The position numbers and the translations under genes are program-made. Positions 1 through 64,000 of a stretch of DNA of 64,000 nucleotides are shown one piece after another. The DNA is from Stratiolaelaps scimitus (Eukaryota; Arthropoda; Arachnida; Mesostigmata; Laelapidae), in the NCBI GenBank assembly GCA_019614645.1, contig JABWDB010000019.1, positions 4,138,501 through 4,202,500 of the forward strand. The letters are read 5' to 3'. How positions within the stretch are numbered: the first letter of the stretch is position 1; every line of letters starts with the position of its first letter. Under the pieces are notes generated by a model. That model ran no database searches and had not been told where the DNA came from. It worked only from the letters and a program-made list of their open reading frames with translations.

Positions 1-3000
1 GACTGTATGGAAAAAATGTTGTGTTTTGAGATATCGATACATCTCGTGTTGTCTGTGTTAAAGAACGAACCCCAATTACGTGCATTGCTTCGCGTAGCAC
101 ACTTAAGTACAGCGTTGATATATATATATATATAGTGAGAAACTCCAGACGCAGGGAAGCAATGAACTAGTTCAACGCTGCGCACAAGTGTGCCGCGCGA
201 ACAAATTCACGTAATTCGGTTCGTTCTTTCACACAGATGACATGAGATATATCACTATTTTCAAAACACAGAACTTTGAGAGAATGACGAATCCGCTCGC
301 CCGAACCCGAAGTACGCCACGTTACTATAAAATGTTGTATTCAGCATCAAAGACAGCATCAATTACCATAGTCGATGCGTATTCGAATAGATTTCTATAT
401 CAAGCACTCCTGTGACATAATCACATCGACTTGGCCACTTGACAAATATCTCCCACCTATCCCATCGCTGTGGAGTCGCTGGAGATCTGACGCTGTAAAT
501 GCAGCCTCCGCCGAAGCTCTGCTTGTTCCTGCCAACGATGAAGAGGCGGCAGCTTAGTGGAGCTAGTGTTGTTTTTTTTTTTTATTATTTCCTCTATCTC
601 TTCTGAAGTATCCACGTCTCTGTTCATCGATCAAATATCGTTACTTTATTTCTCACTAGCTTCGCTTTTGTCGTCGATGATTCACCAGCTCTATTGGCTG
701 GAACTCTCTGGAAAAAAGCTGCAACATCCAGGTTGGAAGGACAGCAATGCGGGAGACGGTGTCCACCTGTCCAGGGAAATATCGCTGATTTGCCCACGCA
801 GTCGATTTGTTGATGCCGAATTATGTCACGTCCAGATGAAGTCACGTCCCCGTCCGACGATGTCCCGGGTCAGCTTTATCCACTCGATCATCTTCTAGTT
901 ACGAACACCCTATTCTAGTTATTCCGATGGTGTCAAGTTTTTGCTGACTGCTTGTAATCTACTGCCAATGTCTCGACGGGCGATTATCCTTCAGCGCAAC
1001 GTCGTTGTCGTTGCTGTCGCCGCTACCACCATCATCGTCGTCATCATCATCGGAGAGACTGCAGGCGGCGGCGGCGGCCGCGGCCGCTGCTGGCAACCGA
1101 GGCCGTGGTGGCAAAAGTGTCCCTTCAATCCTGTGGGAGCACAGTTGTACATCTGCGAGTAGCAGTGTACATGTACGCCTATTAGATCGCTGAAGTCGGC
1201 ATGCCGACAACAATGATAAAAACAAAAAAAATAATATATATATATATATGCTGTACGACTGCATGTCTCGTGTGAGGGAGCGCACTCATGCACTCACCAT
1301 GAGGCGGCTGCTGCTGTTACGTGAGTCGTGCTTTCTTTCGGTTTCGTCCGCTTTACGCGAAGCGCCGGCCACCGCGTTTAGTGCTGCGATCATTTAACTC
1401 TATGATGATGATGATATCGCAGCGTCGAATATGAAAGCAGTCGATCGTAAGGTGGACAGCAGAGAATGATCCACGTATTGCTACTTGGGTGTTGGGTCTG
1501 CGTGCGCGCGCGCGTGAAGTGTTTGTTATCATAAATATCCAGGCGAATGGGCCAATGGAAATTGTCGCCGCTTGGCGGCGATCGCCAACAGATGTGTGCA
1601 TGTATATACACATGCATATTACCACTACTACTACGCCGCCTTATGGGACGACGCCTGACGCTGAACGCTGTCGCCAGCTTGCCAGAAGAGTAGATGTTGT
1701 TTTGAGGGTCGGAGCTGGTTGCCGGCTAGTCAATGATCAAGGAGTGGCTTTTCATGCTTGCGAGAGAGCGGAACGAACGGATACTATATAATAATAATAA
1801 TAATGAAATGAACGCAGTGCTATATCAATGCGCCTGTATGTATATATATATATATATATACGTGGGCCAAGAGGGGCAGCAAGATTCGATTGAGGGCTCG
1901 GTGGAGAAGGATGGTGCTGTCCCTCATCTGGGAAAAGTATTCGATATTCTTACATTGTAACGCTGAGTCGATTACAGAAAAATAACCGTGAGGGCGATTG
2001 GGATGAAGTGATACATAGTGTAATACCCTGATCGCTTGAGCTTATAAACATATTGTACAATTGAGCTTTTTAGATATCTCAAGGGTGAAGTCCACTTCAT
2101 CGTTGTGGCACACGTCTGTAGGCGCGACTTCGTTTCACGCCAAAACTCGATTAATTATGAATTTGAAAGCCTCTTTTTTTCTTACAATGTTGACCATATA
2201 GACACCCCTGCTTAGCTGTGGTCGTGGGTTTTTTTTTGTTCGTTTCGCCGTTGTGTTCAATTATTTTTGGTGTGACCTCGGAATTATTCTAAAAATTGAA
2301 GACCTTTCACCAAGACATACTGTGTAAATCAATCCGCATCGGATTGTACATCCAGATGTATAATCTTTCTCTCTCTCTCGTTCAAAGGGATTACATCTGA
2401 TTCGAAGTCACCGCCAAGAGAATACGACAGGGACGTTTCTTTGACGTATTTGCGTTTCGCTTTCACCGTTCGGGATCTGAAATGGAAAAATTGTGTTTTA
2501 AGGCAGACTGAAGTATACGTATGTGCACAGGCACCCGTAACGTTTTCTGCTATTTGCCGTATTTATCACTGCCATGAATAACTGCAATGCCGTTTCGTGC
2601 TCGATTGCAACAACAACAACAACTCTTGTATATGGGATCGCGTTTTTTGCACCAAGGCGCAGCTAAACTATTGGATCCGAGTAAGCGTTCAATAGGACGG
2701 CTTCACTACCTATCGCATAGTCGCAGGAGTCCTCGGCCCCAATTCGCTTCGTGCCCGGTAGTGTGGCATTATTTATTCATGGGAAAGTTCGATCAGTAAT
2801 GGAATCGCCGTAACGGGATTTCAGCTATACAGACGGTTGGCCAGCTCGTGGAGAGCGCGACCTGCCGTACGCTACCGTGCGAGAAGCTTTTACGCCGGAC
2901 GTAAAGTACGCACTAGCTCACGCGCCGTCGGCCGCCTAATATTCCCCGTCTCTTTTTGCATACGATATATCCAGAGCTTTTCAAAGCAACTCACAGGAGC

Positions 3001-3654
3001 AGAAAAGCACATGGGGAGGTCGGACCGGGCCTGGGGGGGTGACATTTTCATGCAAAAAGATTCTGGTATTCGCGTGTAGGTTGTTGGCGATTCGCGATTG
3101 CATTGAATACACAAGCAAGCCAGCAAGCAGGCGGACCACACGTGGCCAGCGCTTCTCAGGCCTTTCCGTGCGACTCGGAGCCCGGGTGGCGATCGTGTTA
3201 CGTAATCAACGGCCGTGGCAGCAGCGCAAATGACACGTTATGTGGGACCCGTCGTAAACATCGGCGCTGGCCTCGCCGCTCCTGCAGCCCAAGTGGCTAG
3301 ACCGTTCGTTTCGATCGGCGAAATTTGCATTCGCGTTATGCTTGAACGCCAGCCCACTTATTGTGACGTTCGCATAAGAGAATACTTGAAGACGTCTTCA
3401 TAGACAGAGGAACACACAAGGCTTGCTTCTGCTTGTGATTAAGTTCAAGAGGATGCAGTGTCGTGAATATGACGTATACGGGTAGCGCGACGGGACGACC
3501 ACAATTAGTCAAGTGTACGAGTTTGCTGTTGCGAGTTCTTTGAGCAAAATCATTCGCACCACGGCTTGCATGGCTCTTTGTGTAATCTGACTGGGGTATT
3601 ATTCGTGGTACAGGTTGAGGTTTCCACCTTAACAGATTGCCAGTAAATGTTGTC

Positions 3655-3805
3655 GGGATGACACACAGCCTTAAACATTTAACGCTCGCGGTTCAACTGC
3701 CTTCTCGCTTCATAACGGACGGACCCCTTTAAATGCAAATGTGCAACGGTGGGAATCGAACCAGTGCATTTGGGGATACAGGCGTGTACATACGGACACG
3801 GCCAA
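3655..3805 (-). repeat. tRNA-derived SINE copy (family A)
   Basis: Read on the - strand it has a B-box-like GGTTCGATTCCC followed by the signature TTGCACATTTGCATTTAAA and a body with GGCAGTTGAACCG. It is the reverse-orientation counterpart of the copies at 25681 and 58500. Confidence 0.6.
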
Positions 3806-4467
3806 TATGAACAAACATACCTATCTGCTATTCTTGCTGAGGGGTCTGTCTCATGTGGACAAAAAAAAAATTATGTCCTTGTTGTTGTGTTGCTCTCGAC
3901 ATGTTACGGAACGCACACATTGCCATAGTCCCTTGCCGATAGATGATCCATTGGTATCGAACTCTGCAGCAGGCTTTAGAACCCTGCAGTAGATCGATCA
4001 GCCGTGTTGGCCACTATACGCTCTTGTGTCACGCACGTATCTTGCGAGCAATACCATACGTATTGACTGTCTTAAATGTTTCCCAATGTCTGTTTTCATC
4101 CATTTAACAATGGGGTAGTGGGTCTTAATCGTTCGTCCGTATTCATTGTCGTATAATTTGCATTCTAGCCGATAATGAATGCAGGAAGGCTACATTAACG
4201 TCGTAGCGAAACATTCCCATCGGGTCGTGCCATATGTTGTGTGTTTGTGTTGATTTTTATCTTGTTCCCATACATGTCTCTTACTTAGTTAATAGTCGAA
4301 CACATTCATGAAATAAGTGTTGTTCCTATCAGTAATTAACGACATTACTGAGAAACAACGATAACGTCCTTCTGAGCCATGTCGAGCATGGACTGTCGTT
4401 CGCTCGATAGAAGTGTTCTATTCTACCATAGTGAGAGCAACAAATTACTGAGTGGAGTCCAAGTTTT

Positions 4468-4520
4468 CAGGCTGACTCTCAGCCAACATTTAACGTCCAC
4501 GGTACAACTGCTTCAACTGA
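4468..4520 (-). repeat. Partial SINE copy (family A, 3' part)
   Basis: GGCTGACTCTCAGCCAACAT with TTAACG...GGTACAACTGCTT matches the reverse of the 3' body of family A. It lacks the pol III box region. Confidence 0.45.
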
Positions 4521-7126
4521 GTGGGGTCAGCAATCCGAAAAACGAATCCAAGTTGGATATACTTTCTGCTGTCTGTGCCGTAGAAATAGACCCACTTATT
4601 TGTCTGCTCCGAAGTCCACGTTGGCGTCAGGACCGATGTGTTCTTCTTCCTAGACAATCTGATTGTTCGCTTATGGCATGACGTAGAATTTAATCACAGC
4701 TACACTGCAGAGACATCAACAATAGATAGCTAATTGCGATCTAGGGGGACAAGGCTAACAGTCACTACGGCTGCGCTTGGTGTCAATATCCGCTATGGTA
4801 TGGTATTAGGTATTCTGACGCCGCAACACTTCTTGCTGCTAAACTGCATCGGCTGTTCGTTGCCAGAGGACGTCACCCCCGAACGAACAGTTCGACTCCG
4901 CTCAGCCTGTGTATAACTTGGCGGTTCCTGGTTCTTTTAGAAATCCGCAGTAGATCCTTGGTGGCGCTTTGTAACGAAAGCACACCTCGTCGATCATTTG
5001 TATGCGTCTCATGTTAAGGTCTGCCGCTGTACCCTGAGTAACCGGTTGATGCTGCGGGCAACACGTAGACTCTGCCTGTCACCGAGGAACAGAGCATAGG
5101 CTTTTGTGGATCTTCCGAGCGGCTCTCTTAGCCTGGCGGTGAACACTGACTTGCGAATATGCAGGCCGTGCTTCGTTGAGTTCTCCGCTAGTAATCTCAA
5201 TGGAGTCGCCTGTTCAAGACCCTTGTGCGCTGTTCGCAGTTATCCGCAATCCGCTGCATAACTAGCTCCGTGTAAGTTTAATTAGCTTAATTAATGTGTC
5301 GTAACAACGATTGACCAGCCATCACAACGACAACAACCACAGCAACTTGTGGATTATTGCACTATGAGGTAGCGATATTGCGAACGGATTCTGGAGGCTG
5401 AAAAATATTCGGAACCGACTATTGTTAGTGTTATGCAAACGGTGTAACAACTCGCATCCAATGTATGCTTGTATTATATTAAATCATTAAGTAGATCGTC
5501 TGTGCGGCTGTACGCCTAAATACAGTGGAATGCATCGAAATTGAACAGGATTTCGAGATCAATCTACTTGTCAGCTGACTTCAATTTCTGCCGTTCTGAA
5601 GGAGCCGCCAGATCCACGCTGCGTCAATCAGCCCACGGCATTTTTCAATTGTACAACTCCACCATGAATCACTATCTATGTCGTCTCACTGAGTAGTGTT
5701 AACACTAGCTATCGCGTGTGACTTGCAGCCTTGGTTTCAGTTAGATAATTAATTTGAGAGCTGTCCCATCTAAATATTATCTACGCATTCATAGAGTAAC
5801 GTTTGCGCTCATTTAGGCTAACATTGTTGACATTGTGACTCAATGATAGGGTAGACGTATTCAGATAATGTTGTTGATAAGCCGATCGACCTATATCTAG
5901 CCACAGTGGCTATAGGTCCTGTATCGATTATGATTTTACAGTTATCGGCCATACAATTTTCGACTGCACAACATATGAGTCATGGCCGCCAAGGTTCCAT
6001 CGACTACTATGCGCTTTCAGGCGACTACGACAGTTCGTTCGGTAAACGGTCGTTGACTGGTAGCCATTGACGTTAGTCGACATTAAGGCTAGGAACATTC
6101 ATTTATGGGGAGGGAGGGCGGGCCATAGTAAATCAATCATCACCTTTTGCTTCAAGGGAGCACTGTGTGGCTTTGGTTTGTCGGTTGGCAAACTCGAGGA
6201 GTGGAATAGCCGAAACGTCGTCGCAAGGAAGCATTCGATATATTGACCCCATTACCCTGTTGGTCTTTCGTAGAAGGCCACTGGAGCACAGTCAGTTCTG
6301 CCCGAATCTATAATATATGCCGTTTGAGCGGGACGTCCCGGGGGCCCTTTTGGTAAACCGTCCCCAGGCACGCTTCCATCGTTGCGTTCGATCAGATCTA
6401 TACGGTAGACGGGTCGGGGCACACTCTGTGATATGAACTCGTACACTCATGGGTGATATAGCATGGGATAGGGAATGAGGGTGCGCTATCGTTAGTTCGA
6501 GTTCTTATCTTACTGCAGTACACACACCTATTCTAAATACTGTGTCGTGCCGGTAATTTAACAGGCTGGCTGAGGGACAGACCACTGGTGTGCCAAAAAA
6601 CAAAGCTCTGAAATGAAAATCTGAAATGACTGTGAGTTGACTGTATTATTGGCTTAGGGCGAGGCGGACGTCTGGACAGATGAGTAGGCCAACAAACGGT
6701 GAAATTGATTTAATTATAAAAGTGGGGCGTTTATTTACTCTTGTGACAAAGGTAAGTTTGGCGTTGTGGGGGTTGCCACCGTGATATCGTCGAGCCACGA
6801 TCATATCTGGCGTTTTTATTAGTTGTATTCTGCGAAGAGAAAATTCTTACCTGGTGTTGTTGTATAAAATGTGAGAATTGTCCACAGTGGTATCTGTCTG
6901 TCGAATTTTTTGCCACAATTTTCCCTTGATTTTTTTCTGTGATTGTCGATTGTATACTCTTGTAACATTCGAAAGGACCAATCTGATCCACTTACATATT
7001 TTCCATGGATGTTTCATTTCCATGACTGTTACATTTCCATAACAGACATGTAGCATGTCTGTCACTCCCTGACTAATTGGGTCCCGTGTTTTCAACGTTT
7101 CCATTTATCTAGGCGAATTAGCAGTG

Positions 7127-10100
7127 ATGTCATCGTGCAAAGATACGTGCGCCGAGCGGACCCGCTCGTCGTCGCTTGGACGGGCGCGCGGTTATCGGGC
7201 ACGCTATTGGGCTTATCTTCTTGACAATCTACAGAAAGCGAAGGATGAGATCTGCGACGTCTGTGAACGCGATCAGGATATCCTGGCGTGCAAGGAGGCA
7301 CTGCTTGTTCTCAACAATTACTCGAAGGAACTGTTGGCTCTCATCGAGCTGATTCGGCTGAATGATAAACTTGAAAAGAACCCCGAGCCCTCCAGGTGAA
7401 TACGCTTTCATGTTTCACAAGTCTTGCTTCCAGTGTATCCTAGACACCCTGTATATATTTGATACGATAAAACGACATTCATGTGTAAATAGGTTGTTAA
7501 AAATATGTGCTGCTCATCGTAGCGAATGAGTTCGTTTGCTGGCGATTTCAGTGGTCTGTGTACCCAAGATGAGGAGAGCTCAAGTTGACTAAAAGCAAGG
7601 AAACATAAGACACATGTCCATCAGATAATATTGTACGTACTTGCGATTTGTGTCTAGGCTATCCTCGCTGTCATGGGAAGTTCGAAAGCCTGGAGGGAGC
7701 CTTAGTCGTATAACTCGTGTATCTCCCGTGCCTCCGAGGAGCTCGCCATTGCCGCCCGCGAAAGAAATGTGCACAGTCGCCGTACAGACGGTTAATACCG
7801 GGCAGCCACCTGATGACAGCAAGACTCGACCCCTGCCGACATCGACAAATCGACCAGCTAGTGGCCTTGCAACCCGCGTCACCACAAAGGTTTGTAGATC
7901 AATAGTGGATCAACAGGCGAACACATTTGAAAAATCGCAACAGGAAATAGGACAAAGGTGGCACATCTGATGTTTGTAGATTTACCTCATTGTCTAATCA
8001 CTGACGTGTTAATGATCTCTTGCGAATTCAGGGCTCGCCTTCCTCGCCGGTTCCTGCAAAGTCAATTTTGTCAACACGCAATGCGACCCAGAAGGCGCCG
8101 ACAGTGGTTACTGCTACGGCGAAAAAAACAGCGGGTCTTGTGGTTTCGCAAGCTCGTAAGTCGCTTGCCTCGTCACCCACCTCAACCCTGAGAAAACCGG
8201 CTGTGCCCAAGACAGCAGCGCCTCCTCCGGTCAAACAAACGACATCGTCGTTATTAAGGCGGTGCGCCACTACTATGAGCGCCGACAACAAGACAATCCT
8301 GTCTCAAAGGACCCCGAACGTCGCTAAGCTAAGCGAATCGACAAGCTCTCTGAGCAGTTCCACCTCGAGCAAGTCATGGGCAGAGACCGTGAAAGGTGGA
8401 TCAATGCGGGCGTTGTCAGTTGCAAATAACGGACTTGGCGTAAATGTCGATTCAACTAATGAGGCTAATAATGATGATGAAGGCTGGAAGGTCGTCAACC
8501 ATCACAAGGTGAAGGCAAAATCTCCGAGTCCTTTGGTGATCCGATCCCCTTCCGTACCGGAAATCCTTCGGAAACGGCCATCTGGATCGCCGGCCATTGT
8601 TCACAAGCGACCGTCGCTTTCGCTGCCTCAAAACGAGTCGACGCTTACGAAGTCGCTGCCAACTCTGAACCAGAAATTGGCAAATGTGCAGAGAGCCCAA
8701 GGTGGTGGGACCACTCCACTACTACAGAAGAGCCACACAACGCTTTCCGCCGTACAGCGAAGGGACAAGGAAAATGATCCCGTGCCACCGAAGGTTGCGC
8801 AAAAGACTCCCCAACCTAAAAGTGCGCCAATAAGGTCAGGCGTCCGACCAGTCTCGAAGGTCGCCCCAACGCGTGTGGCCATGGTAAAACCTACAACGAG
8901 AAGCTCGAGTGTTACTTCCAGGGTGCAGGACAAGAGCAGGCCGAACACGGCGATTGTTGATAAACCCAAACAACAAGCTGATAATAGGATAAAGATGGAG
9001 GCAGGTAGGGTAAAAAAAGATGCTGCCGTAAGGAAGCCACAAGTCAACGAGAGATCCAATGCATGTGAGCGAGTAACAAACTGGCATATACCGCTTGATA
9101 AGCGTAGCTCAGGGTCGGGAGAAGAAAAGAGCTCGACGTCGTCAAGCATGGAAGTTAGCACAGAGTCAGTTACACTTTGTGACAGCCGTAGCGAGTTGCA
9201 CGGAGCATCCCAGGAACTAAGCGTACTTATACCGGAATCGGTGCGAAGCGATTCTGCCAGCGAGGTGAGTCCGCGCAGCGTGGACAAGAATATATCGACG
9301 GATGGGCCATTCGAAGGGGAGTTCTTCACCGACCGGATGGCGGCCGCCATCTGGATTAACAAGCAAGGCCTTTCACTCGCCGATCAGATGGAGTTCCTAG
9401 ATCAGATCGAGCAGCGTGTGCCGGGCCGCGCCACCAAGGTCCACGAAAAGCTTTCCTCACCGCGAAAAGGCGTCACCGAGGAGACGCTCCGCAAGCACGA
9501 GCAGCGACAAGCGAAAGCTCAAGAGCATCGCGACCGACTGAAGGAGGAGCGGGCGCAAAACTACCGCGAGATCCTACGCAAGGTCGAAGAGCATAAGGCC
9601 GCCAAAGAGGAGGAGTCAAAGACGATCCTACAACGGGCCAAGGAGAGGCAGGACAAGGCCGATAAGAATCGCGAGGAGCAGCTTCGTCGCAAGGTGCAAA
9701 AGGCGCATGACGAGAAAGAGAAAGTGCAGGAGATTGCCTTCATCAACACGCTCGAGGCACAGAACAAGCGGCACGACATCTTCGAGCGGGAAAAGGAATC
9801 GGACATGCGAATTCAGGAGCGTCAGAAGAGGCACCAGCAGAAGCTGGAGGAGAAGGCTGCTCGGGAGGCGGCGGCTGAAGAGCGCCGAAAAGCGCTCGAG
9901 GAAGAGTGGCAGGTTAAGGTGAACGAGATCCTCGAGCGGAGGGCCGATCGGGACCGTAAACTGCAGCAACAGCAGCAGGAGAAGGAGGCGAAACGGCAGG
10001 CGATATCAAAGATTAACGAACTCGTACGCGAGCGCGTCAACGCGCCAGGCTGCACGCCGTATGAGACCAAGAAGATGTGCAGTGCCTGTAACGTCCTCAT

Positions 10101-13100
10101 CACGTCGGAGGTGTATCTGCTCAGCCATCTGAAGAGTGGCAAGCATCAGGAGGCGATGCTGAGAGATCAGGAGAGCTATGACACTCTCTCGGAGGATATC
10201 CACTCGTACAGTCTAAAGTACATCATTGATGCGCCAATCGACGAGAAATTAGTTGCCGAAACGGAGGCACTAAGGAAACACCTCAAGGCGATTCAGAAGA
10301 AGAGGTGTCGCAAACTTAAGCAGAAGATCCTTCTAAAAAGCAAGCTGTACGAAAGGCAGCAGGCAGTAAGTGCGGTGAATACTATTTTACGCTGTTGTTG
10401 TTGTTATCGTCACTATCATCGTCGTTTTTTGTTATAATCGGTTGGGATTATCTGGCCGCATTGTCACCAATGCAGCTATGGTCAGCGAAACGAAGCGGAC
10501 AATTCGTCACCTCCCATCGTAGCGCGTGTGTGAGGTCGATCACGGGTGTTGTACGCGTTTCTTTTTAAGGGCGTTAACTCAAACCTCGTTCTGGTTTCTT
10601 GTCAAGTGTCACGCTACAAACAATCTAAGGTTGTTCAACTTGTTGCCTTGCAGGAAACGAATCATTCACCTGATGCGAGGGATGGCAGCAACAAGAACCG
10701 ACCGTTAGACAAGCAGTTAAGAGAACTCACGCGGGTGCTACAGCAGAACAAGGACGTTAAGGGTGTGTGGACAACGGATGCGTGCAACGCGCTCGAAAGG
10801 CCCCTCGGCGATCTGGAACGACTGGCTGGCAAGTCGGCACAGGCTGACAAACAGCTGGCCGACGATCTCTCTTCGAGGGAATGTTTGCCTCTGCTTGTCG
10901 AGGTGGGTCAAGCTGTTTGGAAGAAGATAAGATTATAATACCAGGACCTGTCTGAATTTTGACTCGTTTCCTGCGAGCCAAACGTAAAATATTCTGATGA
11001 TATCTTGCCCTTTACGGCACGCACAATGATTATCGATCCCATGATACTTAGCCACGGAATAGCAATATTCTTTGGTTCTATATTACGCCGCTATCAGCAG
11101 CAGTCGCCTGACTGAATTTGTGCTTTTGGCCCGTTGCTTCCAGATCATCAAGTTATCGCAGCGAAGCAGCGCTCAAGTGACGAGCGTCATTTCGGCGAAG
11201 GCATTCGGCCGGGCCTGTCACCTGATGCGGCGGGCGATCGACGCCGCTGATGGACGAGCTGCGAGGGAACTTCTTCAGGGCAATGGGGCACTCGCGCTGA
11301 TCGAGTGTCAGCAGCATCTGCTGGCGCTGCTGGTACCGGACGATAATCCAGCCCCGCCAAAGGCGGCTGTTGCGAGCTGCGCGTTCACCAGCTGCCTCTT
11401 CCATGTCCTGCAAGTGCTGTGTGATAGGTTGGCCTTGACACCCGATGTCGGCGATCTGCGAGGTCGAGTCGTTGACCTAATCAGCTACACCGTCAGCGTT
11501 GGTTAGTTACGCACATCGTTAGCATTGTTAGATACCATTACCATACGGCCATTGTTCGCTGGAGGGCATTCTATTATATGCATATGTTCTAATTATATTA
11601 CATAGGGCGTACACCGTAACACATGTAGGAAACGGGTGAGCACTTACTGTTATGGGTAAGGAAACGACGAAGAGAAGGTCATAGAAGGCAATAGGAAGTA
11701 TGGGTGTATGTATTTGCGTGGCACCAGTGAATGTCCGGAGGAAGCCGCCACCCAAGACTCTCTCTCTCTATCTCTCTCTATGTCAATTTCTCCGTCTTTT
11801 GTTATCTTCATCTCTTTGTCTTTCTCGGAAAAAGAACCTTTTGAATAAAGTTATGCTACATGTGTTTTGTTCTCCGCCGTCCGTTCACAGGCATCCTCGA
11901 CAAACTTATGTATTATTTTACCTACATTCAAAGGCCGCGGGACTGTGAGCCGCAGATTGTCTCGGACACGTTGCTGCACGGCTTGCACTTCGTGGCAGCC
12001 CTCGTGCGGCTGCTGGCCGCCGCCGAGGACGGCGGATCGGTCACTCAGACCCAGAAGGCGTCGTCCGACGAGACGTCATCGGACAGTACCCAGCTGCTGT
12101 TCACCCTGCGTCGCTCAGACGCAATGGGGGTCGTGGCCCTGCTATACTCGACGTTGCTGTGTCAAGGGGCAACGCCCAGGGGCAAAGAGGACAACGGTGT
12201 CCCAGGCCGAATGGCCCAAAGACAGGTGGGAATCACGCTCGCCGCGTGCCGCCTCCTCACGAATCTGGCCAGCGCCGAGCTGTCCACCTTCCAGGAGGCG
12301 CTGGGCAGAGAGGGCGTGTCACTCCAAATCCGCCACATTGCCAGCTACCTGCTGTGGCATTGCAGCCATCACGTCCAAGAGATCGAGGAGCGCAAATTGC
12401 TTCATCAGGTACCGTGATGTTTCTCCTGTTCATGCCACATTATTTCGTCATTCCTGAGGACTCGCCACTGTTTCTAGTCATGTGCTGCTGTCTTCGTATA
12501 ACTGCTTATTAATATTTGGTGGGGCTGGTCGAGTGACGCCAACGCTGGCGTTCCGGTGACCACGTTCTTTAACCACGTTTGTTTTCAACGTCAGCAGTGA
12601 ACCGTCTAGGTGGCTCTGTTTGTCTACCTCTGTCGACTCTGTTGCGTTCGGCAGTTTTGTGTTTAACGTCTGTATGTCTGTGTGTGTGTGTGTTTGTATG
12701 TATATCATCATTGTCTATTATTGGCTCTGTTGTTAACTCCAGGTTCTTCTGCTGGTCGGCTTCTTCGCTGTTGACAACCGGGATAATCAGAATGTAATTC
12801 ACACAGGGGGCCAGCCAACGATCTTGCAGATGCTCTGCAAGCTTCCCTTCGACTATTTCTGTGATAATATGGTACGCAGTCGATTTGCTCGAATCTATTA
12901 CGGTCGATGATTACATTCTTGGACGATGATGGCAACGCGATAAATATAGAATGCATATGAATTTTGATACATTGACAAATACAGTTTAAATTCTAGTAAA
13001 CATATGATTGTATATGTTAGTGGGTCATCCATATGAACTTACAATATTATAAAATGTCCTGCAAAATGTGCATGCAGGTCATCACATCCAGGGACCCTTG

Positions 13101-13615
13101 TCTGATCCGTTGCGGCTGATGGACGCCGATGCTCCCAACAGGGAAGCCACTCCGTACCAGGCTAACCGTTGCAATTAGCAATAGTCTGTTAATTACTGAG
13201 TTGCTGCATTTAGACAAAAATAAATAGAGCTCATTAGGGGGCGCTTTTCACTATTGGCTGAATGTGTGCGCGCGCACAGCTCATTCAACGACGTTTGTGT
13301 CATCTATTTCTATGTATTTTTCAGTTGCGTGATATTCTCATGCCGACACTGCTCGCGTGCTGCTGTCTAAACGAGCAGAACACGTTGCTACTTTGCGAAG
13401 AAATCTCACCGGTCATGTTGCTCACGTATCTTGAAGAGAAGATCCAGGAATCGAGCGACAAGAAATCGCCCGAGATCAGCAGCGATCCTTCTCCGACAAA
13501 GGTCATGGAATCGCGGATTCACCAAGATAGGTCCAAAGGCGTGTGGGCGTTTAGCAAGCGCTTCCCTCAACGACTATGGCCAGATGCGCTCGAATTTCTT
13601 CGCAAGACAGGGTAG
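7127..13615 (+). CDS. SCAPER: SCAPER (S-phase cyclin A-associated protein in the ER), eight exons, possibly lacking its extreme N-terminus
   Basis: Proposed exons: 7127-7395, 7658-7889, 8032-10365, 10654-10902, 11144-11501, 11891-12408, 12743-12871 and 13325-13615 (stop included). All junctions are GT-AG, the phases join cleanly, and the total is 1,459 residues against about 1,400 for the human protein. Exon 1 carries the family's RARYWA block and a helical segment. Exon 2 continues with the family's SLSWEVRK motif. The large exon 3 begins with a Ser/Pro/Lys-rich disordered part containing WAETVKGG (about residue 283). A long charged coiled coil follows (about 650-833), then a U1-type C2H2 zinc finger (CSAC...HLKSGKH, about 849-874). 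The later exons are helical, and the last contains a Cys-rich LACCCLNEQN block like the vertebrate C-terminus. SCAPER binds cyclin A/CDK2 at the ER and has roles in cilia and ER-coupled mRNA turnover. The 7127 ATG is the first in frame after a possible acceptor at 7110-7111, so upstream exons may exist. Confidence 0.92.
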
Positions 13616-14075
13616 TCGGAAATAACAGCAGAGTCAACGAATCCGTGCAGGGAATATATTCACGAATAATAGGAACAATGATAATATTAAGAATAATAGG
13701 AACAACGATAATATTCGTTTCTTTTATACATATTAGTATTATTAGCGGCATCATAGTGTCACCGATTGATTCGTCTGTGGAGAGGTCTAAGATTAAACAA
13801 CATCAAACCCTATAGTGACACAGGCGACCTTAGATGGCGTACACTGCAATTGACACTTTGGTGGGCTTTATATCGAACTATTTTCTAGATTTCTTAGGTT
13901 CGACCGCCTCCAGGGCAGGACGATTCTTGGGAAAATTGCCAGCAAGGAAACGGCCCACGGTGCTGATCCGCTTTTCTAATTCTTACCATACGGATTATCG
14001 AGATGTTCAGTGTGAAGTTGGACGTTACGAAAGCTGTATAGAGCAGTCAGCTGTATTTATTATTACGATAGTAGT

Positions 14076-14081
14076 AATAAA
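14076..14081 (+). terminator. Candidate poly(A) signal for SCAPER
   Basis: This is an AATAAA hexamer about 460 bases past the SCAPER stop, in AT-rich sequence. It is the first canonical signal I see downstream on this strand. No transcript evidence is available. Confidence 0.3.
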
Positions 14082-15787
14082 GCTAGTAATTATTATTATT
14101 ATTATTCTGTTGACGCAGTGAGCCATATAGGCGATGGTCTCTTCGAGTAGAATAGGGACATGAAGAATCATTTGTGGGTTTCCCTCGCCATTGCGAGCTA
14201 CATATCGCTATGTGTCCGCGCGTCCGTCAAATGTTCTTAAATGGTGACCGCCTCCTCCTCCAAGTGTGTCCAATGCCTTCACCCGGACCAACTTCACGGT
14301 ACCACCCATACTGTACTAGCAGTCTAACAAAACGTAGAGCGGCTTCATACAACCCGTTGTTCTGTTGTGGTCGCTTGAAGGAAACGATAGCTGTGTGCTT
14401 CTGCCGATGCGAATGGCAGGTCTCCATGCCATTTTTACTCAGCGCCACGCACATGAACGCGGGACTGGTGCAGGGAGACGCGGCATTGGCAGATAACGAC
14501 ATTGGTTGGAGGTTTGATGGATCTCCTCCTATATGTGGACCCTTTAGTTGTCGTGAACGTTAACTATTTACTCGCTAATGAATCAATGAGGTATCCATCC
14601 AGGCTCAAGTCATAGTACCTTCATTCGCCGAGAGGGATTAACTGAAAGAGAGAGAGAGAGAGAGAGAACAGAATATTCCAAGTTGATTATTATTATATAT
14701 TACTATTCTATAATATTACAATTATTAATTGTTGTTGTTGTCGTCGCTCGTAGATGATTCTCGTAGATAAGTAGCAGCGTCGTTAATTATTGACAATTAA
14801 TGGATACTACAATATTTTGGACTGGATGTCCAAAGAAGAGGAGCATGACTTCCCAGTTCAGTTCCGTCAATCTTTCATATGTCCACTCCTCCGAGGGCGC
14901 TCCTGTGAAGAACGAATTTCGACAGCTTCTCAAAACATAACCTATTGAGGGGGTTAACTGCTGATCCCTTTGTGTTCGGCTGGTCCACAGAAGCTGTCCG
15001 CGGCGGGGTGGATATGAGAAACTGAGCTGGCGTTTCACTAGAAACGACGGAGGTGTTCCATCCCTCAAATCCTAGTTGTCCTCGTATTGTATACTCTATG
15101 GGAGGGACACGACGTCACCTCGTTGTGGAACCCCGTGGCCACTATCAGGAATATCACAATGTCCCTGTCGATAACGATGGGGTAAAATGATGTGGTCGAA
15201 TCTGTTGTACGTATTACCTGCAGACATAGAAGCATTTAAGGAGTGCCGTCCTTGAGCACTTGGGTATCGAGCCGAACCACCCTTCGGAATCCACAAACAC
15301 GTCACCTCAGCCAGATCGGGGGAAGGACGCGTTGGAAACGGTCTTCTTTGTGCGTTTGGGCATGCGTTCTTTGTGTCCGTATAATCCGTGTATCCCATTA
15401 CTGTTAGGGTGACGACGATTGTTATTTCGCTAGTATCAGATCAATAAGCCAACTTTAGCTGCTGCCTGCTTTACAAAAAAGGCGTGTTTACAACGAATGG
15501 ATTCATTGAGTCCGGGAGGCGTTGCAGTAGTGGACGTCATCATTGTAAGCTGATTCAAGTGACTGCGTACATCATTTCGTGGTCCATTCATTCGAAGGGC
15601 ATTACACCAAAGGCAATATACTTTTAAGCCAATCATGCGTTCAATATGTGGCTCTTCCCGCCCTGCTCGTCCTCGATCAGACATTTTCCCCGACTTATTA
15701 TCTCTATGGCCGTCCCCTTACGAGAGACGTCGGGACGATTAAATCTCGTCCGTCTGCGAGGAACTACCACGCTTATAATTTTACCAT

Positions 15788-15791
<4 letters not shown>

Positions 15792-15820
<29 letters not shown>
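15792..15820. repeat. (TA)n microsatellite
   Basis: An uninterrupted TA dinucleotide run of about 29 bases. Confidence 0.9.
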
Positions 15821-15823
<3 letters not shown>

Positions 15824-18362
15824 TCGTTCCGGAACCATTCCGTCAGTCGGGTGCTTGGCGGGTCTGCATTTGCGTCCTCACATTATATCGTCGCCACTAG
15901 ATAAAGATGCTCACGGGTAGCTGGGGTGTGCCAAATAGGGCGCCACCTGCCATCAGCCTGTGGAAAGTCTCCCGCGCTGTGTTTCCTCGCAAGTTGCCTT
16001 CATCCCAAGAAGTTCAACCATAGCCATATTAGGTAGAGATATCTGAACGCTTTCAAACAACGTGTGCGATGTTTAGATTGACGGCTAGACGGCACGTGCG
16101 TAAGCGTGTCTCCGTCTGCCATTCTGCAAAATACGAAAATATGTCATATTTGTGAAGGGCAATATATTGATTGCAGTAAAATTCCTTCATCTCGCTGGCG
16201 ACCCGTTTTTGGTTAGCTGATCCAAGACAGACACCGCGATCGGCAGTTGCCGATTCAGCACACCGAGAGCTTTGACTAGTAGGGCATTAGCATACATGCG
16301 GTCGATCGTTGCGGTTTCCGCATCCGAGCGTGTATAGCTGCCGCATGTCGGTTCATCCGGTAATTCCAGGCCCGCCGCGCAACACGTACGACTATGATAT
16401 ATCGAAGCGTCGTAGGACCTGTAATGCCTTTTCAGCATGGCGTCGGGAGCAATAGTATGGACGAAATGGTAAATACGGCCATTGATTACAGGCTGTCTGA
16501 GAGTCGCCCTTCAAGAGGGAACGGATGTTAGTGATGATCCAATGTAAATAGCGATCGTAGTGATAGTCTCAGTAATACGACTCTCTGTCTCACCTATGTA
16601 ATATAGATCTTAAGCTTAGATCTACTATAAATTAGTATAATAGCAATAAATATAGTGTTTTCTAATTGGAATTGTAACTTGTTTTCACTTTTCAAGCTGA
16701 TGAAGTACGGCGTCGAACAGTCGTCAAGGATAGTATTACAATGTACGCTACGGACGTGAGAACGGTTATTTATGCCAGATGTGAGATGACAAAGATCCGA
16801 AGGCGGTTCTCAACTTTACGTTTAGGATAAATCAAACCCAAAACATGCTGTCAATACAGTTTCTCTCCAACAGGTGGGGGTTAACTCGTGTGGTTTTTTT
16901 GGTTAGCACAACTTGTCCGACATTTCTATGAACGTGGAAAACATGATTAATTAAAGCAATCAATAGATGTCTCGTAGACAGTAAACGTGCGATGACGTAA
17001 AAATCAAGTTAATGCGATTTAGTTTGTACTCTTCAGAGTTCAGCGACAGTTGGGTGCGGCGTTACACCGAGCTGAATCGAGATGGGAATTAAAATAGTTG
17101 AGCAAATTTTCAGCTTCCCAGGCAGGAATCTTCACTTCATCTATCCTATGGAGATTAGCTCAGTGTTCTGATCGCTTTAATCGTTATAACGGGCCCAATT
17201 TACTTGTATGTGGGCGTGGATTATGGATGTTTGGAAAACTTGACAATTAAATCAAACTGAATCAACTAAATATAATCCGCGAAGAACTCGAAGCGAATTT
17301 ATACCAGTAGAAAAGATAGAGTTGTCAGATCTGAACTTCGCACCGAGTCAGTCGAATCAAAACACACAAGATGTTTGTTTACCATTATAATGTCATATTA
17401 CGGGAACATATTATCACTGTTTAATATATATATGAGTCAATTTGGTTTTTCCAACGATTCCATTTCAATTTAATAGGGCAAATCATTCTACAAATCATTA
17501 TCTCATGGCTCGAATAATGTCCAGATAATTTCCAGGTCTGTTTAATTACCTTTCGCTTCCCGTTGTAACAGCGGTCATTTACTATTCGGTTCGATTACTT
17601 TTTTTGATCTGAGATCCACAACAACCAATTGCTGGACACTCATAGGCTGCTTGCTTCACTGGTCTGTTTGGATTGTGTTCACCGTAAGAGGCCTGGGTTA
17701 CCTATTTTCCCTGCGGCTAAAACTATGGTAGTAGCAACTACCGTGTACTACCCGAGTATCGCTCTAGCTTCCGTCCGCGTATTAGCATACAACCAACGCA
17801 ATGCTAATTATCTAAGTAGCTTCTCGACAGCGTTAGCTTCCGGTGCCCTAAGTGGCTTCTGTTGGGCAGAAGCCATTTATTCACCATGATTGTCTAAGAC
17901 AGGTTGTTTCGACCCGATTATAAAATTAGCGATAACCTTGCGATATCTGTATGCATCGTGCGCCCTGTCTAATCTTCTCATTGTACCGGTGATATTAACA
18001 TACATGTTGCTCCCTTCATTTCTTTGCGTTCCACTCTATCAGATACGTGCACTATGTACCGCTACATGCCTCTACAGTACCTGCCAGACTCTGTGCCTTT
18101 CGGTCAAATCTCGATTGATATTTTTACCTGAAGGACCAATAGGTCCCTCGAGGGGCGTCAGTTCCTCAGACGCTACCACCCGCCGTTCGAGTTGGCTTGG
18201 CGGCACGGCTATGATGACTTTGAACGCTGGGGCTTCTCCACCCGTCATGACCTCCGATTTCCTATGTTGATTTCCCAATGCGTTTGTGTTGACAGTAATG
18301 TCTGTTGGCGTCGGACCCCGTGCAGCGTGCATCGTGCTGGGTAAATCTTCCGGTGCGCCAAG

Positions 18363-19247
18363 TCATGCTGTCGGCGAGGATCGCTTGCAAGGCGCACTCC
18401 TCGACTTCGGCTTTTCGGAGCCAGCCCGTCCACTGATCTTTGTCAGTTTTGCCTTCTTGTGTGAGTCGTTTCCCGAAGCGTACGTATGTTCTATGAGTTC
18501 TACTGTTCTCCGCTTCTGTTGATGCTGAGAAGGGCTGGCGGATTTCAGTGGAATTACCGCTGCACTTTGACACCCACCCACCGTCTCAACGGGCTTGCCT
18601 GTTGTACAGCCTAGTGCTTCAATGTCTAGCGGTTCAGTCCTCTTTGGAGCCTGTTCGGACGCCTTCATCTCCTGCTGTTCAAACCCTTCCAGCGTTTGCC
18701 GCACCTCTTCCACTGTCATACGACTGAGACGATCCGGATTACTCAGTAGGAACCGGCGAGCTTTCGCGAATCGGGTGCCGAGTGCCAGCTTGTCCCTGAC
18801 CATGACATTACTAAGCTCTGTTGTATACTCGCACCGTGCAACGAGCCGATGCAGACGTTTCACATAGTCATGCACCGTCTCGGTTTCATTCTGTTGCACC
18901 CGCATGAATTGGCCTCGTTCAAACAGCACGCCGTTCGAGCAATTCATCCGCTTCGCCACATCCTCAGCGTACTGCCTGAGTGAGGTGCACGGCTGATCGC
19001 CGTTAGGCTGAGCTTTGTCTCGCAGGACACCGCTTGTTCGAGCATTCTTGAAAATCCACCGATAATGCTGCCCGACCACTGACCTGAACTTCGTGAGCTG
19101 GGCGCGTGGTTGCTCTCGATACACGCCATTTTTCAACGCGTAGCGATGCCATGCATCGTAAACGATCCTCCACACTTCGTTGCTGGCAAACCCCTCGATC
19201 ATCGGCGAGAAGCTCGGTGTCGCCGACTCAGCAGCTGCCGACGTCAT
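18363..19247 (-). CDS. Gag-like protein, Ty3/Gypsy-type LTR retrotransposon relic or domesticated gag
   Basis: This is an intact 294-codon single-exon frame. The core is retrotransposon-Gag-like. It has an aromatic-rich N-terminal helix region (VWRIVYDAWHRYAL), a segment of the form Q-x-E-T-E-T-V-x-D-Y-V-K-R-L with L-V-A-R-C-E-Y, and then V-R-D-K-L-A-L-G and a helix ending in TLEGFEQQE. This order is typical of the capsid region of Gypsy Gag. The C-terminal 80 residues are basic and Ser-rich. I see no CCHC zinc knuckle in frame and no protease, reverse transcriptase or integrase downstream. I also found no flanking LTR pair or primer-binding site. It is either the surviving 5' part of a decayed element or a gag captured by the host. 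The ATG at 19247 is the first in frame. Confidence 0.72.
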   Translation of the reverse strand: MTSAAAESATPSFSPMIEGFASNEVWRIVYDAWHRYALKNGVYREQPRAQLTKFRSVVGQHYRWIFKNARTSGVLRDKAQPNGDQPCTSLRQYAEDVAKRMNCSNGVLFERGQFMRVQQNETETVHDYVKRLHRLVARCEYTTELSNVMVRDKLALGTRFAKARRFLLSNPDRLSRMTVEEVRQTLEGFEQQEMKASEQAPKRTEPLDIEALGCTTGKPVETVGGCQSAAVIPLKSASPSQHQQKRRTVELIEHTYASGNDSHKKAKLTKISGRAGSEKPKSRSAPCKRSSPTA

Positions 19248-19972
19248 ACTCTTCTCCTTGATTGGCTCGCCTGTCCTTTGAGTCCCGACTAATTATCCGC
19301 ACTCGATTGACACAGTGATTGACGTTTGCCGCATCCAGACGTTCACTGGCTTATTAACTCGTTGGACAAGTGCACGATACCATTTACGGCATATTATTGA
19401 GGTGCCTATTTTTTTTTTTTGTTATTATCTAGTCGAACAAACCGACCATCCCAATTGGTCGCAGCATTCACACATTCTAAACGTCACCCGACTAGCTGTA
19501 AACAAAATAATCCCGCGCCTTTTACGGGTGCGGCGTTGTGACCGGTATTCTCGAGCTCACGGAGACGGATCGGTCGCCTGGCCTGGGGGCGGGCTCGCCG
19601 TCGCTTGAAACGGGTTTCTTCGTGCTGTTGGTCTTGTTGTTATCGCTACTGCTGATGCTGTTGCTGCCGTTTGGACTCGTGGCTCACAGCGCGGTAAGGG
19701 ATCTCTGACAGCCGATGTGTCGGCGTTCCCCTGAACTTAAAATGAGTCTCTCCGAATCGCTCAGATCGAGCACAACCGTTCCGTGTTGTACTCGACGTGG
19801 CTAGATTGTTTGCGAGATATTTACCATCGTATCTGCACTATAACGCCGACACTTATTGTTGGCGCTTGAAGGCCGCTTAAGTCCCGCCCGATATCAATCA
19901 ACAGCTAGCGTCCGTGCGTTAGTTCGTTAGCGCAGTGTGCTTTTGTAGATCTGGAAGATTGACCCGGTATGG

Positions 19973-19975
<3 letters not shown>

Positions 19976-20018
<43 letters not shown>
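19976..20018. repeat. (TA)n microsatellite
   Basis: A run of about 43 bases of alternating TA, with a second shorter run at 20195-20215. Confidence 0.9.
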
Positions 20019-20022
<4 letters not shown>

Positions 20023-22995
20023 GTGACTTGTAATATGTGTTCGGTCGAGTGAATAGCGTTGACTGATCTCGAAATCGACCGAAATCGAGTGCTGGTCTCG
20101 AATTACGAATATGTTTTAGTTGCTGAGAACCTAGAGAACTGATTTGAGAAGATGACGCAACTCGCTAGAGAGGAGTCAAGCGCAGTGTGCAATACATATA
20201 TATATATATATATATTAGCTGACATATATTATATCAGACGTTTGTTTGATCCGATTCACGCATAAGTTGAAGCTCGTCTGGCTCAGACGAGAGAGCGATG
20301 CTACATAAATGTTACATTATCCGTACACGGTTCGTGGACAAACTGTGTTTTGTCCGGATACTTTTGCTAATAATTGTGATTGTGCTTGCATACGCGGCTT
20401 GCTTTCATTCAGGCTGATCCCGGCAAATGGGATCCATTGCCCCCCATTGTGGGGAGGCGATGGCCAAATCTCGAACGCGTCATTGTTCACCAAATACTGG
20501 TGGCGTTCACTCGTACATGAATGCGACGAAGTACAACGTCAAATTGATGAAACGTGTTGTGAAGTGCATCGTCCCAAAACTTCGAGACGCTTCGAAGCTA
20601 AAGGAGAGAGAAGGAAGTAAATGATCACTCGATGTCGGGGGTGACGAGGAGTTACATTTGTCAGTTGGCCGTCAAGCACCTGTAGTGGCTGGATGACTTG
20701 CTGACACATTGCGCGTTCAATATAGACCGTAAATATTCATAGAATGGCAATTGGGTGGTTATCCGGAGCGGTACCGTGGAAACTAGTCCACCAAGAACCG
20801 AACTAGCTCGTGCCTATAAACTTTCCTCACAACTTATATGCTATATTCAACTTGTATTATAATTACAGTACGAAAAATTACTCATAATAGTACTTATGTG
20901 CATCTTACAATCGAAGTATTGTAGATCTGCACGAAGGGCGGACTCTCGTATGAATTGACGTTTCACGAATAAGCTGTCCCAACCAAAATCAGCGCAGATC
21001 TCATCTTCGATGTCAGCCTGACATTTGCTCACTTTCCAGAAGCTCGAGTTGTTTTGAGAAATTCTCCACGTTCTGAACAAAGAAAGGGAATTTCTAAGAA
21101 AATGACAAATTATTGTATGTCACAGGAAAACATTTGCTGGACCCTGCATTTAGTGAATTTTCCATAATGCTATCCTCTGAGAATTAATAATAATATCTTA
21201 ATATTAATAATAAAAGTGAGTTATTATGTGCCCTTCCTCCACGATGGAGGTCTCGATACTAGGGGTCTTAGCTAGGCGACATTGTGGCCCTTGGCGAAAA
21301 TCATCAAGGTGCAAAGGTCTTCAAATATGAGTCGTCCACGGTAATATCTCATTAGCAGCTCATAAACAGGTCAAAACAGCAGGGTAACGGAATGAACGAA
21401 CAAAGCCTAATAAATAACATTTCGTATACAGAGCAGACGACCACAAAAAAATGATTGTATTCGGTAAAATTCGGATGAGCTAAACTACACATCCCTCTTC
21501 GTGCCGACATTTTGTTCGACTCAATTGGAAAACGTCAGCTTTTTTTTAAAAGAGAAAGTTGGCCTTCTAGCTCGGTCTAACAAACCTAATATAAGCTACC
21601 GAAGAGAGTGCCCATCAGCTTTCAACACGTGTCCCAAATATTCGACTTGCCAGACTTAGCTAAGTGAACTCGAGCGTCCTCCGCCCCGAGAGCAGGGACC
21701 CGCATAATTCGTGTGCTGTTCGAGTTGCTGGGAGTCCTGTTAGAAATCCTGTGAGATGTGTTGTGGGTCTCCAACTGGTTAAACTGCATTGGCTCGGCGT
21801 TTCCCTCTCCTTACCGTACTTTATCCGCTGTTGGGGCCTCAGTGTCCTCACGCCCGACTAACTCACAAGTTCTGTTTATGATTAAGAGAACGGCCTTCGA
21901 TCTTGGCGCGTTCAACGAAGATTCGCCAAACGCTAAAATAATCTCATGTCAGCGGCGCAAATTCGATCATTGAGAGATATTATGGCACATCTTAAGTGAG
22001 CAAGTTTGTTTTTGTACACATTGTACACTAAAAATAATAACGAGAAACTAGCACTTTGCCCTTAAAATCATCGTAGCGGATTCGGTGGGTTTATCTATTC
22101 TTCACCGCAGGACACATACTCACAGGCCATTCCTGAGCCTGAATATAGCGTACTGATGCATAATAGCTATAAATATGGCAACCTTTGCTTATTCTTCTAT
22201 AGCATCGTGCGTTATACAGGACGCCAGAGTTGGGTTGCCAGGCCACGACTGCGTGAACGGCCAAGATTCGACGCGAATTCCCGAGGCCGCACAACGACCT
22301 CCGCGTTTCCTCTCTCAACACTCAGCCTTCATTCTCCCTCGCCATTCTATCTACCGCTCTATCTCCATGTCTCTTCCCACGATCTCGGCTTTTCGTTGCT
22401 ACAATCCTCTTACTGTCGGGGCGCAGGGGGAGGAGGCAATGCGTGGGGGTTCTCTCAGGTTTCGTAGCTACCTTCCTGATGCGGATACTCTCGGCTGCCA
22501 TCTCTGACGTCTCCTTTTTCTCTCGTATGCCCGTCCGGCGTCCTCGACGAACGCGTGGCTCGATGCGTGGGCAGATCAAGCGACGGCGAAGAGCCGTTTC
22601 CCGCCCTCTCTACCGACGAAGAAAGCGTCGGCGAACGAACTTCATTGAGATGCGTTCGTAAGCGGTGGTCGGTCGGTCGGTCGGTCGACAGGCAGGTAGG
22701 ACCATTATATCTTCTTTCTGCCAGCCCTTATCGGAGAAGCTGCCAAGAGACGGACCTCCCGGGTCCCCGAGGCCGGCTCCTTCTCTTCGGCTTCTATGTG
22801 GGTTCCTGGGATAGGCTGGCACTGTCTTCTCGGTTACCTAGCAGCACCGTTGCAGGGGAGCATTGAGTTGGAGGTCCGCTAGAGGCTGTGTGGCCCTGAA
22901 CGCGCGTAGGTAAGAAGGACGGTGCCGTATCCTGCAGGGACACGGAGGGGGTTCTGGAGAAGAGGAGGGATATAAAGCAGGACCTACCAGCCAAG

Positions 22996-23030
22996 CTCCA
23001 CTCGAGAGAGAGAGAGGGAGGGAGAGAGAG
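22996..23030. repeat. (GA)n tract upstream of tryptophan hydroxylase
   Basis: A purine tract of GA units with a GGGA interruption. In arthropods GA tracts often occur in promoters bound by GAGA factor. That role is inferred from position, about 560 bases before the start codon. Confidence 0.6.
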
Positions 23031-23251
23031 ATATTGGCCTTATTGCTGGGAATCACATTCCAACTTCTGCCGCTTCCATCGCTTCATCTGCCGATGTCTG
23101 GCTGTGCGGCTCCTGCTGGTACTGCAAACTGTTCGCCTGGCAACGCCAGCAGGCCGCGGGCTGGCGACGCGTTATCTTCGCCTACCGTTGCCACCTCCCC
23201 CCCCACGCGGGACCGCCTCTCGGTATGCGCCTAGCTCAGCTTGAAGGACGT

Positions 23252-23263
23252 CGCGCATGCGCA
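23252..23263. promoter_or_regulatory. Candidate NRF-1/Ewg-type palindrome
   Basis: The core GCGCATGCGC matches the known NRF-1 (fly Ewg) palindromic site. It lies in the GC-rich segment about 330 bases upstream of the tryptophan hydroxylase ATG. Binding is not shown. Confidence 0.35.
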
Positions 23264-23590
23264 GCCGGAGCGCGAAACTTCGGTAGCGCCAAGTGCATCT
23301 TGGCGAAGATCTTCACTCGCGTGGAGACGGCGATGAAGCGCTGACCTCGACAGCGTCACTAGTTGGTGGAGGCAACGCAGGCCGAAGAAGGACAGACATA
23401 TCGTCACGTCGTCGTTGGCCGCTGCAGCGACCGTCCTCTTGGAGGTCCAGTCGTCAAGCTTGCTCCTCCCTGCCCGAGTGCAGGAGAGCGCACCAAACTC
23501 AAGTTCAAGATGTTGTCCTCAGGAACTTCAAACGCGGCTCTCCGACGCCGTTTCCAGTTTCAGCGAAGAAGGTGCTGCTCAACACCTGCA

Positions 23591-26500
23591 ATGGCCTCGC
23601 TTTCCGACTTTCCGGATAATTTTTTCGAGGAGATCAAGGTATAATAATCGTGACAACAATAATTCACTATGTTCGCTGTTTGAATAGAATCCTAACCACG
23701 CACCTTGAGCCACCTTGCTCCCGGCACTGCCAGTCAACGAGTTGTAAATTGATTTCAAAATTGTAATTAATACTCTTCGTCGTTGTAATCACCATCGTTA
23801 TATTGATTTTATACCTTTCGTTACGAATCGAGATTTCTCTCTAGGAATCGAGAAAATGTAAAAGCGCAGTGATACCCCCAGGCCCTCTTCTCTTGAACAC
23901 GCCCGGTGTATGCTTTAATTAAGTCATTCCCTTCGGGAATCCCTCTCCCAGTGGACAAACTTCGCGTCCCAGGCGGAACCGGTGAGAATCAAGGACTACA
24001 ACAAAGAGGTTCATCCTCTAAAAATACCCACATCGGCCCAGAGGGAGGATGTCCAACAGCCTTATCACTAGATATATCGCACCGTTGGCAGCCTGTGCCC
24101 GTGCGACTAAGTGCATTTATGCGAGATTACAAACGAAGTACAAGATTGTAAATTAAATGAAGCACAAGATTGTAAATCATATCCACTAGTGAACAACGAT
24201 CACTGTCCGTTTTCCTATCGTTTGTATACGAGTGATTTATGTCGAAATTTCAATCGTTTCAACAGTGTAGTATATACGCTTTAGTATTTGCTGATAGTTC
24301 CTACCGAACTAATCAGGGGAACTCCTTTTTCAAGCTTGCCCGTGCACGACCGAAGCATCGCCCTCCCTTAAACCCATTCAGGTGTGGCACTATACAGTTC
24401 AATGTTCAGTATTGGATACACGCTGTCATCCCGCAAGCCTGCATATCATAACTTGTTCGAAAAAGTAACCGCCCGCGTAACTCATTCGTGTGTGTCGTTG
24501 GTGTCCTGGTGCTACGCGTCAACATAGAGTAAAATCATTATACACGACTCGGATAAGGAGGAGGCCGAGAGTTCGGAAGAGAGCAACTCACCTACGGCGG
24601 ATGCGTCGACGACGCGATCGGTCACCGCGAACGGTACGTACAGCTGTGAAATTCAGCGCCGAGTTTGACGGAGAGATTGGTTATCTGATTGGCGTTTTTC
24701 TTTCTTTTTTCGCTCAGATATAATCGGACTTAGCGTGGATTGATTATCTATTCGTGGCAGAAACATTTTATGGTTGGCGCTAAACCGTTCATGTTTCGGT
24801 TGCGGTCCCCCTGCTGTAAGAAGTCAGAGGCCGCAGGTTCGAATCGCGCGACAGCCCGGTGAGGACGTACCGAGAACTTAAGCGTGGTACTAAAAAGAAC
24901 CGCATTTCCGCTGATAAATCAATAAAGTATTCATTAAATTCTTTGTTTCCTTTCAATCATAAGCCGATTGACCTCCGGCGTTGGACGAGACACGATTATC
25001 GTAAATGGATGTGCGATTAGTGGACAACCATCGCTATTTAGTTAGAGTCACAAGCCGTGACTTTTAATAATAGTAAATTTCTGGTGTCTTCGTTTCATTT
25101 TCTAATCAACCTGTGTTATTTTTTGGCCAAAAAAAATTAGCTAAAACCTTCGTTTGTCAGAACCAATTAGAGAATAGATTGAATCCCCTATGGGTATATG
25201 GCCTGCGTTTAAGAGCACGCCTTATCCATAGTCAATTTGGTAATCATCAATTACCATATTTTTAATATACATTGTATTGCTTACGGTTCCACACTAAAGC
25301 CAGGGCTGGCCCGTACTTCAAGAAATCCTTTCGTCGTTGTCGACTTTTTTTAGAGCAAATCAGCATCGATGAAATGGAGAAGTTTTCGAGATCGTTCTAC
25401 TTGACCCCATATTCCTTGCTGTATTCCCACATTCACCGTCCCTAGCTTATTACGAACATGATATTTACGATCGACGGTCAATGGTGTATATGTTAATATA
25501 TCGATATTTTCGATATCCGTACGATGCGATATTAAAACTCTTTGAAATCATATAGCACGTGGGCCTTGCATAATTTGGCAGTTTGCTGAATTAGCAAGCG
25601 CTCCATTGCTACAGGCTTGCGACCTGCCATCAGCGTATGGGTCTTCGTGATCCCATATGCAGCATTCGAGTAAAATCGTCGAGACCGGTAGCCTGGTGGT
25701 GCATTCGTGTGCGCCTTGCAATCGCGGGAGACCGGTGATTGTGCGGGCTCGATCTCCGCCGTTGCACATTTGCATTTAAAGGGGTTATCCGTCTTACTAA
25801 GCAGTGCCTAAGAAAGCCGTTGTTGAACCGTGAACTAAGTTAAAATGTGTAAAGCGTCAGCCCGGAAACATTTACTTGCTAGACTATAATCAGGCCAAAG
25901 TATTCAGGCGAATTCTTCAAGGCATTTGCTCGTTGCAAGTGCGGGAATTGCCCCAGATAATGACCTAATACTGTTATGTCCTTTGAAGCACCATGGCTGA
26001 TGGTGATACGCCTCACACATCGAGCAAGAATCTGCGAGTTCATTTAGATAACTGGATACCTTTATATGCCAATATACGGCAATCCGTTTTTTTGGAAATG
26101 CACTTAATTTAATCACCAATACATTTGTCGTTAGCATAATTTATTTTTTCTTCGTTCTATGAAATATATTATATAGCAATCCCGGCACCAGAATCAAATG
26201 AATGATGATGCTTCACAATACACGCCAGCGTGTTGTATATCGCGCCACTCGACAAACAATACTTCTGAGAGAAGACCTGATGCTGTTACCTATATGCAAT
26301 TGCATTTTTTGTTTTCAAGCCGAGCAATAGAAGCACCGAGAAATTGGAAACATTTCGAAATTGTTAAAAAAATTGTCCATCCCAAGTTTTAATCCCGCTA
26401 ATGATTTCATCGAACGCTTACCTTCAGCGTTATCGGCTCCAGTTGTCGAGGCGGTGTCCGAGACATCTGAGGAGGCGGAGCTCGGAGTTCGGGAAGCTTC

Positions 26501-29500
26501 CGCCTCTGGCGAACATTCGTGTGATGGCTGCTGTAAGGGTAATTACGCTGATGTGTTTGTCGATGACACCGTGCTATTGAAAAGTATGGACGCAGCAGCC
26601 GCCAACGATAACGCCGACTGTGTCCTAGCCGAGGAAGGTGATAGACTGGAGCACAGTGGAGACCACTCCGCCGCTGGCAATTCGGCTTGCAACCCAAATG
26701 CTAAGGCCGTTGTGTTTTCGTTAAGGAATCAGGTCGGGGGACTGGTCCGAGCACTGCGCGTTTTCAAGGTACCTGCATATATATTTCCGATTTGACACAA
26801 TTCATATGTACACTTCAGTGCAACTATGAAACGATATGTATGATATTTCTTATATAATACGAATTGAATCAATTCAGTTCAGCGAGTACGCATATATTGA
26901 ACGGGGATATATTGTCGTTCTGTCTCTCACCTGGTGTCGAATCATCGCCGTCTCGATTCGCGTCCGGATCTGTCAGGAGAAGAATATCAATGTCCACCAT
27001 ATCGAATCGCGGAAGAGCAAACGAAACCCATCGCAGTACGAGATCTTCGTCTCGGTCGACTGCGATTCCGGTACAATGGGCCAACTCGTGCATGGCCTTG
27101 AGCATGAGGTCGACTGTGTGGACCTTAAACAGTTCCATGAGAATGACGCAATCTTCGACAACAATGACGCAACGAACAGCGTAAGGGAAAATATTTTCAT
27201 AAATTTTCATCCGTAAAAGGGTAGACGCACCTGCAGGTTACTTCGCGTATCGTGAAGTGTGGTGAAGATTTAATGAAGGAACCCAGAGGTTTTTGATACA
27301 CCAATGTACTCTGTGTACATGTCCTTACTGCGAAGTCGAGCTATCGAACAATGTGCCCACATGTCATATATTGTACGTCCGATACATTTCAAGGAATTAT
27401 TATAATCTTATTATTGCTTCTGTATAGCATGGATGAACATTAGCATGAAAAACAATCTGTTAGTGTGGACGAGATCGATTTATACTTATTTTTATAGTTA
27501 ACACCATCTTCTTTTTAAGTTCCTATTAATTCGATAATTATCTCTGGTATCCGATCTGGCAAAATAGCCTATGTCACCTCCCTTCGACGAGGAGGACCCT
27601 GCGGCGGAGGCGGGGCCAGAATTATTCGAGGGAATGCCGTGGTTTCCTCGCAAGATATCCGATCTAGATAAAACGGCGAACCGAGTCCTCATGTACGGAC
27701 GTGAGCTCGACGCTGATCATCCGGGATTCAAAGATCAGGTTTATCGAAAGCGCAGAATGTACTATTGTGATTTAGCGATGACCTACCGGAGGTAAGCAGT
27801 TTTCGTTTGCTTCAAACAACTACAACAATGACATCTGTAGAACCCCGACGACGAGGATGAGCACAATTTGGGCATTTCTTTTCAACGATGTTTGACGTTT
27901 CTCGTTTGAACCTTTCGATAGGTAAAATTTAGGCGTTTCAAGTTTGGGTGGATGGCAACATTTGTTTCTGCAAGTTTATCAAATGGATTTTGAATTCCCG
28001 GATAGCCAAAGGAATTTCAAGGGTGGTACGCCCAATAATTCACTTGCCTGGAAAATGGGTTTGCCCTTGTGCGGTATAATGGGATATTGGGTTCATATGT
28101 GAGAGAGGGAAAAAAATGTTATTCGTACGGTTGTTCCTTAGAATTTCGCATATATAATTCGTAAGAAAATTGGAATGAGATACGATGGTCCAAACGTTGT
28201 ATCCTGCCTTTGTAGTGGTTACCCAATCCCTCGAGTGGAGTACACGGATGAGGAGAAAACTACATGGCGTTGTATCTTTCGAAAGTTGAGCACTCTCTAC
28301 CAGACCCATGCGTGTCGTGAGTTCCTTGACAACTTTAACTTACTTCGAAAGTACAAGTGGTACCGAGAAGACGATATTCCACAGCTCGAGGATGTCAGCA
28401 ATTTTCTTAAAGGTTGGTTTTCGCCACTTTGTGAATAGGATCTTGTTAGCAGTAATATCAGTCACATAATGTGAGTGTGCTTTATGCGACGTGACAAGTA
28501 CAAGAGACAGTTAAATGTATGGCAGGCATAACATTATTTTTAAATATGTATAATAATGAACAAAGCTCCACATAATGAAAAAGTCCATTAAGAAATTTAA
28601 TTATGTTGGAGCTGCGCCTTTTGTTTGACACGCTCCCTCAGCAGGTTTCAGTCTCGATGTGACATGTATCGATGAAAGGCGATCCCTGCCGATTTTCATT
28701 CCAGAACGTACGGGATTTACGCTTCGTCCGGTGGCCGGTTATCTGTCGGCGCGAGATTTTCTGTCCGGTCTTGCGTTTCGCGTATTCCATTGCACACAGT
28801 ACATCCGACACAGCTCTGATCCGTTTTACACACCCGAACCGTGAGTATCGGTAGGGGGTCGGCAGCCCCTTCTAACGTGCTATGAGGAGCAGCCGCGGTG
28901 TCTCGCCCACTCTGTTTAATGAGGAATTATTTTCTACTTTCTTTCTTTATCTCTTAGGATAGCTGTAGTTTTGCCTTTAGTTTTGCTGACAAACCAACGC
29001 TTACGAGTTCGTGTAAACTGCCCGGAGCAATATCCCGGCCCGAGTCGAGTCCCGGAATCTCTAAATTTTATATATATATACACCTTGTCCTGTGTGGGTA
29101 CACACAGGACAACACAGATAGTTCCGCATAAACGTTTCAAGAAATCTAGATCACCGCTATAGCTGTTTATATAATGTACTGTTTATCAAATTATACAATA
29201 AACAAGAAAAATGCTTATTTATCTCCAGAGACTGCTGCCACGAACTATTAGGCCACTGCCCTCTACTTGCTGATGCTGCATTCGCACAATTCTCTCAAGA
29301 ACTTGGGCTCGCCTCACTTGGAGCCTCCGATGCTGAGGTAAAAGATACACGTACACCGCCTATCCGCCATTGATTTGATAGCCATAAACTATACGAATAC
29401 CCAACCATGCCACAGAAGACGTGTTTCAGTGGCGGAAGCTCCTTGTTATTACGTGGGGGTCGACTATAATGACACTATGCGATACTGTGGCATAACCTTC

Positions 29501-30743
29501 GGGGCACGGTGAACAAACGTCATGCACGAAATTTCAATGCGACTATATCACAACTTATTTCTGGTATAATTTACCAAATAAGCATTTCTTCAAACATACA
29601 ATAATTAGGAATCATTGCTAGTGTTATTACTACAAATGTTGCGTTGTAATTGTAATGATTTATTTATAATGTCGACAGCAATCATACTGCCAATTACACC
29701 ATAGAATAACAATAACATGTGTGTAAATGGGCATATAACTTTGGTTTGATGAACATTGTTTATCATTTCGTTGGTCTATACGCAGTATGTCCCTAATGTA
29801 ACGTTGTCGCAGTTGCAAACCAGCCGTTCATTATTATAATGACACTGCATTATGCCTCTGTTTTGCTGGGCCTCTATTAGGTTGACAAGCTGGCAACGTG
29901 CTACTTCTTCACAGTTGAGTTTGGGCTATGCCAACAAAACGGCGAAATGAAGGTGTATGGAGCAGGTCTACTGTCGTCAGCCGCCGAGTTGGAATACGTA
30001 AGTAGCACCATACCGCAACCCGCTCGATCACGTTCTGATATCGACGCCAACTGCGTCATCAAAAGCGGACGCTGAAAGATTTCGTTGTCTAGAAAACGGC
30101 TTAGCCTATTGTGATAAGAATCAAATGCTAAATAGACGAAACAACTTCTTCGGAAGGTCTATCGCTATTGCGTAGGTAGTCCTGCGCTGAAAATGCCATA
30201 CTAAAAAGAGACCGCGCACAGCTATTGTTTTACGCTCTAAGAAGCTTTCTGGTCACAACCATAATTGGACACTCGATTGAGAACATCGTTACACAAAATC
30301 CAGTTGTCCAAATCGAACCTCAATAATGGTACATACTTCCTGGGGTTAGGTTTTGTCATCGAGTGCGAATATTCTTCCGTTTGATCCGAACGTCACCTGT
30401 GAAGCGGAACCTCAGATAACGACATTTCAGAAAATGTACTTCTACACGGACAGTTTCAACGAAGCGAAACAGCAAATGAGGTGGGTGTGTACAAAAGGAT
30501 GGTGTAGGTTCTTAAACTCAAAAAACAATGTTGACGAATAATTACTAATGATGAAAGCTGAGCCTTTTTTTTTATACCCAGACCAAACGGTATAATTTCT
30601 ATAGTAAGCCAATTACAAATAATATAATTTTTATTATATTCTACAGCTGCAGCTGCAAATCATCTTATCGATAATCAGCTTGCAATACCTTTTACTGCTA
30701 ATCGATAAATTCATATATTAGTTCTCAGGAGTAATTTTTAGGG

Positions 30744-30780
<37 letters not shown>

Positions 30781-31548
30781 TTATATAATTAATTTTTTAT
30801 TATTTTTTTTTTTTTTGGGAATACTTTTATAGAATAAAGGAATGCGAACCTCATTTCTCACCAGGATGCAGACCAAATATCTATATGACTAAAAAATACG
30901 GTCGTGGCCTCCTCCTGAAGCAATCACCCTTATCCAAAATTCTACATTCACTGCCACGGGTACATCAAGATGAAGGGGGTTTTAAAGTAACGACTAGGGA
31001 ACTTAACAATGTAGCCAGATGACTCGTTAATTAAAAATCAAACTCCTCAAAATTTTCGCTAGTTACGTATGTTCTCGCTCGCGCGGTCTTATCGAAAACC
31101 AAGTAGAGATTAGCTAGCATTTTTCACTTCATCGCGAAGACACTTTGACTGTATAGCTGTGCAAAATCTACAAATCGATACTTACGGCAAATCTGTGGCG
31201 TTATGATTTTTGCTATGTCCACACATACATGCACTGGTGATACTTGTGAGCTGCCGCCAATACAATTTCTCAGTTAGCGTCAGTGATTGCACTATGCTGT
31301 TGTTGTTGCATTCGCGTTGTTGCAGGGAATTCGCGAAAACCATAAAGCGTCCATTCGGCCTTCGCTACAATCCGTACACGCAAAGTGTCGAAGTGCTTTC
31401 AAACACGCAGCGAATTGCGGGCCTCGTCTCCGAGTTGAAAGGGGACCTCTGCATTGTGACGAACGCGCTTAGTCGTTTGCGTTCGGCGAAGAAACGCCAG
31501 AAGAACTCGTATAACGTCAATAAAGCCGGGGGTGGTGGCGCAGCCTGA
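23591..31548 (+). CDS. Trh: Tryptophan 5-hydroxylase (serotonin synthesis), complete, eleven exons
   Basis: Exons: 23591-23638, 24528-24633, 26428-26768, 26977-27180, 27568-27791, 28216-28412, 28705-28840, 29229-29337, 29881-29997, 30350-30480 and 31326-31548. All junctions are GT-AG and the phases join to 611 residues. The enzyme hydroxylates tryptophan to 5-hydroxytryptophan using tetrahydrobiopterin, O2 and non-haem iron; it is cytosolic and rate-limiting. The N-terminus (about 1-145) is acidic and unconserved. An ACT-type regulatory domain follows (about 146-225, with HIESRKSKR), then the catalytic domain from [10 protein letters not shown] (about 258). Iron ligands are H423 and H428 in HELLGH and E468 in FTVEFGL, with the same 45-residue spacing as human TPH1. 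The C-terminal helix can form the tetramer coiled coil. TPH is favoured over PAH or TH by [14 protein letters not shown] and [12 protein letters not shown]. Odd substitutions are KWYRED for the usual CGYRED, LSARDF for LSPRDF and LGHCPLL for LGHMPLL. Confidence 0.96.
24765..24945 (+). repeat. tRNA-like SINE fragment in tryptophan hydroxylase intron 2
   Basis: A pol III B-box-like GGTTCGAATC at about 24837 is followed by a GAGAACTTAAG...ATAAATCAATAAAG tail. The tail resembles those at 43512-43588 and 48527-48590. A-box support upstream is weak. Confidence 0.4.
25681..25870 (+). repeat. tRNA-derived SINE copy (family A) in tryptophan hydroxylase intron 2
   Basis: The copy starts with an A-box-like TAGCCTGGTGG and a B-box-like GGCTCGATCTCC. 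It then carries the family signature TTGCACATTTGCATTTAAAG and a body ending near GCGTCAGCCCGG. The signature recurs at 58580-58610 (+) and in reverse near 3728-3752, so this is dispersed sequence. Confidence 0.6.
29085..29112. repeat. Short perfect hairpin in tryptophan hydroxylase intron 7
   Basis: Perfect 12-base arms (29085-29096 and 29101-29112) are separated by a 4-base loop, directly after a (TA)n run. Confidence 0.8.
30747..30775. repeat. (TA)n microsatellite in tryptophan hydroxylase intron 10
   Basis: A run of about 29 bases of alternating TA followed by T-rich sequence. Confidence 0.85.
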
Positions 31549-32101
31549 GGCGGGACTCTCAAAGTAACCGCGCACGTAACCATGTCGACAAAAACCGCAA
31601 TGGCACATTGTTGTCAGTTGGGCGAAACCGAGAGATTATGACGAACTGCATGTCATGCGGCAAATTTCTAACCATCGTTTAAACCATTTAAAACCACCGT
31701 ATGAACGAAATGGCTTCGACGGACAACGGTTGGCGTTGCTTTTCAAATGGATGACATCCCTTCACAGCAAGTTTGGCTATAATACAACGCAATGCCCGCA
31801 GGCTCGTGTGCAAAACGCACTGGACTCATTTTCTTAACAGGTAGGGAGGATTAGTAATCTAGTAAAGTATGAAATTCTCTCATCAAATGTCCCGTCTGAG
31901 GTATCAAAGTCATTCACGTTCAGCATTGCATACGCGGCACTAGACGAGGTCACTATAGCAGATATTTAAAAAAAGCCAACCACAGTGAGGTCCGTTCGCC
32001 TAAACAACATGTTATCACCTCGATTGCAGGCTGTCGACAGGACATTCAAACCTGGGAACGGTGAGGACTGGAGAAATGTCAAAAATAGCTCTTTGAGACT
32101 G

Positions 32102-32107
32102 AATAAA
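32102..32107 (+). terminator. Candidate poly(A) signal for tryptophan hydroxylase
   Basis: An AATAAA about 550 bases past the stop codon. Another AATAAA at about 31517 lies inside the coding sequence and is not expected to be used. Confidence 0.35.
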
Positions 32108-33086
32108 CTCATATAAATCTTGTTTCGTGCCCCCGCTAGCGAGCGATCGCTTATTATTTCATGTATAATACACTATATACTTACAAAGATTTACTGTAAC
32201 ATTGGCCGTTATTGCACTATAACGTTGTCGTTTATTGTTACCACTCACAATGGATACAATGGTGAGAGTCAAGTGAACACTAGTTGCGAGTGTTAATTCT
32301 CTTCTTAATTAATTCTCGAGTGTTCTGGTTTTTTTTTGGTTTTTGTTTTTTATCAAATCTCCCATCAATCAGATGTTATCGCTTGAGCCGCGTTGCGTGT
32401 CACCCGACGTGACAGCCGTGCTATGAATTTGATAAGGAGCACTCACCGTGCATAGAGGCGGTGGCAGCTGGTGGTAGAATGACCGTCAGAAGAGACACAA
32501 GGCTTAAAAGATGACGTGTTTTAAATCAAATTAGTATTCATTCACTACGTGTCAAATATCTGGAGGTAGAACAAAGACATCGGCCCGGTCATTACTACGT
32601 AATAGAGATCCAGCGTCCGCCTCCTGATGAAAATAATGAAATTCACACAATAAGCAACCATTCGAATCCTTGAAACTGTGCAAACATTTTAGGTGAGCGC
32701 AGGGGTCAGCGGGGCGGGCATTTTGATGTGAACACCAACCTGGAATACTATGCGGTTCAAGTTGAAGATGTGAGATGAAATTTGCTAGATAGCCATCGTA
32801 CATATTACCGGGTGTATGGCATCGTAATGAGCGCTTTTTTTGGCAATCGACATTTTCCGCTTCAAGCAAGTCAGTTCAGGAGATGTCGCAGCGACACTCA
32901 GATGTTTATCACAGGGTCCAAATTATAATTATTATAAGTATCCTCGTCAATGAATCTACGGATCAATCAATAATCAAACATTCTTTGTCAAGCCACGACC
33001 CAGCTTGATGTGAGTCCGAGTAGAAGGATGCTTTTGAAGTCCTGACCCTACCGGGCAGGATATCCGTTAAAATATTGTAGTATCTT

Positions 33087-33092
33087 TTTATT
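33087..33092 (-). terminator. Candidate poly(A) signal of array unit A
   Basis: TTTATT on the + strand reads AATAAA on the - strand, 40 bases beyond the stop codon of unit A. The spacing suits a short 3' UTR. Confidence 0.5.
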
Positions 33093-33131
33093 TCATCATT
33101 CGACAAAAATGATGGCATTCATGAAGACGTT

Positions 33132-34665
33132 TCATGCGGTCGTCTTCTTTATCTTGCACCACTGGGGCTTAAGCCGGCACATTTCGTCGGCGATCGCGCC
33201 GCACAGATCTTTTAGCGCCACTGGGGCCTCTTGCTGGTCCACAAAATCCTCAAGGCCACTGTGATTTAGGGCGGAAACGATGTTGACCTTGAAGTGTCTC
33301 CGATCGAAACGAGTGGGAAGAGTCCTGAGGACGTTGAGTATCAGTTCGAGGAGCCGGTGTTCAGCTGAGTCGGGCCGAATCGTACCTCCTAGCGTGAGCT
33401 TCCGAAGGGCTATCTCGACCAAGTTGGTGTTAACAATGTGACTGCAGATGATCACACCTCCCTTTGCAGCGATATCACGCAATCTTGTCAAAATCGTCAG
33501 GACTGAGTCGGGATCATCTGCGATGATCAACTGTGAACCAAATCATCAGCAAATCAAACGAGACAAGTACGGCTACATCTGGGCTGTTGCCTATTAAGTT
33601 CGGGCACTATCGACTAAGTGTTGTATTAGATCATCGTACGTTAATATATATATATATATATATGTTCCTGATTTCTGGTCATCGTCCATCAATAAACAGG
33701 ACAAGAATATTTTCAATACGGATTGCCCTTTACTGGCAAATATAAGCCAACTTCCTCGTCTTAGTATTATGATTATTCTTTTCCCTCCATTACATTGAGT
33801 TGCAGTAGATGTAACTAGCACATATGATAGGAGAGTCCTAGTCAGTCATTACCTGCAACGCTTCGAAGAAGTCTCGTCCTCGATGAGCAGTAGGTACCAT
33901 CACTTGCTTATGATCGACGAGAGTGCTTAGCAGATTGAACCAGAGCTTCCACATGTCTGGTTGGCCTCGAAGTCGGCTCATCCCGGCCCGTTGCCGCAGA
34001 TCGAAGACGGTCAGTATGCATTCATCATACATCTCCAGCAAATCGTCGATTAGGCAGAAGCCACTGAGGCGTTGCTCGTCAAATGCGCTACTAATCGAAC
34101 TTCGAACGATCCTTACAAATCGTGAAAACATGCCCAACTCGGCGATCCTATGGTAGACGACATCGTCAGCCTTACTGACCAAATCGGTCAAGACGACGAG
34201 GGCCTTGTTGGTGGCCGCGCTGGCCACAGGACACGACGCGATGTTAGCTAGGGTAAGGTGTATTCCGTTGCTCAAGTTCACTATCTGACTTCGGGCGACA
34301 GCGTGCTCTGTGAGCGCTTGAAGGAAATCCAGCATTTCGGGAAGGCTCTCCGGACGCCGTTCAAGAACACTGTTGATCAGCACATAGTGGCTGGCTTCGA
34401 GGCCCTGCGGATACTCGCACGATTGAACAACAATTTGCCGCAATAATCGTATAAGCAGTTTTCTCTTCTTTGCCGAGCCGGTCTTCGCTGCGCAAATGAT
34501 GAACACGGGCGCGGCACCATACCTGGCTAGAACGCGAGCATCTAACGGCTTTGTCAGTTGCAAGTCAACCCAATTCAGCATATTGCGGTCGTGTTCGTTT
34601 AGCCCGGCAATACTTCGCAAACCATACCTGATTTTATAAATTTCCATTGGGCTTAGCTTATCCAT
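33132..34665 (-). CDS. Array unit A: divergent importin-alpha-like armadillo-repeat protein
   Basis: Two exons, 34665-33853 and 33530-33132, give 403 residues across a 322-base GT-AG phase-0 intron (donor GTAATG, acceptor CACAG). The N-terminus carries RVLARYG, also present in unit B. The middle is a chain of amphipathic helices with an ARM-like pattern (HYVLINSVLERRPE, NKALVVLTDL). Exon 1 ends at FFEALQ, the junction motif shared by the array. Exon 2 has HIVNTNLVEIAL, a helix ending VLRTLPTRFDRRHF, and RLKPQWC near the end. The helix pattern resembles the last importin-alpha repeats, but no IBB domain and no W/N ladder are visible, so NLS binding is doubtful. Importin-alpha-like is an inference; another alpha-solenoid family is possible. 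The gene structure itself is well supported by the paralogues. Confidence 0.82.
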
Positions 34666-35814
34666 AGTTGCCCACCTCGCTTTAGAACACTTGTAGCGAT
34701 CGAATGATTGGAAAGGTCTGCGCTTTTGAACTTACACAATGTACATATATTTAGATTATATAGAACCTTTTCAGGTTATGGCTGCACGAAGTCTCGATGT
34801 CGGACACAGCAAACGCAGAACCTAAATGCGCCTTCGGCGCATCAACATCTATTCTCTTCCTTAAAGAACCCAAATGAATGGCCGTTAAGTTGACGAAAAG
34901 GGTGTTATTTTCGTTCACAAAAGCGTCGACGCCACTTGCACACTGGTACGCAACAGCTGCATGCACGCTCTCTCACTCGCCTCTCTCTTCGTCCATCATC
35001 GACTACAAACTGCTCGCGGTTTCGAAGAGTTCCTGCCGGGTAGAACTAACAATAAAGTCACCCTTTTCCACGTTTCCACAGATAGAGGCTGCAGACTGAA
35101 TGATTAAAAAGTTGAACGCCTTTTGTCCGATCACCGGGTGGAAGGATAACACCCGCAGCTATCTCGCAGGCGCACGTCTCTCTTTAAACCTTCATTCCTG
35201 GCTGCCTTCACCGCCTCGACCTCCTCGCACTGAAGGTGCGTGGACTTCGGGGGCAGGTTGAATGCCGTACGTGCCCTTCGCTGCCATCTTGAATGGAGAG
35301 GATCCCGTGACTGGATTATTTTTGAGAGTCGCCTATCATATGGGTGATGCAAGGGATTGCGTGGTACCTATACGTGCCTTCTTGTTGCTGGCATGTTTAA
35401 ACAAACATACACATATATGCAGCTAGAGTTGAAGGAAGCGTTCGTATATAAAAGAAGAAAAAGAAAACATAACTTCATTTATGTTTTGATATTTTTGTGT
35501 GAGACGTGAAGGACCTTTTCATTTATTTCAAAGGACGTGATCTGTTGTCGTTGTCCAGTGACATTGTGTTCAGTATAGCCCATGTTGGGGTCATGATTTG
35601 CAGAAGCAAAACTCAATAGTAGAGGACATCTCGCAGGATCAGTTGGCTTCAGATTAGGAGCAATACGTAATAATAAACAGGGACATGTGATTTTGAAAGT
35701 TATCGACGTTTATGGATCATTTCATTTCAAACTCTACAGGGCCATGTGTTGAATTAATCAACTTGCAAATGAGAGGAAAAGCGAGAGATGTAACTAAACG
35801 CAGCTAAGAGATGG

Positions 35815-36030
35815 TTAGGTGCATTTTGTCATCTTGCGAGTATTACGCGTAGATAAATCAGTTTCTTTATTTAAAGTTGTTTTTTTTCCCACAATTTCGG
35901 TCGATGTCATCCTGAATCGACAATTCAAGATGATATCGACCGAAAATGTTAAAAAAAAGCAATCTAAACTAAAGAAATACATAGACTTATCTTCGCCTGT
36001 ACTTCGCCAAAACGAGATAAATGAACTCAA
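35815..36030. repeat. Long imperfect inverted repeat
   Basis: The best-paired arms run from 35852 to about 35917 and from about 35926 to 35991. Weaker pairing extends outward to about 35815 and 36030. The centre lies near 35922. Because of the symmetry, both strands carry open frames with nearly the same translation, including an FSVDIILN-like run on the - strand and ISVDVILN on the + strand. It could be a MITE, a head-to-head duplication or a hairpin transcript template. Confidence 0.75.
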
Positions 36031-37167
36031 TGATATCCGAGCTTCGTTGACTTCCACCTCTGGCTTCTCTCTCGACTCATCTGCAAGTGCACAGATGCTA
36101 GATTCTTATATAGGGGTTCTCCCCTTAGAAAGGGGATCCTTATAAAATATCCTCCACTTTTAATGGGTTCTCATCATACATGCAGTTTAGCAGCCCTCGA
36201 AGTTAGCACGGAACGCTTTGCTGCAAGCTGGTCAGCTGGAAAGCTGTCACACCTCCGTCTCCCGTCCTGAGTTGGTTCAAGGCGACCTACGCGAGGCAGA
36301 GGCCGCCATTGTTTTGTTGCCTTGTATGCCACTAGGTGTCAGACATTGCCGTTAGATATGAACTCCATATCGTCGTCGAGCGATAACTGACGGATGAGGC
36401 AAAGTGGATTTCGGGAGCACATCTGTATACATTCATTTACATTTGTGCAATCTGTCTAGGAAAATTGAAATAACAAATGAAAATATAGTAACTTTTGACG
36501 AACCACGATCTGTGTGCGTTTTATTTCTGCATACTTCACCCAGAATTGCTAATGGGCTCTCTCTCCCCAGTTGAATAATAAACAAAATCCATATCAAAGT
36601 GGTTAACAAATGGTGAGTGTCTAATTGATGTGTGTTCTCATCGAGACACCAACCGTAGCATCATTATATTGCAACATAATTAGAATCGTTTGGTGCTCTT
36701 GGTCAAATATATCTGCCTAGTTTTTATTGTTGGACTTAAAAACGTGTTATCATGAACGAATGCACTCAAATGAATGGACAATTCTTCTCAGCAATATCAG
36801 GTTGGATAACACTCGACAGATTAACTAATAACAATTGACTTTATACCCCTTTGGTGCATATTGAGCTAAATATAAATCGGCTTCAATCAACTCGGCAGTG
36901 CGTTGAATGTATGTTTCCTCGTTCCCTCAAAATGATTACCACCGGACATCCGATTCGTTGATACGATGTTATCATGCTAAGTTCCACAGATGATGAAAAT
37001 ACTAACGTTCAATGCATCTGTGGCTCTTCCTCTTTATTGTTTTTATCTTAAATTACAAAGCTATGCGGAAAATGATAATTGCCACAGGCTGGTAGGTATA
37101 TCGAACGTCTGTCAATATACATGTATGTGTGTATAAGGTGAAAAATGGTCGGTTGTCGGTATGTACG

Positions 37168-37188
37168 TATATACGTATATATATGTAC

Positions 37189-37226
<38 letters not shown>
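37168..37226. repeat. (TA)n microsatellite with TACG interruptions
   Basis: About 59 bases of TA repeat with GTACGTATA interruptions at its left end. Open frames rich in I-Y repeats on both strands come from this tract. Confidence 0.85.
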
Positions 37227-37228
<2 letters not shown>

Positions 37229-37392
37229 TATACAAGAAGTATCGAGTAGATAGGATAAGAGAAACTGACCCGTGCTTGTGTTGTTTCTCTCACTCTGATC
37301 CAGATCGTTATACTGACAATCTGGAAACTTGTTTGCCGACTCGTAAAGAATCAATATATACATGGAGAGGTTCAGCCATGAAGCTAATCTGT

Positions 37393-38078
37393 TTACTGAG
37401 AGGCTTCTGGCGACCTCGAACACCAGCCGGGTCGGAGCCGGTTGATCTGCTGCGCAAACTCCTTGTACAGGTGCTTCATCCCAGCAGGTGGGCGCTGTGT
37501 TAAAAGACCGCCAAGATTGCTGTTGGAAATATCCTCGATGAAGTTGTTCTCGTAGCGGTCGATGTCGAGATGGTCAGGCATGGTACGTAGGATCCCGATG
37601 ACAAGCCGGACAACGCGCTGTTCCATTGAATCAGGCTCGTGCACCGCAACGATTCGGTAGCGTCGGAGAATCGAGTTCATCGCGCCGGCTCTCACAAGCC
37701 AACAGCAAATACCCTGACTGTTGGCTGTCTCGACCCAAACGGTGAGCCTTTTGACGATAAGCGTTCCAAACGCCTCGATCGCGTACGGCAGGATCAGCTA
37801 ATGAGTAGAGATAGTGAAATGATCAGTCGAATTAGTCGGGCAAACTGTTCCAGTATTTCAATCGATCGATTTGACCTCGCGAGAAATTAACCTCAGGTAA
37901 ACAGCGGTAGCAGCGAATGCTAAACAACATAACGAATACGAATTATTTGGCAGGTGATTGCATGAATGCCGACCACGAACATTTATCGAGTGTTTATGCC
38001 CTCATAGAAATTATATACGGGATGTTAATTATGCCAAGGTATGTCACGTTTCGCACATCTAAATCACTAGATGCAATA

Positions 38079-38111
<33 letters not shown>

Positions 38112-39347
38112 AATTCAATTCTACGTAGATGCGTTCTTTATTGACGGAAGTGTCAATCTCGCAACGCTTAACTCGCTCGCGTCGAATCAATAGTACGGCA
38201 GGGTTAGTCCCAATGGTACAACGTATCCAACGGGCGGCTATGTCTCAGTTTGAGAAACACGTTCTGATAATCGATCATTCCTGCGATGCTGAATAGCATC
38301 TGCATATAGTATTTGCTAGAAATTATCACAAGTGATTGCATTCGATTAGCTATCGGACAAAAATCCTTGCTGGGGTTGAGTGACCGCATCTCAGGTTAGG
38401 AACCGAGAGTCTCCCAAGTGCATTATTGGTGAATTAGTCATATGAAAAATAATATTGAATCATACAGTTCAATTATATCTGCGTGAATATTCTCCCGTCA
38501 TTGTCTTCGGACACCCGAGTGTGCTGTTTACCTCCAGCGCTTCGAAGAGATCAGGCCCTTGTTGATGTTGCGCGCGAGCGAACACCTGATCCTCATCAAT
38601 CAGCAGGGTGAACAGGGCAGCCCAGTTGAAGCAGACATCGAGCGGCTGAGGAAGCTGGGTGAATCCCAACGTTTTCATCAATTTCGCCAGACGTGGAATG
38701 TCACCGAGCGACTTGTCTTCTTCGCCAAAGACGGCCTTGGCAAGCCAACGCTTAGCGGCCTGCACGAATCTTGAGCACATGTCCAACTCGATCAACGCGT
38801 TGTAGCTAAAGTCGTCGTGGGCGACCCGCGACCGATAGAAGGCTCTGCTGAGTGCGCCGAGCGCGGCATTGACAATGTCCTTTTCTACTGTTGGATGTAC
38901 GACCAGGTCGGCCAATAGGCAGTGAAGGCCCGCCCGTATCACCTCTTGCCGAGCCACATCGAAGTTGACGAGTTCGCCAGTGAGCCGGACAACGTATAGC
39001 ACACAGTCCGGCACGACGGTCATTACCACTCGCAGTTCGGCGTAATGGTAGCGTTGCAGTTCGCCTCGATAGGCGCTCATTTCGGCGAAAATTTCCGTCA
39101 GCAGTCGCAGCACGAGCTTGAGAGATGGTATCGAAGGAAATTGCAGGAGGTGGGTGGCGAGTATAGACACGATACCAGATCTCGCTAGAACGCGCCCGTT
39201 TAGAGGATAGTTCACATAGTGTTCGAGCTGCTGAAACACATAGCGATCGTGGTCGCTCAGTTTGTCGAGTCGTCTCAACGCGTTCCTGATGTCCAAATAG
39301 TCCTTCTCTCGGAGAGGAGCGATCGTCATTACGGCGGTGTTGGGCAT
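37393..39347 (-). CDS. Array unit B: divergent importin-alpha-like armadillo-repeat protein
   Basis: Two exons, 39347-38532 and 37797-37393, give 406 residues with a 734-base phase-0 intron (donor GTAAAC, acceptor CATTAG). The ATG at 39347 is first in frame; a second at residue 7 (MTIAPLREKDY) aligns better with unit A. Shared blocks are RVLARSG, HYAELRVVMTVVPDC, then VIRAG with LLADLVVHP and an ALGAL helix. That last order is the best match to importin-alpha repeats (VI-x-AG, L-x-x-LL-x-H, ALRAV). Exon 1 ends at LFEALE. Exon 2 reads LILPYAIEAF and RRYRIVAV and ends near RLRPGWC. The W and N residues that bind NLS peptides in importin-alpha are not evident. Function unknown. Confidence 0.82.
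38081..38110. repeat. (TTA)n microsatellite in unit B intron
   Basis: Ten TTA-type units in the intron of array unit B. Confidence 0.85.
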
Positions 39348-40104
39348 CGCGTTTTCGTTGTGCGATCTTTTCTCGAGGCTATGGCGTATCGAAGAACAAC
39401 AGCATTCAAAAGGACGTCACAACCGGGGTTGCCGACGGGGCTGGCCAAACGAACCTGAGGAGAACAGACTTCATGTATCGCCGATGCAGCAGCAACAACA
39501 TCGGAGCAGCGTCTACCCAAAATGCAGCGAACTCGCCGTTGAACAGAGGAAATCGCGCGGGAGCGATATGCATGCGACCAGCCGGTTGGTGTCATTGAGA
39601 GACACACGCACACGATACGCCACGTCAATGACACGTGCGGGCCGTGTTCTGCAATGGTTGCTGCCGTACAAAACATGCACGGCAGATTGAAATGGAGAAA
39701 GGATTAGAGGTGAATCATAGGATTGTAGCAGTGCGGTAGTGTGGGATGGAGTCTCGGCAATTGACTCTCGACAATATCTAATCGATTCATATCACTTACG
39801 ATATTCAAGAGGTAATTAGATGGAACTTCGTCAAATCGTGTCGCAGTGAAAAACAGTCGGGCGCCTGATCAAAAACAGTTCATTAGAAAATTGTACATAA
39901 ATCATGTACAAAATCGTATATAATGATATAATATTAGATACTTGTATACGCAGCACTTGTAAGTAGCTATGTACACATTGTGTACTTACTGTCTCTTGAG
40001 TATCTATCTAACGTATGAGTATTGAATGGCTCGTGACAATAAAGGATATGAATGTTCAAATCGATGAATTCCGCTGTTGGTAGCCAACACAATACCTATT
40101 TTAG
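39348..40104. other. 5' flank of array unit B
   Basis: No gene is recognised. The proximal part is GC-richer, with several CAG/CAA units near 39487-39500, and probably contains the unit B promoter. The distal part is AT-rich. Confidence 0.45.
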
Positions 40105-40860
40105 CGATTTGCATACGCGACAACGTACAAGCAACGCGTGGACGCACTTGTCAGTGAGATGAGGCAGCTTGGAGCAGAGGCTACATTTCATACTTTTGGC
40201 GAATGGTGAGTTACGGTCATTGCCGTCTCTTAACCAAAATGAAACACCCTCTTGCCAGAGCATGACACCTGTATATATATATATATATATGTATATTTGG
40301 GACGAGACATGTCAACTATGTCCGTTGTATTCGTGAGGGTATTCACACAGATGATCGACTCAACCGTTTAGGGGATATGAGATTCGCTCCGGCGTGGTAT
40401 TCAATCTATCTGATATAAAAGTTGGAGCCATATTCATAGCGTGCTTTTGTATGGCAAACACAGGTGTTGTTTTGGGTGAGGGGTATGATATAAATATTTT
40501 TTCTGTTATTTGAATCGAAATATTGTCTACAGCAACCGGCTCTACAAACCCGATTAAATGGATGGAGACATTCTACAGGGATCAAGACGCGTTGCGTCTG
40601 GCCATGGTGAAGCGTCTATTGGCAGCCCCCGAAGATCCAGGAATGAGATCGAAGTTCTTAAGGTTCCAGCTATCCACACAGATATCCACCATCGTTCGAT
40701 TTTTTTTCTGCAAATTCAATTTCGTCTGTGGCCAAAAACAACACGACGCTTACCGCCGCCGTATTTTACGAGGCCTGTGTGCTAACGACTTTATCTCGCG
40801 TGGGATTTCTTTGTTTAGCAAAATCGTGGAACAGCAACGCTGGAGAAAATTTGGATTTTG
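40105..40860 (+). pseudogene. Probable remnant of an ABCB-type transporter membrane domain
   Basis: Three candidate exons join in phase: 40105-40205 (ends phase 2), 40372-40463 (ends phase 1) and 40533 onward, with the frame open to the stop at 40859-40861 or spliced near 40659. The reading includes FAYATTYKQRVDALVSEMR, then EWWGYEI, LSDIKVGAIF and, after the last join, NPIKWMETFYRDQDAL. The order and spacing resemble the second intracellular loop and TM5-TM6 of P-glycoprotein-like ABCB proteins. There, an E-x-x-RY-x-x-x-L helix is followed by W-Y-G and G-D-x-x-x-V-F-F, and then by a helix leading to the nucleotide-binding domain. I find no Walker A or LSGGQ motif downstream and no upstream exons. 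It is probably a truncated copy; unrelated coding sequence is possible. Confidence 0.4.
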
Positions 40861-42645
40861 ATCGAAATTTCAAATCGTGAACGAACTGCAATGACTGCTG
40901 CCGTTCAGGCTATTTCAATTTGACAGATAACAATCAGGATATTAATTATCCGAGTTGGATTAAGTGAGTTTCGATCGTAAATGATCTCTCTGGGGCTAAA
41001 CGCGAATCGCATGTCGACGATCCCCCAATGACAACTGATTACCCAACGAGAGGATTATGAACGACATAAAAAAGCACTCAGATAGAATGATAGATATATA
41101 TTATACATAGTATTTTCAGCATCAGTAAATGATAAATATATATTATACATAGTATTTTCTAGATGAGAACTCGAATCTTACAGCATTAATACTCAACGCA
41201 ACGGGCGCAGTTCAAGCTGATTTCGTATAATATTTCGGGTAGATAGCTTACCAGTAAATCGCTCGAGGGTCCCTTTAAAATATAAAGGAATTGTATTCTG
41301 CTGCTAGTCGTCGATGAACAAATTCATGTATCTATGCGATACGATTGTGTCCTCACAAACAGCGGGCATATTGAATAGGGAATGTATTTGGTAGAATATT
41401 TTTAATTAATATTTTGTTTCATTATAGATCGGTTTTTTTTTTCTATAACTCACCAGCGTCTCCTAATTAAGCGCAGAGGCGCGGGACTTTAATTACGACT
41501 GACATATTATGAATTATGTAGGTTTTCCCTGCAATTTGATCATGTTTGATTCGTATTCATTCGTTCATACCGTACTGGAGGATGTTGAGGACACCGCAGG
41601 TCCAACGAATATATAGTACATTGGTTGATTCTTTGGGTGTCCCATTCAAAAATGACAAGAGTCGCCTCTGGTGCCAATCACAATTCTGCGCGATTTATTC
41701 GTGTGATCCGATTCTTTTCTTTTTTTGTTATCACATTAGTATGTGCACGTGTGTCTCTATGGGGCGCAATCTGCACAAGCATCGCTATTATTAATATATC
41801 TGGTCCTGACTATATTCGTTAGTAAACAAATAGATAAGCATCATTGAGCACAAAAACTGTATTCGTTGACTCTAACTCTATTGTTCGTTATCTCTCACAA
41901 TACAGATGTGAGTTGCTGTTTTACGGGACGAGTTACAATCGATTGGAGTTTTAATAATTAATGGTATTATTTTGAAACTGCTTTTAGCGGCAGAATACCG
42001 GCTGCAGGGGCGGCCTCTTAAAAAATGATCGCCTAATGGGCATCACAGCAATAAAACAGCAGTAATAACCGTTCGTCTGTGAGCTCAGCATTCACAGGTG
42101 ACCGTCGACAGGTTCTGCGATGCTAGTTCGAGTTTAAAGGTCACCGCTACATTTGTATCTGTATGGGCGCGTCATACAACGCAACGGCTACGGGGGGTGT
42201 ATGCTAAAGTCATAGTATCGTATCGTAATACGAGATTAATTAATACGAGATCGCCTGCGACTTTGTGCTATGACAACACGAGAGGCCCTTGCATTGGCGA
42301 CGTTGTAGAGACGGTGTTAATGTTGCACAGGGTGTACGCCATACGTGATGAAACGAGTCTCATTTTCTCCCGTTTGTGAAAGCGGCCTTTTTAGGAGTGG
42401 TGTTGGGGGATGACGACATCTGAATACAACGCATGATAAATGTTTACGAATAATGGGCTCCTTATTGGCACTGCCTCATCCATTTGAACATGGTCATCAC
42501 GTGTGAATGCATACTGGTTTCTATTTGGCGCTACTCGATCAACGTTCCATTTGCTGTATGATAGAGGACAAATCCGCTGGGGCTCGGGCCAGCTTAGTCT
42601 ATAGGGGGGTGAGTGTATTTAGTCAATACACTCCTCTGTCGATTT
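40861..42645. other. Spacer between the ABCB-like remnant and array unit C
   Basis: No recognised gene. An imperfect tandem duplication with a unit of about 40 bases lies at about 41093-41160. The rest is AT-rich, without exon-like structure that I can support. Confidence 0.45.
41093..41160. repeat. Short tandem duplication
   Basis: The block ATATATATTATACATAGTAT followed by TTTC occurs twice, about 40 bases apart. Confidence 0.7.
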
Positions 42646-43912
42646 TTATGGATATCGAGCGAGGTTGCTGGCAAGTACGCTGTAGAAATCCGCCAAATCA
42701 CTTTCACCATTCATGTAGCACGCTTGAATATTTTGAGCTTTGAGCAAATTGAGAAAGAGGTTTCTGTACATCTGGTCACCCTGGTACTGGTCAAGGAATC
42801 TCAAAATACTGTTGACCAGTCTGAGACTCTGCTCTTGGATATCCCTCCTTTCTTGGCTACTCGGTTGTTCTCTTTCCAGAGGCAACCTGAGTTGGAACCG
42901 CTCGACGATCCTGTCGAGTAACTCGGCCTCGAGACACCAAGCCAGGATTCCTGGCGTTTCAACTTCGACCCAACGTCGTATAGCGGTGAGAATAGCGGGG
43001 ACATCACGCTCTCTGGCGAAGCGGAACAGATTCTAAAATTAACAACGCACAATTAGGTTGTTTAACGAGCATCCCGTCTACGATTACGAATTAACTATCG
43101 GGTTTTTGCTTATTGACATATTTGCCGACGAGGCCTACGACCTAACAATGCTGGTCCACAGACAATCCACAAGTCTAGCCTAAAAAACACCAATTGTTTT
43201 TCCGGGCTGACCCACAGCCAACATTTAACCTTTGGCATTCATATAAACATACCCAAGTAAATTTGTCGGGCTTATTCACAGACTTAAACACTTAACTCCA
43301 CGAAACAGCGTTAGGCAATTGCTTCATAGACGAACCCTTAGGCAGCTCCAACGGTCAGCTGTAAAGAGCTGTATATTTGAGCGGGATCATTGTGAAGAGC
43401 TAATTCTCGCACACGCATGTACCACTGGGTCGTTTCGTAACCCCTGCCTGCCTGCCTCCCTCCCCCACCAATTACTCGTGTAGCTTATATATTTCTGAAT
43501 TAACCTGACACATAAGAGAGCTTAAGCATTGAAAAATTGCAGCTCCTTAAATAAACCAATAAAGATTTACCATTTACCATTTACCATTCAATCTTGCAGA
43601 TTTTTGAGATAAACTATGTAGATACAATATACCCGAAAAAAAATTAGCTCTCTAAGAACTCGTGGCAACGTGCAGCAATGGCGGAAGATGTTCGCTATTT
43701 ATACCCTGATTTTTTCGCCGAACGCCGAACGTTTTTTAAATCCAACACAAATCCAGCGGAGAAAGGCTACACAATATGATATAGAAGTACGTATGATACC
43801 ATAGGTTGGACCGCTGTTGGACCTATAACCACAGATACACAGGGCACTGCTACATGTATGCAGGCATACACATATATATATATATAGATGTATATGTGTA
43901 TGCCTGCATACA

Positions 43913-43969
<57 letters not shown>

Positions 43970-44762
43970 GTATATATATATATATTGTTTTTGTTTTTAC
44001 CTGTGTCGCAAACAGCAACGCATTTCGTTCATGGTCGTGAATTCTGAGTGCGTCGTCGTGGACGATCATAGCCGATAACAAGCGTGTCCACGCTGTCAAC
44101 AGTCGCTCATTGGCAACGGCGACGCGACGTCTGTGGACGGCGAACAGGCTTGCTTGAGCAAGGGCCACCCTGAGCGCTCGAGGTTGCGGTTCCTCTTCGC
44201 GGCCGGTGTCAAAGACGTTCTCGAATGCTCGGAACAGATTAAGTCTGGCCAGTGCCGTATAATCATCGCGATCGTTGCGCGAGTGGACGAACAGGCGCGT
44301 GAGCACTGTCAGGGCGGGAACGACTGGCTCACGGGGCTCTGACGTATGAATCATGCTCGCACATGCCTCGTGGGTGCCAGCCGCGATCATACGAGTCCGG
44401 GAGACGCGAAGCATTGCGAGATCGCACATTAACTCCGACATCGGAACAATAATGTGTGGGATATCGACTACGATCCGAACCATCTCAGCGTAGTGGTCCC
44501 GCCCGTGGCGTCTCGGCGCGCCTTGGAATACCTCGCGCGCAGCCAGATCCCGCAGGGCGTGAATCACGGCGATCTGGCCCGATGAATCGGTCATACTCGT
44601 TATGCAGAACACAAGTTCTCTTGCCTCGTCAACCGATAACATGCGAGGATCTCTGATGTTGGTCAGCCGTAAAAGCGCCGCTTGTTGCGCGTCAGTCAGA
44701 TCCACTGCAACGCGGCATTGACGCTCGATCTCGGCGAGATCGGCGCTCGTAAAATGGGCCAT
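42646..44762 (-). CDS. Array unit C: divergent importin-alpha-like armadillo-repeat protein
   Basis: Two exons, 44762-44001 and 43032-42646, give 382 residues with a 968-base phase-0 intron (donor GTAAAA, acceptor TTTTAG). The frame stays open 135 codons upstream of 44762, but that part is low complexity (VCVCVCV). The ATG at 44762 (MAHFTSADLAEIE) aligns with the start of unit E (FLTEEDFAAIK) and is chosen. Conserved blocks are HYAEMVRIVVDIP, MIAAG, VPALTVLTRLF and LLFATQ at the exon junction. Exon 2 has ILAWCLEAELLDRI and NSILRFLDQY but ends at NLARYP, so it lacks the RL-x-x-x-WC tail of units A, B, F and G. Function unknown. Confidence 0.8.
43205..43345 (-). repeat. Partial SINE-like copy (family A) in unit C intron
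   Basis: GGGCTGACCCACAGCCAACA and ATTTAACC resemble the reverse of the 3' part of the copies at 25681-25870 and 4468-4520. The 5' pol III box region is not visible. Confidence 0.4.
43512..43588 (+). repeat. Repeat family B tail
   Basis: A segment beginning AAGAGAGCTTAAGCATTG and running to AATAAACCAATAAAG is followed by three 7-base TTTACCA-type units. It closely resembles 48527-48590. A short simple tail is typical of SINE or LINE 3' ends. Confidence 0.55.
43851..43916. repeat. Perfect 26-base-arm palindrome in unit C intron
   Basis: Arms 43851-43876 and 43891-43916 are exact reverse complements around a 14-base TA-rich loop. The non-TA core of each arm is TACATGTATGCAGGCATACA. The palindrome abuts the large (TA)n tract. 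Confidence 0.9.
43917..43986. repeat. (TA)n microsatellite in unit C intron
   Basis: About 70 bases of TA with GTA/CA interruptions between the palindrome and the exon 1 donor. Confidence 0.85.
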
Positions 44763-44867
44763 CAACTCTGCAGCAGTTGATCTGGCCGCCTGGAAACACT
44801 GCGCAAAGCGTCCGACGGCACAGCTTTCGTCGAGGACAGCGATCCACAAAAACACATACAAACTACC

Positions 44868-44905
44868 CACCCACACACACACGCACACACACTGACACAC
44901 GCGAT
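44868..44905. repeat. (CA)n microsatellite upstream of unit C
   Basis: A CA-rich run on the + strand. It is the source of the VCVCVCV translation upstream of the chosen unit C start. Confidence 0.8.
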
Positions 44906-46560
44906 GCAACCCGATAGACGCTGATGATGCTTGAGCACACCAACACAATGGCACAAATGGCGTCTTGCGTAAACTCGCGTACGTAAACACGTAAACTCGC
45001 GTGTACTGGTCTGTGCGAAACGTACTGTGCGTGTCGCAATCTGTCACAATCTCCTTGCCTCTGTTAAACACGTCTGACAGAGGAAATACGGCGAACATAT
45101 GCTGACCTAGCTGTGTCCATGCTGAGTCGATCGCAATACGGACGACGAACGTGTTGAACATCTCCAAGCTTCACCCTGCACCCGCTTGTACGATGGAGGG
45201 TTCGCACGAACATGCAACAGCAACAGCAGGAAACGGCGTGGTCGGATCAGCTCGCCCTTCGTTGGAAGCCTTCGTTCGTTGACGGTATCATGTGCGTACA
45301 ACAATGGCCACACGATCTTTCAGTTAGCGCTGTGACAGCACGATATGGTTTTTTGCCAGTGGCAAAGGAAAGCCGCATTCGTATCGAGTGTGCGCCAATC
45401 GCTCTTGCATTACGACAATTTGCGCAAGATCAGCTTCGATGACATAATAACAATAATATCATTTGAGTTGTTCGCCGTTCATCGCATGCGTACAAAGTCA
45501 CTATGGGATCGGTCTCAGTTGCTCTTGGATTTTGCTTTTAAATCTCCTATTGCCCGCCTTGTCAAAATCAAATTGCGCCGAAATGTAGTGTCGCAGCCGT
45601 TTGGGAATTACGTTATTCGTGTGACATTCAAACATTGAAAGCAACTCTCTGACGCTGCTTCGGTGCTTGCTGATTATCTGTTGTTTGAGGCTACTCGAGT
45701 CCCGAGCGTTGCCAGCGTTGCCGGAAAATGGGATATTTTTCTTTGGTTTGCCTTCAAAAATGGCACTCGTCGAAGAGTTTTGATGAGCTAGAATACAAGT
45801 TAACGTGTCAACTCATAGTCTACGTTCGTCGCATCACATGCCACTTGGTATCTATCTATGCTGAACATCTAGTCGAACATACGTTCCGCTGTATCTTCAT
45901 ATAGAAGATACAGCGCATATCTGGCAGTGAGCAATATTCACAATTCCGTTCAATTATGATTGTGCGTCTTTTAACGAAACAATCATGAGAGAGGCTGTTG
46001 AGTGTCAGTCCGAGGGCGTCATGGTCACTTCCGAGGGAGGCGATGGCATTGCCTCTCTGCCTCACAGCGAGGAGAAGGCGCTGAAGACAGAAGGATTCTG
46101 CACACTTGTCCCCGGTGACGCGGATCAGCCGGCAGTAGACTCCTCTGAGGAAATTAGCAATGAGGGGGTCGTGGTCGCCTAGGATTTCACCTATCGTTCA
46201 CATGGTCTGGCTGCTAGATCGTTGAGATTTCCATCTTCTAGTAAAAAAAATGTATCACTTTATCGATAATAATCCTAGAGTGATGATCGCAAAGCGTCAG
46301 AACGACCTTTACAGCTAATCGTCCATTTGTATGTTTTAATTATATCTGTGTCGGGCACATTGAAAGCTGCTGCATACTCACAGAGGCCTGCAGCAACTGC
46401 CGTACGTTGATCTACTTGACCCCGACGGAGTCTTAATGGAGGCTAGAGTTTCAGAGCAGGTTAAGGACTACCTTGTCCTTCGTATCCATTTCCCCCTATG
46501 TCATGTACACATTTAGTCCTGCCGGTCGTCCATCGTACGCGTCTACTGTAAAAGGTGTTA

Positions 46561-46634
46561 CCTTTTTTTTTAAGAGCTTAAAGGTAAATCCTGCATGGAC
46601 ACCCGGCCTCACAACTAAAGTATTTGCCTGGTAG
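46561..46634 (+). repeat. Repeat family B head
   Basis: T8 followed by a TTAAAGGTAAATC block and a GCATGGACACCCGGCCTCAC block, ending near TTTGCCTGGTAG. It is nearly identical to 49312-49380 and partly repeated at 48330-48355 and 52440-52478. Confidence 0.6.
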
Positions 46635-46760
46635 TGTCCGATTTTGTCGAGATCGAAGGTGCTTAAGATGCAGTGTTACTAGTGTTGAAACAAATGCAGA
46701 TATGCTGTAGAACGGTTCAGAGCACACGGGGCTAGGTGGTGAAGAATAAGTGTTCCAGTA

Positions 46761-47150
46761 TTACCAGTTGGCTCGTCTGTCTACTGTCGCTAAAATATAC
46801 TTCAAGCGGTCAACTCCGACATAGCTACTACGCAGTGGTCCCTTACCGACGTTTTGTGTCCGTCCATGCGGCGCGGTCTGTCCTCCACTGCCACCCGTCT
46901 GATCATCGTCAATGTCGAGTTCCTCAACGCCTTCAACGTCGCCCGTCGTGACGTCTCCGAGAAATGGCCGAGCACGTGCCTGCCTTGTTCTCGCTAGTTC
47001 ATTTGCTGGATGGTTGAGTCGGTCGTTCTCCCAGCGGCTGCACATATACAATTCAATAGTGCGGGAGTATCGAAATATCTCCATAAGTACAGATCGGGCC
47101 TTCATGATGATGTCCCGCTCGTAATGCTGGTCGAGGCCCATCGCGATCGT
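46761..47150 (-). pseudogene. Array unit D: lone second-exon-like remnant
   Basis: A 130-codon frame follows a plausible acceptor (CTTTATAG). Its length matches the second exons of the array (129-135 codons including stop, except 158 in unit G). The first part (ERDIIMKARSVLMEIFRY to SRWENDRL) aligns by spacing with unit C exon 2 (ERDVPAILTAIRRWVEV to LLDRI). After about residue 50 it becomes Gly/Asp-rich and unlike the paralogues, and the WC tail is absent. I find no matching first exon between 47151 and 52700. It is probably a fragment left by duplication or deletion; chance similarity is possible. Confidence 0.4.
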
Positions 47151-48329
47151 CTATAAAGCGTGTTGTGTTCCGTTGGCTATCCTTCGACTCCGTTAGTCAC
47201 CAACGAGGGCGAGATGATCATTAAGCACAGGGTCTCAAATGCTTATTCCTCATGATAGCCATTCGGAAGCATGCGCACCAGGGCGTAGTGAGGTCGAGCA
47301 TTGGGAGAATCCAATCGAAACTGAATATCTGGAAAAAAACGACAATCTCTCTCTCTCAAGGCGCTGTGGAGTAACCCCGATTAGGAACCTGTTCTATACA
47401 GTCGATAAGTCGCATCGTGTCCCCAGCACTGACGTAATGAAGTTGCCTGGACATCGTTCTGCGTAAAATGGCCCATTTAGCCCAGCACTTTTATGTGAAA
47501 GCTGCTCAAAGCGGAGTTGTCTTCTAATAGGATAGCGCGCACGTCTCACACAGTCGATTCTTGGAAAGGCACCGCTTAAGAACACGAAGTTGCATGATCA
47601 GCATAGTCAATGCGAGACATCGCTTACAAACGAAATCCGTCGTGTACCCGTCGTGGATTGGAAAGATATTCACACTCTGCTAGCTGTCTACCGCCTGTAG
47701 TCGTGACCCACGTTGGGCACCCACTGTTATAATCTGTAGAGGGGGGACTCCCATAGGCTTTAAAACAATTGAAGCACGAAGAGAGGACACAACGCTAGCC
47801 AAGCAGAACGAGATACACGGACTCACCTCATGTAGGGAGTTCTCAGAGGTGGTTAGAGCACGCTGTGCTAACTACAGAATACGGGTAGCACTGCCTATCA
47901 GGTTGGCCCCGGTGGTACTTTGAGGGATCATTACAGTACAGACACGCAAAGACAATATATCACCTTCCCGAATCTCCCTTGTATTAACACAGGCAGCCGG
48001 AATCTACCAAGTTTCATATAGAGAAACTTACTGTCCCTTCAATTACAAATGCTAGAAGTCACTACCAAATAAAATACGCAATTTTTGCGTATTCGGCTTC
48101 TTTGCGAGGTCGGCGCTTTTTTGCGGAGGCGTATCCGCGATAGTGAAAGCTCTACCCCAACCTAACACATGCCATCTGATATTTCCTCCTTCGCTCAACG
48201 CGCAGTGTCTCCCGGTGTAGTGTGCCCTTTCAGCAGAAATGTTGAACCCGAATATGTCGATCACTGATCTACCCGTCGGAACGTAGACGGTGCATCCCGA
48301 ACCTTGGCATTAGTACCTCTATCCGCCTT

Positions 48330-48590
48330 TGTTTTTTTTTAAGAGGTTAAAGGTCCGCCTTTGCTAACGTCGATATTCTTACCTTAATTGAGATATGGGA
48401 TGCAGAGCCCTTCGACCTGGAAAGCTTCAACGCTGCCCATTCTCTCGCCGTCGGCGCGGTATTTGGACGACGAAGTTTATGGCTGTAGAAAGCTGGAAGC
48501 CACCTGTTCGGCCCCGCGACGCGACGTATAAGAGAACTTAAGCATTGTAAAAATGCAGTTCCTTTAATAAACCAATAAAGCCTTTAACCT
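48330..48590 (+). repeat. Repeat family B, possible near-full-length SINE (about 260 bases)
   Basis: The head-type sequence (T9, AAGAGGTTAAAGG) at 48330-48355 and the tail-type sequence (AGAGAACTTAAGCATTG to AATAAACCAATAAAG) at 48527-48590 are in the same orientation. They are about 260 bases apart, a normal SINE length. The middle is not shared with the other copies here. Confidence 0.45.
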
Positions 48591-49140
48591 ATAAAAACTT
48601 CAAATGTTGGAGTGCTCGTGTCCGTGATCAGGAAAGATGACAGCCGAAGTTCTCCGCCGTCTCTCGCCCGTGCTCGCATGGCCTACCGGCCGAAAGTACG
48701 CTGCAACTATGCTGTATTGGCTGCTTTGAAGCACCATTATGTCCTCCTCCACCAACTTGACAGTGACCTCTCCTAGTTTTTGATTGTATGAGACTGATAC
48801 GCCGCTGCTGGGACGAGCAGCTTGGGTTTCGGCGGGAGAATGGGTAGCTCAAAAGTCTTCTAGCTCGAACGGCTTTGCCTCCCAGATGTCAGTGCCCATA
48901 TCTCAGTGCCAGAGTACGAACGCCAATGCGGAAGTAAATTTATGTCTTTTTTTTAGACGCGTCGGCGATTTACGAAGAAAGCTATTAAAGGTACGGAACC
49001 ATGTCTTATGTCCGGTATAGCCCAGTAAACACTGATCTGCACGTTACTGAAATGCACTACCGTATATGTAGGTGGCTGGCCCCACCGAGTTTTCTATTCC
49101 CGATGATGATCCCGTTATCGGGATGTATGGATCGGTGTTA

Positions 49141-49146
<6 letters not shown>

Positions 49147-49171
<25 letters not shown>
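49147..49171. repeat. (TA)n microsatellite
   Basis: About 25 bases of alternating TA. Confidence 0.8.
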
Positions 49172-49311
49172 TCGCTTCGCGTTCACGAGGGATTTAATTT
49201 ACCAAGAAATAAATAGCGACGATGGAGCAGTTATCGCGCAGTGAATCTCTGCTTACCCCATCTTGGTGTCCGAAGGTAAACTATTGTTATTCAATGAGAA
49301 TTATTTTCTTT

Positions 49312-49380
49312 TCTTTAAGAGGTTAAAGGTAAATCTTGCATGGACACCAGGCCTCACAACTAAGGTATTTGCCTGGTAGC
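49312..49380 (+). repeat. Repeat family B head
   Basis: A second close copy of the 46561-46634 sequence. Only a few differences are visible over about 65 bases, so divergence is low. Confidence 0.6.
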
Positions 49381-52300
49381 GTTAGACTCTTACTGACTAA
49401 ACCCAGAACTGATTTTGACCTGGGACACTGACAGGGACTGTCAAAAGTATTACTTCAGTTAGTGCCTTGCAGGGACCGGCAGTTGATTTCAACCATGTCC
49501 TATCCCTCAGTTCCTCCTCTGGGGCGATCCCCCCCCCCATTCAATGGGAACTATTATGAAAAGGTTCAACAAGGGAGAGACATAGACCTAATGAACACTA
49601 AAAAATTGTCATACAAGCTTTATCGATTACGCAACACGAGCTGGGCATTTCTGTGCTAAGTCCCGGATTTAGATCTAATTATGATCTCCTTGCGTGCGCG
49701 CATTGCGAAATCGTCGTATAATACCCGCCAGTGTAAACATTACACGAATCGTTTGAGTTAGAACGACGTGTTCGTGCTATTTAATCATGTGCGGACGTTT
49801 TGCAACGACTGAAACTCTTCATGAACCTGGAACGCTATAATAGATCGAAAATAGGTCCATGGTGTAAAAATATTAACACGGTAAGATCTATACCGAAGAA
49901 CGCTACCATGTGTTTCAAAGGTAGACACGCACACACGTGTCAAGCACATCCAACAGCTGGAGAGCAAGCCTTACGTGCTTCTGGGGCCGGCCATACTTTC
50001 ACCCTGACTGTCACAAATGTATTTCACGTTATTACCGTTACTGAGCGTTGCCCTGTAGATAGTGTGCATGAATCGGCATCAATCGATGGATGCCAGCCAC
50101 AGACGCAATCGCTGGCTTATACTCGTGCGCCGTACGCTGTTTCTTTGAACTCTTCGACGTAAGAGGACAGTGTCGCCACAGACAAACCTGTTGTCATTCT
50201 ATTGCAGATAGACAACCGTCGTCTCACGGCTGGGTGCTAGCAGCCTGTAGCAATCCGCCGGTAGAGCCGTGGTCCTTGAGGATAGATAAAGCATTTTTGG
50301 TGCGGATTGATGTGAACGTAACGATACCATTTAGCCATAATAGTCGTCATAATAATAGCTTATGCTCGCGCAACCACTGCGAGCGTTACCAAAGGGGTGC
50401 TACGCTTTGTGTCGTATTCCCGGGATCGTGCGCCGACCGTGTGAGGAGGCATCAGGGTTCCCCATGAGAGAGATGTTCGCATGTGCGATTCATGTCACCT
50501 CACGCCACCGTAATCACGTAACCTAATTACTTTCAGCGACATACGTCGTACCATCAAAATGAAACTGTGCTCGGGACGGGACATTCCTGGGGCAAAACAT
50601 GTTTGTTTGATAAACATTATAATCATTCGATAGAGGTTAATCATCGTCCGGTGCGGTATCTGCAGCGAAATGGCAGTGGCACACTGCCACAGCCCGATAG
50701 TACTGTCATTTGTGTTTTCGAATATACAAAATTCGCTATTCGTTTCATAAGGACGGCGACACTAAACGCTGCTTTTCGCAGTAGTCATTCAATTTTAGCA
50801 AACGGATGACGTGTAAGATTCCTAATACTTAACATGTCATCATTGCTCGCTGGATCCAAATCACACGGCGAGCTGGACTAATACGAAGCTCAGAATACAA
50901 GCCCTTATTATACCCTCAGATGTAACGACCGCTTCTTGGAATACCCAGCCAATATTTCACCAATAATGTATTTATCTGCTTTTTCTACCGCTGTCATTAT
51001 TGATAACATTTACAGCGACGGCGAATACGAAGAGGAGAAAAAGAACGAAGAAATCGAGATCTGCAGAGAAGTGCTCCAACGCATGCGCCAAACTTAACTG
51101 CAACGTTCTCAGCGGTATGAGGTGGGCGCCAACCTTCGCCATGCAACTTTCCCGAATCCTCCAACGTAGGACCAACCTAGTGACGTATACAATGCTAAAA
51201 ATATGAGGAGCAATGTAAAGATATCCTTGTACTCGTAGATCTCACCGGAGATCTCGTTGCGCTTGGCCGGGCTTGGCACGATCTATATTTGCACAGCTGT
51301 GCTTTCCTCTACGACAGCGTCTGAAAAATCGTCGAGTCATTCATGGGGTCTAATCACCACTGTATGATAGGAGTATATCAGGGCGGAGAGGACGGAAATT
51401 CTTCAAGGAAAATCTTGTCGACAAAGAATTTTGTGGGGTATTCGCATGCTGTATTCAATGGTATATATGTGCGCTAGTTTAGTGAGACAACAAAATCCAT
51501 ATCGTGTGAAAATCTTATAATCAATACCGCTGAGATCCGGCGATATAATTGTCATTCAACAATAACTATTGAATATCTTGTATAGACAACGGATACATCG
51601 ATACGGGTAACTAGGGCGTCCCGTGCCGACCTCAAACAACAATAACATCTATGCTAGCCTATGCGAGCTCATATGCAACCTGATATCGAGTCATAAGGAG
51701 AAGGTATCCAATAAAAACAGCCAATTAAAACCAGATACGAATTTTCAAAATTTTGAACGATTTCTTCACCGTAGCAACTCGGCAAGTATTATATGGATAG
51801 ATAAATATATCTGACTATGTATGGTTAGCTATACGTAGATACGCAGGTGACAGGTCAAATAGCGCTACGCAAATATATTCAAGTCAGGAAGCGAGATAGG
51901 GGCCCAGTCGGCATAAACATGCACAGGTACAATAACGCTCCTGAGAGCGTCATTAGGGTCGCGCGCGCTGGCATACTCTGTCATTGTTCTAAACCTGTGA
52001 ATAAATACGTTGAACGTATAGATGAATAAATAGTCCCGCCATGTTGTTATTAATTTATTCATTAAGATGCATTGTTCTATTCCTGTATACACATTACATT
52101 TTTCGCTCATCTCTCGGTCAAGTTAAAATCTTCGGTCAGTATCGAGATTTGCTCACAACGATCTCCATCCGCGGTTCCACACTACGAAGTTCTATAACGG
52201 CGACGCCGACAGCAAGAATCACTCCCTTAACAAGGGTTCGTACAGTGGAATCACAGCTCAGCATAATACAACATATTGTCGTTTGCATTCGATTGATAAT

Positions 52301-52748
52301 GGACTTTTTTTTTATCCTCCTCAACTAGCGTAAAAACCGCCACGCTGATGACATCAGCTAGTTAGGCGGCGAACAAATATATAGAGGAGTGTGTTGTTCG
52401 TGTGACACAGGAATGGGCTACAATAAAATTGGAAATCATATAAAAGGACACTCACACCCGGCCATACAACTAAAACACTAGAGAAGTTCTTTGACGAAGA
52501 ACAGGAGAAAGATTCGGGTAACTGGAACGAACCTTCCCTAGTACAAAATAATTAGATAACTTCTCGAACAAGTGTACCCTAAATGGGTCGAAACAATAAA
52601 TCCATCAGGTGGTGCCCTATATGTCCTTAGTTAATTATAAATAATTATTGTAAAACCTTACAGATCTAGGGTCTAGCGCAACGCGCTGAGGTCTCGGTGG
52701 ATGAGTAATGGTTGATAAATCCTACATCACTCAATGCCTTGGCCGCAT

Positions 52749-54211
52749 TCACAAGGCGTCTTTAGTGACAACGCGGGTTCCGCTGCATAACGCGACCATC
52801 CCCGAAATGCAAGGGCTGATGTAGATTCTGTAAGACACTGCTGATGGTCGGGGTGGTACCACCACTTGCTCGGCATTTCCTGGACCGATAAAACGGGTTT
52901 CGCTCGACGAGCTGACGTATTCACCTGACCGTTGACGCACCAAGCAAGCATTCCTGCTTCTATAGCCCCATCTATTCGTTGCGGGTTTGTACTCAGATCA
53001 CCCGCGACAATGCTTCAGGCGTGCTGAAATCCAACGAGCATAACACCATACGGCTATTTCGATTCTCTATTTCGACGACACCCCCAAGATCGGTATATGC
53101 TATCGGGATCCCTGCATGAGCAGGCCTACACGTATAACCCATATAGTCGAGCAATGTTCCCAGAAGTTCCAACGGTCGACAGCGGGTCAGATCGTTCGCA
53201 GTAGAGAAATAGGTTGGATGAAATGGGAACAAACCCATTACCTGACTGGGACAATTTAAATGATTGGGGAGCTGGCTCAGCCTGCGATAGCCAGCGCCAA
53301 GAAACGTCAACTGCGAAAACCCGTAGGCTGCAGAGATACCCCGCTATGTCAGTGCATTTAACCATGACTCTGATAATGACGACCACTACGCACTTCGCAC
53401 TTGCTCGGAGAACGATCGGACAAGCGACGACAAGAGAATAATATGTAATATGATAATGTATCATATATATATATATATATATATGTGCATTAGATATATC
53501 ATATGCCAAAACCATTGCACTTAAAAAGATAGATTGCAGTTACCTCAAACGAGCAGTATTTAGTTGCTGGTTGATCTCGGCCACGATTGCCGTCAATGGA
53601 CTCCATTGCCGCAACATAGATCCTCTCTGTGGACTATTGAGAATCCTCTCCTGGGCTTGCTGGAATTGGCTGACTACCATTGTATCCCTCAGCATCTTCT
53701 CCGTATACCCTGGATCGCCTCGTATACGATCGAACATAACCGTGAGGGTCCATATAACTGCAGCGATAACTTCTTGCGGGATATAACGCGCCAGCAAATC
53801 CCCTAGAAATCGGTGGACGTTGGCGTCGATCATTCGCCGTAGGGACAGAGGCCAGTAGGCAAGCTCGCGCATCAGATCCAGAGTTGCGATCGCACAATCC
53901 GGGCAATCCTTCACAATCTCCACGAGCTCGGCGTACTGGATGTTCTGTTGATGGTCTTCGTTGAACAAAAAAGGGCGAATAGCCACAATGTCTGTCAGTG
54001 CATGAACCACTGCGACCCGCATCCTCCGAACGTCCATTTTCCGTACACAATAGACAAGCTTCAAAATGTCTATATCGTTCAAGCGGCGTACATCCCGGTG
54101 GATCGTCAAGCTGACGAGCACTTCTTTCTCACAGTCACTCAGCCCTTTAGCGGCTTCGATTTCCTGCTTGATCGCCGCGAAATCCTCCTCCGTAAGAAAT
54201 GCCATCTTCAA
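52749..54211 (-). pseudogene. Array unit E: decaying importin-alpha-like paralogue
   Basis: Exon 1 (54211 to about 53543) encodes about 223 residues with clear array blocks: TEEDFAAIKQEI, QYAELVEIVKDCPDC, MIDANVHRFLGDLL and VIWTLTVMF. It is shorter than in the intact units. Near its end the expected aromatic-E-A-L-Q junction motif is out of frame: another frame reads CSFE just before GTAACT. Candidate exon 2 sequence (about 53012-52749) carries AGMLAWCVNGQ in one frame. The following VLQNLHQPLHFGD-like segment is in a second frame, and there is no RL-x-x-x-WC tail. At least one frameshift and a truncation are therefore needed to relate it to its paralogues. It is probably a pseudogene. Exon 1 alone could still be expressed as a shortened protein. 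Confidence 0.6.
53463..53484. repeat. (TA)n microsatellite in unit E intron
   Basis: A 22-base TA run just downstream of unit E exon 1. Confidence 0.8.
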
Positions 54212-54636
54212 CTATTCACTACAGTACAACGTAGCTATGAAGGGCGATCGAGAAATCGGACGGACGTCGGGTGAAGTGGAGCAAATGTGCGCTGTCACAC
54301 CGGCCTTCAGCACAACTTAGTGTTTCTGGCCACAAAATGACATCGGTTACCGAGAGCCGTTCCTTGCTGGTGAGATCCGTCCAGCGAACTGAGGCAGCGA
54401 ATGGTCGACAGGTGTTAAACTTACGTTTGCCTTGAACAGATCGCACGTAGCTCTACCGGATAACATCACGAACACATTCGGCGGCAGGATCGTCCGCACG
54501 AAAGGGTGTGTGCAGCAGCCGTGTGAACGTGTCAGCATGGATGAGCCGGTGAATCGGCCGTCGTCATTGTCCTGCGTGCGATTCTCGAGAAGCTGAACGT
54601 TGGTGATTCGAAGCTTATGGGTGTCATCGCGTCATT

Positions 54637-54686
<50 letters not shown>

Positions 54687-56313
54687 TAATGTACGATGTC
54701 TGTTGCATCATTGCTTATGCGGCTATATCTAGCCACTTGGCTGACAACAGGGTGTTGTATTGTTGATTGTATTAAATGTTGTCGAACCGTAAGGCCAAGC
54801 AATTGCCCTTAATAATAATTTTCGAAGCAAAAAAAAGCGAAAATCATGAAAAGTGATCGCATTTCGATCCGGAGAGGTCCCGTTTTGGCAGTTAGCCAAT
54901 GAACGTTAGGGTGGGTGGCGGATTGTATAGAGTACAGTGGTTGACAGTGCTCGTCTCAGGCGCACCAGGTTCAGTCGCCTGATGGGGCAAACTGGTTGGG
55001 TGTTGCGAATCTTTATCATAACCACTACGTGTTCTTGAGGCATGCTTCAGTAAACCATAAGGCTGACCAAGGTCAGGAACACGGCAACAATGTGTGCGTT
55101 ACGATAAGCAACAGTGTTCTTAACTGTTCTCGATCTTTGAGCCAGTTTTGCCAGGTTGTCTTACTTTCCTTTCTATTATATATATATATATATATATTTC
55201 GATACCTTTTATTTGAGGTTTATTTTCGGAACTGCAGTTTTACAATGCTTAAGTTCTCGCAAAAAAAATTTGATAAAAGGTGTATATATAACAAGGTCAG
55301 GATAATCTGACAAAATATAATTGTAAAAGCCATGCACACCACAATATATAGATAATGACAGCAATTAGAAAATGAGCACGATATATATTTCCAAGAAAGC
55401 AAAACACATCCAGACTTTATTCACTGCAAAATTGTCTCCTCATGAGAATTACTAGTTAAAAGTTGTGTGCTTTACAAATAACGGTCGAGTTTTATAGATC
55501 GATTAGAATCGAAATCCTTAATTAAATTAAAATAGCCCAAAACGCTTAGTCAAATGATCGCTTTTTGCGAGTCACCGATCGGAGCTAGAGATTTGGTTGT
55601 TTTGTGGATCATACACAATACATACGAGGTTCCTTCTGAACGACTCTGCACGCTAAGCAATATTAACACTATCAAACAAATGTATGAGTTATAAGTTCGA
55701 TAACAGCGTCACCCTGACTGGCTGAACATTGCACAATTTTTGATATAATAGTTTCTGTGGTCTCCTCGTTTGTGGCAAAACGATTTCGCGTTCGGCTTGT
55801 TTGACCTGCTTGTGTGTCGATCGGGCAATGTCTTCTAAGATGCTTCTTGGGCGGACATTGACGAAGTTGAACAAGCGACCAAGTAATGGGGCATCAGCAG
55901 CGTAATCGAAGAAACTGAGGAGTTCAGACGTGGTCTCGGTGCTATTCTGGCTTGGCGTGGTGGGAGTCGTTCAGTGGGGCGCTCGCAGATATATGGCGAA
56001 TACTCGAATCCCCTTGAGGCAATACAATGATATTTTTCGCCAGCAGGTAAATATCGCCAACCCGAAGCCGCGCGACAAGACATTTGTTCAAGACGACGAC
56101 GACGGCGATCTCTTGCTGCACAGGCAGGGTCCACCTGTTTCATGATCCGACGTCTGACGTAACCTGTACCGGACACAATTTACAAAACCCAAATCATTTG
56201 CAGGTAAAATAGCCTCCTCTGTTTCTGTCCTGCTGAATTGGTAACCCGTAACATTCAGGCGTTCGGCGCCTCCTCAGTCGCGTTCTATCCGCGTGAGACG
56301 GCGGTCCCGTATT
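54212..56313. other. Spacer between array units E and F
   Basis: No gene recognised. It holds (TA)n tracts at 54640-54688 and 55176-55197. An open frame at 55930-56145 (+) with a hydrophobic start and an acidic DDDDGD segment lacks an ATG start and known homology, so it is not called. Confidence 0.45.
54640..54688. repeat. (TA)n microsatellite
   Basis: About 49 bases of TA with one GTA interruption, between units E and F. Confidence 0.85.
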
Positions 56314-57991
56314 TTAGCACCATTCGGACTGCAACCTAGAAATTTCAGCAGCGATATCTCGTTGGATGCCCCGTAATTCTTGTGGCTGAGGCAGATCCGA
56401 GGGTTGATGGAACTTGTGGCTTATCAAGTCTTTGACAACGTTTCTTCGGTAGAGGGTCGCGTCGTATCGGTTGGGCAGTGACTGCAGAACGTAAAGGATC
56501 AACTCTAGAATATGTCGTCCGACTTGCGCGTAGAGGACACCGGTACAGCGGTTCAACAGCGTTACAATGGGGTACCGTTGGAGAATTCTCTTGATCAGAT
56601 TCGCGTTGACGATCCGAGCGCCGACGTCTTGATTCAGTCCACTCGCCAAATAGTGCAGCCTTAATATAATGACCTCCACGGAAGACTCGTCACCATACAC
56701 GACGATTAACTGAAATGAAACCACACAGGCAAGCTGATGAAAATATCTCCCTCAAACATCGAGGTCAGATACTTCCATAATGAAGTGGGAGTTCTTTAGG
56801 GGTATCGCTGCCCCGGCGTTCTCTGGGGTCAGCTGCTAAGGTAAGTTTGCAGGCTTGATAACCACTTCACGGAATATATACATAGATATATATATATTAA
56901 CAACAGATCTACTCGCCACGCATTTGTAACCTGATCAGGTGCGGATCCCGAATCAAATCCGCTGGAAGGCGCAGCTCTGTCCTTTCGCTTACCTCTGTAC
57001 TGCCATTCATTCTGATTATTGCCGCCCAGCAGATACAGAGCTAATCTTAGTCTCATTTGAAGGCACGCCTGCGAAGGCCTGTACTAAAGCAGAAAGGCTA
57101 GTAGTTAAGATTTGAGCAGTCACTATTTCACAAGTGCTGATATAGGAAACCTCACGGAAACAGTAGATCGTTTACCTGCATGGCTTCGTAGAAGTCATCT
57201 TTTTGCTTTGTGGCATATGTAAAATTGTTGTCACCTTGAACAAACGTGGTTACTAAGCGAGTCCAGGATTTTAGCAAACGAGTATGATGGCGTAACAAGC
57301 GTTCAGGAGGCCACAAAGCAGCCTCCATCAGCCCTGAAGGTTGGATCGTTCTAATCAGATTGCTATCGGGACCGCCGTAGTTAACGTTCCACTGAAGAAA
57401 TTCCCTGACCAGCCATTTACGGACCACGTTCACAAACGCCGAGAACAAATCCAGCTTGCCGATTTTAGAGTACACACGCTTGTCCATAGCGTGAAGAGAG
57501 GTGCACACGATAGAGGTTAGGATGTGGAGAGCTTCGTCAGCTGCTTCGAGTGGGATGCCGCGAGAGGCAATCCTCGCCAAGGTATGGTGGATTCCAGCAT
57601 GAATAGCGTCTTTTTGGGCAGTTTCGTATAGCGTGAGTTGAGCTACAAATCGCACCGCCTCGATGACGCAGTCAGGGAACTTGATCATTATTTCATTGAC
57701 CTTCCTGTAGTAGCTCACTGGCAAGTAGTCAGGGGTCTCGATCGCGGCCATTTGACTCAACAGAATCAACACTCCACGTTGTCGCTGAGAACACGTACAG
57801 AGAATAGTCGGCTCCTGTTTGCAACATATCCTGCTAACACAATCGATCAGATCAGGTATAATCTCAGAGGCGGATAGCAGCCGTAGATTCAGCGGGTATT
57901 TCAATAGAGCTAACTCTGGGGCCGTCTCGGGAAAATCATCTCCGAGAAGAGTTTTGACCACGGCAAGATCTTCACGGAAAATAAGACGCAT
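56314..57991 (-). CDS. Array unit F: divergent importin-alpha-like armadillo-repeat protein
   Basis: Two exons, 57991-57176 and 56709-56314, give 403 residues with a 466-base phase-0 intron (donor GTAAAC, acceptor TTTCAG). The start ATG (MRLIFREDLAVV) aligns with the starts of units A, B and E. Blocks include PLNLRLLSASEI (compare PLNGRVLARSG in B), YYRKVNEIMIKFPDC, AIHAGIHHTLARI and ADEALHILTSIV. The exon junction motif is FYEAMQ. Exon 2 has RIVNANLIKRIL, LILYVLQSLPNRYD and ends exactly at RLQSEWC. Apart from the extra Cys-rich insert ICCKQEPTILCTC in exon 1, it follows the array pattern. Function unknown; ARM-type solenoid inferred. Confidence 0.82.
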
Positions 57992-60460
57992 TGTTCACTT
58001 GTCACTTTGATCGTTAAAATCAAGTTCGACTGAGTACCCTGTGCAATCGGCACAGGACGACGGCAGAACGTTGACACCTGACTGCGTCTTTCCTACTAGG
58101 CACCACTATAACGGCACTGCCAGAATTAAGCAGGTCCGCGCCAACCACTCTGATAATAACCTCAACAGCACAGGTCAAGTGAATGGAGCCTATCGCTACC
58201 GTTTGGCCGCTCCCTGGTCCGTCAACAGCGTCGGCTGCACATCGCTGTCGAGCGACCAGCTGATTGCGGTGGATGTTTGTCATATTGATATGTGCGCCCT
58301 CACGTGGCATTTCCATATCTACCCGTGTGAACCTGTGCGGCAGTATGCACATGCTGACGTGGCAGTATGAACTGCCACCGTCGTAGGAGAGGAATCGTAG
58401 CAAGGACGAAGAAAAGACCATCTTCAAACCACGCAGAGGATGAAAGGAATAAGGGAAATGTTTTGGAATCGCCAGGTTGCAGCTCGTGTCGATCCCGGTG
58501 GCCTTTGGCAGTGGGGGGGGAGGGAGGTGCACTCACGTGTGCCTGCCTTGCAACCGGAGGTGCTCACTCAGGGGTTCAATTCCCACCGTTGCACATTTGC
58601 ATTTAAAAAGGGGTTGTCCATCTCCAAAAGCAGTTGTACCGTAGATTAAGTTCAAACGTTTGAGGCTAAGAGTCAGCCTTAGGACATTTAGGTTGCGCCT
58701 CACACTGTAGTTAATCTGAGGACACGTACAGGAATGCAGTTCGCGAACGAATACCAGATGCGCATGAAGAGAGACCGGAAATCAATAATAACAAGAAGAA
58801 TATTAATAAAGGTTCACACGACAATAAAATTTTGCAAAATCCATACCAAATTTCCCATTACGGCTACGAATGAGTGAACCCGACTGAGAAAATCCAATAT
58901 ATGAGAATGGACTTGAAAACCAAAACGTGGACTGCCCACCAGGTGTCTACGGCTATATATTCATACATATTTACTCAGAATTTCTCTTCAGTGATATATA
59001 TTTATTTTATCTACCCACAGTTTCCATATATCGTGTAAAGCTGACCGTTACGTATACATATGTACTCACGAGCACCCGCCATGAATTCTAAGTCAGATAT
59101 GAATCAAATGAATGAATGCTGAACCCTACATTTGACGTATTCAATCCCAACCTATTATCTTAAGATAAGGCTGCCGACATAGTTACATGATTGAGTAACG
59201 ATTTAAGATTATTAGGAAATTTAAAAGATGCAACGTCCGCAATGAAAACGCGCACATGAAAAAATCTAGCATCGGATGTTAACTCGAGTGAAGCACCCAT
59301 ATTTCCACAAACGCTTCTTAGGCTCCGTTTACAAATGGATAGCACTAACGATTCTGCTCATGAAATCGCGTTCAAATACACGCTCAACTTCGATTAAGAA
59401 GTTGTTGCAAAAGTGCGATTTTTTTTCGCCAGCACAGCGTGACTTTTCTGCCGGCGACGTCAATACCTACCGCGTTACCGTAAGAGTGTGACACGCTATT
59501 TGTCGTTATCAGTTTTGTAAAATAGATCGTTGACAAACTTTATTCAACTACTAAATAGCCGACGACTTCGATCTGTTGTGGCTCCCACAACTTTTCGCAT
59601 GTTTCGAGTTGGAGGATCTGTCGATAAACGACAGATAACTTCAAAACATACATGACTAAAATAGTCATCACCATATATATATATGTATGTCTTTGCGTAA
59701 ATGTCTCTTGTTTGAAACAAGGACACGTCAATAAAAGCAAATATACACTTCGTCTTAAAGTAATAAGCTGAGTTTTAGGCTGAAACACAGAGGTCGAGGG
59801 ATCATCTGTGTCCGCATCGAATGCTTGCTTCCTTCTGGTTGGATGTAGTACGTCATATAATCATTATACTTCGCTTCGTAGCCTGTGACGAAATCTGTGT
59901 CTTCGTATCTAGCGTCGTAATCATCCTACATTCTAGAACAGGCCCATCTCACAACGTGGGAATCGTTCGCGACGCATATGGCGGCATTTTTCATAGTGGG
60001 ATTTTTATGCACACAACGCGTGCAGACCTATTTGTTTTTGTCCAATATGCGCGTTACTCTACCCTTACACACAGGCTTGTTAGGACACCTACGCGCTTCG
60101 GCATTCTACGAAGCCTTGATATAAAGTGTCACAGCTGAATGGTGTTACATGCTGATGCAGTTCCTAATAGGTTCAATGAGGCTATTGAACAGTTGGCTAT
60201 GCGAAGCACGCACTGCACGGCATGGTCGAACCACTCAACGTATGGGACTGTAATAATTACAAAATTAATTTTTAAAAGGAATAGTCTCTCGCTTGAGATT
60301 TTCATCGTGCGACCGAGAGACAGCCGGCCAGCCCATGGCGTTCGTACAAGGATGACGGCTGGTGGCACGGTACGAAGGGGCCGCACACATTAGCCGCGCG
60401 TACTGTCGACACAGCAAATGTAAAGCGGGATACCCCTCGCGGCGTCTGGCGAGAAGGTCG
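57992..60460. other. Spacer between array units F and G
   Basis: No gene recognised. It holds a SINE family A copy at about 58500-58695 (+). The longest open frame (58020-58532, -) has no homology I recognise and overlaps the repeat. Confidence 0.45.
58500..58695 (+). repeat. tRNA-derived SINE copy (family A)
   Basis: An A-box-like TGGCAGTGGGGG is followed by a B-box-like GGTTCAATTCCC and the family signature TTGCACATTTGCATTTAAA. The body resembles 25681-25870 (AAGCAGTTGTACCG...GATTAAGTTCAAA). A copy on the opposite strand at 3655-3805 has GGTTCGATTCCC. Confidence 0.6.
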
Positions 60461-62020
60461 CTAATGTGTGCGGCACCATAGCTCGGAGGTATGTAGGTAT
60501 GTCCTGTAGTCGACTTCGGGGCACCAGGTAGGCGCCAACCGCTGCATTTGCTGTGAGATCCTTCGGATATGGTGGTCCACCTTCCGTGTCAGCCACCCAA
60601 TTGACTCACGGTAGATGATGATTGAGCCAATGTGGTGATTTAGAAGGATCTCGACGACGTTGACTATGTAACGATCATCACTAGGGCGAGATTCCGACAA
60701 ATTTTCGAGGAGCGACGCAACGAATCCGAGCACCTTCTCCTCAAGCACGCAGCTGTCCCGTTCGCTCAGGGAACGCACAATCCTGCTTACGGGGCATTGC
60801 TCGAGAATTGCTTCGATCAGGTTAGCGTTGACGATGTGCACGGCTACAGACGAGCAGCGTGGGCCTGCCAGGAGGTCTTCTAATGTCGGCAGTATCGAAA
60901 TCAACCAATGACTAGGGCAGGAAGAGATGCAGAACTAAAATGGGACCAAATTCAATATAATTGTTATTTACGTATATTGCCGCCCGAAATGCTCCGTAAG
61001 ATTCGTGTATCGTGTCTATTACAGGGTTATAGCATTAATTAAACGATTATACCGTGCATCGTGTCGCAAGCGGCACTGACCCTTTAGCCTGGGCATTGTC
61101 TGGTTGGAACATCTTGGTTTCGGTTCATTGCATGTTGAGGAATAGAGGTGAAATCGCAAAAAGTTCGGCGTGTGCCGATAAGCACAATAGTTGCGTAGTT
61201 ACAATGACCTGATAAATACTGGCATATAGCAGTTATCTGCGAAACTCGTCACTTGGTCGCGTAGATTTGAAAAGAGATATTTTAAGTCGAACGCAAATAC
61301 CTGCAGGGACTCGTAGAGGTCAGGTTCGTCGTGAAGCGGGCCCCAGCCACGTAGTGTGCCTGTAAGCAAAGCTTCTATTAATTCCGACCATTTGCCTATA
61401 ACGTCGGTCCAGTCCTTGCAAATAATTCTCCAATTCTCCGAGCTGAACAGCTTCATCATCGACCACAGCGGGACTTGCTTTCGGCGGCCGCTGGTCAGTA
61501 AACATTCCCAAGTCAATTGCAGCACCCGTTGATCCATATTGTCAGGGGAATGACTGGTGCCAAATTCGGGCCGAGAAATTGCGTCGAGCAGATGCTTCTG
61601 GACTTTCTCGCGTGTCGTCCTAAGAAGGCTGGTGCATATGTTCAGCGTAGCGATTTCGACAAAACTCGTCCGGTCGCCAAACGTACAGCAGCTGTGAGCC
61701 ATATCGGTCAGCACACCTAAGGCACCGATGACGACCGACGGGAATCCGGTGAACACAATGCGATACAACGTTTCGTGAAGCCTACCGCGAATGATACAGT
61801 CCACACCTTGCGGGCATGCTGCGAGCTGCCGCAAGCTGTCAAACGCTGTGCCGACAAGTGCGGGTCGCTCTCTCAAAATGAACTCGATATCGCGAGCATA
61901 CTGCGGCAAGCGATCGGCTGCGTCGAGACGCTCCTTGACGTCCATAAAGCTGGCTGCCATTTTTCGCTTTCTCGAGGGCTCCTCTTCACTAGAAAGGTTC
62001 ACCAAGCCCAATGCAGCCAA
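60461..62020 (-). CDS. Array unit G: importin-alpha-like paralogue with shortened N-terminus and extended C-terminus
   Basis: Two exons, 62020-61301 and 60934-60461, give 397 residues with a 366-base phase-0 intron (donor GTATTT, acceptor TTTTAG). Exon 1 is 240 codons instead of about 272. It lacks the RVLARxG-type first block and instead starts with an acidic/basic segment containing SRKRKMAASF. It then joins the shared pattern at QYARDIEFILRERP, VVIGALGVLTDMAH and the LYESLQ junction. Exon 2 has HIVNANLIEAIL, as in units A and F, and RLAPTWC. A tail of about 22 residues follows that the others lack. The short basic cluster could be an NLS; I do not regard it as an IBB domain. A lost or separate upstream exon is possible. 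Confidence 0.78.
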
Positions 62021-64000
62021 GTTACGCTTTTCTACGCTTGCGGGTCGATCATCGAACGTTCAGCGGATGAAGTCGACATTCAATCTGCCAGAGGTTACTC
62101 CTCGCTTCGTTCTCGGCCACACAGATCCTACGCGGAGAGGGCAGTGACAATTTCAGATGTCAGCAGAGGCGCAGAGGCGTCTACATCCCTCTCCATCCGT
62201 CTCATTCTCTTGGCTTGGTTTCTACGTGCGTCGTCACTTTAATGTGCACATTGCTACGCTGTTTTCGGCGTGCTCGCTAGATGTACAATATCATCTCGTG
62301 CAGTAAGTAGCACCAGCGCGCCGATACGCATCTTGCAGAGGGCAAGTTGAAACCCTCCTATCTATAGCGCATTTGCCTCGGTACCATCGCCTACAGGAGA
62401 CTGTTACTGAGTGTCAAATATCTACGTACGTCATGTGGCCCATACACTCGTCTCACTCTGTATGTGCGCTCTTTGTGTGTGTGTGCGTGTGTGTTTAGAG
62501 ACGAATTCATTATCTAAGCATGTAGGTAAGGTAGATTGATACGATGCTCATCCAAAACGTCTACGCCATCGGGTGGAGCGGCCGTTGTTCGGCAATTGGT
62601 ACCGATCGCCTACTTGTGAGGACCCAATCGAGTGCCATGGTCACGGTTTGCTTCGTAACTGCCCGTAATTGCGTAACGTCGGATTGATCGTCGTATACCC
62701 GAACGAGACGAGAGCTACGACACTTGCATGATGGAGATAGTAAAAAAATCACGTCTATACACTAACAAACAGCTAAAACGCCTAAAAAGTGAAAACGAAA
62801 GATGCCATAACCTAAAATCACTCTATCCATTCATAGCAAGTGCGTCCAATATCATCCAAAACAGACAGCAACGATACAGGACATCTACTCCCTTCTGTCT
62901 CGCCACAATCTAAAAGCTAATCTCGATCTACAAACGGAGATCAACACTCGTGAGAAACGCTCGTCAATTCAGCGGATGCCTTGCCACACCACGCGTCAGG
63001 GAGGCAAACGCCAGCGGCGCAACCTCGTTCCATTGCATTGTCACTCAACCTGACGGGGGTGGATCTCTGATCGTGTTTTTGCAATCGTGAAAAACGAATT
63101 CCGCTCCGAGAGCCACTATGGGGGACGGGCGTCAGCGGTCGCCAGCGCCGCGCGAATCTTTCGCCCCGTTCGGACGATCCACTTCAACGTCCACCGGTGC
63201 TCTGTTCCGTGTACATCTCAGCAATTTTTGTGATCCGCGGTGACAGATCGTCAGACCATGTTGTGCTCGGATCCGTCAGATCCGTACGCAATTTGCTGTG
63301 AGCGATTTGCGCAAGAGACTTTAGCAAGAGAAGCTTCAGCTATGACGACCCCGCCAGCCGATGCGGCAAGCGCTCTCCTCGCTGCACATTTGCACAGCTA
63401 TACATCTGCACGTCGTGCTGGTGTGCATGCGGCCGCGTTTGGGCTCGAGATGGCTGGATAAGAGAATCCGTCGAATTTCCAAGGATCCATTAGTAGATCT
63501 ATTGAAATTCGCTTTATGGGTGGATGTCACCCTTCGATTTATGAGCGTTCGAATGAATTCCTTCTCTAACAAATTTGCGCAACACTGAGGATATCCCCCG
63601 TGTTCCAGCGGCTACAGCTAAAGAGCGCTCTCTTTCAAACACTTCATTGAATTTCGTCTTAACCCACTGCGCCGCGGGCACAGAACGCGCACCATGGTGG
63701 CTGCCGGCACGAAAAGGTTAAATAAATAATTCGTTCTCTTCGAAGGTCTCACGTTTGCTTCGAGGCACAGGAATTGATTTGTGGTCCCCAGTGGTACACT
63801 TATGTGGTACACCCGTATAACAATCAGTTATAGCTCAATTTGTACCACCCCATTTATTTAATTAAAGTGGCTTTGTATTGTATTTATTTGCTCAATTGCA
63901 TTGTGCTCAGGCTCATTGTCCAGTTCATATATTCGCTCGAAGACAGATGTCCGAAATTGGCTGAATGGGTGATTCGCCAACCTCATGACGAGACAAAAAC
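62021..64000. other. Right edge, no assigned gene
   Basis: It holds the 5' flank of unit G, a (TG)n tract at about 62470-62497, and a GC-richer patch near 63100-63460. That patch contains two short + strand frames (ATG at 63117; 63258-63461, Ala-rich) that could be exons of a gene continuing right. I see no homology. Confidence 0.4.

What the first reader, a model, noticed from the sequence alone, without database searches (positions are those of the whole stretch)
33132..62020. Tandem array of fast-diverging two-exon ARM-like (importin-alpha-like) genes
Seven units on one strand over 29 kb share gene architecture and a chain of aligned blocks. One is the Y-x-E/K...P-D-C helix, another the I-x-AG step followed by an ALxxL helix. 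Little residue identity remains between them. The pattern VI-x-AG / L-x-x-LL-x-H / ALxAL resembles importin-alpha repeats, but the IBB domain and W/N ladder are missing. Recurrent, rapidly evolving duplication of nuclear-transport genes is known in flies (Ran, NTF-2 and importin-alpha duplicates, some linked to drive). A comparable expansion here would be a candidate lineage-specific system, for example germline-specific transport or genetic conflict. That role is inference.
Basis: partly seen in the sequence, partly recalled or inferred. Interest (0 to 1): 0.88.

Follow-up and report, generated by a model that had tools for sequence, protein, structure and literature searches.

The report
Tandem armadillo-repeat gene cluster in mite
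Likely in a phytoseiid predatory mite, six side-by-side copies of one gene (five with both predicted exons, one cut short) share only about a quarter of their residues and are predicted to make armadillo-type helical binding proteins, which would be a fast-diverging adaptor family of still unknown partner rather than true importin-alpha genes.

Summary
The array is real but smaller than reported. Five two-exon gene models and one exon-1-only copy lie on the minus strand between 33132 and 61960. The five introns are phase 0, have GT-AG ends and sit at the same place. Each exon is recovered by a profile built without it (E 1.8e-34 to 3.8e-7). The seventh unit (46-47.5 kb) stays at noise level, though a decayed relic is not excluded. 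The host is likely a phytoseiid mite: the neighbouring SCAPER gene is 89% identical to Galendromus occidentalis in its most conserved region. AlphaFold2 predicts all-helical solenoids for exon 1 (pLDDT 82.1, pTM 0.84) and exon 2 (85.5, 0.83). The exon-1 model matches armadillo proteins. Importin-alpha ranks first but ties with beta-catenin, Vac8 and designed armadillo proteins. Its hallmarks (IBB domain, Trp/Asn ladder) are absent from the models. No relative was found among about 8,000 scored candidates in each of two protein searches. Fourfold sites are saturated, so dN/dS is not measurable. Best reading: an armadillo adaptor family whose groove likely diverged copy by copy. Nuclear transport or conflict roles are untested.

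The parts
33132..34665 (-). U1: two-exon ARM-like gene (exon 1 34665-33853, exon 2 33530-33132), 403 aa
   Evidence: open frames with GT-AG splice sites, phase 0; left-out profile E 4.5e-31 exon 1, 8.4e-19 exon 2
37393..39347 (-). U2: two-exon ARM-like gene (exon 1 39347-38532, exon 2 37797-37393), 406 aa; the copy whose exons were folded
   Evidence: E 1.8e-34, 6.5e-22; AlphaFold2 pLDDT 82.1 exon 1, 85.5 exon 2
42646..44762 (-). U3: two-exon ARM-like gene (exon 1 44762-44001, exon 2 43032-42646), 382 aa; lacks the C-terminal PxWC
   Evidence: E 3.7e-27, 3.8e-7
53543..54205 (-). U5: exon-1-only, C-terminally truncated copy (221 aa open frame), possibly a pseudogene
   Evidence: E 6.5e-26; no exon 2 found downstream
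56314..57991 (-). U6: two-exon ARM-like gene (exon 1 57991-57176, exon 2 56709-56314), 403 aa
   Evidence: E 3.8e-34, 4.3e-16
60461..61960 (-). U7: two-exon ARM-like gene (exon 1 61960-61301, exon 2 60934-60461), 377 aa, short at the N-terminus; most divergent exon 1
   Evidence: E 2.3e-8, 8.8e-13
45856..47490 (-). claimed seventh unit: not demonstrated; at most a decayed relic
   Evidence: E 1.4; 25.8 bits against a control maximum of 28.7, reached by 4 of 132 control bins; best ORF outside the units, E 0.18, lies at 47490-47359

Best explanation
This is a tandem cluster, in a likely phytoseiid mite, of five two-exon gene models and one truncated copy whose proteins are predicted to be armadillo-repeat solenoids and likely act as non-secreted adaptors that grip partner proteins in a groove that differs from copy to copy. 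Shown: common descent, the conserved phase-0 intron, one strand, third-position base composition like a real gene, second codon positions better kept than third. Predicted: exon 1 (about 270 residues, 15 helices of 4 or more) and exon 2 (about 130 residues, 7 helices) together form one curved helical solenoid of roughly seven ARM units. Inferred: as in other ARM proteins, the third helices line the concave face and bind an extended peptide or partner; because the positions that carry Trp and Asn in importin-alpha carry varied, mostly other residues here, each copy would hold a different, non-classical ligand. The cluster grew by DNA-level tandem duplication of an intron-bearing gene, followed by strong divergence and the truncation of one copy.
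For: Homology of the copies. Splice plan identical in 5 of 5. GC3 0.55-0.66 against 0.62 for SCAPER and 0.43 overall for intergenic DNA; second codon position less diverged than third in 10 of 10 pairs. AlphaFold2 exon 1 pLDDT 82.1, pTM 0.84 from only 6 sequences; exon 2 85.5, 0.83. Foldseek best hits for exon 1 are designed ARM proteins (E 8e-4, 3 matches at E 0.001 or better). In VIA-align the 50 rows listed are 25 designed ARM proteins or fusions, 15 importin-alpha, 8 beta-catenin, 1 Vac8 and 1 axoneme chain titled only 'C1 of central pair', with Z still 13.7 at rank 50. The exon-1 profile finds designed ARM proteins by sequence (E 6.9e-9; 22 of 34 listed). N-termini show no strongly hydrophobic stretch, which suggests proteins that are not secreted.
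Confidence: 0.6

Rival explanations
1. The genes are importin-alpha duplicates that lost the IBB domain and the classical groove and now act as specialised or decoy nuclear-import adaptors, for example in the germline.
Against: Tied within 1 Z with beta-catenin, Vac8 and designed ARM proteins. W-x3-N occurs 0 times in 5 of 5 joined proteins and no basic N-terminal cluster is seen. At the best-aligned repeat the Trp site is Trp in 1 of 6 copies and the Asn site is Asn in 0 of 6.
Confidence: 0.15
2. A divergent branch of another ARM-type family (beta-catenin-like, Vac8/ARMC-like, HspBP1-like) with an adhesion, signalling or chaperone role.
Against: No sequence match to any of them.
Confidence: 0.15
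3. A decaying array: most copies are pseudogenes or unexpressed, and their divergence is drift.
For: U5 is truncated, U7 is short at the N-terminus, and a possible relic lies at 47 kb.
Against: Five copies keep 377-406 codons open with intact splice sites at 19-28% identity to U1; second codon positions diverge less than third in 10 of 10 pairs. Neutral drift to that distance would have broken the frames.
Confidence: 0.08

Closest known systems
Importin-alpha (karyopherin alpha)
   Different: No IBB-like basic N-terminus, no W-x3-N ladder, about 400 residues and roughly seven units instead of IBB plus ten ARM repeats (ten repeats and Trp/Asn array: passages of PMC4474859)
Designed armadillo repeat proteins (importin-derived consensus)
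   Same: Best Foldseek hits and the only ARM proteins found by sequence profile
   Different: Artificial, identical repeats with the Trp/Asn ladder; the mite repeats are irregular and lack it
beta-catenin and Vac8 ARM domains
   Different: No sequence match; much longer repeat arrays (recalled)
Recurrent nuclear-transport gene duplicates of Drosophila (Ran, Ntf-2, importins; PMC8645118, abstract and passages seen)
   Same: Lineage-restricted duplication with strong divergence
   Different: Most there are RNA-mediated copies of recognisable genes with testis-enriched expression; here the copies are tandem, keep the intron, have no recognisable parent, and expression is unknown

Membership tests
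ARM-repeat (armadillo) solenoid proteins | right-handed solenoid of three-helix ARM units | tested here: met
   Predicted, not solved: for exon 1; weaker for exon 2
ARM-repeat (armadillo) solenoid proteins | recognised by ARM/HEAT profile models | tested here: not met
   No Pfam ARM or HEAT match at E 1 or better for 10 exons or 5 joined proteins; designed ARM proteins matched only with the family profile. Profile failure in a strongly diverged repeat family does not overturn the fold call, but membership rests on predicted structure
Importin-alpha | N-terminal basic importin-beta-binding (IBB) domain | tested here: not met
   First 60 residues of 5 models have K+R 6-9 against D+E 6-10; a missed upstream exon is not excluded
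Importin-alpha | conserved Trp/Asn array on the concave face | tested here: not met
   W-x3-N 0 times in 5 of 5 proteins; at the best-aligned repeat Trp in 1 of 6 and Asn in 0 of 6 copies
Importin-alpha | ten ARM repeats | tested here: inconclusive
   15 + 7 predicted helices of 4 or more residues suggest about seven units, but the exons were folded apart
Importin-alpha | binds classical NLS cargo, importin-beta and CAS | not testable with these tools
   needs binding assays
beta-catenin / Vac8 / ARMC-type ARM proteins | sequence relationship to the named family | tested here: inconclusive
   Structural tie, no sequence match
Fast-evolving conflict or germline gene array | positive selection and germline expression | not testable with these tools
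   Fourfold sites 0.52-0.78 different, i.e. saturated; no expression data; no orthologues found

The most novel reading that the evidence does not exclude
A clade-specific armadillo adaptor family, unrecognisable by sequence, has radiated in tandem in mites that discard the father's genome in sons, and its members are copy-specific cargo or chromatin adaptors locked in a parental-genome or drive conflict that keeps rewriting their binding grooves.
Probability: 0.07. Interest if true: 0.85.

Novelty: new variant of a known kind. Interest (0 to 1): 0.42.

Why it matters
If real at the protein level, it is an ARM-fold family that Pfam does not recognise and for which two protein searches returned no relative, duplicated in tandem yet about 75% different between neighbours. 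That makes it a test case for how a repeat-solenoid groove is rewritten after duplication. The likely host family includes species with paternal genome elimination (PMC6902594, passages seen), a setting where fast-evolving adaptor genes could be tied to an open question. Lineage-specific genes are common there: that paper counts 37.26% of Neoseiulus cucumeris genes as lineage-specific, which lowers the surprise.

Tried and rejected
Seventh unit: rejected as shown, kept as a possible relic. In one search the stretch 47.7-53.0 kb gave 33.1 bits, above all 132 control bins; cutting the stretch out showed this was carry-over from U5. The remaining peaks there are 28.5 bits at 53279 (just downstream of U5, control maximum 28.7) and 25.8 at 47058.

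U5 exon 2: not found; 52.3-53.5 kb scores 19.7 bits, reached by 27 of 132 control bins.

Other families: the best Pfam lines (nSTAND1 E 0.0034-0.0092, HTS 0.0022-0.015, Arch_fla_DE 0.039-0.12, DUF7599 0.068-0.078, Rsbr_N 0.099-0.14, RasGEF_N 0.11, WHD 0.33) are all below the curated cut-offs or match one copy only. TAL effector lines for U2 (E 0.021 at best, 23 of 23 hits) and designed helical repeats for the profiles (E 1.8e-4, E 1.1e-4) are taken as repeat-protein noise or shape-like matches.

Relatives elsewhere: A1 search, 7,995 candidates scored, none at E 0.01; U2 search, 7,999 scored, none at E 10. The SCAPER search on the same database worked as a positive control (1,068 of 7,985 candidates at E 0.001, including human at 34% identity). 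The searches need shared 5-letter words and the copies themselves share only 0-3, so a strongly diverged orthologue could be missed. No relative in prokaryote or viral contigs (28 and 2 pattern matches, none confirmed), as expected for an animal gene.

dN/dS: not computed because synonymous sites are saturated. Tree: no starred branch; U3+U5 joined at 89/89; end branches 1.5-5 changes per site, one join flagged as long-branch by the program. Shared upstream motif: none beyond chance. Papers: three searches combining mite or phytoseiid terms with importin or armadillo found nothing; one search listed papers but none on such a family.

Full report
Observation. The minus strand between 33132 and 61960 carries five two-exon gene models and one exon-1-only copy. 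In each of the five models exon 1 ends in a (F/Y)EALQ-like motif at a GT donor, the intron is phase 0 (322, 734, 968, 466, 366 bases) and exon 2 opens at an AG acceptor. Proteins of 377-406 residues result. Pairwise identity is low, 19-28% to U1, but blastp links U1-U2 at E 9e-40 and U1-U6 at 5e-34. The more distant pairs are joined through the others; U1-U3 and U3-U7 alone are not significant. Profiles built without the copy in question still recover 6 of 6 exon 1s and 5 of 5 exon 2s, at E 3.8e-7 or better, with E 0.18 as the best score of any ORF outside the units.

Number of units. U5 (54205-53543) is a clear exon 1 that runs out shortly after the conserved Trp; no exon 2 follows. The unit claimed at 47150-45856 is not demonstrated: E 1.4 for its ORF, and 25.8 bits in a frameshift-tolerant scan, a score reached by 4 of 132 control bins. 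Weak, same-strand hits do cluster at 47.0-47.5 kb, so a decayed copy is possible.

Coding status. Third-position GC is 0.55-0.66, as in the SCAPER stretch of the same window (0.62) and unlike intergenic DNA (0.43 overall). Second codon positions differ less than third ones in 10 of 10 pairs. Fourfold sites differ at 0.52-0.78, which is saturation, so no dN/dS can be given and age cannot be told from speed.

Host. The plus-strand gene at 7151-13612 is SCAPER (SCAPER_N E 2.5e-22). Its best relative is that of the predatory mite Galendromus occidentalis, 89% identical over residues 440-790 and 68% over 779 residues; ticks follow at about 43-50%. The host is therefore likely a phytoseiid mite other than G. 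occidentalis. The genome itself could not be searched.

Importin-alpha? It is first in the structural list but tied. Its defining marks were tested. IBB: no basic N-terminus. Trp/Asn ladder: W-x3-N is absent in 5 of 5 proteins, and at the repeat that aligns best to the importin-derived designs (Trp site g, Asn site d in the family consensus) Trp stands in 1 of 6 copies (U5) and Asn in 0 of 6. PMC4474859 (passages seen) states that the concave Trp and Asn array with acidic residues is what holds NLS ligands. So the fold is importin-like, but membership is not supported and classical NLS binding would not be expected.

Mechanism. Shown: descent, gene plan, coding constraint. Predicted: the ARM solenoid. 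Inferred: a groove-binding adaptor whose partner differs between copies. N-termini lack a strongly hydrophobic stretch, so the proteins are likely cytosolic or nuclear. No shared upstream motif was found.

Relatives. Two searches of 5.8 billion proteins returned no relative, although the SCAPER search found 1,068 from the same database. The copies share only 0-3 five-letter words with each other, so this shows that no well-conserved orthologue is held, not that none exists.

Literature. PMC8645118 (abstract and passages): nuclear-transport genes duplicate recurrently in Drosophila, mostly as retrogenes with testis-enriched expression, with few such duplications in other Diptera and none in other insects. 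[quoted passage not shown] 37.26% of N. cucumeris genes are lineage-specific; armadillo and importin are not mentioned in its main text. Searches for an armadillo or importin family in these mites returned nothing. The conflict reading is therefore open but rests on setting, not on data.

Verdict. A real, ordinary-mechanism tandem duplication of an unusual, strongly diverged, predicted armadillo family; interesting as a clade-restricted family, not established as nuclear transport or conflict.

Noticed in passing
window 7151-13612 +: SCAPER gene of a phytoseiid-like mite, spread over several exons (SCAPER_N E 2.5e-22; tblastn pieces of the G. occidentalis protein 47-88% identical).
   Followed up: partly
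window 31207-31548 +: C-terminal stretch of a biopterin-dependent aromatic amino acid hydroxylase (PF00351 E 1.1e-11), just upstream of the array.
   Followed up: no
window 19292-18363 -: 309-residue open frame resembling a retrotransposon gag (PF03732 E 0.0035, below the curated cut-off).
   Followed up: no
window 35761-36088 and 20-270: Fold-back sequences that match their own reverse complement at about 71% over 341 and 256 columns, possibly non-autonomous mobile elements.
   Followed up: no
window 46564-46637 / 49309-49382; 43512-43564 / 48528-48580 / 55208-55258; 3723-3762 / 25746-25805 / 58572-58634: Three families of short dispersed repeats, about 79-94% alike, two of them inside the array and its largest gap.
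   Followed up: no
window 53279 region -: A borderline 28.5-bit match to the exon-1 profile just downstream of truncated U5 (control maximum 28.7), perhaps the decayed end of its exon 1.
   Followed up: partly
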